Below are positions 1 through 64,000 of a DNA stretch of 64,000 nt, piece after piece. The DNA comes from Taxawa tesnikishii (nom. ined.) (Eukaryota; Ascomycota; Dothideomycetes; Dothideales). A model generated the notes under the pieces. That model did no database searches, was not told the origin of the DNA, and saw only the letters and a list, made by a program, of their open reading frames with translations. How positions within the stretch are numbered: position 1 is the first letter of the stretch; every line of letters begins with the position of its first letter. The position numbers were made by a program, and so were the translations under genes. The stretch lies in the NCBI GenBank assembly GCA_030247885.1, contig JAPDRO010000003.1, positions 620,001 to 684,000 of the forward strand, written 5' to 3'.

Positions 1-471
1 AACTGAGGAAGCTGCTTTGGTGGAAGAGGACGCCTTGGCTGAGGAGGATGCTTTCGCAGACGAAGATGCCTTGGCGGAAGAAGACGGCTTCACGGAGCTA
101 GACGCACGCTGAGAAGACGTAGCAGCCTGCTTGGTGCTCGTGCTAGCCTTCTTCGTGCTAGTACTCAGCGTGCTTGATGTCCGCTTGGATGAAGTCGACG
201 CAGCCTTTGACGAAGCCGTAGATTTGCTAGGCGTTGCCGTGGAACGGGTCGAAGATGTATGAATCATGGTGGCCGCATGTTGACTGCTGAGGACAGACAC
301 GATGGAAGAGGCGAGCGAAGATGTGTTGACGTGTTTGGTAGAGGTCGTAGTTGGCTTGAGGGACTTGAGGGTGGGCTTGACTGAGTAGATCTTGCTGAAA
401 TCCAGCCCTTGAGCTTCAGCCAGAGGCGTCAAGGCCGCAAGTAGCGGGACTGCCGCTTCGATGACACGCAT
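1..471 (-). CDS. Secreted Ser/Thr/Lys/Ala-rich protein, N-terminal part
   Basis: The reading frame is open from the ATG at 471 down to the first base of the window, giving 157 residues with the C-terminus outside. The start MRVIEAAVPLLAALTPLAEA is a typical secretion signal (hydrophobic core, small residues before the likely cleavage site). After it comes a low-complexity stretch dominated by Ser, Thr, Lys and Ala. Near the window edge it becomes near-perfect five-residue units of the type ASSSA-K, of the kind found in cell-wall or heavily O-glycosylated fungal proteins. No catalytic domain lies in the visible part. Function is unknown; a mannoprotein-like linker or wall protein is an inference from composition only. 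Confidence 0.6.
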   Translation of the reverse strand, partial: MRVIEAAVPLLAALTPLAEAQGLDFSKIYSVKPTLKSLKPTTTSTKHVNTSSLASSIVSVLSSQHAATMIHTSSTRSTATPSKSTASSKAASTSSKRTSSTLSTSTKKASTSTKQAATSSQRASSSVKPSSSAKASSSAKASSSAKASSSTKAASSV

Positions 472-1645
472 GGTTACTAGGGAGAACTTCCTGTGTGCTT
501 CCTCGGGTGTATTGCAGGAGGACATCCTTATGATATAGCAGCAGCAATCTAGACAGGCCCATCCAGAATATCGTCGATCCTGCAACTATCGGAAGCCGGT
601 ATACCAGCCGTTAGCAGGGTCATGGCGTGAAAATAACGGTTGTCCTCCAAGGCTGGAACAGAGCACCCAGCGTGCGCTATCTGTCATCGTTTTGGTTACA
701 CTGCCATCCAGCTATACAGGAGAACTGAACGAGAAGCCATTCTTCGGCAAGACTTACATGATTACGAGTCCTATGATGCTGGATGCATCCCGACTGAGCG
801 CGGATTGTATAGTAAATATTATGCCATTACCGCTTCTTTGGCGCTGAGTGAGACACATTGGAGAACTTCAAGATGTGTGTGCAAGGCTAGGGCTTCCGAT
901 CTTCGGATCTTCATGAGTTCCTTTGATAAACCCGTTGGCGACAAATATAAGCGTTTGGTGTAACTGTTGCGTTCTTCGACCGGCGTTGCGGAGAGGCGTC
1001 ATGGTTGCCGTGCCAAGACCAGTATCTGTACTGTGACAACCAAACCTGACTGGATAGCTAGAGCAAACCCTGCCCTTCGTACAGAGACAAAACTCACTGT
1101 TTCAAGCGTTGTAGTTTTGTTAGCGGGTCTGCCACAGAGGTAAGAATGAGACATATGACAGAGTAAATTAATAAGATTGATCGCCTTGTCAGGTGCTGAT
1201 TCAAACTCTGACATATAACCAAAAGAGAATCTGATACTAAATGACTTCAGGAACTGAGATGGTTTTGGGTCATCTGCAGTAACAAGCCGAATCCTATGCC
1301 TATGGGGTGCTTTGTTCGAAAAAGAGCTGGTAGAAAATGGCTATCACGCACACGTTGAAGAGAACCCCATGATTGTGCATGCACCGACAATCGGCTGGCG
1401 GACGATAGCAGCATATAGTCGCATCGCAAAAACACACATGATCCTGACAGCGTGTTCGACGCGGCTTTGATTACGATGAGTCGCACAGCGAAGTGAGGCT
1501 TAGAATGCGCGCAGACGATCGAACGAGATGGGAATGCCGGTATCAAAGCGCACATAATTTCGCATTCGCCGGAGATCAGGGATGCGGCCCTTTGGATTGT
1601 TCTGAACACCGAAGAGAAATGGCTCGCATTTATATACAAATGTCT
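472..1645. other. Intergenic, no gene recognised
   Basis: This stretch between a secreted protein gene and a transporter gene holds only short open frames in both directions. None has a recognisable domain or a plausible splice pattern. It presumably contains the promoter of the gene ending at the window start and the 3' flank of the transporter gene. Confidence 0.5.
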
Positions 1646-3098
1646 TCAAGTGTATGAGTTGGCATCGCATGTGAACGCCCCACGTACAGTGCCCGCATTG
1701 TACTGGTCGACGATATCCGCAATGCTGGAGTAGGTACCGCAGCCGAGAACAGCAATGCCGATCAAGAAGCACATTGCGTTGAGGACCGACAACGTTATGT
1801 TCTTCCATCCACGGTACCATGGACCCTCCTTGATCAGCTGAAACCAGAACAGCGCTGGGAAGTAAAAGGTAAAACCGCTGCTGAACAAAGACGAGATGAT
1901 ACCAAGTAAGTCGCCGAAGAATGGGATGGCCTCGGCGACAACCCAAGCAATGATAATCTGGACGATGAGAATGCCAATCCAAACTGCCCATCCGGCCTTG
2001 GTGTTAATGAAGCGGATTGGAGAGTTCTTAAAAGCGCGGCCAAGGATGTAACGGCCAGCGACTGTGGCGTTGATACTTCCGGAGATAAAGATGACTGGAA
2101 GCGCAATACCGAACGCGACACGAGAGACGACATGACCAGCAGAGAGCAGAGCAGGGCTACTGACACTTTGTCCGACGAAAGCGTAGACCAATGCACCGGT
2201 CACCGTGTAGATGAAAATCTCGATCAGGCCGAGAGCCCAGATGGACTTGACGTAGTCCTTCGGTGTGTGAAGTTCAGACATGAAAGAGAACTGGCAGACG
2301 GCGAAAGAGTAGGCGAACACGATGTTAGTAACGGCATTGAAGGCGGACGAGAAGCTGATGTCCTCTGGTGGCCAGGCACTCCAGTTGACAGCAGAGAGAC
2401 CGCCGGGTGCATTGTGGGCCTCGACACCAGTTGCGATGATGGTGATGCCAATAGCGATGATGATGGAGGCGAAATCGACATAACCCAGAATGGCGAACTC
2501 GGCGAAGGTGGGTGGGATTGCCAGCAAAAGAGGAGGACTGCAGAGATGACAGCCCATACCAGAGCACAGATATTTCTGTCGTCGACAATGCGGATCCAGG
2601 CAATGGTTCCGGTCAGAGTATGAGATCCAACCAAGAGTACCAAAAGAGAACGAACATTGCGCCGGTTAATTCGTATCCAAATCTGCCCCAGATCAATCGG
2701 ACCGCATCGGCGTAGTGTTCCACATCCGGAAACTTGAGCTTGACCTGACCGACGACGTAACTGGTATAGATAGCGATGAGCCCCAGTCCAACCGAGAGTA
2801 TCGTTCCAGCAACCATTCCAACAGCAGCAAAGGCGCTGGGAAGGGAAAGCGAACCCAGTGCAATAGCCTCGACAATCAAGCAGATGGTCAACCTCTTCCA
2901 ACCCAACTTGTGGAACTTCTGCTCGCCCTCTTCGACGCTCGGCTGGTTTCCAAGCTCATTCTTACTGCCGTTAGAGAACTTGTCGCTGCCGTTCTCGTAT
3001 TTTGGAGGACCATGCTGATGTGGGGCGGCGTAATCGTTCAGCGCTGCATTCATTGCTGAGGCCATAGCTGTTGGGAGGAGCTGCTCAGGAGCAGGCAC
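1646..3098 (-). CDS. AAAP-family amino acid transporter (Mtr-like)
   Basis: A polytopic membrane protein of the amino acid/auxin permease family (Aa_trans), close in style to the Neurospora neutral amino acid permease Mtr. It likely imports amino acids by proton symport at the plasma membrane. A hydrophilic N-terminus of about 65 residues precedes the first membrane segment (ICLIVEAIALGSLSLPSAF); about ten more follow, including the family-typical GSHTLTGTIAW and IPPTFAEFAILGYVDF regions. The protein is spread over three frames with no room for an intron. A one-base loss at each of two four-base runs (2642-2645 and 2526-2529) accounts for this, and 1453 bases plus two is exactly 485 codons. 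The start at 3098 is the first ATG; a second lies 11 codons in. Substrate is not determinable. Confidence 0.85.
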
Positions 3099-4613
3099 TG
3101 GGCGTGCAAAAGAACGAGCGAGTCAATAGATGTCGCGTAATGTAGACAGATGCTTGATGTGTAGATGAGAGGGAAGAGGGAGAGAGAAGGAGAGAGACGA
3201 AAAGAATGTGGACTCCAACGGAACTGTCACGGAACAGTGGGTCAGACATTGCGCGCTATTACCACATGGGGCCGTTGCGTTGGTAAGAGAAAAATATATA
3301 TCCACTCCTAGAAGCATCTGTCGGTGTTACAGCGGGACAATGATGCCTGTCGAATCGAGCGACCGGATTCGGACCTGACTACCGTTTCTGTTTTTCCGAC
3401 AACAGTGTAGCCATTCATTGTGACGGCATATCGCAATTTATAAGCCGCCTGGAGTTGTTGCTGCGCGAATGCGGACAAAATTTTGAATGACGCAGGAAAG
3501 AAGAAAGATTGGAGATCTGACCTCGCGTGCCAAGATGGCTTAACGGAGCTTGCTCCCGCGGTTGTTCAGAGCTTGATCCGAGCTTGGCCCTCGAATGTTG
3601 AACCGATTAAAAGCGCTGGTTGGCCCTCGGAAACCGGCTCAAAGTACTCCGTTGTGGAAAATGCGGTTTTGGTGCCGTGATGGTTGGCATAGGTACGAAA
3701 CCCTCACATCATTTTGCATGCCTGTCAGGGTAATATTTGTACCTCGACCGAATCCCGCATAAAATGTCCTGTTTCTTCGGGATGAGAGACCAGCCTCGCT
3801 CTCGCCCTGTTTCTCCGGCATCGGAAAAGCTGACAAGGACTTTGTGAGGATGTCGGGACAAGCGAAGCCCAACCTCTGTTCTTTCAAAGGCCCGCCTGCT
3901 TCCTGCCCCATCCACCATCACTTGTCGATAAAGCTTCTTGGATTGCAAGTGGCACGTCGCGAAAGACCGACAACCCAAATGGCTCCGCTTTCGTCGCCCG
4001 GCCAGGTTGGATGCGAAGAACATCTCCACAAGGGACTTTGATCCTTACTCCATGGGAAATGAGTCGCGTGACAACCAAGATATCTGGCAGCTGCAGATCG
4101 TGTTGAAGAGCTCGTGTTGAAGAGCTCGTTCGAGTCATGGCTCCGCTTGAAGAGGCACATGTCGACGAAAGAGCGAAAGAGTTCCTGTCAGCCGACTGAA
4201 GCCGTTGCTAGCCGGCTCTTCTAGGACACGTGCCATGTGTTGAAGAGAACAAGACGCAGTGCGTTCTTGCAATGTCTAGCGTGGAGGCCTCGGATGTCTT
4301 TCGCTTGCACTGAGCAGAGACATGCATCCTGGACCATCTTGTGTTATGATTGACAGCATATAGTATACCTCACATGCGTCGCCGGAACACTTTCGAGATA
4401 AGAAGCAGACAGCTTCAGTGCGCTGGTATTCCATGTTCAGGTCTTTTTTTATCTCGATGATCGACACGCAGTGGGCTGGTACACCGTAGGTCGCAGAAAA
4501 GGATGTTCCCAGGCCATTCCCTCGCGTATATTCATAGCTTTGCTTCTCGCGATCTTCTGCTCGTTCTCTTTCCCATTTCATCAAGCGCTCAACCCTTCCA
4601 GCATCAACCCCTC
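3099..4613. other. Intergenic region, no gene recognised
   Basis: About 1.5 kb upstream of the transporter and downstream of the ABM gene. Open frames of 60-113 codons occur on both strands but overlap each other, lack domains and show no credible exon structure. The only structured element I see is a short tandem duplication at 4100-4127. Confidence 0.45.
4100..4127. repeat. 14-bp tandem duplication
   Basis: The 14-base unit GTGTTGAAGAGCTC occurs twice head to tail without mismatch. Part of the unit (GTGTTGAAGAG) recurs near 4230. It lies in apparent non-coding DNA and no function is evident. Confidence 0.8.
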
Positions 4614-5044
4614 TCATTGGCCCGCCGGCTTGGCTGCGGGCTGGATAGCCTTCACAAACTTCGCTCTTACTGCCTTGATGTACTTGTCCTCGTTGATCAA
4701 TTTCTCAATGACAGGTTGTGAGTTGTGTTCGTCGAAGGCTTTGCGTCCCTTGTACCTCTCAAAGAAGTGGAACACATTCCGGTCATCATTGTCTCTAGCA
4801 AGGCAATAGTAGATCATTCCAGGTTCAGAAGCAGCAAGACGTGTGGTTTCGGCGTAGACAGCTTCGAGGGCGTCGGCATGCTCAGGGTAGGCGTGAACCT
4901 ATGATGGATTGATCGGGTTAGTCGGCACAGGGAGAACAGCAACGTGAGGGTGAGATGTACGATGCCGAAAATGCAGAACTCGTCCACTGGAATGTCGTCC
5001 TCCTTCAGGTCGGTTATGAAATCTCCAAGTTCATGAGTCGACAT
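4614..5044 (-). CDS. Antibiotic biosynthesis monooxygenase (ABM)-fold protein
   Basis: A small protein of 122 residues in two exons, 5044-4961 and 4898-4614. The 62-bp intron begins GTACAT, has a CTAAC branch site and ends CATAG. The mature sequence has the ABM pattern: an N-terminal strand (DEFCIFGIVHAYPEHAD), a helix, the strand EPGMIYYCLARD and the segment FHFFERYKGRKAFDEH, then a C-terminal helix. Such proteins form dimeric ferredoxin-like barrels and include quinol monooxygenases and heme-degrading enzymes; the substrate cannot be told here. A second ABM protein lies at 33373-34005. The reading frame is intact. Confidence 0.8.
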
Positions 5045-5793
5045 CGTGGTTCAGAATCGACAGCACTCCAACTGTGTCGGGCCTCAGTCGAGTCTCAGTT
5101 GAATATTTTGGCCAGAATGTTGGAAAGGCAGGCGACTGGTCCATTGAAGCAGGAGCTTGGTCTTAATAGTGTTTATGTCTGCGTTCATGCAGTGCCTTAG
5201 CCCGTCGGTGCTTCAAACCGTCCGACATGGCGTAATCTGAGGCATCCCATAGTTTGACTCACAGTAAGTCAGCACTCGTGGTGATGTGCACTGGGCAACG
5301 GGGGCAGCAAAGTGTATATACATACCAGGATAGGAAGGAGGGAGATAAGGGTTGAGCATTTGTAAGCGAACGACTCAGGTCTGGACCGCCTGGGCAGATT
5401 CCACCAACGACACGCGAAAGAGAGATGCGGGGTACCAACACACGTTCAAGGCGCGTACAGCCCGGCCATGACCGCCAGCAGTAAACACATGCACACAATG
5501 TTGAGTAGGGACTCTGAGGGGATAGTGGGTATGGTTGTATATGCGGACACGAAAGCTGCGAAGATGCTGTTTAAAGCCACGGATGGCTGCATTCAGTGAA
5601 TGCCGTTCATTCAGCTGCAAGGGCGTTGAGAGTAAAGGCCAACGCCAGAATGCCTTCCAGCTATGTTCATCACTTTGACGCTGAGATTCGCTTACGGAAA
5701 CCAGTTTAACAACCCAGCTCGCGTATCCACAGCTCCGACGGCTTCATTCAACAAAATCAAGCTTGTATCGAGAAGACCGCAGGGACATTGAGC
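5045..5793. other. Intergenic, no gene recognised
   Basis: Only short frames without domain signatures are present. It presumably holds the promoter of the ABM gene and the 3' flank of the methyltransferase-like gene. Confidence 0.45.
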
Positions 5794-6640
5794 CTAGAGC
5801 ACCGTAGCTCTCGCGATGAACATCCTATCATATGCCTGCATATCCGTGGGAAACTCGAGTCGCTCTGGCCATTCCCTCACATCGACATCACCGCAGCCAG
5901 AAGCAGTCATAATGCCCTTAATCTCATCCATCGTAAAGCCAGGCCAGATCTTCGGCCCTCCGGACACCTTTATCATATCTGCCGGATCGTACCCGCGGGC
6001 CTTTCCAAGTCTTTCAGCAACATGGCTGCTGTCCGATTTCTGCAATCCGTCCAGAACGACGAGCGAACCGCCCCGTCTTGCCCGCTTCCGCAAGAGCACT
6101 AGGAAGCCGGCTGGGTCTTTGACGTGATGAAGAGCCATGCTGATAATGGCTGCATCAAACTCGATCCATCAAGGCTCGCTCAGGATGGACGACGGATCAT
6201 TAAGATCGCCTTGAATGGCAAACATGCGGTCGTGAGGCTCGCCCAAAAGTATGGAGGCTTCCACGTTGAACCGGTGGACCTGTGAAGAGGCGATGTCCAG
6301 ACCTTGGAAGACGGTTTCCGAGAACGTCTTCAGAAGTGCCTGCAGCGCCTGTCAGGATTACACGGACCGTTTCGCAACATCGTGCTGCTTACGCTGGACA
6401 CAGTGCCGTTGCCGCAGGCGTAGTCGAGAATGCGCTGCGGCTTTTTGGGGGCGACGCCAAGCCAGGCGCTGTTGGTCTGAAGACACTGCCGAATTTGTCG
6501 AATGAGTTTCTGCACCCACTCTAGGTCGTACATTGGGCCGGGCCTATCGCGTACGTTATTTTGTATCCGCAAAGTCGAATACACCAACGGTTACGCAGCT
6601 TACTCTACATGCACGTGGTCATGGTCACCGATGTGCGTCA
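5794..6640 (-). pseudogene. SAM-dependent methyltransferase, disrupted
   Basis: A class I methyltransferase of the UbiE/Methyltransf_25 type. The SAM-binding motif I reads ILDYACGNGTVSS. An intron follows (GTAAGC to CTGACAG, about 6330-6391). Next comes a segment with DIASSQVHRFN and FAIQGDLNDPSSIL, then the post-motif IISMALHHVKDPAGF and the C-terminal strand GGSLVVLDGL. The segment before MALHH carries an in-frame TGA at 6169-6171, inside the conserved core and with no splice sites around it. The N-terminus is also unclear: a His-rich start (MTHIGDHDHVHVE) lies near 6640 but does not join cleanly. It may be a true pseudogene or an active gene with base errors. The end is the TAA-type stop region at 5794. 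Confidence 0.6.
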
Positions 6641-7303
6641 TTGTCGAGATAGAACTGCTCCTCGAGGCAGGATGATGCAGTGTATGAGGTTCCTCCAAGT
6701 CGTGGCTTTGGTTCAACCACGTTGTTGATTCTGGAGATCAGACGCAGATATACCGTAAGCACGTGCTCAGGGGGCTTCAGTTACGGCAACATTCTGTTCG
6801 GGAATTTGGTGAACCTAACTTGGCCTTGAGTGTTGCATCGTCTTTGCGGAGAGTTTGCGGAGACTTCATCACGGAGACATTGGAGGGAAAGGTTTGCTGG
6901 CTAGTTTGATGTGCTGCGCGATCTCATCTTCCACTGCAGCAACGAACACCTCGTGAAGAGGTGGAGACATGTGTACGACGAGAGTCAAAAAGCTTGATAG
7001 AGGGTGCGGTGTGTATGATTGGCAACGAAACAAATAACGCGAAAGACGGGATGTCAAATTGTTCGGCGCATTGACTTGCATTCTCTATATCAAACAGCGT
7101 GGTCGCGGAACTCCACCAGAGACGAGCAATTGCTTTGCCATGTTCCACGCATAGGAGGAGAATGTGCAGGTGTAGTCGTACAGATGATGCATACACGGAG
7201 AACGAAAGGGAGAGTCGGACCTCGGTTCCCCGGACCCTTTCCCCAACTTCTCCACTACCCACCTGCAGTTCCACCTCTTCATCCTGCTCTTCCGTCAAAC
7301 ACC
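6641..7303. other. Divergent intergenic region between methyltransferase and amidase genes
   Basis: About 660 bp between two divergently transcribed genes, with only overlapping short frames. It likely contains both promoters. No clear TATA box or repeated motif stands out. Confidence 0.4.
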
Positions 7304-9115
7304 ATGCCTGAGAACGAAAGCTGGAAAGACATTGCACGCCGTAAGCAGGAGCAGCGGGATGCCGCAATCCCGGCTTCCTGGCGTCTACAATCCAAACCTG
7401 GCGCCAACCGTGTTAAAGTCCTTGCCGTCCCAAGAGAGTGCGGTATTCTGACCAAGGAAGAGATCGCCATCACCGAAGATTACGATGCTTGTGGACTTCT
7501 GGACGAGCTGGCTTCGGGGAGGTTGAAAAGCATAGATGTTACCACAGCTATCTGCAAAAGGGCAGCAATTGCACACCAGTTGGTATCTCTCACTTTGTCG
7601 TTTTACATCACCCCTCTACTTTCCTTGGTGCTGTAGTTTCCGCTGTCACTGCTATCCATTTCTCGTATGCCATGTGGAGAGAACCCCGACTTACTCTCCA
7701 AGTCAAACTGTCTTACAGAAATTTTCTTCGATTCCGCGCTCGAGCGAGCCCGCGAACTGGACGCCCACTTCCAGAAAACCGGAAAGCCGAAAGGACCATT
7801 GCATGGACTTCCCGTTTCCTTGAAGGACTCGTTCCGTGTCATCGGCCACGATGCATCTATTGGTATCGCATCTCTGTGTTTCAAGCCCTGCAAGGTCAAC
7901 TCTACGCTAGTCGACATGCTGCTCGACGCAGGCGCCGTCCTGTACTGCAAAACGAATGTCCCGCAGACACTCATGGCGCTCGACAGTCACAACAACATCT
8001 TTGGCCGTACTTTGAACCCTGCCAATCTCCGCTTGACGGCAGGAGGCAGCTCAGGAGGCGAGGGCGCTCTTGTCGCGTTGAGGGGAAGTATTCTTGGCGT
8101 AGGCACTGACGTGGGAGGTAGCATCCGCATTCCCGCCATGTGCAATGGGCTCTATGGCATTAAGCCAAGTCACGGACGAGTGCCCTATGCCGGTCAAGAA
8201 AACGGAACCATCGCAGGAGCGGAAGTGCTGGGGATCAGGGCCTCGGCCGGCCCGATCGCGCACAGTGTACGGGACTGTGAATTACTCATGCGGGTAGTCG
8301 GAGATGGTCGAGCATGGAACTGGGATCCAGAGGTCGTCCCACAATCTTGGAAATTACAGGCTCCTTTGCATGCACAGCAAGATTCCCAAAAGCCAGTTGT
8401 GGTTGGTGTTGTACGGACCGAAGGCGTGACGACGCCATTGCCACCCATCGCGCGCTTCATGGACGAGGTCGCAAATACGCTGAGAAAGACATCCTCAACC
8501 CCCGCGTCGAGGTGGTTGATCTCGACTTAACCGACCTCCTCTCTAAATGCCAGTCCCTCGCTAATGCATTTTTTCGATCGACGGAGCGAACCACATGTTC
8601 GACCTGCTAGAAGCCACCTCCGAGCCTCTATCGCCATGGCTGCGGACGCGACTTCGACGTCGACCGCGCGCAGATCTGTCTCGTGTGACAGAGTTACAAG
8701 CGCGGCGCACTGAACTCCAGACCGCTTTCTTAGATGTCTGGCGACGCCACAATCTTGATGCCATAGTGTGCCCCGTCGCACCGCACCCTGTTCCCGAGGT
8801 CGACAGGTGGAATACCGCATCCTACACCAGCGCGTTCGTACTGCTGGACTACGCCGCGGCGACGCTGCCGGTGCGGACGGTGAGGCCGGGAGATCTAAAG
8901 GGCGAGGTCGAGGAGGGAAGCCATTGAGTAGCTGGGATAAGTACAACCGCGAGCTTTGGACGAAGGTCGATCGGAGCGTGTATTTGAACTCGCCTTTGTG
9001 CGTGCAGGTTGTGGGTCAGAAGCTGATGGAGAAGAAACTGTTGGGCGTTATGGGTGTTTTGGACAAGGTGTTTAGGGACTCGAGAGACGTTGGGAGGGAA
9101 CAGGCGAAGCTCTGA
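7304..9115 (+). CDS. Amidase signature family enzyme
   Basis: An amide hydrolase of the amidase-signature family (fungal acetamidase/fatty acid amide hydrolase type). It hydrolyses a carboxamide with a Ser-cisSer-Lys triad. The Lys lies in GLPVSLKDSF, the cis-Ser in TAGGSSGGEGAL and the nucleophile Ser in TDVGGSIRIPAMCNG. Exon 1 is 7304-7582; a 120-bp intron (GTATCT to CCAAG) follows; exon 2 runs to 9115. The C-terminal part changes frame three times: near 8488, at the T6 run 8569-8574 and at the G3 run 8915-8917. Each is repaired by one added base, and exon length plus three equals 565 codons. The rest of the fold is well preserved, so base undercalls are more likely than decay. The natural substrate is unknown. 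Confidence 0.85.
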
Positions 9116-9242
9116 TTGTACGATTGAACCGTGCAGAGCAGGTATCGATGTTTCTGTTACAACGTATAGTGTGTGGTGAGGATGCCAGCTCCAACCACAG
9201 CCCATAGCGTACGACTGTAAGACTGTCGTATACATCGCCGTA

Positions 9243-10469
9243 TCATCGTTTATCAAAACGGCGCCCCATTTCCATGAACCTGGAACATTTCAGGTTCTTG
9301 CGAGCCATGCAGCGCTGTCGGATCCAGTTCCCCAAGCACGACATCGTCACTGATGTAACCAGGCGGCGCTTCGCCCCTCTCTTTGCAGCAGCATCACGAC
9401 CATACCGGTCCTCCACCCGCTGCCAATGCAGCAGATTCGGATCCGCGCGCACGCTCCTCGCCACCATCCATACGCCGGTGGCGGATAATGCAACCCTCCC
9501 ACTTCTTTCCCGAACGCGGCATTGGGCGATTCACTCCGTGGTGCAGGCATGGGCTCCACTGGTACTTGCGGGGTCGGTGAGTCGCCTGCCACGTGCACCT
9601 GTATTGGCGTTTCAGGGACAAATTCTTCAGATCGAGAGGTCGGGACCGGTGGCGGCGAGTGCAGGCGCTCGCGCGCATATCGGCCGATGTGACGTTTTGG
9701 CCCTGTGTGGAGTGCTTGTGCTTCCGCGTCACGAGCATGCACAATCGGACTGCGGAGTGGCTGAACAGAATCACAGCCGCGAGCATCGAGACTAGAAAGA
9801 CGATGTGGAAGGGTGAGGCGAGTGGGTGTTGGTTCAACACCATTGACAGATCTGCGATACATAGTTCTTTAGTTGCGTGTTGGATGATCTGAATCCTAAC
9901 TGTGAAGAACGTACACGTGGCCAGCAGAGCGGCGAGCATCAGCCCAGACGCGATGCATATGAGACTTTGACGTGGAGTGCGTGCTTGGTGACATGTCGCG
10001 TTCGTCGACGGCGCCGCCACGCCTGTCGTTGGCGCTGAGCGGACTTTTGCTGGACGAGTAGCGCCAGCGCATGATCGTCTGCTTCAACGTCCGGGTGAAG
10101 GACTGTCGGCGCTCGTGCGGGGATTTGATCCTCGATTACCTCCTCTCCGTGGTCTGGAAAGTAGTAGTCGTTCGCGAGTGGCGGAAGCGTTGGCGGACGG
10201 CGTTGGGCTGGAGGAGGGTGATGTGGGCTGTCTGGACTGGGTATCGAAGTATCATGCACGAACGCGTCCATTCTCAGAACACCGGGTGAGTGAAGTTCTT
10301 CAGTGAGGTGAGAATCGATCCTCGGGGAAGCTTTGCTGATGCGCCTGCCGAAGACGGAGCTGCGCAGAAGAGAGCGCACATTGTTTTGTATGTCCGAAGA
10401 CCGTGTCGGCCGTTCGTCCTCGAGTATTCCGGCTTCCAAGGCGCTCGAATCCGGTAGTGGGCTCTGCAT
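9243..10469 (-). CDS. Unknown fungal membrane protein with two transmembrane helices
   Basis: The protein has four parts. First is a long polar, Pro-rich N-terminus of about 150 residues starting MQSPLPDSSALEAGI, ending in a run of Arg. Second are two hydrophobic helices (IASGLMLAALLATCTFF and VFLVSMLAAVILFS) separated by about 30 residues. Third is a Pro-rich cytoplasmic-like tail. Last is the segment PPPAYG-W-R followed by SVRADPNLLHW. I recall this last pattern from uncharacterised fungal proteins but cannot attach a function. The frame changes three times (near 9966, 9695-9703 and 9455), each consistent with one missing base; length plus three gives 410 codons. The architecture resembles small fungal plasma-membrane proteins of unknown role. 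Confidence 0.6.
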
Positions 10470-11041
10470 AATGAGCGAGGAGGCGCGTGGTGCGCAAGTC
10501 TTGTTCGGTCTAAAGGATGAATCGCAGAGAGGGCGCGAGAAGAGGATTGGGGATTGACGAGCGACGGAAGGAGGACGTGGGTAAAGGATACGCGATTTAA
10601 GAGTACGACATAAGAGAGCTTTTGTTTACCTGCATGTTGCACGGTCCTAGCTATATGGTGCCACATAGGCAAATCATGATTTAGGAAAGCAAGGTACCGT
10701 CTCAGGTTTGATGTATGCAGGAACATAAGTTTACCTTACGACGCCCAACGTGTGGTTACAAGTCGCACACGCAGACCGCAAGGGACCACCGCCGACAACT
10801 GTGACTCAACGCAAATCCAGAATCGAACGTTACTGATGTTTGTTTGGAGGCGGCAGTGTTTGGACACAGGAAGTGTTTTTGACGTGCGGGCGGTGTTTCA
10901 TGTTTCGGCGGTCCAGCCAATCACAGCTTGAGATTTCAACGCGCCCAGATCAAGCCGTGTAGACAACACGACCAGAGCGAGCGTAAACAAGTCGTCGGTT
11001 AAGGTAACGCTAGTTGGAATAACAGCTATTCGGAAGCGATC
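10470..11041. other. Intergenic, no gene recognised
   Basis: A stretch between two genes on the minus strand: promoter of the unknown membrane protein gene and 3' flank of NOC2. Only short frames without domains are seen. Confidence 0.4.
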
Positions 11042-13433
11042 TCATTCGCTGTCCTCATCCTCGTCCTCTGCTTCGTCTTCCAGATCCTCAACCTCGTCCT
11101 CATCATCCTCCTCCTCCTCATCAGCCTCGCTTTCCATCCCATCGGCGTCCTCGCGCCCTAACTTCCTCTCCGCCTTTTCCTCTTCCCGTTTCTTCTCTTC
11201 TTCCTTCCGGCTCTCCTCGAGCAGTCTCGCCTTCTCCGCCCTTGTCTTCCTCTGGCCGACCACGAAAGCGCCAAGAGGAGTCTTCTGCCACTCCACTTCC
11301 TTCAAAAGCCCTCAACGCCCGCACGGTCGTTTGGCGCAAAGTCCACCTTCCCTCTCCTTTCTTCTATCCACTTGGTGTTTGCATCAAGCTTCTGTACCAC
11401 GAGCGACATCTGGCCATTGACTTTTCCGTTCTTGTTGGAGTTCTTTCCATGCATACCCGTATCCTTGGACCAGCGCTTGAGCAGTACAATCACTGGAAGC
11501 GCAAGTTCAGGGAAGGCGATAGACTTGGCCCAGAGAACAAAGAATTCGCTGAGCAACTCCGCAACCTGCTCGCCTACGCCGTCCTGGTATACGCGCGTCC
11601 TGAGATAGCTCTTCGGCGCGCGGATCGCGGTTGCGAAATCCAGAGGCTTGAGCGTGCTAGCCACGGGCGCCTTGCGCATCTCGGCAGAGTTAAGAACTTC
11701 GTATAGCGAAGCGGCAAGCGGGATGTATGTGCCTGTTGACAGGCTGACGCGCAGCAAACTGCGGATCAGATGGAAACGCAACGGGAAGTAAGTTGCTGTC
11801 GGAATCAACCGCATTGCGCCCAACGTGACCTGTACGACGGGATAGATGAGCGGTCGGAGAGCAGAGGCTGCGCCCTTCTCCGCTTCTGCGAGGCTGTCAC
11901 AGTGCGCTGCGAGCACCCGCGACCAGAAATCCAAGGAGTGCACGAATTGCCAATTGTAGATAGCCTTGTATGACTCGTTGGAGTTGTTCGTAATGCTACT
12001 GCGGAGGTGGATGGCGAGTTGTCGAATGAAGGTAAAGCCATTTGTATAGCCGACGCTCGAATCAATGCCCCAAAGTTCTGCTGCCGAGTTCTTCATGAGA
12101 TTCACGCCAGAGATGGTATGCACAGTGGTGTTGCGGCTGCCCTTGACCAGTCCCTGATAAGTCGTCTTGAGCACTGATTCTCGGATTCCCGGGTCTCCGA
12201 TCACGACAAGCCGACGAAGGACAAGGAAAGCAGCGATTCGGCTAGCTTCTGCACTCGAGGATTCGGACCATATCGTGACTACCGTACGTGCAAGGTCACG
12301 CACCAGCTTCTTGAAGGAGAGGATGTAGGGCAGGAGAGGTACGAGCGAAGACAAAGTAAGTCGGAGAGTAGCGGCGTCGGATAGATGGTTGAGGAGGTGT
12401 GTGATGGAGGTGACATGCGACTTGAGGAGGGGTGTGAGAGTGCGATACTTCTTAGAGTCGGTCGGGACGCTTCTAAATTAGTCGTCAGCAGATAGTCTCG
12501 TGCAGTCGGAGGGCGAAAAACGTACATCTTTCCGGACTCCTTCTCTTTGACCGGCAGATGGTGCTGCAGAACTTTCGGCACCTGCTCAAGCGCAACTACT
12601 AACAATTCATGGTATGCATCCGGGTTCGATATCGAGTACTTGAACTCTTTGTCCTCTTCGTCCGAGATGTGAGCGGCAGCCCTGAAAGCGAGCACGACCT
12701 CTCTTGTAGCGCGCAGAGAGTGCTGCTCCGTCATGGAGCGCTTCCACTTGTTGACCAAAGTCTTCGTAATCTCGTTGCCGGTGCTATCTTCGGCTTCATC
12801 CTCCTCCTGCTTGCTGCTCTTGCCCTTTTTCTGCTTCTTCTTGATCGGTCCCTCTTCTTCCGCCTCGCTTCCACTCAACGCGTCAATTTCTCCCAGATCT
12901 GCGTCCTCAAACTGCAGGAGCTCTGCATCGTTTTCCTGAAGGTACTTGTAAAATTCGGGATCCTTCTTGGCCAAAGCATCCATCTGCTCCTTGCTCATTC
13001 CGATGTCATCGTCGTCGTTGTCCGATCCAGGTTCGCTGCCAGCTTCAACCGGATTTTGTTCTGTCGATTCGTCGGCCGATGAGGCTTCAGCATCCTCCTG
13101 GGCGACGTCCTGAAGTTTTCTCTTGCGGCCGTATGTACCTGTCGCCTTTCCAGCCTTCTTTTGCGGCCTAGACTCAGTAGGAATTTCGAAACCGCCTTGA
13201 AAGAAGTCATCCACGTTCATTTCTTCGAAAGCGTTGTTCTTCTTCTCCTCCTTGCCAGACGGACGGCCGTCTGCCTGCTCTGCATCTGCCGGCGCATTGT
13301 CCTGGGCTCTCCTCGCCTTCTTCTTTTCCTTCTGCTGATGCCTCTGCTTGATCTTTGCAAACTCCTTGCGGCGCTTGATCGTGTCCTGAAGATGGTTCTT
13401 CTCGAACTTCTTGGTCGATTTCTTCTGCGCCAT
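11042..13433 (-). CDS. NOC2: Nucleolar complex protein 2, ribosome biogenesis factor
   Basis: Noc2 pairs with Noc1 and Noc3 to escort 60S pre-ribosomes from nucleolus to nucleoplasm. The start MAQKKSTKKFEKNHLQDTIK is family-typical. A Lys-rich and acidic N-terminal third (coiled, nuclear) is followed by the helical Noc2 domain with SGVNLMKNSAAELWG, YNWQFVHSLDFWSRVL and RFHLIRSLLRVS. The protein ends in KTPLGAFVVGQRKTRAEKAR and a Glu/Asp tail. Exons are 13433-12526 and 12472-11042; the 53-bp intron runs from GTACGT to CTAATTTAG. The frame breaks at a four-base run at 11304-11307, just before the conserved C-terminal block; adding one base makes 780 codons (779 aa). The start was placed at 13433 because the frame upstream lacks similarity. 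It is divergent from VPS28 across 200 bp. Confidence 0.93.
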
Positions 13434-13633
13434 GTTGTATAATTGGTAGGCGAGTGATGTCCAAGTATAAGAGGCGGCTTCGGACTTTTTGTGGAAAATC
13501 ACAAGCTTCATTCTCTCCTCCGACGGAAATCTCCGGCCGCCGCAAAATGCGGAGAAGCCCAATGCCGAGCATTCATCAAAGTGCTTGAGTGACGTTCCAT
13601 CGCGAGTCTTCCACAACAGAGGCCAGAGCGAGA
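13434..13633. promoter_or_regulatory. Shared divergent promoter of NOC2 and VPS28
   Basis: Only 200 bp separate the two start codons, which face away from each other, so both promoters and 5' leaders must lie here. No obvious TATA box is visible. Confidence 0.6.
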
Positions 13634-14455
13634 ATGTACGCGCAGCAGCAGTTGGCATATGCGCCAACACCTTACAGTTACACGCCCACCTCATCGCTCT
13701 CGGCCACTGTCAACGTCGATGAGGTTAGCCCTCGTGAGCCTTCCCTATACAAACTCTGGGACTGACCTTCGTCAACAGGAAGTCAAGCTAGCCAACAACT
13801 CTGCAGAAAGAGACCTGTACGATTCGCTTGCCGAGATCTACAGTATCGTTGTCACCCTCGATGCGCTTGAGAAAGCCTACCTGAAAGACTCGGTCGCGGA
13901 GAATGAGTATACGGAGACGTGCAGCCGCTTGTTGAAACAATACAAGTCCAACCTCGCCGATGAGAATGTCGCACGAGCTTTTGGCGACCTGGATACCTTC
14001 AAGCTCGAGTGGAGTGTACGTTGTCAAGTGTAGCACGTGTCAGATATGAATGGCTGATGGTAGCGCAGATGGAAGTACCTCGAGCTACGGAGCGCCTGCG
14101 CATCGGTCTACCTGCCACAGTCGAAGCACCTTTACACCGTCCGACGTCGCAAGCCCCTGGCGCTGGTCTAGCAGCAACGCATATTGTCGCTGCATCAGAG
14201 AACTTTATCACACTGTTCGATGCCATCAAAATGAACATGCTCTCGAAAGACACGCTTCATCCAATCCTTGTGGAAACAATTCAGGCGGTCAACAAGGTCA
14301 CCGATCGAGATTTCGAGAACAAAGGAAAGATCATTCAATGGCTTATCACCCTCAACCAACTCAGAGCTGCCGAGGAGCTTTCGCCGGACCAAGCCAGGGA
14401 ACTGCAGTTTGACATGAATCTGGCATATGATGGATTCAAGTCCATACTGGAATGA
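13634..14455 (+). CDS. VPS28: ESCRT-I subunit Vps28
   Basis: Vps28 is part of ESCRT-I, which sorts ubiquitinated cargo into multivesicular bodies at endosomes. Three exons (13634-13723, 13779-14015, 14069-14455) give 237 residues, close to yeast Vps28 (242). The N-terminus is a Tyr/Pro-rich stretch (MYAQQQLAYAPTPYSY). The ESCRT-I core-binding domain follows (ERDLYDSLAEIYSIVVTLDALEKAY). The C-terminal four-helix domain, which contacts ESCRT-II, includes ASENFITLFDAIKMNML and ends DMNLAYDGFKSILE. Intron 1 begins GTTAGC, a less common donor; intron 2 begins GTACGT and ends GCGCAG. The reading frame is intact. It is divergent from NOC2. Confidence 0.95.
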
Positions 14456-14652
14456 ACATTGAGTTGTGTTCCCAACTCTGATGCTGTTCGTCGCTGTAGT
14501 TTGCATACCCGACGCGGTCTAGAACCGCGTCATTCTTCCGAATCTTCTGATCCGGGGCGGCGCACGGACCATCAACTTTTTATCTGTCGTTAACAGTAGG
14601 TCCCTCCGGTTTGTTAACAGGGTTCTCCGATAAAACCGTGCGATATACGGCG

Positions 14653-15863
14653 ATGGCGAAAGGTTTGCGCGCAGAAGATCTGGGATTTGAACTTGAGGAG
14701 GAGACGTTGGATGGTTGGTACATCCGGAGCTGCATCAACATGACCAGCACGACGTGCTGACCGCTTATCCTAGTGTTGGACCTACCTCAAATACACACGA
14801 AACCCTCAGCCGATAAACTCCTCGATACTCTCTCACTCCTGAGCCTCGAACCAAGATCTTGGGAAGGCACTCCGCCGCTAACTCCCGGATCAAATACCCC
14901 GCGGTCTGCGAGTGGGGCAACAACTCCAGCTCTGCGGCCCAAAAGAAGGTCAACCCTCAAGGTGTACCACAATACCTTACGAAAATCATCTCAAGCCCGC
15001 TTGCTTGGATAGAACACGATGAAGACAAAGAGAAGGTGTGGGATGTTGCTTCCGTCAGACTTAGCGAGCGGTCAGGCAGGACAGGGATGGGTGCCATAAG
15101 CCGGACATTCAGAATACCTACTGCAGCCGAGCCGACAAACAGTGGAAGTACACTACAAACAGTCATTGCGACGTCGGGCACTCAGGACACATCGCTAGAT
15201 ATTGAGATACACGAGCCGGCTTTGACTGCGGACAACTTGGGATTGAAGACTTGGGCATCATCCTTTGTGCTTGCGAAGAAGTGGCATGCTATTCGTGATC
15301 AGATTCCTCTACCAAGCGAGCAGAAAGAGACCGAAGGAGCAACTTTTGCCATCCTGGAGCTGGGCGCTGGAACCGGGTTAGTCGGTATAGCGGCGGCTGC
15401 GGTATTGCAGACTTCAGTAGTCCTAACCGATCTGCCTGAAATCGTACCAAACCTTGAGCGTAACATCAACGCAAACCTGGATACCATCTCTTCCAGGGGC
15501 GGGTCCGCACGGGCAGCAGTACTGGATTGGACCGAGCCGGAGAAGTTCGACAGCCTCGGCGCATGCTTTCCACTCGTTGTAGCTGCGGATCCGATCTACT
15601 CGAAAGAGCATCCGAAATTGCTTGCACAAGCTGTTTCCAGTCAGCTGATGAAAGGCTCGGACGCTAGAGTCATCGTGGAGATGCCGATTCGCGATGCCTA
15701 CGCTGAGGAGAGAGCAGCTTTCAGAAACTCTATGAAAGACATCGGGTTAACAACGGTCAAGGAGGAAACTAAGATTGGTTATGACGACTGGAGTGAGGGC
15801 ACCAGCGAGGAGCTTAGTGAGGTGGAGTGTTGGATGAGCATTTGGTCATGGAAGGAACCATGA
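14653..15863 (+). CDS. Protein-lysine methyltransferase, EFM2-like (Methyltransf_16)
   Basis: A seven-beta-strand methyltransferase of the lysine-methylating Methyltransf_16 family; the layout fits fungal EFM2-like enzymes that modify translation elongation factors. Exon 1 (14653-14713) encodes MAKGLRAEDLGFELEEETLD; the intron ends CTTATCCTAG at 14773. The N-terminal extension contains a Ser/Pro-rich linker and GVPQYLTKIISSPLAWI. SAM motif I is FAILELGAGTGLVGIAAA, motif II lies around VVLTDLPEIVPNLERN, and post-motif FPLVVAADPIYSKEHPK follows. The C-terminus is VECWMSIWSWKEP. The frame shifts at 14959-14962 (AAGG), where one added base restores 384 codons (383 aa). The assignment to EFM2 rather than a relative is an inference. 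Confidence 0.8.
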
Positions 15864-16806
15864 ACGAAGAGCAAACATGACACGCTCAACAACTACAGGC
15901 GTGTCCGCAAACGTGCCCCTAGCTGTTTCCTGCGCGCCATGTAGGTTTCAGATGACTACAAGAGTTTAATACAGGTCTTTAGAGGACTATAGAACATAGA
16001 CCGTGATCACATAACATCAGCCTCCTAAATATCTATCGATACACAGCACTTGAGCCATACCGAGACTGCATTTTTTCCTGAGCCTCTTCTGTTCGGCCTC
16101 GAAAGGAGACGTTGCTTCCGGAAAAGGCTAGTCTGATCCGGCTTAGTAACACCCCAAGCCAAATCCGTCGACCTCTGGAATCTTGCATTGCATCTCTCAA
16201 TTTCCTTCATGTGTTGCGCGGTCGCAGGAACCAAAGGAGCGATAACAGCGAACGATGAGTCAAGCCATTCGTCTAAGTTGTTGGTGTCTCCACTACAAGT
16301 AGCCGCTCTCTCAAGGGAGCAGCATACAGCCAGCATCTACGGATGATCGAACAACTGACAGAACTATTGTGAAACTTCAGAGTCTTGCAAGAGTCAACTG
16401 TGCTATTGCAGAGGTACGAGAATCTGTTCACACATAAGCTCTGCGAATCCACGGAACCTACTTTTATGCGCCTTCGACCATTGTAGGCTTCTTTTGTGGA
16501 GGTCAGGTGCAAGTAACGTACGTGTCGATGTCTGCAGTCTCCTGCGCTCCGCGTTCGGCGCTTTCATCGCCTCATATCGCGCCGGATCCGGCTGTCTTCA
16601 TATCGCAACCTCGACGCCTCTTTGTCTGCGGCGGACCTCTATTCGCTTTGTACAAGTGGTCCGAGTTTGCTAATTATATATTAATGGCATCTGGTAAGTG
16701 GAGATTTCCTTATCTCTACGAATTTTTTTGGAATCCAGCAAAGCACCATCCCTTGGTCGTGTGAACATCTTCCAGCCCTTGCTGCAAAGCTTTCTATACC
16801 AGCTTC
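15864..16806. other. Intergenic region with one doubtful minus-strand frame
   Basis: No recognisable gene. A minus-strand frame at 16025-16336 has a segment (LDEWLDSSFAVIAPLVP, then QHMKEIERCNARFQRS) of plausible protein composition, preceded by an acceptor-like CTTGTAG. I could not find a convincing upstream exon or family, so it is not called as a gene. An AT-rich TATATATTAA element at about 16673-16683 lies about 125 bp before the next start codon and could be a TATA-like element. Confidence 0.35.
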
Positions 16807-17985
16807 ATGGCGTCTTTGAACCCTGATTTGACCAAGTCGAGACACGCTCGGAGGTCTACTTCAGCACGACTGAACGAGAGCTTTGCAACCGAGTCCGAAG
16901 CAACCGGACCTAAAACGATCGAGCCTGAGATAGTTGAGCCTAGACAGGGCAACGGAGAGGTTGCGGCGGTTGTGAAACGCAAAACCAGAAGCATATCGAA
17001 GGAGCCATCTGATGAAGACGAGCAAGCGAGGCGTCCATCCCACGTTACAACAAAGAAATCGACTGCGCCAGGTACCAAAGCTCCCGCCAGGCCGGGCACA
17101 TTCACCGCAGATCATTTCTCAAGAGTTAGGCGTGCGCTCACAGGGAAGAGTACCAAGCAAAGGACCGATCTGATTGCTACTGCGTCGAAGAGCGTCAGTG
17201 GCACGAAAAGGACTAGCAGTGCGGACCGCGAGACAAGCGAGGGCTCTGCAGAGGGTAGTATCAGGGATACGAACTCAGAAGGGGCTGAGCCAGCATCTAC
17301 AACGCGTACCAGGCCGAAAAGGAAGACAAGGACCACAGAGCTCCGAGCAGAAGAAAGCCATGTCGATGAGTCTACTACAGACGCTACAGCGGAAGAAGTC
17401 GTGCCGACTAAAACAAGCAAAAGGATCAAGACCAACGAAGGCGCTGTAGATGGAGTTACTACGGCCACAGATGCGGAAGCGGTTACCAAGACCAGCAAGG
17501 CCAGCAAAAGACGTGGCAAGGGCAAGGCTAAGGCGACTGATGCAGGTACAGCGAGCACCGATGCGCCTGCATCAGGAGAAGATGTAGGAGTTGCTACTAC
17601 CGGCTTACGCGACGGCATTGGAGCCGCTGCACGCTCAACAGTGAAGGGAAAGAAGGGAAAGGAGGGTAGAGGCAAGGAGCCTCGAGCTGTTCCTCTGACA
17701 CCAAAGCGCAAAGGGCCACGAACTGAAAAGCCGTACGACCCGTTCGATTATCCAATGGACCTAGAAACTGTTGGGGAAGACCCGGAAATGCGTGGGAAGT
17801 TGACCTATCTCATGGAAAGGTACGCGGAGGAAAACAATTACGACCCAGCTGATATCGAAGAAGGAGAGACCGAACACGCGGCCGCTGCCATTGGGAAAGT
17901 TGCGATTCTGCCTGACAAGAAAAGGAGAGCACCTAATTTCGACTGGGACGAATGGGAAGCAGAGGAGCCCTCGGCGAATAGATAG
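16807..17985 (+). CDS. Unknown Lys/Ser/Thr-rich, probably nuclear protein
   Basis: A single uninterrupted exon of 392 residues. About 300 residues are low-complexity and basic, with many Lys/Arg clusters (RPKRKTRT, SKRRGKGKAKA, KGKKGKEGRGKEPRA) that look like nuclear localisation or DNA/RNA-contacting tails. The last 90 residues are more ordered: KPYDPFDYPMDLETVGEDPE, then an acidic helix (LTYLMERYAEENNYDPADI) and a C-terminus rich in Trp, Asp and Glu (FDWDEWEAEEPS). The TATATATTAA element upstream and the ATG after CAGCTTC fit a start at 16807. I do not recognise the family; chromatin or rRNA-processing roles are guesses from composition. Confidence 0.65.
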   Translation: MASLNPDLTKSRHARRSTSARLNESFATESEATGPKTIEPEIVEPRQGNGEVAAVVKRKTRSISKEPSDEDEQARRPSHVTTKKSTAPGTKAPARPGTFTADHFSRVRRALTGKSTKQRTDLIATASKSVSGTKRTSSADRETSEGSAEGSIRDTNSEGAEPASTTRTRPKRKTRTTELRAEESHVDESTTDATAEEVVPTKTSKRIKTNEGAVDGVTTATDAEAVTKTSKASKRRGKGKAKATDAGTASTDAPASGEDVGVATTGLRDGIGAAARSTVKGKKGKEGRGKEPRAVPLTPKRKGPRTEKPYDPFDYPMDLETVGEDPEMRGKLTYLMERYAEENNYDPADIEEGETEHAAAAIGKVAILPDKKRRAPNFDWDEWEAEEPSANR

Positions 17986-18999
17986 GGAGGAATGCTCGTT
18001 TGCTCCACCTCCAGCATGCTTCGTGGTTGTATTCCTAAACCGATTTCGTTCTTCTTTCCCAGAATGCAGAGAGCGAGTGTGGAAGCATTCCATATGTATC
18101 TATCTACCTTCAAACCCCAGGCTGATCACATGCTCGCTGATGAGCATAGACCTAAACCTCGAATGTCATTATGGAACGAGGAACAAATCGGGATACCCAG
18201 GAATGCACACTCGAGCCGTAGCCGCGAAGACCGGCTGACTTCCAAGATTGCAAAAGATGATCTTGTGAGGTCTTGCGTTTCAGAGACTCCTTGTCAAAAG
18301 CCACAGTGTTGCATCGAGTGTCCCGCCAAGCGGGGGCAAGAACCACTTTGTTCCCGGGCTCAAGTGTAGAACAACACTCTACCCTCACCTCATGTGCGAG
18401 ACCACGTCTACCAAGTCCTAACCCCGCTTTGTTTCGTGCATGACCAGCAACTGCGATCTTGGCAATCAATTTGATCAGCGTGTTTACCCACGGAGAGCGT
18501 GGGTTTCCAAGGCACCGCCGAGATCGTGGCCAAGTGGTGGCTCGGATTCTCTTGCAACACTCAACGCGCAGAGCCTTTTGGCCCAGGAGAGTAGAGAGCC
18601 GAGACATTTCGGCGTTGAATATCTCCACGTCTTCAAGGCTTGGAACCGCCTTGCCTGAGGGTATCGGTCAACCTTATCAGGCAACGCGAGACACTACGCT
18701 TAGTAGACCAAAGACGCCTTGATGGAATCCTGCTGTGCGGTTGCACCAGCGGCGGCAGGTCGCCCTGACATGATTGGGTCGTGGGACCACGAGCAGCATA
18801 GTGCAGGACGCATCCAAGATATAGGCCAAGTAAATCACTCTCCCGGACGATGCAGGTGGACGCGGATCGCTGGAACGATGGCTAAGCAGACACACAAGTG
18901 CTTCGTATCTCCTCCAAGTACTTCAGACGTCTTGTTCGCTCTCACCTGAAGGCCCGGTCGAAGATTGAGCGCCTGATCACCTTGTGCTGAATAGCTACC
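17986..18999. other. 1-kb intergenic region, no gene recognised
   Basis: Only overlapping short frames occur on both strands and none has a domain. One perfect hairpin, a 7-bp stem ACCCACG/CGTGGGT with a five-base loop, lies at 18486-18504. The right part must include the promoter of the sugar transporter gene. Confidence 0.4.
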
Positions 19000-21286
19000 A
19001 TGAGCGAGAAACACGACGAGATTTTGGCGACGGAGCATGGTCCCCGCCAAGGGAGCATAGCAACGCTTAACCTGAACAAAAACCTGGACGCAAAGTAAGC
19101 TTGCCGTCTTACTTCACACGCTTGGAGTCAGGACCACTCGCTGAACCCTGGACAGAGTATCCAACCCTCTCGCAGATATTCCTTATGAGGAGTTAATGCA
19201 GGACGTCGAAGAATTTGCTAGAGAGAAAGGCCTCACGGACATCACTGATCTGCTCAAGAAGGGAGCTTTGGTGGCCCAGAACCCTGCGCGTGCCCAGGAG
19301 ATTGAAGGCCTGACCGCCAGAGAACGCGAAGTTCTCGAGTTCGAGGCTGCGCACAGATGGAAACACCCGCTTCGACTCTACGTTACTATCATTGTCTGTT
19401 CGATCGGCGCTGCCGTTCAAGGATGGGATCAAACTGGTTCCAACGGCGCCAACCTCTCGTTTCCACAACAATTCGGTATCGGGCATGGTGAAGATCCGGG
19501 CCACCCCAATCAAGTGCGTGACGAATGGCTCGTTGGCCTCGTCAACGCTGGACCTTACATTGGCTCTGCTTTCCTGTAAAACACGTCCAGTCTTTATATG
19601 TTGTGCATCGTTCTGACTCTGGCAGCGGCTGTTGGCTGTCGGATCCATGCAATTTCTACCTCGGACGCCGTGGTACTATTTTTGTCTCCGCGATCTTTTG
19701 CTTACTTACTCCAATTGGCGGTGCTGTGACTCAGACGTGGGAGCAGCTATTCATCACGCGCCTTCTGATGGGCATCGGCATGGGGCTCAAGGGATCCACC
19801 GTACCCATATTTGCTGCTGAGAACTCGCCTGCTCGGATTCGTGGAGCACTTGTCATGTCGTGGCAGATGTGGACTGCATTTGGCATTTTCCTAGGTAGAT
19901 TTTGCCTAGTAACATGCTGCAGTGCAAGGGCTGACCACCAGCAGGTTTCTGCGCCAATTTGGCTGTTTACCAAACAGGGGACATCGCCTGGCGCCTTCAA
20001 ATAGGGTCCGCCTTCATTCCTGCTGTTCCTCTTACCCTGGGAATTTACTTTTGCCCTGGTACTAAATAGTGGTATCCCATGTACCGGTCTCTCGCTGACT
20101 GTGAAAAGAGTCTCCCCGTTGGTTGATGAAGAAGAACAGGTACAAGAAGGCATACGAATCTCTCCTGAAGCTTCGTCACGATCCACTGCAGGCTGCACGG
20201 GATCTTTACTACATTCACGCGCAATTGCAGGTCGAAGCCGGCATCGTGGGAATGTCCACCTACGTTACTCGCTTCGTCCAGCTCTTCACAATCCCGCGAG
20301 TCCGACGTGCTACTCTCGCGTCCTTCACGGTCATGATTGCTCAACAGATGTGTGGTATCAACATCATTGCCTTCTATTCGTCGACAATCTTCCAGCAGGC
20401 CGGCGCGAGCGCTCGTGATGCACTCGTCGCCTCGTTTGGTTTCGGCCTTGTGAACTTCGTCTTCGCATGGCCTGCAATCTACACCATTGACACGTTCGGC
20501 CGAAGAACGCTGCTTTATTCACCTTTCCAAATGTAATGATTCGCTCCTGTGCGAACTAGCACGGCATACTAACTTTTATAGATGGCCTGGTCCCTGCTCA
20601 CGGCCGGCCTGTGTTACCTGATCCCCCGGAGGTGAGTAGCACTTGAAGCATGTGCGAGTCTATCACCTCTGCTAACCCTCTACAGAACAAGGCTCATCTG
20701 GGACTGGTGGCTTTCTTCATCTACGTCTTCGCCGCCTTTTACTCCCCTGGTGAAGGTCCGGTTCCTTTCACGTATTCTGCAGGCAAGTTCCCGTCATGCT
20801 TCCGAGACTGGTGCAGACGTTAATACCACACGTAGAGGTCTTCCCGCTGTCGCACCGTGAAGTAGGCATGGGCTGGGCAGTGGCAACTTGTCTCTTTTGG
20901 GCATCCGTCCTTGGGATCTCATTCCCTGCAATTCTGGGGTCCATGGGAACAGTGGGAGCATTCGGTTTCTACGCGTAAGTCGAACTTCGTCCTCGTGCAT
21001 ACGCCCAAAGCTGACGGAGCCGGCCAGTGGTCTCAATGTGGTAGCGTTCGTAATGATCTTCCTGTTCGTGCCGGAGACCAAGCAGCGTACCCTCGAAGAG
21101 CTGGACTACATCTTCGGTGTGCCTGGCAGCAAGTTCATCAACTATCAGATCAATGAAGCACTTCCTTGGTGGTTCAATCGATGGGTTTTGTTCAATAAGA
21201 ACGCCAAGCTCAAGCCACTGTATCACTTCGATGAAGGCGTTGCTGGAAACAATAACAAGGAGGTCATGGACAGCCTGAAGCCATAA
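19000..21286 (+). CDS. MFS sugar transporter (hexose/STL-quinate type)
   Basis: A 12-helix sugar porter of the major facilitator superfamily, predicted to import a sugar or polyol at the plasma membrane. Nine exons: 19000-19094, 19156-19575, 19626-19894, 19945-20058, 20109-20532, 20582-20631, 20686-20782, 20836-20974, 21028-21286. Landmarks are [20 protein letters not shown] (TM1), [12 protein letters not shown] (loop 2-3 signature), CPESPRWL after TM6, [14 protein letters not shown] (TM7), GRRTLLLFTFPN and the C-terminal [18 protein letters not shown] long N-terminus of about 100 residues precedes TM1. The seventh intron (20783-20835) uses a GC donor. Frame is lost at a T3 run (20514-20516) and a C5 run (20623-20627); adding two bases gives 623 codons. 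Substrate unknown. Confidence 0.9.
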
Positions 21287-21740
21287 CTGGAAGGACTCTG
21301 CCTACCTCTTGTTGGAGAGGAGAAAACCGCGGTTGGCGTCTTTTGTATATTCCCTCAGAGGAGATGGGCTGGTATCGATGGGGCTCGGATGAGATGAACA
21401 GATGACAGGACGAGAATCCATGTAACACGAACGATACGACTTGTACACAACATACATTCATTTGTTTTCAATCAAACAGTAACAAATTGTGTCGTCTTTG
21501 AAAGTCGTGGGATGATCAAAGCATTTGAAGGACGGATCCCATACCCATAGCATTTCCTCGGCATGAGATTGTCCCGAACCCGCTCGCCGAGCCTCTTGGT
21601 CCACTCTTCTCGATGGAGCTTCCCACGAGAGGACAGTGTACAGACAACGCATAAGTAACTACCACGTAGAGAGCAACCGCTGTAAGTGAGCGTTCAGCTC
21701 ATCTCTCAACATATCTTCAAGGCAATCGCAAACCGCCATC

Positions 21741-22103
21741 ATGTCCACCTCCAGCTCTCCGCGGCGGATTGCGCAAATTGTGCGACTGAAGCGCTCCTCC
21801 CTCCAAGCCTACAAAGAATGTCACGAAGCCGTCTGGCCGGCGGTCCTGAAGCAAATAAAGGACTGCAATATCAGCGATTACTCCATCTTTTTGGATGAGG
21901 AATCGATGGTCCTGTTCGCGAGCTTCAAGTATACGGGAAGCGACTTCGAGGCCGATATGGAGAAGATGAGGGCAAATCCGAAAGTGCGGGAGTGGTGGGC
22001 GATGACTGATGGGATGCAGGAGACGCTGGTGGAGGGGAGCAAGGGCAGTACAGATGAGAAGGGTTGGTGGAGGGGATTGGAAGAGGTGTTCAGGTGTGAG
22101 TGA
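21741..22103 (+). CDS. L-rhamnose mutarotase-like protein (DUF718/RhaM)
   Basis: A single-exon protein of 120 residues of the rhamnose mutarotase family, which interconverts alpha and beta L-rhamnose and has a dimeric ferredoxin-like barrel. The family pattern is clear: RIAQIVRLKRSSLQAYKECH, with the Tyr and His of the active site followed by EAVWPAVLKQIKDCNISDYS, then FASFKYTGSDFEADMEKM and the conserved VREWWAMTDGMQ. The C-terminus WWRGLEEVF is also typical. The frame is intact. It is convergent with the DUF1989 gene (174 bp apart). A role in rhamnose breakdown is plausible, but no other rhamnose pathway gene is in the window. Confidence 0.88.
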   Translation: MSTSSSPRRIAQIVRLKRSSLQAYKECHEAVWPAVLKQIKDCNISDYSIFLDEESMVLFASFKYTGSDFEADMEKMRANPKVREWWAMTDGMQETLVEGSKGSTDEKGWWRGLEEVFRCE

Positions 22104-22276
22104 GAGGTCATAGCCATGGGCGGATTCGGGTCGTTGGGGTATTCCAACATAGAGAGAAAAAGGTTCGGAGTCACAGAGCGTGTTAGGTGCTGGCACACCA
22201 GCACTCACGTCCGAGTCAAGGCTGCAACATACGGGATGCAGTGGGACATCTGCACAGAAATCACCATTTCATTCAT

Positions 22277-23361
22277 CTATCTCTTCTCACTCTCCGCTCC
22301 TTCCCCAAGCGGGACCTTCATCCCATGCATGCCCCTATATTTCGGGCTTTCAAATTCCTTCCAGCCCTCCAAAATGCTCTCATCGGTGATTTTGAACACT
22401 TCGACCTTGATTGGGCGACAGCAGTCCAACATACTCTTCTTTTCACCCTCCTCGCCCGCACCACCCTCGCCCCAGCCCCAAGCCGAGAGATCGCCCCGGG
22501 ACAGGTGGAGAGCGCCATCAGCAGGTTCTGTTCGGCAAAGAACTCGAGATGCGAATCCGCAGTGGCGGGGAGGGTTCCATGAAGTACCTTCCATCTGCGT
22601 TCAGACCTGTGACTTGGAAGATGTTGAGGACATCGTGGACGTCGAACTCGCTGGTCTGGTCGTGAGTAGAGGACATTGGTCGGGCGGTCCATGAGGTTGT
22701 TTCCAGAGCAAATGAGCGAAAGAATGATGGGGAGGAGGGACTTACGTTAGACCATAGGGAACCACCGCTCGCGTGAGGTTCGAATGGCAATGAAAGTCGT
22801 AGTCATCGCCCGAGAGCATCTTGTTCACGTACGGATCGCATCTGGTACCTGTTGCCATCTCATTAGCCCTCCACCTGACCTCTCGCCCTCCCCACCCTTC
22901 AGTCTCCCCCTCCCCTCCCCGAAACTTCTAAATGAACACACACCTAGCAGATCATGACATCTCCCCCAAACCGATCAACCCCGTAGTCCTTCAACGAATC
23001 CTTGACAATCGTGCACATCGGTCTCAAAAAGGTAAACAGCTCCACAGCCGATCGCCCACTGTGACATGGCTTGCCTGCAGCTGCCTCGTTCTGGCCGCCC
23101 AGAACCTTTCCCTCGGATTCTCCAAGTTCCAGACATTCAAATCGCCGACCTGGGGTCCTTCGGGCGTGCTGAAGCGCACGATGTGGCCCGCGGGAACGGT
23201 GAAGGCGCGTCCGGACCGGATGGGTAGAGTGAAGGAAGTGGTAGGTTCACGGTATGCAGAGGCGACGCGGGAGTAGAAGGACATATCGGCGTGCAGGATG
23301 CTGCCAGGAGTCGCATGATAGGCTGGTTGAGGGGTGGGTGAGGGGCGTCCGCGGAGGCCAT
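22277..23361 (-). CDS. DUF1989 (urea carboxylase-associated) family protein
   Basis: A DUF1989 protein; relatives in bacteria are linked to urea carboxylase and aminomethyl-type chemistry, while fungal members are uncharacterised. Three exons: 23361-22944, 22848-22746 and 22650-22277. Conserved blocks are SGRAFTVPAGHIVRFSTPEG, VGDLNVWNLENPRERFWAAR, SCLPFLRPMCTIVKDSL, TRCDPYVNKMLSG, FHCHSNLTRAVVPYGL (His/Cys-rich), DVLNIFQVTGLN and LEFFAEQNLLMALSTCPGGD. The frame is broken five times: near 23307, at A5 23026-23030, near 22957, at G4 22567-22570 and at C4 22494-22497. Each is consistent with one lost base, and exons plus five equal 300 codons. This is the densest set of breaks in the window; the conserved motifs are otherwise undamaged. 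Confidence 0.75.
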
Positions 23362-24030
23362 GATGCTGAACAGTTTTGTTTCTTTCCAGAGAATGTGACT
23401 GCCTTGGGTTATTGAAGTTTGTTTCTAGGGCCTAAGTGGAATGAACAATCGTGGTGTAAATCGCAGCGGAGATGTTGTTGGAGGATGCAAGGTGTTTTTA
23501 CTAGTGATGTGATGTGATATCGACGTATACCAGAATATAAGATGCGCATAGAATATGAAGGCGACTTGTAGTACAGTAACTGCAACAACAGACTGATGTT
23601 CAGGAATTTGATGCTTTTGTACCGTAAATGCCTAGCGGCGGCTTGTATATAGTCACTTCAACAGGAGGTGGAGTTTCCCTTCTAGGCCGAGCACGCCCGA
23701 TACATGCAAAGTTACGTAATACTATCTTGTCACAGAGTTTGTGTTAGATACAAAATGGACATAACAAGTAAGGATCAGTTGTTTAACCGGAATTACAATG
23801 CTTTTGATGCCGTTGGCCATGCATGGCAGCAACGATGTTCTTTGTAGAACAAACTTCCTACAAAAACCAGATTATACAGCGCCGGGCGCTTCCAGCACGA
23901 AAGATGCAGCGATACGTAGGGGTATACGACTCTCGAGGCTTAAGACCGTGGTCCTTTCTCCCACAAGGAAAAACAAAGTAAAACTCGTAGACAGGCCCTA
24001 ACTCTGACCTGGCTACTGATGGTGACCTGG
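23362..24030. other. Intergenic, no gene recognised
   Basis: Upstream DNA of the DUF1989 gene and 3' flank of the Zn2Cys6 factor gene, moderately AT-rich, with only one short frame of no recognisable character. Confidence 0.45.
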
Positions 24031-27000
24031 TTACTGACCCTGGCCTGATTGGTTCGGTGTCTGTCCGTTCATTTGCTGTCCAGCCATATTGGCAATAGGC
24101 TCATTGCCACCAGGGTCAAACATCATCATATCCGAGTGCGGATAGTCGAACCAGGGAAGAGAATCCAGACCACCCAGTAAGTTCATATTAATATCTTGAC
24201 TTTGAATGAGCATATCCCCGAATAGACCGCTGTTCGGGTCTGAAAAGCCAGAGTAAAACGACGCATCAGGGTCGGTGTAGTTAAAGAGCGAGTGGTGTTG
24301 GCCCCCTTGCCCTGACTGCAGAAAGAGTGAGTTCATGTTACTCGAAGATGAGTAGGTATTCGGGTCTGAAGCTGCCAGACTGAACAGGTCGGCATGTCTA
24401 GAGGTGGGAAGAGCGCTAGTTGAGGTAGGGAAGTTGGGCAAAGACGGCCGCTGCAGTCTGGCTGTGGGTGGAAGATTCCCGGTGGAAGCCGTTCGGTTGT
24501 GGGTGGGCTGAAGGTTTGGCGTGCGGTGGCCAGGAGCAAGATCTGATGGATCAGCCATGGCGAAGTCTGCAGGCTGAACTAATTGATGCGGATGGCCTTG
24601 ATCTTGACCTCCTGGTAAGGTCGGATAGTGCCAGGCTAGGTTTGTGCTTGGGGAGTTCAGTGTACCAGTCAAAGTCCATCCGATGGCTAGATTAACGTTA
24701 GCGAGTTCTGATCCATTCTGCAAGATAGCGTGTCACATACCATGAGCGGAGTCTCCTGCTGGAGAGCCGGGAAAATCTCGGACTACCTTATCTTGCAAAA
24801 GGGACCCTGCAAGCCGTTGATGGCATGGCTGTTTGGGGCCCATGAAATCTTGCGTCTCCAACCCGGAGATGTGAAAGCAGGCTCAGGTCTCGGTTGCTCT
24901 AGTGAACTCTCTCCTTCTTCAGCCGTGTAGAGCAAAGGATCACCTACGCCTTTGAACTTCTGGTCTAGTACCGTGAGGATATACTTCGTCCCAGCCCAGT
25001 ACGTCTCTATCGATTTCAAAGCGTTGTAGCACAGTTGGTAATGTTGAGTAGCCGCCGTGGCTAGAAGTGTATGCTTCGCCAGATTTCTGTCGGTAGCGCC
25101 TGTCGGCGTTATCTTATCACTTGATGGCGTGCTATGTTCACGGCTTCCATTGCCTTTAGCGTCCTGGCCCTTGGGCGGGCTCGAGGCACGAGACTCCGCC
25201 CTGGAGTGGGTGTTCGAGGATGCCGTCTGCTCAGCAGTTTCCTTTAGGAATGCACAAGCCGCTATATAGATGGGTTGCGTTGTGAAAGGGTTTCCAAGGC
25301 TAGCTTTGGCGTCAATTAGTTGCGAATAGGACAAAATGTCAGCGATTGTCTTAGCGGAAGACATAGACAATGCTTGACTGTTCGGAAATAACTGGAGCAT
25401 CTTCCCTTCGAAAGTCTTGAGAAGTGTAGGTTGGTGTAGCAGCAGAATGCAGCTATGGAACCAGAAATGCAGCAAAACGAAGTTGGTGCCTTCTCCAGCC
25501 TTCACGTAGTGGTGAAAGTTCATGGCTTGGAAATGCAAGCGAGGGGAAAGCCCCTGATAGAAATTTGTCACCTGAGCTTCCATGTCTGCGAGTCTCTTTG
25601 GCGTGTCTACCGTGATATCCGAGGGTTCCTTAATGCCATTCAAGAGATCCGCAATGCGGCCATAGAGATGAACAATTCGGATGAGGGCCGGAAAAGGCGC
25701 GGGCCACCCGGTCTTGGAATCGGTTTCGTCTAGGGAAGGAAAAGAAAGCTCAATGTCCTTGTCCTTCAGAGTACTCCTTCGTCCAGTACCAGAAGAAACC
25801 ACACGGTCCAGAAAGAAGACAGCCCAGAACGTGTCAATACGCTCACGCTCAACCGCCCTTTGCTCTGAGGAGTCCTCCGTTCCATCGATGTCTTTTCCCA
25901 AGCGCTCTTTCGTGCTGTTGATAGTCTCGGAAGGTCTTCTGATTTGCTCCAACTTGACCATCTTTGGTGTTGGTCCGCTGCGACCCTCGTAACGTAGCCC
26001 TTCAAGCTTCTGCAAACCAAGATCCTGCGCCAGTCGAATAGCAATGCCCAAGAACATCCAAAGGCCGCTATCACGACTCTCGCCGAACTCATTGTAGGCT
26101 AGCAAGAGGGCTGCCTGTACAGCAGCTACTGTAGGCATAGCAAAAGTGTCGACAAGAGCCGATTTAGCGCGCTGTGCGAACGCCTGGCCGTACTCGGAGG
26201 GTGGTGCTTCGTTCCCCTCGCCTGATTGCTGTGTCAACAAAGAGTGGGTTGAGAACCTAGCAGCCATCGCGCAAACCGCGTCTACAAGTATCGCGTCAAC
26301 CTGTTTTTCATCCAGGTCCTGAAGAAAACGCTCTTTTTGGAGAAACGGAAAGTTGCACCCAAGATGACTGAAGAACGTCGTGCATAGATGAGTGATCAGT
26401 TCACTTGGCGGCATGGAAGAGGTATCGTAGAATGGGAGTGCAAGCGGCGTTCGCAGGTCGGATTCAACAGGCAGCGGAGTGGTGGAGTATACAGAAGAGT
26501 TGCGATGCCCGTTGAGCAAACCATTATTCAGCGGAGACACGATCTCACCGTCGGTAGAGGAATGTGCTCCTGGCTCCTGCCGCTTGATCTTGACGACCAT
26601 CTGCTTGAAGCCGGGCATGATAGCAGTAGGACCTAACCAGCGAAAATATGGCATGCGGTTCCGTGGCCGGGCGAACAATGTTTCCTTTGGGTTGTCCACA
26701 GTAGATTCTTCTTGAATGCTTGGCGAGGGCCCCATCCCCTCAACATCTGTGCCCGTTTGACTCTGCCTGGCCTCATGTGTCTGAGGCGTATCGCTGACTG
26801 AGGTAGGCTTGCTGTCGGCCGTAGAGAAGGATTGTTGTCTGCTCGCTCCATCTTTCCGTTGCGATGCGCCGCCAGTGGAGTCTTCTCCTTCCTCCGACTT
26901 GATTTTTCGTTGGTTGTTTGCCTGCACAGTACTAGCACTGGCCGTCTCAGCCGAGTAACCCGCGCATTCCTGATTGTTCTGCCTGCATGTCTGGCAGAAC

Positions 27001-27114
27001 GGCCGTTCTCCAGAGCACGCGATCTTCCTCTTCCGACATGTCAGACAAGCCGCACTAATCCTTCTACGTTTAGGATGCGGAGCTCCATGGTTGGTAATGA
27101 AGCGCAGTTTTTGG

Positions 27115-27187
<73 letters not shown>

Positions 27188-27220
27188 AGCCTGCGGTGAG
27201 GTCTGGTCGCAAGAGTTCAT
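24031..27220 (-). CDS. Zn2Cys6 transcription factor with polyglutamine N-terminus
   Basis: A fungal zinc-cluster regulator. The DNA-binding domain reads RRRISAACLTCRKRKIACSG and continues ERPFCQTCRQNNQECAGY, giving six Cys. Later come YFRWLGPTAIMPGFKQMVV and the Fungal_trans domain (THLCTTFFSHLGCNFPFLQK, FGESRDSGLWMFLGIAIRLA, RERIDTFWAVFFLDRVVSSG). The C-terminus is Gln/Ser/Asn-rich and ends near GQQMNGQTPNQSGQGQ. The longest frame starts at 27509 with a non-coding-looking N-terminus and a false Ala-Thr repeat. I place the start at 27220 (MNSCDQTSPQAQ), which leads into 24 Gln codons and joins the zinc cluster if one A is missing from the A5 run at 27108-27112. A second break lies near 24850. 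An intron spans 24687-24740. Exons plus two bases equal 1046 codons. The regulon is unknown. Confidence 0.85.
27116..27187 (-). repeat. CAGCAA hexamer repeat coding 24 glutamines
   Basis: Twelve uninterrupted copies of CAGCAA (TTGCTG on the plus strand), read in the proposed frame as 24 consecutive Gln just after the start of the Zn2Cys6 factor. Alternating CAG/CAA is a common fungal form of a coding microsatellite and likely varies in length between strains. Confidence 0.9.
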
Positions 27221-27591
27221 CGTCTCCAGATCCCCGCTTGAGCTTCACCGAACTGCGCGGATCATTGGGAATGAAATGGTTAGAACAAGACCAACAGATG
27301 CAGATGCTGAACCGACAAAGAAGGCTGTTGCAACAGAATCGCAAGTAGTAAGGGACAGCGACTCGGCAAGGTATACAGAGTACTTGGCAGAGTCTGTAGG
27401 ACGGTTGATGATCTGCCCGTGACTGAGGCGCACAGTATACACCGGCTAAGTGGATGACTGCGGAGGAGGCGCGGAGAAGTGGGTCTTTGCGCGACTCGCG
27501 GCAGCGCAATACAGCCGGCCGCTAAAGTTTATCTTCCTGATCATCTCTCAAGTGTCAAGTCTCCAGTATACACAGTCCATCAACAGCAACA
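27221..27591. promoter_or_regulatory. Divergent promoter between the Zn2Cys6 factor and ATP12
   Basis: About 370 bp between two diverging start codons, if the start of the transcription factor is at 27220. It contains no convincing gene of its own. The apparent coding frame on the minus strand here is only the upstream extension of the factor's longest open frame. Confidence 0.5.
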
Positions 27592-28740
27592 ATGGAGTTC
27601 GTGCGGCCAGCCCTAGCAGCCTCTACTATAGGTGCGCGCCGCACCAGGCCCTCTCAAGCTCTCCGGCCGCTGCGCCAATGTCTGCACACGAGCGCTCCTC
27701 GGACAGCGACGCCACTTCCTCATCCTACCGTGCCAGGACCACCGCCTCAGCCTCCGCAATCATCTACCTCGCAGGCGCAGGACAGGAAGAAAAAGCAAGC
27801 CGAACTTCTCCAGAGAGGACAAGCGCTTAAAACCAATCCCGCTAAGCCCGCATCTGCGTTGGCAAAGAAGTTCTGGAAGGACGCCTCCGTCAAAGAGACG
27901 CCAGGTACGTGTGCTTCATCTGCGAGAACGCCCCACAACCGCTGACACATTTTCACAGAGGGTTTGCAAATAATGCTGGATTCGCGCCCAGTCAGGACAT
28001 CGAACAAGCAGATCCTCACACTGCCGCACAACAAACGAGCACTTGCCACAGCCATAGCGTTGGAATGGGACCTCCTGGTCTCCGCGCAGCAAGCCTTGAA
28101 GCATCATTATATCCCGCTCACTTCTTTGACGTCAAGAGCAGTGGACATCCAAGCAGCGGATTCGAAGGGTAACATTGATATCCGGGAAAGCATCATGAAG
28201 ATGATGATGCGGTATCTGGGGACCGACACTCTGCTCTGCTGGGCTCCGGAGAAGAACATACACGACGCTGGATTGGACAAGTTAGAGTCGAGGCCTCGAA
28301 GCTTGAGGGAGACGCAGGTTGCTGTGGCAGAGCCCATCATTGCCTTCCTGAAGACGCACATCTTCCCTGGCGTTGACTTCCAGCCACAGGATCAAGACAG
28401 TATCATGCCCACCCCACAGCCGAAGATGACGCAGGAGGTCATTAAAGGCTGGATAATGGGTCTTCCTGCGTTTGAGCTGGCAGCGTTGGAGAGAGGAGTA
28501 CTTGCAAGCAAGAGCTTGCTTGTGGCTATCCGTCTTGTGGTGGAGTGGAGCAAAGAGTTCAGGGACCTGCAGTCAAACAAGAGCAGTGGGAACCGATTCG
28601 GTATAGCGCAAGCGGCGGAAGCATGCAGCGTTGAGGTTACCTACCAGACAAACATGTGGGGAGAGGTTGAGGACACGCACGACGTAAACAAGGAGGACCT
28701 TGCTCGCCAACTGGGCAGTGTGATACTGCTTGTAAACTAG
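27592..28740 (+). CDS. ATP12: Mitochondrial F1-ATPase assembly chaperone ATP12
   Basis: Atp12 binds the F1 alpha subunit in the mitochondrial matrix and is needed to build ATP synthase. Exon 1 is 27592-27904 and exon 2 is 27959-28740; the 54-bp intron runs from GTACGT to TTTCACAG. Together they encode 364 residues with an intact frame. The N-terminus is Arg/Ser/Ala-rich without acids (MEFVRPALAASTIGARRTRP), as expected for a mitochondrial presequence, then Pro-rich. The ATP12 domain shows KFWKDASVKETPEGLQIMLD, RPVRTSNKQILTLPHNKRAL, AIALEWDLLVSAQQALK, MRYLGTDTLLCW, GWIMGLPAFELAALERGVLA and a C-terminus with VEVTYQTNMWGEVEDTHDV. Length and motifs fit the family well. Confidence 0.95.
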
Positions 28741-29073
28741 ATGTACACATGTCTTGTTAGGCTGCACGACAAGCTATTCTTAAAGAGCATGCTGTCAGTG
28801 TGCAAATAACAAACAAGTGTCTGTACTTCGGTCGACGCTTTTAACCGATGGTTGTGTTGTTTCCTTCTTTCAGAGCTCCCCGCGCTTCGTCATTCTGCAT
28901 CCCTTTCCGTCTCAAGCTTTCAGGAAACTCTTAACGGCCTTCAGTCCCCGCTCCTACCACGGTGCCAAGAGCACGTTGTTATAAGACATTATTGTTGATT
29001 GTTAATCAGTTTGTTTGTGTGTGCGGACCTGGTTGGAGCATCCCCAAAGAAACACAAGGACGGCGCTGGAGCA
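28741..29073. other. Short intergenic region
   Basis: About 330 bp between ATP12 and the oxysterol-binding protein gene on the same strand, with no coding potential noticed. It holds the ATP12 terminator region and the promoter of the next gene. Confidence 0.4.
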
Positions 29074-32000
29074 ATGTCCGAAAGGTAATTTTCGATTCAC
29101 GTTTCTTGCCGTGCTATTGACCTTCCACTTCTCTGCAGATAGAATTCCTGACAGCCACTTAGCTCACATAAGCGCTCCAAATCCGCCATAGCAAAGTCCC
29201 TCCTCCAGAGAGCCTCCAGCAGAAACGAGGTCCCTACGCTAGGCCAGGAGGAAGATTCCTCACCACAAACCCAAATCGAAGACTCGCAGAACCCTGCAGA
29301 CACCACCGCCCAGACCTCTTCCCCCTTGCCATTGGCGACTTCCTCACTGTCAAAGCGGCCTAGCCAACGGAATAGGCCCCATCTCTCCACCACAATGGCG
29401 AACACAAGATCTAGTCTCGAAGTAAACTCGCCCAGCCGCAGCGTCGCGGCCAGTACCTCGCCGATCGCGCAGGGCACATCCATAGAGCAATCTGTCCGGC
29501 TATTCAAGATTTTCGAAGCTCTTCGACATGGGGATACTGCGGCTATATCGAAAGCAATGCGTGCGTCGAGTCCAGAAGCAGACGCAAGCGCTAGCGACCC
29601 AAACAAGTTGGAGGGCACTACAATCCTACACCTGGCTGTGCAATGCTCGGAATTATCGGTCGTGGAATACGTGCTGAGCATGGCGGGTCCGGACGTGGAC
29701 ATCAACGCCAGAGATCGAGACGGAAACACGCCTCTTCATATTGCCTCAATGTTGGGCAGAGTGCCTGTAGTGAGGCTGCTGCTCGAGCACAATGCTATCA
29801 ACGATTCGATCGCCAACTACCAAGGACGAACGCCTTTGGACCTCGCGAGAAATCCGGAGGTTTTCCAGCAGCTGCAGTTGTCGCGATCCCTCTTCGTGGA
29901 CACAAAAATGAAACAAATCCAAGAACTGGTTCGCAAGGAGGACTACGGTGCATTAGAGATTCTGCTTGCCGATGCCCGGATACGGACGCTGGTTGATGTC
30001 AATGGCTCGGAGCTTGCGACTGATCCTGCGACAACCGAATCTGGCGGCACTCTTCTACACGAAGCGGCGCGAAAGAAGGATGCCAAGTTGATTCAGCTGC
30101 TTTTGTTGAACGGCGCAGATCCGTTCAAGCGTGACCGAAAAGGAAAACTTCCGCAAGATATCACGAAGGATGACAAGACCCGTGCCATCCTCAAAAAGTC
30201 GCCTGCAGCTACAGTTGCGCAAAGAGGGTTTCAGGAGAAGGCTATAGTCGGCGCCAATTCCCCGCAAGGAGCTGGGACAGCACCAGGAGAGAGTGGGCTA
30301 GCAGCTAAGGAAGCGCGAGAGATGAAGGGTTACCTCAAGAAATGGACGAACTATACGAGCGGGTACAAGCTGAGATGGTTTGTTCTCGAGGACGGTGTTC
30401 TGAGCTACTACAAGCATCAGGGTATGTGGACGTATCCCATTTGATGGCAAACCTAACAGGGGACGCAGATGATGCTGGCTCGGCCTGCCGTGGTGCGATC
30501 AACATGCGCATTGCAAAGTTGCACATGGATCCCAAAGATAAGCTCCTTTTCGAGATTCACGGCAAATCTAGTGTGAAGTATCACCTAAAAGCGAATCATC
30601 AAGTTGAAGCCAAGCGCTGGTTCTGGGCCCTCAACAATGCTATTCAGTGGAGTAAGGACGAAGCACGGGAGGAGATGAAACGTCAACAACAGGAAAACGA
30701 GGCACTTCGTCAAGCTCGCAACGAACAGCTAGAGAAGCACCCGTCGCGCGAAGCTGATCCAGCCAACGCTTCGATGGGCTCACTGGTAGCAGGCACTGCT
30801 GTAGGTGTTCCGTTAACAAGCGCAAGCTCCCAATTAGGTGACAGCACTGTGGGCGATGACCAGCTTAGCGCATATGACCCAAGCACGGCCGGGGATGATT
30901 TGGGCAGGGTTGTCAGTCGCGCTCATACAACTGCAATTCGAGGTGATCTGGATGACGAAGACGAGGAATACGGTGATGATGCGAGTAGCCACGATGCTCA
31001 TCCCGCTAACAAGGACGCCTTCAGCATCACTGCGCAGTCGGCTAGACTTCAGCTTGATCTGTTGGCTCAGGTTTCCGCTGCCCTGCAGTCTGAAAAAGAG
31101 AATCACCCGGAAATGCCCATCTCCCATCCCTCAGTGGCGAACGCTCTTTTTCATATGATACGGCTGTTAAGAACCTTAAAGGCCTGGTCACGGATCTGTT
31201 ACGGATTTCTCGGGACCACGAGGCGTACTGGCAGTACCGCTTGGACCGAGAAGCCAACACTCGGCGGTTGTGGGAAGACAGCATGGCACGTGTGGCTAAG
31301 GAGCAAGAGGAATTGGAAAACAGGATAGGCGAGTCGGAGGACAAGCGCAGGCGGACGAAGAAAGCACTACGTGACGTTCTAGAAGGCCAAGTGTCGGGCG
31401 CACCAAGTGGTGCCCGCAGCAGGCGAGGCACTGAGAACGTCGACAAGCTTCGTGAAGCTGTTGCCAATCTAGGAGTTTCCGAGGGCGAGACAGCACCTGC
31501 CGCCAACACCACTGCTGGCCCCTTCCTACGAAGAAGACCAACCATCGCAGAATTGACTAACAATGAGATTTCCGATGAGGATTCTGACATCGATGATGAC
31601 GATGAGTTTTCGACGCCGTCGATGCAGGAGAGGTTGAGGTTGTCGAAGAAATGCCGCTCACTAGTCCTCCCGAAACGCCACATGAAGTCGACTCATCGGT
31701 GGTAGACATGCAACAGGAGCGCATCATGGATATTGAGAAGTCGTACAAAGGATACGAAGACGGGATTCGCAAGCGCTTGAAGTTGGATGCAGACAATCGG
31801 CCAAAGGTCTCATTATGGGTACGGTACACATTTCTGTACGTCCTACGTGCTGCTAACACATTGTAGGGAGTTCTGAAGAGTATGATCGGTAAAGATATGA
31901 CGAAAATGACCCTTCCTGTGTCCTTCAACGAGCCCACTTCGCTCCTCTACCGTGTTGTGGAAGACATGGAATACACCGAACTGCTCGACATTGCTGCAGA

Positions 32001-33065
32001 ACGTACCGATTCGACAGAACGGTTGGTGTATGTTGCTGCATATGCTGCATCGGAATATGCCAGCACAATCGGTCGCGTAGCAAAGCCCTTTAATCCTCTT
32101 TTAGGCGAAACGTACGAGTATGTCCGGCCAGACAGGGGCTACAGGTTCTTCATCGAGCAAGTCAGCCATCACCCGCCTGTTGGAGCCGCTTTCGCCGAGA
32201 GCGCAAAGTGGGACTATTATGTGAGCCTCTCTCGTGATGTTCTTTTCGAGCTTGCACTAATACCACAGTTCAGGGAGAGTCTTCCGTCAAATCAAAGTTC
32301 TACGGCAAGTCCTTCGAGTTCAACCCGCTCGGCACCTGGTTCCTTCGCCTTCGGCCATCTTCTGGCCCGGAGGAACTGTACACTTGGAAAAAGGTGACAT
32401 CCTCGGTGGTCGGCATCATCACCGGAAACCCAACCGTTGACAATTACGGACCTATGGAGGTGAAGAACTGGACCACTGGCGAAGTCTGTCTACTGGACTT
32501 TAAGCCACGCGGATGGAAGGCCAGCTCAGCGTTCCAAGTGACGGGCAAAGTGCTCGACAGCCAAGGCAAGCCCCGGTGGAGCATCGGTGGACGCTGGAAC
32601 GACAAGATCTACGCTCGTCTTACGCCCGGCTATGAGGCAGACCCGACCGTTGGCCAAAAAGACGGCAACGCAAACCAGGCGTTCAAGGTCTGGGAGGCAC
32701 ACGAGCGGCCCAGCGGGATTCCCTTCAACCTCACGCCCTTCGCAGTAACCCTCAATGCTCTGCCTGACCGTCTGAGACCCGTCCTGGCACCTACGGACAC
32801 CAGACTGCGGCCTGATCAGCGGGCGATGGAGGATGGTGAGTATGACCTCGCGGCTACGGAGAAGGAGCGCGTGGAGCAGAAGCAGCGGAAGAAGAGACGC
32901 GAGCGTGAGGCTGCAGGGGAGGAGTTTGTACCCAGATGGTTCAGTAAGGATCACCACCCCGTCACGGGCGAGGAGTATTGGAAATTCAACGGCGAGTATT
33001 GGAGGCTCAGAGAACAGGTTGCTGAGGGCAAGATCAAGTGGGAGGGATTGGAGGATATCTTCTAA
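29074..33065 (+). CDS. Oxysterol-binding protein, Osh1/Osh2 type (ankyrin-PH-FFAT-ORD)
   Basis: A long OSBP-related lipid transfer protein that moves sterol or PI4P at membrane contact sites. Order: ankyrin repeats ([39 protein letters not shown]); PH domain ([20 protein letters not shown] to [14 protein letters not shown]); coiled coil ([20 protein letters not shown]); FFAT motif EFFDAVD; and the ORD with the signature EQVSHHPP near 32155 and [14 protein letters not shown]-like block. Exons: 29074-29084, 29163-30421, 30469-31818, 31867-32220, 32274-33065. The 11-base first exon (ATG TCC GAA AG) is inferred from splice sites; a frame open upstream of 29395 supports it. Frames break at T5 31147-31151 and T4 31607-31610; exons plus two equal 1256 codons, close to yeast Osh1/Osh2 size. 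Confidence 0.92.
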
Positions 33066-33372
33066 GCAAGGTGTATGGATAGCACATCGGTTACGAGCGC
33101 GTATAACAAAGCGGACTACAGGGGATCTCGCTTGTTGTCTTCTGTCAATCAAGTGGCTTTTCCGTATTGTGAGCGACGCGTCAACAAACCCCACTTTCCC
33201 TATACGGCAAAACATCATAGCGGGGTAGCAGATAAACTCCGAGTAGCTTCCAAGGGCGGTGCTTCGTCGGTGTATTTGATATGCAGACCCGACAACTTGA
33301 TCTCTCTGGTTTGCAACACCAATCTCCATCTCTATCGCAGTCTGTCACACAATTGGCAAACACACGTTCACA

Positions 33373-34005
33373 ATGGTCTACACACTCGTCGTGCACCTCT
33401 ACGCCAAGGACGACCCGGAGGCAATCAAGAAACTGGTCGCGAAGCTTCAAGAGGCTAGCCAAGTCTACAGCAACGACAAAGAAACTTTGGGATGGTACGT
33501 CTGCTCTTTCCGTCATTCAACCTTCTTACCAAAAAAAACGACGTGTCGGAGTGTGTGTCTCGAGGCACATACACTCTGAACCAAGTAGCATTGATGGAGT
33601 TTTGAGCAACTGAATAGACAAGCGTCTCGTTCGAATTTACTGAAATGCCACCAACCAGGTTCGTAATGCAAGACCACAAGGACCCACGCGCCTTCACCAT
33701 CGTCGAGCGCTACGCCCACGAAAGTGTAAGTCTTCTTGCGTTCGCTTCTGTGGCCCCTCTCCTCCTCCCTTTTACCGTTTCGAGTCTCACGCCCGCCATC
33801 GCGAAAAATACAGAGCCAGAAGTACCATCTGGAGAACCCGTACTGGAAGACCTTCGACCCGTACGTGACCCCGCTTCTCGACAAGCCAATGGATCTCCGC
33901 CGCTTCAACGAGCTCGACACCGACAAAGAGGTTCGTGTCGAGACGGACGAGAGCATGTGGGCAGCTACGGCCAAGCATCAGAGGAGGCCTGAAGGCACTT
34001 ACTAG
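33373..34005 (+). CDS. ABM-fold protein, putative quinol monooxygenase
   Basis: A 126-residue protein in three exons (33373-33494, 33659-33725, 33814-34005), frame intact. The sequence MVYTLVVHLYAKDDPEAIKK, ASQVYSNDKETLGWFVMQDH, AFTIVERYAHESSQKYHLEN and YWKTFDPYVTPLLDKPMDLR follows the antibiotic biosynthesis monooxygenase pattern: strand, helix, strand, strand with Glu-Arg-Tyr, then a His-containing helix. It is a second, diverged member beside the one at 4614-5044. It lies downstream of the OSBP gene and convergent with the Sac2-type phosphatase gene. Substrate and cofactor cannot be told. Confidence 0.8.
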
Positions 34006-34253
34006 GGTTTTTTTGTGCGCCTTGCGTGGAGAGAGGAAGGGAGCGTTCGTGTGTACTTATCCAAAGTGCGACCTAGTACCTACGTTACCATGGCTGAAAA
34101 CAGTCCCGTGTGTCAAAGAACAAGCAACGGGGTTTCCGACAAATCTCGAAAAGAAAACCCGCGACTCGCAATAGCAGTCTCCATGATTTCCACAAGAACT
34201 AAACTAGAATGCATTGAAGTTATATGTCACATCCCTCTCGGAAGCCCCATCGA

Positions 34254-37200
34254 TCAGGACCAAACAAGCTTCTTCAACGAGTATCCTAGGCTCTCCAGAT
34301 ATCCCGTACTCCTTTTCGCCTCGGCGACGGAGATGACATCCCTCTCCTCGACCTTCAGTTCGTGCTCCTCGCTTTGATCCTTCGCCACCCCACCTCCACC
34401 TTGCTTTGCCCTCGCAGCCGCCACGAGCCTCTTCGTCTCGTCACAGACATGTTTGACCAGCTCCGACTCGCTCATATCGCGCTGCTCCGCATCATCGTCC
34501 TTCGCGGCCGTAGCTCTAGGAGGAAGAGCCTTGAACGCCAGAACGCGCATCTCACTCTTCTTCGGTGTCGCGGCCTCACCCTCCTCCCGTGTGGTCTCGT
34601 TGCCCCCGGCCGCCTTCTCGTTTTGCAAGCTACGCGTGTTCGTCCTGACGACCACCTCGCCGTGCGGTTTGTACCTCACGACAAAGCCCACGTTCTTCTT
34701 CTCGTCCATGTGAGTCGGCCCCAGCGTGCTGGTAATGTAAGCGCCGTAGAAGACGCTGTCGATGTCTGTCAGCTCGACGCGCTCAAACGAGCCCACTTTC
34801 TCCGTGGTCCAGTCGAAGCGGCAGAAGTACAGCGCGCAGTCGGTAAGCAGGAGCACGCATTCCTCAAACGGCAAACTGCGCAGGGAGACGTTTGCTTCGT
34901 GCGGACAGCTGAGCGTCCAGCCGCCGACCATGTCCTCCTGTGGATCCTCGAGCACGATGCGGACGCAGGTTTCGATAGCGCTCTGTCGGATGCGGCGCAT
35001 GTCGAGCGCGTAGTCTTGGCTCATCATGTCTGCTTCAAACTCCTCAAAGACTGAAGGTCCGGCGTTGCCGAGGTAGTAGTCGATGCATGTCTGCAGGAAG
35101 TAGTCGCCGAAGATGTTGTTGTAGTATCGGTTGAGTGTCAGGCTGAAGTCGCTCAACGCGCCTACCCAGTTGCGCTTGCGTGTACGTGTAAAGTCGCCCT
35201 TGAGCGCTGCTGTCCCTGCATACTGTCGAGATATGGCATCTCCATTGTCCGCCCACATGTAGTTGAACCAGGACGTCTTGGGATCCGTTTGCAGATCGAT
35301 GTCATGACCAAGAGAAGTGAGCTGGGCTTGAAGAGCGGCTCCTGCAGTGGCGGACTGCACGACGTTTGTGCGATCCAGGCAGTCCATGCAATTGGTCCGA
35401 AGAACGCCGCTTTGGGTGTGTTCCAGCTTGTTGTTCTGCTGGATGGTCCAGCCATGCGAAGCTAGCGCTGGTTGCAGGGTGTTCATAAGGATCGATACGT
35501 TTTCGAATTTCATGCCCCGGCACACGGTGTGGAAATCAAACCACTCGAATCCAAAAGCTTTGCCGCTCGATCCAGCTTTCCCGTTCATGTCTTGGGCATG
35601 GCGCTCATACTCCGCGCCCACATTTTGCTCAGTCCCGTGCTTATCCACTAGCGAAGCCACCTGTATGTCTCCGTAGCGTTGGGCAACCGTGTCGAAGTGC
35701 TTCTTGAAAGCCGCATGGTTCGTCGCTTCCGATCCGTACATGATCGGTACGGGTTTGAAGCTGTAGGGGCTCTGTGAGAAAAACAATGGAATAGAACCCC
35801 TGATCTGGACAAATGAGAAGACCTTGTCGGCAGCGCTCCAGGAAGGCGTGGAGAGGATTTGCTCTGTCTCCACACTGTTGGCAACGCTTCCATCATTATC
35901 GACTCCGCGACGTAGGTACCGCAAACCTGCGCGCTTGATGGAACGTCGAGAAACGAGAGTCAACAGGAAATCCTTGGAGTCATCATCTCCCTCCGACTCG
36001 GACCCCTCCGCTGGTGCTTTGGCCTTCTCCTGCATCTCAATCGCTTCGCCAGCGTTTTTCGCAGCGTCGAGGATCTTAGCGTGAGATTCCTCATCAGGCT
36101 TGTGGATACTGAATGATCGCTGGCCAACGAAGCCCTGAATCAATGGGAGTACCAAGCAGTTCTGGCCTGCCTCGATGAAAGGGTTGAGCAAGCTTTGGTT
36201 CCAGAAGAACTACAGAAGTCAGCGGAATCCTGGTCGACACGAAGAAACAAAGCATTCTCTCACTAATGGATCAAAGCGTTTGAAGAGTGGCACGCTCGTT
36301 GAGCTTGTTTCTTGTCTCGGCAGACTGCGCGAGATGTCATAATCATAGGAAAAGTAGAAGCTCTTTGAAGCAAAGAACAGCTTCGTAGTCCTGACGATGC
36401 GCGGCGTAAGTGCTTGCATGACATTTTCTGAGTGTGAAACCGAAGGCTTGGTTTCCTCCTTCGCATCTGTATTCTGCTGTGCTTCTCCTTGCGCTGTTGG
36501 GTCATTCTTCGACGAAGCCTGCTCCACAGTGTTTGCTTCTTTCTGGTCATTGGGTAGTGCATCAACGGCCTGTCTCTTCTGCTCTTCGGTGAGGTCCTCC
36601 TCGCTGCTCATGCCCTGGTTCCGTCGTCCGTTGGTTGTCCAGCCGCTCTTTGAGAACCACCTGTCCGCGAACCTGCCGTAGCGGCCCTTCTCTTTGATGA
36701 CATTCGACAAGACTGTTGTGCTTCTCTTCGTAGGACTGGCAGGCGGGTCTGAGGGCCCTGTCGTTGATGTAGGCGTCGCAGGAGAATCATCGTCCGTCTC
36801 GTCTCCTGCCGCGGTTAAGCTCCGGGTCTCGTCCTCATCATCTGTTTCTTCGGCCTCTGCTGCACTTGTCTTGCCCCGCTTGAGCGCCTTCTTGGCCTGT
36901 AGAATCGCCTTTTCAGCTTCTGAGCGTGAGCTGAGAGGAATCAGGGCGACGTCCGTGATCACATAGATCGGTTTCCCGCGGATCTGAGCAACTTGCTCAC
37001 GGTGGGAAATGGAGATCAGGTAAGAGGCCGTGGACAATTTCAGCAGGCCTTGGGCTTTTGTCAGCTTGAGAATGAGAGGCAGGAAGCAGCATAACTACCA
37101 ACAATGCCATGGGCCTCGAGCGCTTCGCTGCTGCTACAATCAACTTGTTCTTGGCTTAGTGAGGGCGATATTGCGTTCGTCTTGTATTCAATTTTCACAG

Positions 37201-37349
37201 TGGGAGAACCAGACGTCTGACTCCGCTGTGGGACAGGCTGCAGAAGGAGCCCCTCTGCGGCAGCGCAGCTGTGACGGTCAGTCTACCGATGTAGTATGCT
37301 CTCCCAGGTGGAAATCATACATGAGCAGCTTCCGAACGAGCGCAGGCAT
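34254..37349 (-). CDS. Phosphoinositide phosphatase with SAC and hSac2 domains (INPP5F/Sac2-like)
   Basis: A polyphosphoinositide phosphatase. The catalytic CX5R motif is in TNCMDCLDRTNVVQ. The SAC domain begins with ISISHREQVAQIRGKPIYVI and is split by an acidic Ser/Thr-rich insert of about 150 residues. It resumes at KLFFASKSFYFSYDYDISRS and continues through FFWNQSLLNPFIEAGQN, RSIKRAGLRYLRRGVDNDG and VQIRGSIPLFFSQ. A C-terminal hSac2 region (GGWTLSCPHEANVSLRSLPF, FGAYITSTLGPTHM-like block) marks the Sac2/INPP5F type, which removes 4-phosphate on endosomes. Exons: 37349-37321, 37268-37099, 37054-36264, 36209-34254; 2946 bases give 981 residues with no frame break. The start MPALVRKLLICAAAEGLLL was found by splicing a 51-bp intron. 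It is the longest fully intact gene here. Confidence 0.9.
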
Positions 37350-37828
37350 GGCTACAACACCGAAGTGGGACTCGAGTTGACTGAGCCGATCCAGATTCGA
37401 GTCAATCTGTAAACAACTAGACAATTCTCCAACGATGCACTTGAGACGTTTCTAATCGTAGAGCAACAGCCCACCTTTGATGGATTCGGTCACTTCGGTG
37501 ACGTATTGTTCAAAGCCAGCGCTAAGCCGATTGCAGTAGTATGTGTATGCAACTATATGCCCAGTCGTATGATTCTCATGAAAGATCTAGAGCAGAGCGA
37601 AGAGAGCAGAGGATGACCGCTGTTCAGCACGAAATCTTATTGAGCACCCGTAATTGTACAATCCTTAAGATGTGTGAATGCAAAAATGTGTGAACGCCAT
37701 GCTATGCTATGTTCCCATATGTCCATGGACCCCTCCCAGGCGAAACGCTGCAATGATACCCTTAGTTTTGTTGGCGCTGAACGTTAGATAACCTGCAAGC
37801 ACCTGTCAGCTACACGACTCTGGAAGAT
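37350..37828. other. Intergenic region
   Basis: About 480 bp between the phosphatase and RAD50 genes, both on the minus strand. It has no coding potential and presumably holds the phosphatase promoter and the RAD50 terminator region. Confidence 0.45.
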
Positions 37829-40800
37829 TTATCTGTGGGGGCTTACTTCGGCAATGCTCTGGCGCTCGATGATACTCTTCTGCCTCTCATTCCTGCTGAC
37901 CCTGTAGTAGTAATCGCAGAAGTCCGCGCACTGCATGTATTTCAGGAAGTCCTCGTCGTGGGTGATGACGATGAGTTGGAAGTTTCTTTGCTGCCTTCTA
38001 ACCCTGATGATCTCTGCCAGGCTTTCTGCCAATGCCTTGATGTTGTCGCGATCAAGATTGGTGGTGGGCTCGTCGAGCGCAATGAGACCGCAGTTCACGC
38101 CAAAGCACTCGGCTAAAGCAAGCCGGATGATGATAGAAGCCAGCACTTTCTGGCCTGCAGAGCACCGGCCGCGCATGTCCATCTCCGCATCCTGCTTGAC
38201 CATGCACACGCGGTAGTTGTAGCTCTTGTTGCCCTTGACGTTCTCGTTGTCGGATCGAATCAGGATAGTGTCGACATCGGTACCCTGGTACGTCTTCTTC
38301 CACAGCTCCTCGATGATACGGTTGATCTCCTCCATCTTCAACGAGTGGTACTTCATGATGGCTTTGTCCAAAGCACCTCCGTACCGAGCCAAATCATCAA
38401 CAGCAGCCTTGGTAGTCTCTACCTTAATGTGCGCTTCCTTGTACTTCCTGGCCGCATCCTTGTATTCCGTTTCCCAGTCCTTCAGGAGTTGCTGTAACTG
38501 ATCGTCCTTGCTCTTGAGCTGACCCATGATGGATGCCTGCTCTGCAACATGCTTGTTGCGTTGCATCTCCCAGTGGTTGCCCTCACGTTCGTAGCGTTCT
38601 TTGTCAATCTCAGCATTGTGAGACTCAAGGTCGCGGATCTGAGCAGCAACTGCTTCCAATGCACGGCGGTCTCGTCGGTAGTCTTGGTTGTCGCATATGC
38701 TGCGTTTTGTTTCCTCATGATTGCGGAGTTGGTTCTCGACCTGCTTCACGTCCCGGGTGATACGGGCCATTTCGCCCTCGATACGTCCAATGTCCTGCTT
38801 CATGTTCTCAATAGTTGACTTGGCACGAGAGAGCTGTGCTGGTCCGCCTCGGTCGATATAACCAGAGATCTCTTTGTCTGCCATCTGCAGCCGGTGCAGA
38901 CTGTTATTGAGTCCCGAGGATTCCTCCTGCAGTTGGCGGTCCTTCTCTGCGCCACGCCGAGCGGTTTCGTCGTACTTAGCCTGAGCTTCTGCCATCTCCG
39001 GACCCAGACCTTGCAGCTCTTGGTCGATTGACCTGATGGCCTCGCGTTGCTCGCTGTTGAGGGACTTCATCTCGTCTATCTGCTTTTCGACTGAACTCTT
39101 CTCCTTCAGTTGGTAAATTGCCGTGCTCAGCTTCGATTTGCTGTCTCTTAAATCGAAATCCAAACTGGTGATAGTACCGCGTGCCCGTTCTCTGTCTCCA
39201 GTGAGCTTAGATAGCAAACCCTTTGCGGTCCTCGACTCTTCCGCATTGCGCTTGAGATCGTCTTGAATCTGTTCCAAGCCACGACCGACACTTGCATCCT
39301 GGGATTTGGCTGACAAGTCGGAAATTTGACTTTCCAAATTTCCGATCTCAGCAGAATACTTGGCTACGTTCTGGACGGTCTTAGAGAGGCTCTCCACTTC
39401 GTATTTGGCCTCCCTCCGTTCATCTACTGCGCGGTCGTGCTGTTCAAGCTGGTTGGTGAGCGCTTCATGGCGAGATTTGAATCTCTCCTCCTCTGCCTCG
39501 AGATCGGGGATCTCTTTGTCCTTGAGACGCTCCCAGGCATCAAAGTCTGCAGCTACCGCCTTTGCATCTTGGAGCTGCTCCTCAATCTCTTCGGCATCTT
39601 TCTCAAAGGTGGTCTTGGCAAAATCGTCAAGATTCTTCTCCAACTTCTGTACAAGTCTGTCGAAAGCCTTATTCTCCTTCGCGTGGAAACCCCGTTCACA
39701 CATGCGACAAACGCGATGCTCTTTTGCGGTTGCCAACGCTAAGGTGTAGTAACCCTTCATAGCATCGGTCTTGTCGGCATCACCTCTGCTGAAGTCACGA
39801 CTTGCCTCGAGTTCTGTCACGAGGTTGCGATACTCGGCCGGCGCGCTTCCATCTGTGGCGTCAGAAACACGTCGGGCGCAGGCTTCCATCTCTTTGCGCT
39901 TCTTCTTGAGATCAGAACGACAGGTGTTGAGTTTGAAGTTGAGCTGTTCTAGCTCCCTTGCAATCCCATCGCGCTGACGTTCAGCATCTCCAAGGTAAGA
40001 ACTACTGCGGTCGAGCGAGCCCTGAAACTCGCTCTCGACAGTGGATGGTTGCCAAGTACCCCTACAACTTCAGTGATTCTGTCGCCGTGGGCGCCGACCA
40101 TAGTTTGCAGACTTCGCTGACGCTCTTTGAGTTCCCTGCGCAAGAAGTCCAATCGAGCGGAGTCGCCAGCCTGCTTTGTGGCTTGCACCAATTCAGCGTC
40201 AAGTTTCTCCTTCTGGTCGTCGAGGTGACGAAGCCTGGAGTCGACGTCGTTCACTTGCTTGTCCCAGTACGACGCCTCAAAGTCTGTTCTGGCGCTCTGC
40301 AGGCGCAACTCAACGTCCTCAACGGCGGATTCAAGCGCGGCCTTGCCACCTTCGTCCACGTCGATCTTGTTGAGCTCGGACTGAAGAGCGACCACACGAC
40401 GGTCATTTGTCGATATGTTGGACCTTGCGCTTTCTTTGCGTTGATTGAGTGCAGACTTTTGTTGGTTGAGACGATTTAAAACGCTCTGAACTCTCTGCAG
40501 TTCTTGTTGAGTCTCCCTGCGGGCTCTTTCAAAAGCTGCATTCTGATCTCTCGCCATTTTGCTGATCCTCTCCGTAAACAGTTGTACCTGCTCGTCATCC
40601 ACCTCCAAGTCGAAGCCGCGGATGTTGTGGCGCCTTGCTGTTTGCTTGATGAGATCCCGGCGATTTTCCAGGTTCCGCTCGTAACTGGCCTTTTGTGCTT
40701 CGTAGGAGCCAAGCTCCCGCTCCTTAGAGCTTAGATTTTCGCGGACCTGCTGTAGTTCTTTGCTGAGATCGTGATATCTTCGCTTCTGGCTTTCGGCGTC

Positions 40801-42072
40801 GTCTTGGAGGACTTGTACTCTCTCCTCGTACTGCTCGAGCATTTCCTGCAACTCTTCATCGGAATCGGTCATCTCCTTCAAATTCCGTCGCAGCTTCTGG
40901 ACGTTCTCTTGCTTGGCGCGCTGCTCAATGCGTTTCCCGTTGAGCTCCCCGACAATGCCACTGAGATGGCGGATGTGCTCCCATGCCGCTTCGTAGTTGG
41001 ATTTGACCTCTTTGACCTTTACTCCGATGGCCTCACTCTTCGAGCGGAGGTCCTCGATCTCGTCGTAGAGCTCATGCGAACGCTTCTCCGCCTGTAGACG
41101 TGTCAGTTAAAGTGTCTAGTGTCTCCTACACAGCACAACGCACACGCTCGCCCTTGTCTTTGTCCACCTTGGCGTGTTCCTCGATGATCTTGAGCTTTGC
41201 AAGCTCGATGGTCTGGTTCTTCTTGAGGACCTTGATGTTCTCGATGGCTTTGGTGTATTTCAACGCTTCGAAGATCTCGTCGAAGCGTTTTTTGAGAACA
41301 GAGGGTTCACTCATCGGCCACAAGCTCTCGTCCTGGTGACAGAAGATGACCGATTCCAGGATGGCACTTGAGACTCCCAGATATTGCGGCATAATTTGGT
41401 CCAGCTCCGCTACGCGCGAGGAAATGGCTGTACGCTCACCATCCTTGAGCATCAGAAGCTGACCCTCGAGTGATTTGACGGAACGCGCCGTCTTCTTGAC
41501 CGTGAGCTGCAAACTACGGGTAGCAACCATTTTTGCACCGCCGGTGGACTTGAACGACAGCTTGACTTGTGCAAGCACTTCTTTCTCACCACACAACTAA
41601 GTAAACGCGTGAGCGGGCAAAGGAAGAAAGATACGCAAGTTTGTAGAGGTACCTTTGGGTCGTGGATGAATGCACCGCCTTTGCTGTTGGGCGGCTGCTC
41701 TCCGGTGGTGGCATATTTGAGGCATTCGATGATGGTCTGTGTTGTTGTCAGAAAGCCATAGCGATCAGTGTTTCACGTTGTACTACGTACGGTCTTTCCA
41801 GATCCATTGTAGCCGACGATCAGGGTGAGGGGCGTGTAAAACTGTATGGTTTCACTTCTCTGATTGTCAAAGGAGCGGACTCTGTAATTCCACGTCAGGA
41901 GGGATACGGGATGGTTGGTACGGAGATATACATACCCAAGAATGGAGAGCTTGTCGATTTTGGCTGGCGGGCGTGATCAGTCGTGTGGAGGAGCATGAAT
42001 TGCGGGACAGCCACTTACACCTGAGCAATTGTTAGTCGCAATTTTAGGAGATATTGTTACCACGACTCACAT
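37829..42072 (-). CDS. RAD50: DNA repair ATPase Rad50
   Basis: SMC-like ATPase of the Mre11-Rad50 complex for double-strand break repair, telomeres and meiosis. The N-terminal lobe has Walker [10 protein letters not shown] and the Q-loop region [20 protein letters not shown]. Long coiled coils flank the zinc hook CRMC (about residue 680, in [12 protein letters not shown]). The C-terminal lobe has the signature [20 protein letters not shown], Walker [18 protein letters not shown] and the switch VITHDEDFL. Six exons: 42072-42069 (only ATG T), 41963-41936, 41881-41791, 41736-41653, 41596-41144, 41091-37829. A single frame break at the C4 run 40059-40062 lies in the coiled coil; one added base makes 1308 codons (1307 aa, against 1312 in yeast). 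Confidence 0.96.
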
Positions 42073-42735
42073 CTTGGTTGAGACGATGCCCTTCTACCCT
42101 CTATATGTCACCGTGAAGCAGCACGAGGGTGCTTGGTGGTGGCACTCCATAAAAGGTTGTCGCCGTTAGATGTGTGATAATCTTGGCATTTCAAGGAGGG
42201 CGTGCTAGGCGGCAGCAAACGCGTTCACGAAGTCACCTGATCTGATTGCATTGCATGCGGCATGTTCCGATGTAAGCGGTTGTGCCCAACGCCATAACCA
42301 AGCAGACGCAGCAGACGCAGCAGACGCAGCAGACAAGAGACAGCGGCTCGTTGGGGTGTAATGGGAGTACGTACGAGAGTATCCATTAGCAACTCGAGAC
42401 AGGATCGTCTGGGTTAGTGAAGCAACACAAAACGTCCAAGCCAGAAACGCATGAAGTTCGTTATTCATGTTCCAGCGCGGTGTCTGTCCACTCGGCTCTC
42501 TCGGAGCACAAACAAGCGTCTTCCCACTCGTCGACGTTCCGCAATGCCGCAGCGGAAAGTGTGGCTCTGGCGTCTTCAGAGATCGAGAAATTACAACAAC
42601 ATCGCTATTTTCCTACGCAATCCCTGCGCACCTTCTACAGCGTGAGACCGCTCGCTCGGTAACGGGGCTGACATTGACTCACATGCGAAGCGACACAGGC
42701 GACTGATGTCGCTCTATCCTTCCGATGGCTCCATC
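42073..42735. promoter_or_regulatory. Divergent promoter region between RAD50 and WC-2
   Basis: About 660 bp between two diverging genes. It contains a 9-bp tandem repeat at 42301-42334 and otherwise no gene. Overlapping short frames on the plus strand at 42417-42706 show no domain. Confidence 0.5.
42301..42334. repeat. 9-bp tandem repeat, AGCAGACGC
   Basis: Three perfect copies of AGCAGACGC followed by a partial fourth, about 230 bp upstream of the RAD50 start. It is a minisatellite in non-coding DNA of unknown effect. Confidence 0.85.
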
Positions 42736-44369
42736 ATGCCGAGCGTACGTGCCCATTTCCCAACCCCGTCCTGATCCTGATCCCCCTACGCGCACAAGAC
42801 ACCGTACGCGCATGAAAGAAGCAAAGATGCGCCGACCCTGTATGGCAGGGCTGACTGTTATTGGATGCAGATGGGGGACGCGGCGTCCATGTCCGATCTG
42901 CTGGTTGACCAAGGCTCTAACCTGATGAGTGGTTACGATGCGAATTTCCTTCCCATGGACCTCGATCTCGATCCTCGACTCGCCGATCCACAGTCCTACA
43001 ACAACCCCATGGGCTCCGCCAGCAACGCTCCCCAGGACAGTTCAAACTCCTTTGCAGATGGTTCGAGCAACACGAACATGTCTGGCGTGGGAGCTGGGCC
43101 ACCCCCAACGGGGTTTGGTGCGGCTCCTCCTGCCAACAGCAGCACCCTTACGGAATTCACCAAGCGCAGGAACTGGTCGCAGCGCGTGATAGAAGAGATC
43201 AGAGACTTCTTGCATATCCTGACGCCTGATGGACGTCTGCTCTACGTATCACCCTCCTGCAAGAACATCACCGGCTACGATCCCCAGTCACTTATCGGCA
43301 AGTTCATCGGGGAATATGTGCATCCGGACGATAGCGGCATCTTCATGCGTGAGTTCAACGAGTCAATAGCCTCTGGGAACCCACTGCGGTTCTTCTACCG
43401 GTTCAAGAAAGAAAATGGCACGTATATAATCTTCGAGTGCGACGGACACCCCACATCTCCTCCGAGACTGCAGCGAGTCCCTACGGTGGCATGAACCAGG
43501 GCAACAACAACAACGCTCTCACGCCACCTTCTGGCCGTTTCTGTCGCGGTTTCTTTATGCTGGCGCGACCGTATCCCACCAAGAGCTCGGCGCTACTCGA
43601 TTCCTTTCTCGAACACAAGATCGAAAACGAACGCTTGAGGAAGCGGATAGAGGAGTTGAAGCGCGAAGAAGCGGAAGAAGAGAGCGAGGCTACGCGGCAA
43701 CTACAAGCACAGTCTGCGGCACTGTCAGAGAGGGCAGGTTTTGCGGGCTCGGAAACCACGGGAGACGGTACGGCAGGACGCACACCAAACTACCAGGGCA
43801 TGCCACCGCCTGCAAAACCGACGGTGTCAAACATTGCCCTCACGCGGCAGAATTTGGACAGCGTGTTGTCGCAGCAGAGGCCGGACAGTATAGCAGACAA
43901 GATGTCACGTTACGAGGGTTCGAATCACATGGAGTCGATCGAAATGATGACGGGCCTTCGATACCGCGACGGAGAGCGCAGTCACGGTATCTCAACAGGT
44001 GACACGTCTCCCGCGCTCATTCGCGGCGACGCGGGCATAGCAATCCTGGTGGATCGAGACCGCGAGGGGTCAAAGGAGAAGAAGAAGAAACTAAAGATCG
44101 CAGACGAGTACGTCTGCGCCGACTGTGGTACTCTTGACAGTCCAGAATGGCGGAAGGGACCGAAGGGGCCCAAGACACTGTGCAATGCCTGCGGCCTGCG
44201 GTGGGCCAAGAAGGAAAAGAAGCGTCAGGGCTTGGAGAGTAATCCAACGCCGGCGGCAGCAGGCCAGGGCGGCGCAGGCGCGACGAACAACCAAGATGGT
44301 CTGACGGCGTCAGGACAGCCGCCGGGCCTGAAACACCAGAGTAGTAGCAGCAGCAGCAACAACGGTTGA
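42736..44369 (+). CDS. wc-2: White collar 2 homologue, GATA factor with PAS domain
   Basis: WC-2 pairs with the blue-light receptor WC-1 to form the white collar complex that drives light and clock genes. A PAS domain ([60 protein letters not shown]) lacks the flavin-binding Cys, as in WC-2. A short coiled coil ([20 protein letters not shown]) follows. The C-terminal GATA finger is [20 protein letters not shown] then [16 protein letters not shown] (C-X2-C-X18-C-X2-C). A three-codon first exon (42736-42744) is proposed from a strong donor GTACGT and acceptor GGATGCAG at 42870; otherwise the start is 42871. One frame break at C4 43449-43452, just after the PAS domain; adding one base gives 503 codons. 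No QFH-type long N-terminus is seen. Confidence 0.92.
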
Positions 44370-45817
44370 TGTGTTGTTAGTTTCAAGACTTCTGTTTGGT
44401 GGTGTCAAGGATGACTGGGCTTTTGATTGGTCAATTGCAGGGTGTATACTCCAGGGGATATTGTTTGTCCGCAAGGATGGATCGGTCATCGTGTGCTTTT
44501 AGATACCAAGACACGAATTGCTATTGCAGTTGTTATGCTTTGTACAGATGAGCCACGACGCCGTTTGTGGTGCCTTTGCCAAGTGCTGATCCATGTGCAG
44601 AAGGTCCTCTACGTACACGAGTGCACTTGATAGGATAGAGGGCGGAGTGCAGTGGACGGGAATGGACCGGAGTGGACTGGAGTGGACTGGAGTGGAGCGG
44701 TGGTGCGCCCGCCACATCGCTGACTAGAGGCTTCGGACTTGGTGGAGTAGGGGGTTGTCGCAACGAACGGAGCTGAGTCAGGCGCGCCGCAACCGAACGC
44801 CATGAGACACATGGGACAGAGACCCGCCTGAGTGCTTGTCTGGACATTTCCAACAGCCGCTCTCCAGCTCCAACAAGAGGCTCCCGCCCTGTTGCATTGG
44901 ATTGTTTCGATTCGCCCCTCAGCTGTATCGACATGGAATTGATTAAAGGGCCATCTCGTCTATCCGTACGTACATCTTGTGGTTGCAAATCACTGGCCGG
45001 CGAGGAACGTCCCTGCATGCAGTATCACGTTGCTCTTCCCGAAGGGCACTAGTGCGTCCCAATAGACCGTGCTCGCACGTCCTTCGGGACGCAAGGCCGC
45101 GAGCTGCATCAGATCACGTTCGGTAGCCTTGCCCAGCCCGACCCTGTTGTCCGCTGTTCAAGGAGGAGGAGGAGGGGAAGGGGAAAGGCGGACAGAGACC
45201 GCACACCCTTGTCTGTTTGTCCGCAAGCGCGACAACACCCCAAGCCTCGAGGACAGCCAGCACGCCTCCAAAGACGCAAAGCATGGGCGGACGGCTGGGT
45301 TGCGCGCCAAGACGTGGAGCATGGCGAACCCAAAATTGTCATTCTTGAGGGGAAGGGAACCGCCAATCGGCTGGACTCGACGCGCTAACTGCTTGAATCA
45401 TGGCGTCGGTGACACTTCCTAAGCCTAAGCTGCTTGCTTCGTGCTAGTGCAGAGCAACCGCAGGTCCTTTGTCCCTACTAGGCCGTCACCTGAATCCCTC
45501 CCACCACTTTGTCTGTCTCTTGTTCACACCCACCCTGGTCATGTCCTTGTCCTTTGCCATGTCTTGCACCTGGGACGTCTCAAGACATACCCTGTGCCTG
45601 CAGTGCCTGCAGTGCTTCTGGTGTGTTGTGTCCGCCTTCATTTGCCCCTAGCAAGCAACGTCATACTTGGGCTGAAGATCGCCCAATGCCTTGCTGACGA
45701 CTGACTGCTTTCCATAGACCTGCCTGTCCGAACGACATAGCAGACAACCGCAACTGTTCATGCATTCTTACCTGAACCTCCTCGTTCAGCAACTGCTCCT
45801 TAGTGTTTCGCCCCACT
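44370..45817. other. 1.4-kb intergenic region, no gene recognised
   Basis: Between WC-2 and the ELL-like gene on the same strand. Short frames overlap on both strands without domains. It holds a 10-bp tandem repeat at 44651-44700 and likely the ELL promoter. Confidence 0.45.
44651..44700. repeat. 10-bp tandem repeat, AGTGGACTGG family
   Basis: Five head-to-tail 10-base units: AGTGGACGGG, AATGGACCGG, two identical AGTGGACTGG, then AGTGGAGCGG. It lies about 280 bp after the WC-2 stop codon, outside any gene. Confidence 0.85.
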
Positions 45818-48381
45818 ATGGCTGCAGCTACCATACCGTCCGGCGGCATTTCCCTCCATGGGGCGCCGAATAGCCACGACAGCGATAGTTCCACGTTTGC
45901 AAGATCTGCTGTGTTGCTCCATTTGAACGAGCAGGTAATTAGGGATATCAAGCAATGTTCTCAGGCGGGGAAGACTGTTCAGCTCCTCGCTGGCAAGTCA
46001 CCGGTATGCTTCACTTCATGTCAAGCGTCCCATATCCACCTCAGCCGTGCCATTTGCTGAGTGAAAGGACCCATAGAGGTTAAGAATAGGATCTAAATCG
46101 TTGGATATCCGCGTCACGCCTGAGACGTTTCGCCATGAGCTCTACACGTCACAGGGCGCGTCCCACGACTACTCATTCACTGCGCTGATAACGCAGCAAG
46201 CCGACTTGAAGACGACGGAGAAGGTCGTGGGAGATACTGCCGGAGCAGATGCTGCGTTGGCCGCGCTGAAACAAAACTTGGCATCTTATGCACAAGAGAA
46301 GCAAGCCAAGCAGTGAGTGAATTGCGGCTCTAAACTGATTATGGAGTTTTGTTACTGAACGGAAGAAATAGGGCGACAATAAGCACTTCAGTCCTTCCTG
46401 GAAGCAGAAAAGGAGCCTCGATGCCTAACTCTCTCCTTCGTCCAAACTCTCTGCTCCACGCGAATCGGTCACAGCTCAGCAATCCCTCCCTCCATACCTC
46501 CACCCCCAGATCTAGTGCTGGACCTACGTCTGCACCCATGACGAACACCCAACATGCGGTGCAGAAGGCTCTTGTTCACTTGCTTGCAGTCAAGCCTCTG
46601 AGCGTGGAGGACATTGTCAAGAAGACCCGTATCCCGAAGGATTCATGTGTGGCGTTGTTAAAGAAGGTTGGCCAGCAGGACTCGCCGAACTCGGGGTGGT
46701 GCTTGGCAAATAAAATGTTCAAAGACTTGGATGTTTGGAACTTCAATTACCAAAAGGAGGAGGATAGGCAGAAAGCCATCGACAATGCTGTTCGCGCCTA
46801 CGACAGGCTGAGGGTGGAGAAACAGAATTACCTGTGGCAGAAATTGCTGCCAGTCGAAGAACGTGGGAAAGGAAAGATTCTTTCACGGTTGCCCACGAGC
46901 AACGAAATCGACAAGGTCGGCACTCCAGGCGCAGGCGCGACCCCTCTCCCCTCGGGTGACGATGTTGCAGGGAAGACACTCAACGCAAGGGGTACACCAA
47001 GCCTGGAGCCCAAGACTACACCTCGGATGGGTGCCACTGCTATCGGACGTGGGGGATCAAGATCGGGAAGCTTTTGAAAGACTCAAAGAAGAAGCATGCC
47101 GCGGAGGAGGCCAAGGAGAAAAAGAGGAGGGAGAAAGAGGCTGCTGCCAGTGATATGGAGGGAAGAGTGTCAAAGCCAAGAGAGATACCCAAGAACCAGG
47201 TGAAGAGGATGCAGGCCAAGAAGCCGGTAGTGAAGTCTGCTGAGGTCGTGCACAGCTCGGAGGAGGATGAGGGCGAGATCGTGGAGCATGCCGAGAGGCC
47301 GACAAAGGATACGACAGGTGGCTTACAACAGTCGAACAAGGAGGCTAAACCTAAGCCATTGGCCACGGAGCCGAGGAAGGTCAATGGACCCAGTTCACAA
47401 TCACGCACAAAACCACGATCTGGCACGCTCTCGGATTCTAGCGATACTTCTGCAAGGTCTGCTTCACAAGCAAAACCAAAGGCCGCAGCACCTCCAAAGG
47501 ACCGGTTCACACCTTCAGTAACGAAGAAGTCAGAACAACTATCTGCGGCTTCAGCGGCGAGAGCCAAAGATCTGCCGGCATCAAAGGAGACGCCCTTGCA
47601 ACGCCCGGTGAAGAAGGTTTCAGCCACCGCTTCCTCTCAGCAGACCCAGTTGAGTCCCAAGAAAGGCAATACGAAGCCGACCAATCCTTCTCCGCTGGGG
47701 GCCACACGCCCTCGCAACGCTTCCGACGTTTCAGAAAAACCTGCAACCGGTTCTCTGACATCATCGAAAGTCACAAAACCAACCGCACCACCAGCGACCG
47801 CGAAGATTGCCAAGGCAGGCACCGCCAACAGCAGGCCGGCAGAAGCAAGCGGCGCGCAGAAGCAACCTCCGGTCTCGAAGAAGCGTGCTCTTCAAGACGA
47901 CGGCGGTACAGCTGACCCTCCACGTAAAGCTGCCAAGGGTACTCCGAGCAGCATCGCGAGATCAGCCGAAGTGCCACGCACTAACGGCCACACAACGAAT
48001 ACGGACAATCAGCTCAAGCGCAAAGCAAACGACCTCTCTGCCTGTTCGCACTCACCCTTGCCCAAGCACCGCAAGACGGACTCTCGAGCCAGCAGCTCAT
48101 TAGCCACGACCACTGCCCGCACAAGCCCTGACAACGAGGGCTGGCAGAGCGAGCACAGCTCCAGCGCCTCGTCGACCGTGCAGTTGAGCTGGGAGCGCGC
48201 TCTCGATGAGAGCGATAAGTTCAGGAATGAATATTATCCGGCGTATACCAAGCTGTATGATAGATTGCAGGGGATGGACCCGGCGGACGTGACCGAAGAG
48301 GATGCGCATAAGTTGTGGAGGATGCATCATAGGCTCCAGCAGATGAAGAAGGAGATCAGATTGGCGAGGGAAGACGAGTAG
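45818..48381 (+). CDS. RNA polymerase II elongation factor ELL-like
   Basis: An ELL-family elongation factor, a nuclear protein that suppresses pausing by RNA polymerase II. The N-terminal ELL domain (SAVLLHLNEQVIRDIKQCSQ, GKTVQLLAGKSP, LDIRVTPETFRHELYTSQGA) is followed by a winged-helix block (HAVQKALVHLLAVKPLSVED, DVWNFNYQKEEDRQKAIDNA). A long Lys/Ser/Pro-rich linker precedes the occludin/ELL-like C-terminal helix (WERALDESDKFRNEYYPAYT, LYDRLQGMDPADVTEEDAHK, MHHRLQQMKKEIRLARED). Exon 1 is 45818-46003, exon 2 about 46090-46312, exon 3 46372-48381. The frame breaks at T4 47072-47075. The exon 1/2 junction also lacks one base, probably at 46089-46090. Exons plus two equal 807 codons. Confidence 0.85.
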
Positions 48382-49378
48382 GCCGGTATCTGTGGTGGGG
48401 GCGTTGTGACGAGGAGGATGAACTTGCGTGGGGATGAGTTGTCGGAGATTTGAAGCGGTTCTTTGTTTAGATGGACGTTGGATAGTCAGGCAAGCATTCG
48501 GTCGCTTGCGGGTATCTTCTCGACTGTCGCGCGAGGTGCTGGCTGCCACATACCAGGGCGGAGGAGGAACTAGATAGCCAAGCCTATGCTTGTGGTACGA
48601 ACGCATGCGACCATCTATGTACCCAATTGCTCTCAGGTTTCACTTGAGCACCGAACAAGTGCATATACCGATGCGAGAAGCGTTGCCGGAGGGGTGGGTG
48701 CGGGATACCGAGTGAGCTGCCGGGCGAGCAGCAGGACCCCAGGACTCCAGGACCCCGCCGAGATCGCGCAATACCCGGAACTTCCACCAGATGCCCTTGC
48801 GGAACTACTCTCACTCGTGTTCCTGGATTGTGTCTTTGCGTGTTATTTGCAGTGAAGGTGAAGGCTCGTCTTGCTCTTAAAACACACTCGGCTGTGGGTC
48901 CTCTTACTCAACGCGCATGTACGGCCAGTTCCCGCGACGCTTGTCTTACTATCGCATACTATCGTCCAAGGTGAGCTTTCTCGAATTGTTTACCTGCCTT
49001 GTATGTTCCATGAGACGGGGCCGTGGGAGTGTCTCGTCTACCTTTCATTTGGTGATCATGGACTTGCATTTGACCGATGGAATAAACGGAAGTGGGAGGG
49101 TTCCAATGAGTTTCTGGCGTCCAAACCTGCACGCTTCCACAACATCGTCTTTGTCACTCGCGCGAGTCATTCAAGCGGGGAAAAGAAGAAGACTGATCTA
49201 AGATGATGGAGGAAGTACATCTGTCTGCTGTCACTTGTCTGGCCAATGGCAGAAAAGGTCAGATACGGTGTGCTAACAAAAGGGACTACAGCATCCTCGC
49301 TTCCGTGTGTTCCTCAGCTCAACACCAACGTACTGTCACCTTCGCCGCCGTTCAACCATCTCCACCACTTCTGACACC
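48382..49378. other. 1-kb intergenic region, no gene recognised
   Basis: Short frames overlap on both strands and lack any domain or splice pattern. It presumably contains the 3' region of the ELL gene and the promoter of the dehydrogenase gene. Confidence 0.45.
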
Positions 49379-50478
49379 ATGTCTTCCTCCGAATCTTCCC
49401 AGCTGTCACTTGCCATCCTCGATGACTGGGCCTCCGTCGCCGAGCCTCACTTCCAACAGATCCCGGATCTGGACGTCCACACCTACCCCACCACGCTCAA
49501 TCCTTCCAAGCCTTCAGATCTCGAGCAGCTCAAGGAAAGGCTCAAGCCGTATGCCATCATCAGCACGATGCGCGAGCGTACGCCGTTCCCAAAATCGCTT
49601 CTCTCATCCCTTCCCAACCTGCGACTCCTTCTCACGACCGGAACCCGCAACGCGTCCCTCGACCTAGCCACGTGCAAAGAGCGTAACATCATCGTGGTCG
49701 GGACCACCGGATCGCTCCCTCCAGACGCCGACGCAAACGCAAACAAGCAAGCATACCCACCACCCCTCCTCCAGGCTTCGACAGCACGACCCAACACGCC
49801 TGGTCCCTCCTCCTCTCCCTCACCTCCCGCATCCCGACCGACAACACCCGCCTGCACACCCAGCCCTCGGCCTGGCAGTCCGGGCTGAGCGTGCCCCTAG
49901 GCGGCCGCACCCTCGGCATCTGCGGGCTGGGCAAACTGGGCACGAACATGGCCCGGATCGGCGCGCTGGCGTTCGGGATGAAGGTCATCTGCTGGAGCAG
50001 CAGCCTGACGCAGTCCAAGGCCGACGAGGCAGCCGCCGGAGCCGGCCTGGGCCCCGGCGCCTTCGAGCTCGTGGCCAAGGAGGACCTGTTCCGTCGCGCG
50101 GACGTCCTGAGCCTGCACTACGTGCTCTCGCCGCGCAGTCGTGGCCTCGTGGGCGCGCAGGAGCTGGCGCTGATGAAGCCCTCTGCCATCTTTGTCAACA
50201 CGGCTAGAGGGCCGCTGGTCGATGAGCAGGCGCTGTTGCAGGTGTTGGAGAAAGGTGGGATTAGGGGCGCGGCGCTGGATGTGTTCTGGGAGGAGCCCTT
50301 GGGTCCGGAGAGCCCGTGGCGCACGACCAAGTGGGGTGAGGGAGGGAGGAGTCGGGTCGTCTTGAGTCCGCATATGGGGTACGTGAACGAGGGGACGATG
50401 AACCGGTGGTATCAGGAACAGGCCGAGACGGTTCGTAAGTGGATCAAGGGCGAGGAGGTGGGGAACCGCATGGCTTGA
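49379..50478 (+). CDS. D-isomer-specific 2-hydroxyacid dehydrogenase
   Basis: An NAD(P)-dependent oxidoreductase of the D-2-hydroxyacid dehydrogenase family (glyoxylate/hydroxypyruvate reductase, phosphoglycerate dehydrogenase kin). The N-terminal substrate domain has LAILDDWASVAEPHFQQIPD and ISTMRERTPFP. The Rossmann domain has GRTLGICGLGKLGTNMAR (GxGxxG). Catalytic residues lie in FVNTARGPLVDEQ (Arg), DVFWEEPLG (Glu) and LSPHMGYV (His). It is a single exon. The frame changes at the C4 run 49763-49766, between the two domains; one added base gives 367 codons (366 aa). The ATG at 49379 sits in a good context (GACACCATG). Substrate not determinable from sequence. Confidence 0.9.
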
Positions 50479-50594
50479 GAGAAGCGCAGAGAGCGAGCCC
50501 ACTGTAGAAGTGAGCGGTCGCTGTGAGGGTTGTTGCGTAAGGCGACGAAACTTGGAAAAATGAAAGGGGATACGGGAGTACGTGTCTCCAATGC

Positions 50595-50620
<26 letters not shown>
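50595..50620. repeat. (AT)13 microsatellite
   Basis: Thirteen uninterrupted AT units about 120 bp after the dehydrogenase stop codon, between two convergent genes. It is likely polymorphic. Confidence 0.95.
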
Positions 50621-50625
<5 letters not shown>

Positions 50626-50832
50626 GGCCGATGCGTGTATGAAATGACTCTGTGCGTCTTCGATATGGGTATTGTGAAGAATATGATACCTAACTCGTTC
50701 AGGGCAACGCCTTGCGCTTGTGCGATCGCAGCACGTCCATTAAACGCCCCGTGCCATGCCCACCCAGCTCCAGAGGCTATGCAAGAGGAAAATCCGTAGG
50801 TGCAAAGAAAAACGCCCATCTGCCCAGTAGTA

Positions 50833-52335
50833 CTACAAGTAAACCTGCCTTGCGTCTTTGGGATGGCTCTCGTTGGGACAATACGGGCATTTGAATCTCC
50901 TCCAGGTGCAAGATGTCAGCTCATCATTCGTGGGTGATTGGATCAGATGGTGGACTTACTTGTTTCCCCTGCTGACCTTCTCCAAACTCTCCTTGGCAAT
51001 GACGTGCCCGCACGGCATCATCATGGGTGGATTCAGATCGGTGCCCTGCTCCTTACTGACCGGGCAGACAAAGATGGAGTGGAAGAGATATGATGGCGGA
51101 AGTGGAATCTCAACGGGAAGCTCGTTCGCGCTCGTCCACTGACCGCCCGTCTTATCCATGACTCGCTCCAACTTCTCCAACACGGGTAACGCAATGCCGC
51201 CCGCGGTGACGGCGGTGTAGAGCGGACTTCTGTCGCTGAGGCCTAGCATGCCGCAGAACTCCCGTACGAAGCTATTGGCTGCGTCTTCCCAGGCACCATC
51301 GTTGAAGAAGACGTGCTTGTATGGCGAAGATTCGAGCGAGGGGTAGAAGACCAGCGAGCCCAATAACGGAAATGAATCGCCGGTGAAACGAGTTGAGAAG
51401 CTCGGGAACGTCTCGCGCGCATATTGCAATGCCCGAAGCGGTCCGCTGAAGTTTTGCAGGCCTTCACCGTCCTGCACAGCGTCCCGGTCTTGCCCTCCAC
51501 CGCAGTATAACTCCACGAACCGCAGCCTGCAGAGCTCGAACTCCAGATTGGACCCTCTGGCCTCCAACGCTTCACTGTGCTCTTTCGCCCACTGTATGGC
51601 CGGATCCAGATTCCGATCGTTCCGCAGAGCGCGCAGGATGTGGTACATCTCCGTAAACCTCTCTTGCAGGCCTGGAGACCTTTCAAAGCCGACCCCACCT
51701 TCTTCACCGCTGTCCATCGCATCCACGTCCGCAGCCAAACCGGCAAAGTCGTGTGCCCAGCTCCTCTCCAGCATTGCATCTTCCTGGATGATGCTTGGGA
51801 CTGCAGCAGACGCTGATGAAGCGGGCATCTCTTCTGTGTGAGACGAAGGTGGTGGTTTGGCGTTTACTTCGTCAATAAAGGTTGTCGCTACCCCAAACTG
51901 CCCTTCTCGAAGCAAATGCATAGCAATGGCGCGGTTCGTGAGCGTCGGATGTGACGAGAGCGGGTCGTTCGAGGCAGATGGTAGGACTAGGTTCTTGAAC
52001 TTCTTGTCGAGCGCTTTGCCGTACTTGTTCTGTGCTGAATAGACCTCCTGCATGTCATCCTTGACCTTGTCGAAGGATTGCTTCACAGGGTTCCTCAACT
52101 TGGCAAGGGTCATTGAGGCACTGTCAGGATCTGTGTGGACGTATTGTCAGTAACTCGAAGTTGTGGAGATGGAGAGTATACGTGAGATACCTGCAGCGAC
52201 GGCATTCCTTGCTTGCACCAGCGAATCTATGAGCTTTTGGACATCGTTGATGGTCTTCTTGAGGTTTCCTTTCTTCTCCAAGCGCTCATGCTCGGTTTGC
52301 AATGCCTTCATGGCATCCATCGCGTCCGAGGCCAT
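50833..52335 (-). CDS. RMD5: GID/CTLH E3 ubiquitin ligase subunit RMD5 (GID2)
   Basis: Catalytic RING subunit of the GID complex, which ubiquitinates gluconeogenic enzymes when glucose returns. Exon 1 encodes MKALQTEHERLEKKGNLKKT and IDSLVQARNAVAAD. Exon 2 has ASMTLAKLRNPVKQSFDKV, the LisH/CTLH region (HPTLTNRAIAMHLLREGQFG, DPAIQWAKEHSEALEARGSN) and the CRA-like part (PLRALQYARETFPSFSTRF). The last exon completes the degenerate RING: VCPVSKEQGTDLNPPMMMPCGHVIAKE, shown here only by its key residues Cys, Cys and His, then FKCPYCP. Introns fall at the AAD junction (about 52124-52190) and near the RING (about 50905-50960). The frame stays open upstream of 52335 (QVFQLPPPPPPGLAETGQ), so the true start is probably further upstream, in another exon not resolved here. 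Confidence 0.9.
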
Positions 52336-52959
52336 GGCGGCAAAGCGCTGTCCTGTTTCAGCCAGACCTGGTGGGGGTGGGGGTGGGAGTTGGAAGACCT
52401 GAGAGGATTGGGACGTGAGATAAGTTGATGGGCCGAGGTTGGTCTATGCTAGCTCAAGCGTGGTACATGCTGGCTATGGTTACGGTGCCCCAGGCTCACG
52501 AGCCATAGTGAAGGTAGCTGTCGGTTGCTGCTATGACGCTCGTGTGCGCGTGTACTCGGGTGTTCGTGTACTCGGGTAGCGCTCTCGGCCCGTGCGTTGA
52601 TCTCTCTTGGCAGGTCCTCTACACTTTACTTTACCAAGGTCCTTTGCAGGGAGAAACAGAAACAGGAACAGAAACAGAAACAGAACACCAACAAGTACTT
52701 TGTAGCCGACTGCTGTGAGCCGAGCCGGACCGTCCCGTTCCTTTCCTTTCCTTTCCTGTTCGACATATCTTGTCGAGGTAGGTGGTTGACGGACTGGCCT
52801 GGAAGCGGGCTTTCCGACGCTCAGGACCAGGACCAACTCAATCCAGCAAGCAAATGCTGAGATGATGACCATCACAACGAGAACAATAGGAAGCAGCTCT
52901 TCGTACCATCGTCAGCAACATCTTGCACTCTCCAATATTCATCCAGCGCGTCTTGACGA
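52336..52959. promoter_or_regulatory. Divergent region between RMD5 and the STB6-like gene, with simple repeats
   Basis: About 620 bp holding the RMD5 5' end and the promoter of the STB6-like gene. An imperfect GAAACA hexamer tract lies at 52652-52686 and a CTTTC pentamer tract at about 52738-52758. Purine/pyrimidine-rich tracts like these are common in fungal promoters, and a role in either gene is an inference. Confidence 0.55.
52652..52686. repeat. Imperfect GAAACA hexamer repeat
   Basis: About six consecutive units of GAAACA or GGAACA in the region between two divergent genes. Confidence 0.8.
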
Positions 52960-55677
52960 ATGAGCACCAGAGCTTCATTGGATGCGGACCGAAGATGGCA
53001 GAGCCGTCCGCAGACTGCCGCCTCCCATATTGATGCGTCGCCCGCCGATAGCTCGCCCTCCACAAGCCTTGGGACAGGAGCCCCAAGTGGTGATAGGACC
53101 TCATCGCACAGGAGAACTGCAACTGCACCGACTGCATCAAGTGGCCTCTCACACCAGCGATTTGTCTTGACGGATCCTGTGGCGTTCCGGTATGTCACGC
53201 CTCCTTTCCCAGTACGCCCAGGCACGATGAGCTTATACCTCGATTAGCTACCTGGCGGAGGATCCGTCGACAACAGTACTAGAACAGCGTCGTGAATTAT
53301 CCGGATACGAGTGTTACATTGTTGAGCAGTGGGCAACCTCAAGGACGCATCCGACCTTCTGCATCACCACTTACACCGGCGATCCCTCCAACAAGGTCAT
53401 TGTGGGGGTGCTGAGCGTGCCCACGGATGAGACGACATGGTCGCAGAGACTCAAAGTTTATTTCAAGGCGCTTAATCAGTACCACGCACGGCGACGAGAA
53501 ACTCCGCTGGGCATATTGATGATTACCAACCTGTCTGGTTTCCCTTCTTCACTGACCGTCATTCCCGTACCGGAGGGCGATTTAAGAGCACACCGATACG
53601 ATTTCTTCGTGAATGAAGATCTCAAGCGGCTGGGCTGCTCCGGTCGCGTCGGCCTGACCCTAGCACAGCCCAACAACGCTACCGTGGCAAAGTTCCACCA
53701 GCTGTACCGGACGAGCGACAAGAACCAATTGTACGGCTCCGTCATCGAACTTGTAAAGCTTTGTCAGGCCGCCTTGAACTTGTTCGAGAAGCTAGAGATT
53801 GACTATGCTGACGGACTGCTCTGTGATATGACTGAGAAGGCCATCAACGATTGGTGGACCGAGATCGGGACCGATATCTACAACACCGAGCCTCATGATG
53901 GCATTCTGGGACCGACCACTGTCGCTGCTCTTCTAGGCTTACTCATGGGCGCCCGTAACCGTTTGAACGCTGTCGGTGCCCCTGTGCCCAAAGATGCATT
54001 CGACGTGGACGGGATGAAGAGAGGCATAGCTGTTTTCCAGAAAAGCCAGCATATCAACCGCAACAGGCGTCTAGACCGTCAGACTCTCAACCGACTGCAC
54101 AAATCTTCGGCAAAAGCAGCCAGTGCGGAGGGCTGGGCTGTGCCAAGAGTACCCAGGGCAGTAAAGTCCACCGTGGCAGAGTTGAGCGGAAAGGGTGGAG
54201 AAATGGTCATGGACGTTGTTGGCCGCCGGGACAAGGCCGGAATTGCAGACATCGAGACGTGCGACATGGAGCGATTCGTACAGCTGATTTACGGAGAGCG
54301 ATGCAAATGGCTGTGGTATGGCAGACCACTCAAGCGGACAAAGGCCGCTCCCAACGGCGATAAGACGCAAGATCATGACCATCTTGTATTTAAGCCGGAC
54401 GAACATGGTGGTTTCAAATGGACCAGTCGCAAGCCCACCATGTATAGTCAGGAAGCGAGAAGACCGGATTTGTTCGACGATGAGGACGGGCGTTCCACGC
54501 TGCACAGTGAAGACATGGACAAAGAGGATCCCAGTGTCAAGAGTCTCGTCAAACGCGCCACAGGCAGCTTGATGGGTGAGAAGCGTAGCGGCATTGGCCG
54601 TATTAAGGATGCCGTTCGAGGTCACCATCACAGACAGTCGAAGGAGTATGGTCCTCACTATTCCGTCGAGGACAGTGATGTGGCGTTGTCGCGTCCCTCT
54701 TTGCAACGTGCGCGCAGCACCCCGTCAGCAGTCACACCAGCCCTCGTGAAGGCAGTTTCACACAGGCATTGCTCGATAACAAACATCGGAAAGCCGAAGA
54801 TGATGCAACACAACCGCACCAGCCTCTGTTCGCAGACACTATCATGGAAACACCGGAGAAATCCAAAGACGACCTGAGGCCTGATGCGAGTCTCCCTCGC
54901 TCGGAACCAGGAGGAAGGTTCGACGGCGGAAACGACAGACTGAAAGTGTCTGGTGCAGAATCAGCCTCCGACACTGCCACGGCGGAACCTTCTGTGACAG
55001 GCTCAATATACGACGGTGACGAGCTGGAGGAAGTCATGCCTGGCGTGCGTGATACCTCCCAAGTGACCGGGATCCTATTAAGACGCCGCAACTCCGACAC
55101 CGTATTCTACAATTTAGCGACGCGCTCCAAGCCTGAGGAGTCTTATCCCCGTCACCTCAGTTTCAGCGAAGCGGAGGACAGCACGCTTGACCGCACGGCA
55201 TTGGACTCCTGCCCAGACTTGTCGGCATCGGCAACAGTACAGCAGCAATATGAGTACGAAGTACAAAGAGCGGAAAACGCCAAGGCTCTACGTGCGGCAA
55301 TGGCAGATCTCGAGCGCAACGAATCGGCGTGGACGGGCCAGCAAGTGGACAACCTGCACGGATATGTTGCGCAAGCGGACAACGACCAGCAGGATCTGGA
55401 GGAGTTATATCACGCGCCGTACCACCATTTGCAAGAGCTCAAGGACGTCGCGGCGGGCTTGTTGAGGGAGGAGAAGGAGGCTTCGGAGGAAGGAGGCAAG
55501 GAGTTGGAGACGCTGGCGGCGAAGCTCGAGTACGAGATTGAGTCGTTGAGGGGCAAGGTCGGGGATATGGAAGTGGGGGTCAAGGACTTTGAGCGCGCGG
55601 TCGCGGCGGTCGAGGAGAGAGTGGCGGATTTAGAGATGGAGAATGGGAGAGGGGGACGGGGTTGCGTGGTTTCTTGA
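52960..55677 (+). CDS. STB6-like protein with C-terminal CaaX box
   Basis: An 886-residue protein resembling the fungal STB2/STB6 family, named after Sin3-binding in yeast; its molecular function is unclear. Exon 1 (52960-53189) encodes a Ser/Thr-rich start. A 58-bp intron follows (GTATGT to CGATTAG), then 53248-55677. The conserved N-terminal half includes RFVLTDPVAFRYLAEDPSTT, ECYIVEQWATSRTHPTFCI, SVPTDETTWSQRLKVYFKAL, NEDLKRLGCSGRVGLTLAQP and KFHQLYRTSDKNQLYGSVIE. The middle is Ser/Asp-rich. The C-terminal 150 residues form coiled coils (LEYEIESLRGKVGDMEVGVK) and end in CVVS, a farnesylation-type CaaX box. One frame break at 54765-54766 (GG); adding one base gives 887 codons. Confidence 0.75.
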
Positions 55678-57374
55678 CATGGGATAAGAAGCGTTTTTGT
55701 CGGAGCCTCTGCCGCATACAGAAGCGGGTGTTGGTTTTTCGTTTGTTATGTGAGATAGCCAACCGGGGCGTGTGCCAAAGACATTGATTGGATGAGCAAT
55801 GAACATGGAAGCTGCTGCTTCACGTTGATGTCTGGCACTGGACTGATATAGACTACAGGATCCATCTGGTTGCGAAGAGTAAAACGATGTCCCGGACTCG
55901 ATCTAGCTACAGTATGCTCAGTCGCAATGCGCTTGATGTCTCTCGGCTATGGCCCTGTATATATGTCTCATGTGGAAGGGACCGGCGACCGGATGGGACA
56001 GTTGAATTGCCGTTCTTGCGTTGGCGAGGGAGCTGCCTTGACGAGATTGACGACAGTAAGATTATTAAAGCTCTGTGCTGTGGGTTCGAGTTGCGCGCAA
56101 GCAGCTTTGTTTGTGGCGGGCAGATGTCACGGACGGACAGGAACTGGCTCGGGTAGCGGGTAGGAAGGCTCGCGTCGGTTAGGAACGATTGTAGCAGTTG
56201 TCAACAAAACGCTGGGAGTGCGAGTTAGCTTCATAAGTAAGTAGCGCGGGATTTGGAGAGGACGTCTAAGCGACTAGCGCGCAGCGGTTAGCATGTGTAT
56301 AACATTAGCAGCAGTAGGGATTAATTAGTCTACCGGCAGATAGATGGTGCGCCTTTCTCCCATCGAATCCGCCGCCTCTCTTTACGCTTTCAACCGGTTG
56401 CTGTCAGATGAACGCCGGCTGCCGGCTACTGGCTGGAGCAATCCTTGCCGATAACGAGGCGCATGGCCGAAGTATGCCACACGTGGGTCCGAGGCTCAGC
56501 GAAACCTTGTCTTCGTGTTTTGATATAGCCACGCGGCCGCGCATATAGGGGAATGTCAACCACATGCTGTACAGCAATTGCACGAGAGTCGCGGCATACC
56601 CGCAGTGCAGACTCGGAGTGCCGACTCGGAGTGCAGAGCGCCCCGAGTCCGCGTGTCATACAAAGGCTGAACCCAGATTGCATCCGTGTCGGTCTCTCAC
56701 GTAGACATTTCCTAACGTCAGTGGAGCACGCGGTCCCGTACGAATTGCGTTGCATCGCACGGGCCCAGAAGCTTCACAGACCCTCACCCTCGCCCTCATC
56801 CTCATCCATCCAAGCCGAGCCGCAGCTACTAGCGCCTTTGCCCTGTCTTTCTTCCTCGCGCATCCATCCAGCACCGACACGTCCCCAGCACTCCAGCAAC
56901 TCTTGGTCAGCGTGCTTTCTCTTGGCACCTGCAAACGTGTGTCCCTGGCTGACACCACAGCAGTACTGTATCTCTGCAACACACTCCTTTGGAACTCTCC
57001 CTCACGCCCAAATCCACACGCTCGTTCCCTATACTATACCCGTCTACCATATCCGCTTAGCCCTGCCTGCGCTGCCCTGCCGCTTCACACCCACCCGCCC
57101 GCCCGCCCGCCTCTGCATCTCCCCTTGGATCTCTCGGAGCGTATTCTCTTCCACTCGACCCGCCGGAAGCCGTGTATCTCAAGTCACAGAGAGAATGACA
57201 GCTGCCTGAGCCGCTTTCTTTCCCTACCACTGCCACCGGCCGCCGGACTGACCTGCTCCTCTCCTGTGGCACCTTGCCGGACCCTGCTATCCTCGCCGCC
57301 GCTGTCCGTCAGCACTCGCGGCAGGCTCGTCTTCTGAAAGACTCGGTCCAACAAGTCACAGCTGAAGCACGACC
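55678..57374. other. 1.7-kb upstream region of SLN1, no gene recognised
   Basis: No frame with a recognisable domain. The right half (56760-57374) is pyrimidine-rich, with runs such as CCTCACCCTCGCCCTCATCC and a CCCG tetramer tract near 57085-57110. That composition suits a long fungal 5' leader or promoter of the SLN1 gene; several upstream ATGs lie in it. The left half contains STB6-like terminator DNA. Confidence 0.45.
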
Positions 57375-60300
57375 ATGATGCGGATCCCTATTCGGGAACA
57401 GCTCGGCCTTGTCATACTGTTGGCATCCTTGGTTGGACTGAGTGTCGTTGCAATCGCAACATGGGTTAGTTCTGCGCTTTTCAAAAATGCCAATGGACGC
57501 GTCTAACGCTGTATAGGTGACGAACCACAGCTTCGTGCTGGATATCCGGTAACGCTCTCTTGACACCCTTGTTACTGAGCATGACTGACTCCCGCTTCAG
57601 GTCCACCAGACTCTCTCTCACAGCTTCCCTCAAAGCTGCCCAACTTGCCTCGAATCTCGCCTTGATGGAAAACAGTGTGCAGTTCGTCGCCAGTCGTGTC
57701 CTGATACAGAATGCCCTGCAAAGATACAACCGGAACGGAAACAACACCGCTCAGAACTGGGTCAATGCGCAATCCGACATGCAGGCAGCCCTTAGTGGAG
57801 GCGGAGGCGCCGTCGGACAGACGCTGTTGATGCAATCGCAAGTGTTCCCGAGAGACGACAGTGGTCCGATGGGCCCTTACAGCGTTTTGAACACTACTGG
57901 AGACCTGCAAGCACCCACAATCAAGCTACCGTACCTCTCTCCTAACGGCAGTGAGGTCTTCCTCGGCGATCCTGATTACGGTTATCCTCCGGAACTCTAC
58001 CCAAACTTGACATACAGCTCTGTCCCGTACAACAGCACTTTCAGCATTGCACATGCCGACTTCAACGGAGATATCTTAAGCCCTACCAGTGCGACGCTGA
58101 TGCTCGGGCCATGGACGATCAACGAAACCTTTTCGCTGCTGTCGTTGACCTTGCCGATCATCAACAACACTTCCAACATAGACGTGCTGGGTTGGCTCAC
58201 AGTGCTGCTAGACGCGCGCTTGATCAGTGATGTGGTCAACAGCCCCGAAGGTCTCGATGACACAGGAGAGACGCTCCTTCTTGGTCCCACGAACAGAACC
58301 AACCATTTCCCTCCAGGTGTCTTGTATGATGATGGGGATACGACCCGTGCCGACATGTCTACTCAGGAGGCTCGCTTCGTTATGCCACTCATCAGCAACT
58401 ACAGCCAACGCCACCCAGGCCACATCATAGGATCGTCTAACTTACCGTTTCCAGTCGAGAGTTATCCCGCTCTGGCTCTAGCCTTGACCCACGATACGAA
58501 CGCTATTAACAATGCCGGAAGTCTCATCTCGACAAAGAGTGAGAGCGGACAGAAGGTGTCGGTCGGGTATGCGATGCCAGATACTGCTATCTGCGACTGG
58601 GTTGTTATAGTAGAGCAGCTACGCAGCGAAGTTTGGCAGCCGATCAATCACCTACGCAATATCCTCTTGGCATGTGTCTTCGGCACTGCTGGGTAAGTCG
58701 GTCACCAATTCCTACCTGAGCTGCGCTGATGGACCTACAGTGCGCTCCTACTTCTAGCATTCCCTCTCGCGCACTACGCGAGTCGGCCCATTCGCAGACT
58801 AAGAGATGCCACGAAGAGGAGTGTGATGCCGCCCGGATACAGTGACAGCACGGACAGTCTGTCCGGTTCCTCCCTTATCAGTGATTTGGATGAGGAAAAC
58901 AACAACAACAACGGGAACCGGGATATTGCACGCAAAGAAGGCTTTCTTGGCTCTCTGGCAATATGGAGAAGAGGAAGAGAAGCAGACAGGGAAGCACGCA
59001 GAGAAAATGCAAGACGGCATCAATTCCGGATACCAGGAAAGGTCAAGGACCGGAAACATTTCGTCAAGGACGAGCTTACGGACCTCACGCAGACGTTCAA
59101 CGAGATGTCGGATGAACTGATGATGCAGTACGAGAAGTTGGAAGAGAGGGTGCGGCAAAGGACCGCCGAACTTGAGTTGAGCAAGAAGGCTGCAGAGGCG
59201 GCGAACGAAAGCAAGACACTGTTCATTGCAAATATCTCGCACGAGCTGAAGACACCACTGAACGGAATCTTGGGAATGTGCGCCGTTTGCATGCAAGAAG
59301 AAGATCCAGTCAGGTTAAAGAGGTCTTTGGGGATCATCTACAAGAGCGGAGACCTCCTGCTCAACCTACTGACTGATCTCCTCACTTTCAGCAAGAACCA
59401 AGTCGGACAGCAGCTTTCTCTCGACGAGAAAGAATTCCGGATCCGCGACATTAGTTCGCAAATCTCTGCAATCTTCGACAAGCAGGCCAAGGAAAGCCAA
59501 ATCGACCTCCGTATCGAGTACTCCGGCAGCCATACTGGGACTGGGCTTGTTGACCGGCCCGAGATGGAGTATGGTCCTTTTGGCACCGGCAGGGTCAAGG
59601 ACATGATTTTGTGGGGCGACCAGCACCGCATCCTTCAAGTTGTCATCAATTTGGTCTCCAACAGTTTGAAGTTTACGCCGGCCGGCGGTTCGGTCATTCT
59701 GAGGATAAGGTGTCTTGGGGAAGCTCCAGAGGTCAACAGTCGTAAGGGATCTTTGCAGTCCAAAGGCTCGAAGCAACAATCTAGCAGGCATAAGAATTCG
59801 GACGCGTCTCTGGCGGTTCCTAACAAGCGGGCGGACACTGCCAACGAAATCAACGTCCACGGAAAGGGCCTTGGCAATTTCGTGGTACACGAACTGGCGG
59901 TGTCTGCACCACCAGGAAGGACACTGATGTTCGAGTTTGAAGTCGAGGACACCGGGCCCGGTATTCCTGAGCATCTCCAGCAACGCATTTTCGAGCCGTT
60001 TGTCCAAGGTGATCTTGGCTTGAGCAAGAAATACGGCGGTACTGGTCTTGGTCTCAGTATCTGTTCTCAACTGGCCGGGTTAATGCGCGGCACAATCAAC
60101 CTTGAGAGTGAAGTCGACAAAGGAAGCACTTTCACCATGCGCATACCTCTTCGTCACCTCCTCAGCAGGGCAGACAGCACCGCCAGTTCCAGCGTTGATG
60201 TGCCTATAGGATCGGAACCACACAGTCGTCGGACTTCTCTAGAGGACCCCTGGACACCGGGTAGACATAATCGCAACGGCGACAGCGAGTCTCGCAAGTC

Positions 60301-61140
60301 GTTTGCTTCCGCAAACAGCGCGCCTACCGCAGTCGTCGCCTCTCCCGTTTCCGCAGCCGCTCCCTTCGATGCTGACTCCCAGCCTCGACTCGTCGGTCTT
60401 AGCCAGCCCTTCTTCGCTGCCAGCCAACCGATGGAATCGCCCGGGTCGCAGTCCAATGCCATGGACAAAATCACTGCCGACGCACAAAGGTCTGGCAAGA
60501 TTCGTGTGTTGGTTGCTGAAGACAACAAGGTCAACCAAGAAGTGGTGCTACGGATGCTGAAGCTGGAGGACGTGTATGATGTGACGATCGCCAAGGACGG
60601 ACAAGAAGCTCTCGATCTGGTCAAAGAATCCATGAGTGATCCAAGTCGGCAACCCTACAACCTCATTTTTATGGACGTGCAAATGCCCAACCTAGACGGT
60701 CTGCAGAGCACTCGTCTAATCCGCGAGATCGGCTACAGTGCGCCCATCGTTGCGCTGACAGCCTTCGCCGAGGAAAGCAACGTCAAGGACTGCTACGACT
60801 CCGGCATGAACTACTTCCTGAGCAAGCCCATTAGACGTCCCGCCCTCAAAAAGTTCTCAAGGAATACTGCGCCCCAATTCCGGAAGAAAATGAGGAAAAC
60901 CAGGCTCCCTCCAGCCCACCCATAAGCCCTGGCACTGTAGTGCCGCCTGCAAAGAACCCACCGAGCAACTCTACAGCCGCGCTCGATGCAGCAGCTACGC
61001 GGACTTCCGGCACAAACACGGCTGTCGTATCAACCAACTCGCGACCAAACTCCAGACCGGTATCACGGGCGGCCTCTCCTAGAACATCTGCAGACCGCTT
61101 CTCCAGAACGGCGTCTCCGCGACCCTCGACGGATCGCTGA
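57375..61140 (+). CDS. SLN1: Sln1-type hybrid histidine kinase, osmosensor
   Basis: A membrane histidine kinase at the top of the HOG osmotic stress pathway; in yeast Sln1 passes phosphate through Ypd1 to Ssk1. Four exons: 57375-57464, 57517-57548, 57601-58692, 58741-61140. An N-terminal TM segment (LGLVILLASLVGLSVVAIA) is followed by a large extracellular domain with many N-glycosylation sites, then a second TM (LLLLAFPLA) and a HAMP-like linker. The H-box FIANISHELKTPLNGILG has His near residue 571. The ATPase domain has NLVSNSLKFTPAGG, VEDTGPGIPEHLQQ and KKYGGTGLGLSIC. The receiver domain has LVAEDNKVNQ and IFMDVQMPNLDG with Asp near residue 1050. A break near 60853 is restored by one base, giving 1205 codons. 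Confidence 0.95.
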
Positions 61141-62629
61141 TTTCCCTTTTCGAACCCATTTCTTTGATCCGGCGCCCTTCCAGTTTGCTTCAGGAGTATG
61201 ACCACCTTCCTATTGTACTTTTCCTATCTTTCTCTCCAATCTACACGAAAGCGAAGCAAGGTGTTGGACGGCGTTTGGAGCAAAAGTAAACCTCCTTGCT
61301 TTTCACCCTTTTCCTTTCGGCGTTCTGGCGTGTTTGGGGCTAGACTCAGAGTAGTAATCATTGGCGTCAAAGGGGAACTGTGTGAGAAGTCTTTCTTTCT
61401 CCAGTGTGCGAGAAGGACGGCCTCTCGGTGTTTGATTGCTTGTATAATGTCCATACGCTTTTGTGAGAAGGCAACAACGGAAGCCTCTTTTTGCTGGATG
61501 CAAACTGCATTTGCCTGGACGATCTATTTTCTGAAGTACAGTTTATCCAGAGTCATCGTCCTCATCGTCGTCTCCGCTGCTCGGTTCGTCTTCACTCTCT
61601 GCCTCCTTTCCGCCTTTACCTTTACCTTTCCCAGACCTTGAGCGCTGCAGAGAAGCCAACATCAGCCTCCAAATGGCCATTCGCGAGATCAGGAGCGAAG
61701 TGCAAAAATCTCAGAAAGCGATAGCAAATGTCTTCGAATGAGAGACAGCTGATACTGGAAAAGCAAGATCAAGCCAAGCACGTAATGGATAAGGTCTTCA
61801 ACCTCCTGGGAAATGACCTCACGAGATAACGGGATCTGTAAGTTCGGTACGGTAGACCGCCGGAACGCGGAATGCTATACGCGACCTGATCGGGCTTGTG
61901 AGGATAAAGGGCGGTCCGACAATTAAGCTTTGGATAACAAGCCCGGCCGTGAGGGTTTCCGCAGGGTATTTGTTCCGGGACTATCAGAACAACAGCGAAG
62001 ACGACGTCTTAGAAATGTGGCTCACCTGTCTATCCCATGGAGGCTTAGGGTGTTTGGTTGGCAGATTCTGTAGCTCGAAGAAAGTGTTGCCAGCAACCAA
62101 GACGCGCTGTTATAACTCAAGCCTTGAGATAACGCACGTTGTGCTTCCTAGCAGGATCGAGGGATACAGCCAGGTTGGGCGTAGAAAAAGCTTTGATGTT
62201 GACTAAACTTTAGTTCGAGCACGCTGAGATACAGATGTAACACATGATGGCTGTCTAGCCGTTTCAAGCTAGACCAGATGCTAGAAATACCAAGCCCCAG
62301 CCCTGTCATCAAGGAGACGTCGGGAAACCTGAAACGCTTCATCATGTACTCCAAACATGGCTGTTCTCATCCATCAAGGAACCGACTCGCCAGCTCAGTT
62401 TGATGGACGCTCTTCGAAACTTACTCGTCTCACGTAACGACAGGCGAGGTAATGAACAGTTTCGCTCCGAGAAGGTAGGGATATAATGGGTAGACCTGCC
62501 CTCTACAATCTTGCTCTGTCTCATCCCCCTTCCGTATAGCAAAAGCTCTGGTAGCTTGCTTGTGTTTCTTTACTTCTAGTGTGTCGTTCTTTTCTTAGGA
62601 TCTTTGCCTACACCACGGTCTTTACCAAG
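61141..62629. promoter_or_regulatory. Intergenic region with likely xylanase promoter
   Basis: About 1.5 kb between SLN1 and the xylanase gene. Short frames occur but show no domain. A TATA-like GGATATAATGG lies at about 62478-62488, some 145 bp before the xylanase ATG. A GGCTAG hexamer (minus strand, about 62254-62259) matches the XlnR-type GGCTAR pattern; single hexamers occur by chance, so this is weak. Confidence 0.4.
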
Positions 62630-64000
62630 ATGCCTTCCTTCACTAAATTTCTCCTTCTTTCCGCGTCGAGCGTGACATTTGCAGCTCCAGCTCCCCAATG
62701 GTTCCAGCGTACCGAGCACCACCACCACCATCACCATCACCACCACAACTCGACATTCCCTTCTCTGAGCCTGTTTAGTACCGGATTTGCTGGAGTTTTC
62801 CCTACGGGCAGTTTCCCAACTGGAGCCGGAGTCGGTCCTACTGCAGCTGTTCCCACTATTACATCCACCGATGTTTCGAGCGTCTCTATTCCTTCGGATC
62901 CCACTTCAGTGGGTACTCCAGCAGACCTGCCTTCTCAGATAACTACCATCACCCTCACGCCCATTGTGTCGTCCATTGTCGCCGACACCGCTGTTGCAGT
63001 CACATCAGCCACCTCCACCTCTGTGGCTGTGGCTGTGACCGCGACTTCCGCTGCGGCTACATCCACCCTGGCAGCAAACTCTACACAGAGATCTGACAGC
63101 ATCAATGCGGTTTTCGTAGCCAAGGGCAAGAAGTACGTCGGTGTTGCTACCGACGAGAACCGACTCACGGCTGGAAGCAACGCGGAGATCATCGTCAGTG
63201 ATTTCGGCGCGGTGACTCCTGAGAACTCGATGAAATGGGACGTCACCGAGGCCTCAAGTGGCACTTTCAACTTCGATACGGCAGACTACCTTGTCGACTG
63301 GGCGCAGAAGAACAATAAGCTCATTCGCGGTCATACGCTCGTCTGGCACTCGCAACTGCCTAGCTGGGTATCTGCTATCACTGACAAGGCTACTTTGACC
63401 GCCGTCGTTGAGGATCATGTTACCACTCTTGTCAACAGATACAAGGGCAAGATCTATGCTTGGGTACGCGATCGCTACACCCAGATGTTAACAGTATGAC
63501 CGCAGCTAACCAACTTTCTAGGATGTCTGCAACGAACTCTTCAACGAGGACGGTACCATGCGCTCCAGCGTCTTCTATGACGTACTGGGCGAAGACTTTG
63601 TTTCTATCGCCTTCAAGGCCGCTCGTGCCGCTGACCCGGACGCCAAGCTCTACATCAACGAGTACAACATCGACAGCGCTACCTACGCAAAGACCACGGG
63701 CATGATCTCCAAGGTCAAGGAGTGGATTGCCGCCGGTGTTCCCATTGACGGTATCGGGTCGCAGAGCCACCTTCAGCCTGGCGCTACTTTCCCAAGCAGC
63801 CAGGGCACCGCTGGTGCGCTCAAGGCCCTCTGTGCGGTCGTGAGCGAGTGCGCCATTACCGAACTCGACATTGTCGGCGCGGCTAGTGATGACTATGTCA
63901 ACGTTTTCGATGCTTGCGAGGGCGTCGACAACTGCGTGGGCGTTGTAAGTTCATCTACTCAGATCGTGTGAACCCGAAGCTAACGTCAAGCAGACAGTAT
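62630..64000 (+). CDS. Secreted GH10 endo-beta-1,4-xylanase, 3' end outside window
   Basis: An extracellular xylan-degrading enzyme of glycoside hydrolase family 10. The start [20 protein letters not shown] is a signal peptide. It is followed by ten His codons and a Ser/Thr/Val-rich linker of about 110 residues, unusually placed before the catalytic domain with no carbohydrate-binding module seen. The GH10 domain starts about residue 155 ([20 protein letters not shown]) and has [28 protein letters not shown], acid/base Glu in [13 protein letters not shown] (the usual VNE is CNE), YINEYNIDS and nucleophile Glu in [11 protein letters not shown]. Introns: 63465-63521 and 63945-63993. Only TV is coded after the last intron before the window ends. 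The frame is intact as far as seen. Confidence 0.93.
62717..62746 (+). repeat. CAC/CAT tract coding ten histidines
   Basis: Ten consecutive His codons, mostly CAC with some CAT, immediately after the predicted signal peptide of the xylanase and before an Asn-Ser-Thr sequon. Confidence 0.95.

What the first reader, a model, noticed from the sequence alone, without database searches (positions are those of the whole stretch)
1646..61140. Systematic one-base losses at homopolymers in 15 conserved genes, pointing to assembly undercalls
I count 28 places where a conserved protein changes frame in mid-domain and adding exactly one base restores it. By gene: transporter 2, amidase 3, membrane protein 3, NOC2 1, EFM2-like 1, sugar porter 2, DUF1989 5, Zn2Cys6 2, OSBP 2, RAD50 1, WC-2 1, ELL 2, dehydrogenase 1, STB6-like 1, SLN1 1. 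All are losses, none an insertion, and most sit in a run of two to six identical bases. Exon sums plus the missing bases are divisible by three in every gene I summed. NOC2 is essential in yeast, so chance pseudogenes are unlikely. The likely cause is homopolymer undercalling; a biological cause is far less likely.
Basis: partly seen in the sequence, partly recalled or inferred. Interest (0 to 1): 0.75.

Follow-up and report, generated by a model that had tools for sequence, protein, structure and literature searches.

The report
Missing homopolymer bases from assembly error
Many genes in this fungal stretch look broken because the assembly most likely leaves out one base in runs of identical bases, which is a known kind of sequencing error and not biology.

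Summary
The window lies in a 29.4 Mb, 34-contig fungal assembly. Eight come from a decoder that could equally call gains (8 losses, 0 gains at penalty 9). Thirteen come from reading proteins in three frames, two of them weaker. Seven are not confirmed (membrane protein 3, DUF1989 2, sugar porter 1, ELL 1). The same defect occurs elsewhere: in 150 Pfam matches from ten families, 7 of 50 neighbouring pairs leave no room for an intron, and all 7 shift as one lost base does. They include one of nine CCT/HSP60 genes, one of three RNA polymerase second subunits and a B-family DNA polymerase. Intron-size gaps spread evenly over the frames (11, 11, 12). Runs of six or more equal bases are scarce in the window (7 seen, 37 expected) and elsewhere (39 against 113), also in DNA not called coding, with a sharp drop from length 5 to 6 that E. 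coli lacks. Homopolymer undercalling in a long-read assembly explains this best. The finding is a quality warning, not a discovery.

The parts
1657..3095 (-). amino-acid transporter (Aa_trans, PF01490); the frame changes twice between about 2650 and 2520, both as one-base losses
   Evidence: Pfam 1-93 in one frame and 137-409 in another; the middle reads in the third frame by eye; Pfam on the short middle piece found nothing
7417..8988 (+). amidase (PF01425); three one-base losses, the last one weaker
   Evidence: no Pfam match in three frames of either strand, nothing I could read
11044..13520 (-). NOC2 (PF03715); one loss near 11305, at the end of the matched domain
14800..15850 (+). EFM2-like lysine methyltransferase (PF10294); one loss before the domain, near 14.95 kb
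19000..21330 (+). sugar porter (PF00083); one loss near 20.5 kb; five other frame changes fit GT..YAG introns, two are open
22300..23300 (-). DUF1989 protein (PF09347); three losses readable of five claimed
24030..27250 (-). Zn2Cys6 transcription factor (PF00172, PF04082); one loss near the C-terminus and a weaker one before the zinc cluster
29152..33062 (+). oxysterol-binding protein with ankyrin and PH domains (PF01237); two losses near 31.1 and 31.6 kb; the frame change near 32.2 kb fits an intron
37846..41590 (-). RAD50-like protein (AAA_23 and SbcC Walker B matches); one loss near 40.05 kb
42786..44366 (+). WC-2-like PAS-GATA protein; one loss at the end of the PAS domain
46537..48378 (+). 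ELL-like protein (weak Pfam match, E 0.0062); one loss near 47.05 kb of two claimed
49411..50472 (+). D-2-hydroxyacid dehydrogenase (PF00389, PF02826); one loss between the two domain matches
53245..55641 (+).
57628..61140 (+). SLN1-type hybrid histidine kinase; one loss just after the receiver domain near 60.85 kb
13763..14452 (+). VPS28 with one intron, no frame break called at penalty 9 (in-window control)
27765..28722 (+). ATP12, no frame break called at penalty 9 (in-window control)
34313..37073 (-). SacI-domain phosphatase with one intron, no frame break called at penalty 9 (in-window control)
50958..52368 (-). CTLH/RING protein with one intron, no frame break called at penalty 9 (in-window control)
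62779..63941 (+). GH10 xylanase with one intron, running towards the window end, no frame break called at penalty 9 (in-window control)

Best explanation
The frame breaks are consensus errors of a long-read assembly that was not, or not fully, corrected with accurate reads. Base calling and consensus undercall runs of identical bases, so a run loses one base, and in coding DNA each loss breaks the frame. Shown here: losses at the sites that could be placed, position at short runs, presence on several contigs in housekeeping genes, and depletion of long runs also in DNA not called coding. Inferred: that the error is technical, and which technology made it. The cliff after length 5 suggests older nanopore chemistry, from general knowledge.
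For: Window decoder 8 losses, 0 gains at penalty 9. Of 50 neighbouring Pfam match pairs from ten families, 7 have no room for an intron and all 7 are losses, while 34 intron-size pairs split 11/11/12 over the frames. The broken genes include one of nine CCT/HSP60 loci and one of three RNA polymerase second-subunit loci; every first-look candidate was scored in those two searches. Runs of 6 or more: window 7 against 37 expected, sample 39 against 113, E. coli 44 against 50. Ratio of successive run lengths in DNA not called coding .247 .233 .242 .231 then .084; E. coli .224 at that step. A run of 4 or 5 lies within 12 bases of 5 of 7 junctions and inside the 74-base gap of a sixth; the seventh has 3 at most. 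Passages of PMC7500977 describe the same defect in nanopore-only fungal assemblies, removed with short reads.
Against: No reads were seen. In the sample the decoder gives 10 losses and 7 gains at penalty 9, 25 and 10 at 6, 5 and 0 at 12; the codon-only decoder gives 14 and 5 at 9. Of the 7 gains two are one place read on both strands and two lie in a GAG repeat; three are unexplained, and the sample losses were not checked one by one. Sample losses at runs of 4 or more are 4 of 10 at 12 bases (P = 0.035) and 2 of 10 at 8 bases (P = 0.2). Three runs of 13 to 16 G or C survive in the sample. PMC7500977 reports that run lengths were more often overpredicted. The rate in conserved domains elsewhere (7 in 109 kb) is far below 21 in the window; detection differs, but this is not explained in full.
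Confidence: 0.95

Rival explanations
1. The shorter runs are real and the cell restores the frame by minus-one slippage of ribosome or RNA polymerase at short homopolymers throughout the genome.
For: The contiguous events have the same sign, lie mostly at runs and occur in genes that the cell should not be able to lose.
Against: It would need efficient slippage at ordinary runs of 4 to 5 bases in many unrelated genes, and does not explain why long runs are missing from DNA not called coding, with a cliff from 5 to 6.
Confidence: 0.01
2. The genes are true pseudogenes, from decay of this region or genome.
For: Some window genes (amidase, DUF1989, transporters) should be dispensable, and DUF1989 has at least three breaks.
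Against: Losses without gains among the contiguous events, long open frames on both sides, and the same break in housekeeping genes elsewhere.
Confidence: 0.02
3. Part of the counted breaks are ordinary short introns misread as losses.
For: In the sugar porter five frame changes fit GT..YAG introns of 49-53 bases, in DUF1989 one fits; 7 of 28 claims were not confirmed.
Against: It cannot explain the seven contiguous cases, nor the transporter and first two amidase breaks.
Confidence: 0.02

Closest known systems
Homopolymer indel errors in nanopore-only fungal assemblies (Drechmeria coniospora, PMC7500977; passages seen)
   Same: Conserved genes broken by errors in homopolymers; fewer than one sixth of 305 conserved genes predicted full length in any of the three new genomes; run lengths corrected with short reads.
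   Different: There run lengths were more often overpredicted; here the contiguous cases are all losses. The technology used here is not known.
Indel errors in nanopore assemblies of filamentous ascomycetes at low coverage (PMC9453082; passages seen)
   Same: Homopolymer indels in conserved single-copy genes that break frames.
   Different: There none were observed in three genes at 100x coverage; coverage of this assembly is unknown.

Membership tests
homopolymer undercalling artefact | losses and no gains at the break points | tested here: met
   8:0 in the window at penalty 9, 7:0 in contiguous Pfam pairs; but 7 gain calls beside 10 losses in the sample, 3 of them unexplained
homopolymer undercalling artefact | breaks lie at runs of identical bases | tested here: met
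   6 of 8 window sites within 12 bases of a run of 4 or more, 13% by chance; sample 4 of 10 at 12 bases and 7 of 10 at 18 bases, 2 of 10 at 8 bases
homopolymer undercalling artefact | long runs depleted also outside genes | tested here: met
   non-coding here means not called coding by the decoder, and the expectation is geometric with E. coli as control, since no fungal reference was on hand
homopolymer undercalling artefact | spread over the assembly, housekeeping genes included | tested here: met
   seven breaks on six contigs: C1 (two), C3, C7, C12, C23, C30
homopolymer undercalling artefact | accurate reads show the longer run | not testable with these tools
   no reads and no named assembly
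pseudogene cluster | breaks of several kinds, confined to dispensable genes | tested here: not met
   one kind among contiguous events, and in RNA polymerase, CCT and DNA polymerase genes
programmed minus-one frameshifting | slippery site with a stimulatory RNA structure, in few genes | not tested
   no structure was folded; the breadth of genes speaks against it

The most novel reading that the evidence does not exclude
A fungus whose genome truly carries one-base-short homopolymers in many genes, essential ones included, and that restores the frames by general minus-one slippage.
Probability: 0.01. Interest if true: 0.9.

Novelty: not a real feature. Interest (0 to 1): 0.1.

Why it matters
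It matters as a quality warning: gene models, pseudogene counts and missing domains from this assembly are unreliable until it is corrected with accurate reads. Internal checks that need no reads (sign of contiguous frame changes, evenness of intron lengths over the frames, run-length cliff) helped to recognise it.

Tried and rejected
Rejected: a gain-loss pair in SLN1 called at penalty 6 (one frame stays open there). Rejected as losses: the frame change in OSBP near 32.2 kb (intron) and five in the sugar porter. A TAG in one CCT match lies at its first codon, so it is no break inside the protein. Pfam on the short middle pieces of the transporter and amidase gave nothing; only the amidase tail matched. 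Naming the species: a paper search for '34 contigs', nanopore, fungus and 29.4 Mb (three of four terms) listed two papers, neither on a matching assembly by title and abstract; the GH10 search against solved structures did not settle it. Rfam and tRNA scans of the window were empty. Paper listings were seen as listings only, apart from the two papers named, of which passages were seen.

Left out or set aside: one of 151 returned matches (PF00133, C1:573799-574083, which lies inside a larger match in another frame and may be a further break) was not entered; pairs more than 700 bases apart were not classed; 9 of 50 pairs have long gaps (4 of them in the same frame, 5 with the residue of a loss) and are ambiguous. 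The limit of 35 bases between 'no room' and 'intron-size' was mine; one HSP70 pair with excess 38 also has the residue of a loss and counts as intron-size. PF00083 and PF00501 were scored on their best candidates only (9 of 323 and 14 of 75). One sample stretch (L018) is wholly withheld and L023 holds 500 N; both were left out of training.

Full report
What was checked. The window is G000:C23:620001-684000 of an unnamed assembly of 29,367,862 bases in 34 contigs. By gene content (Pfam scans) it is a filamentous fungus, probably an ascomycete (inference). No reads, no relatives and no species name are available.

Decoder count in the window. I wrote a decoder with a periodic coding model, GT-AG introns and equal penalties for losing or gaining one base. 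Trained on the window and 18 other stretches, it losses and no gain at penalty 9 in 37 kb called coding; a simpler codon model also gives 8 and 0. The eight lie in OSBP (2), WC-2, ELL, dehydrogenase, STB6-like, RAD50 and NOC2, and the protein reading of each changes frame as a loss requires. The count depends on the penalty: 14 losses and 1 gain at 6, 1 loss at 12, none at 15. Four of the extra losses at 6 stand in place of introns found at 9, and the gain is rejected.

Reading by eye. Three-frame reading adds 13: transporter 2 and amidase 3 (net shifts also seen by Pfam), EFM2-like 1, sugar porter 1, DUF1989 3, Zn2Cys6 2 and SLN1 1. This part rests on my eye and partly on recalled motifs; the third amidase and the N-terminal Zn2Cys6 sites are weaker. 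So 21 of 28 claims are borne out and 7 are not confirmed. In the sugar porter five of seven other frame changes fit GT..YAG introns, and two (near 20.1 and 20.8 kb) stay open. Five window genes with Pfam domains show no break at penalty 9 (VPS28, ATP12, SacI-domain, CTLH/RING, GH10).

Test in the rest of the assembly. Ten Pfam families were searched. From 150 of 151 returned matches, 109,305 bases in all, I formed 50 neighbouring pairs and compared the DNA gap with the gap in the profile. Thirty-four pairs have intron-size excess and fall 11, 11 and 12 in the three residue classes, as introns should. Nine have long excess and are set aside (4 in the same frame, 5 with the residue of a loss). 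Seven have no room for an intron; all seven shift as one lost base does (excess equal to 2 modulo 3), none as a gain. They are one CCT gene, one HSP70-family gene, one RNA polymerase second subunit, one B-family DNA polymerase and three SNF2-family genes. The CCT/HSP60 search scored all 18 candidates and shows nine loci, the number expected for eight CCT subunits and HSP60 (general knowledge), plus one further match; the RNA polymerase search scored all 4 and shows three loci. So these broken genes are probably the only copies of essential genes (inference). Four junctions show conserved protein on both sides in neighbouring frames, meeting at a run of 4 or 5 equal bases. Of the three SNF2 junctions one meets at a run of 5, one (on C30) has no run above 3, and one is loosely placed.

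Homopolymers. Runs of six or more: window 7 seen, 37 expected from a geometric model; other stretches, about 190 kb of readable bases, 39 seen, 113 expected; E. coli K-12 50 kb 44 seen, 50 expected. In DNA that the decoder does not call coding, the ratio of successive run lengths is .247.233.242.231 and then .084 from 5 to 6; E. coli keeps .224. The depletion is therefore not tied to coding. Three runs of 13 to 16 G or C remain. Window losses lie within 12 bases of a run of 4 or more in 6 of 8 cases against 13% by chance; sample losses in 4 of 10 at 12 bases, 7 of 10 at 18 and 2 of 10 at 8; gain calls in 2 of 7 at 12, not more than chance.

Against. The decoder in the sample gives 10 losses and 7 gains at penalty 9, 25 and 10 at 6, 5 and 0 at 12. 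Two of the 7 gains are one place read on both strands, two lie in a GAG repeat, three are unexplained, so gains elsewhere in the assembly are not excluded. PMC7500977 found run lengths more often overpredicted (passages). The density of loss calls is about twice that of the sample (8 in 37 kb, 10 in 90 kb), and that of contiguous Pfam breaks is lower still; numbers are small and I did not test the difference.

Interpretation. One cause explains sign, place, spread and the run-length cliff: undercalling of homopolymers in a long-read consensus. Passages of PMC7500977 and PMC9453082 describe such errors in fungal nanopore assemblies and their removal by short reads or high coverage. General minus-one recoding and true pseudogenes are not excluded by reads, but the first does not explain the depletion outside called coding DNA and the second does not explain the breaks in housekeeping genes.

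Verdict. The finding is an artefact of a known kind.

Noticed in passing
L013 at 6862, L021 at 774, L022 at 5403: Isolated runs of 13 to 16 G or C in an assembly that otherwise has few runs above 5; they may be true runs or polishing artefacts.
   Followed up: no
window 19000-27250: A sugar porter, an L-rhamnose mutarotase (rhaM, PF05336, about 21765-22094, + strand), a DUF1989 gene and a Zn2Cys6 regulator lie together and may form a sugar-use cluster.
   Followed up: no
window 27116-27187, - strand: A repeat of 24 glutamine codons near the N-terminus of the Zn2Cys6 regulator; the proposed frame change lies between it and the zinc cluster.
   Followed up: partly
sample stretches L009-L028 against the window: Loss calls are about twice as dense in the window as in the sample (8 in 37 kb, 10 in 90 kb called coding), which may point to uneven coverage.
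   Followed up: no
G000:C1:572421-574634 and 573799-574083: A PF00133 match lies inside a larger one in another frame and may be a further frame break; the stretch L034 was fetched but not examined.
   Followed up: no
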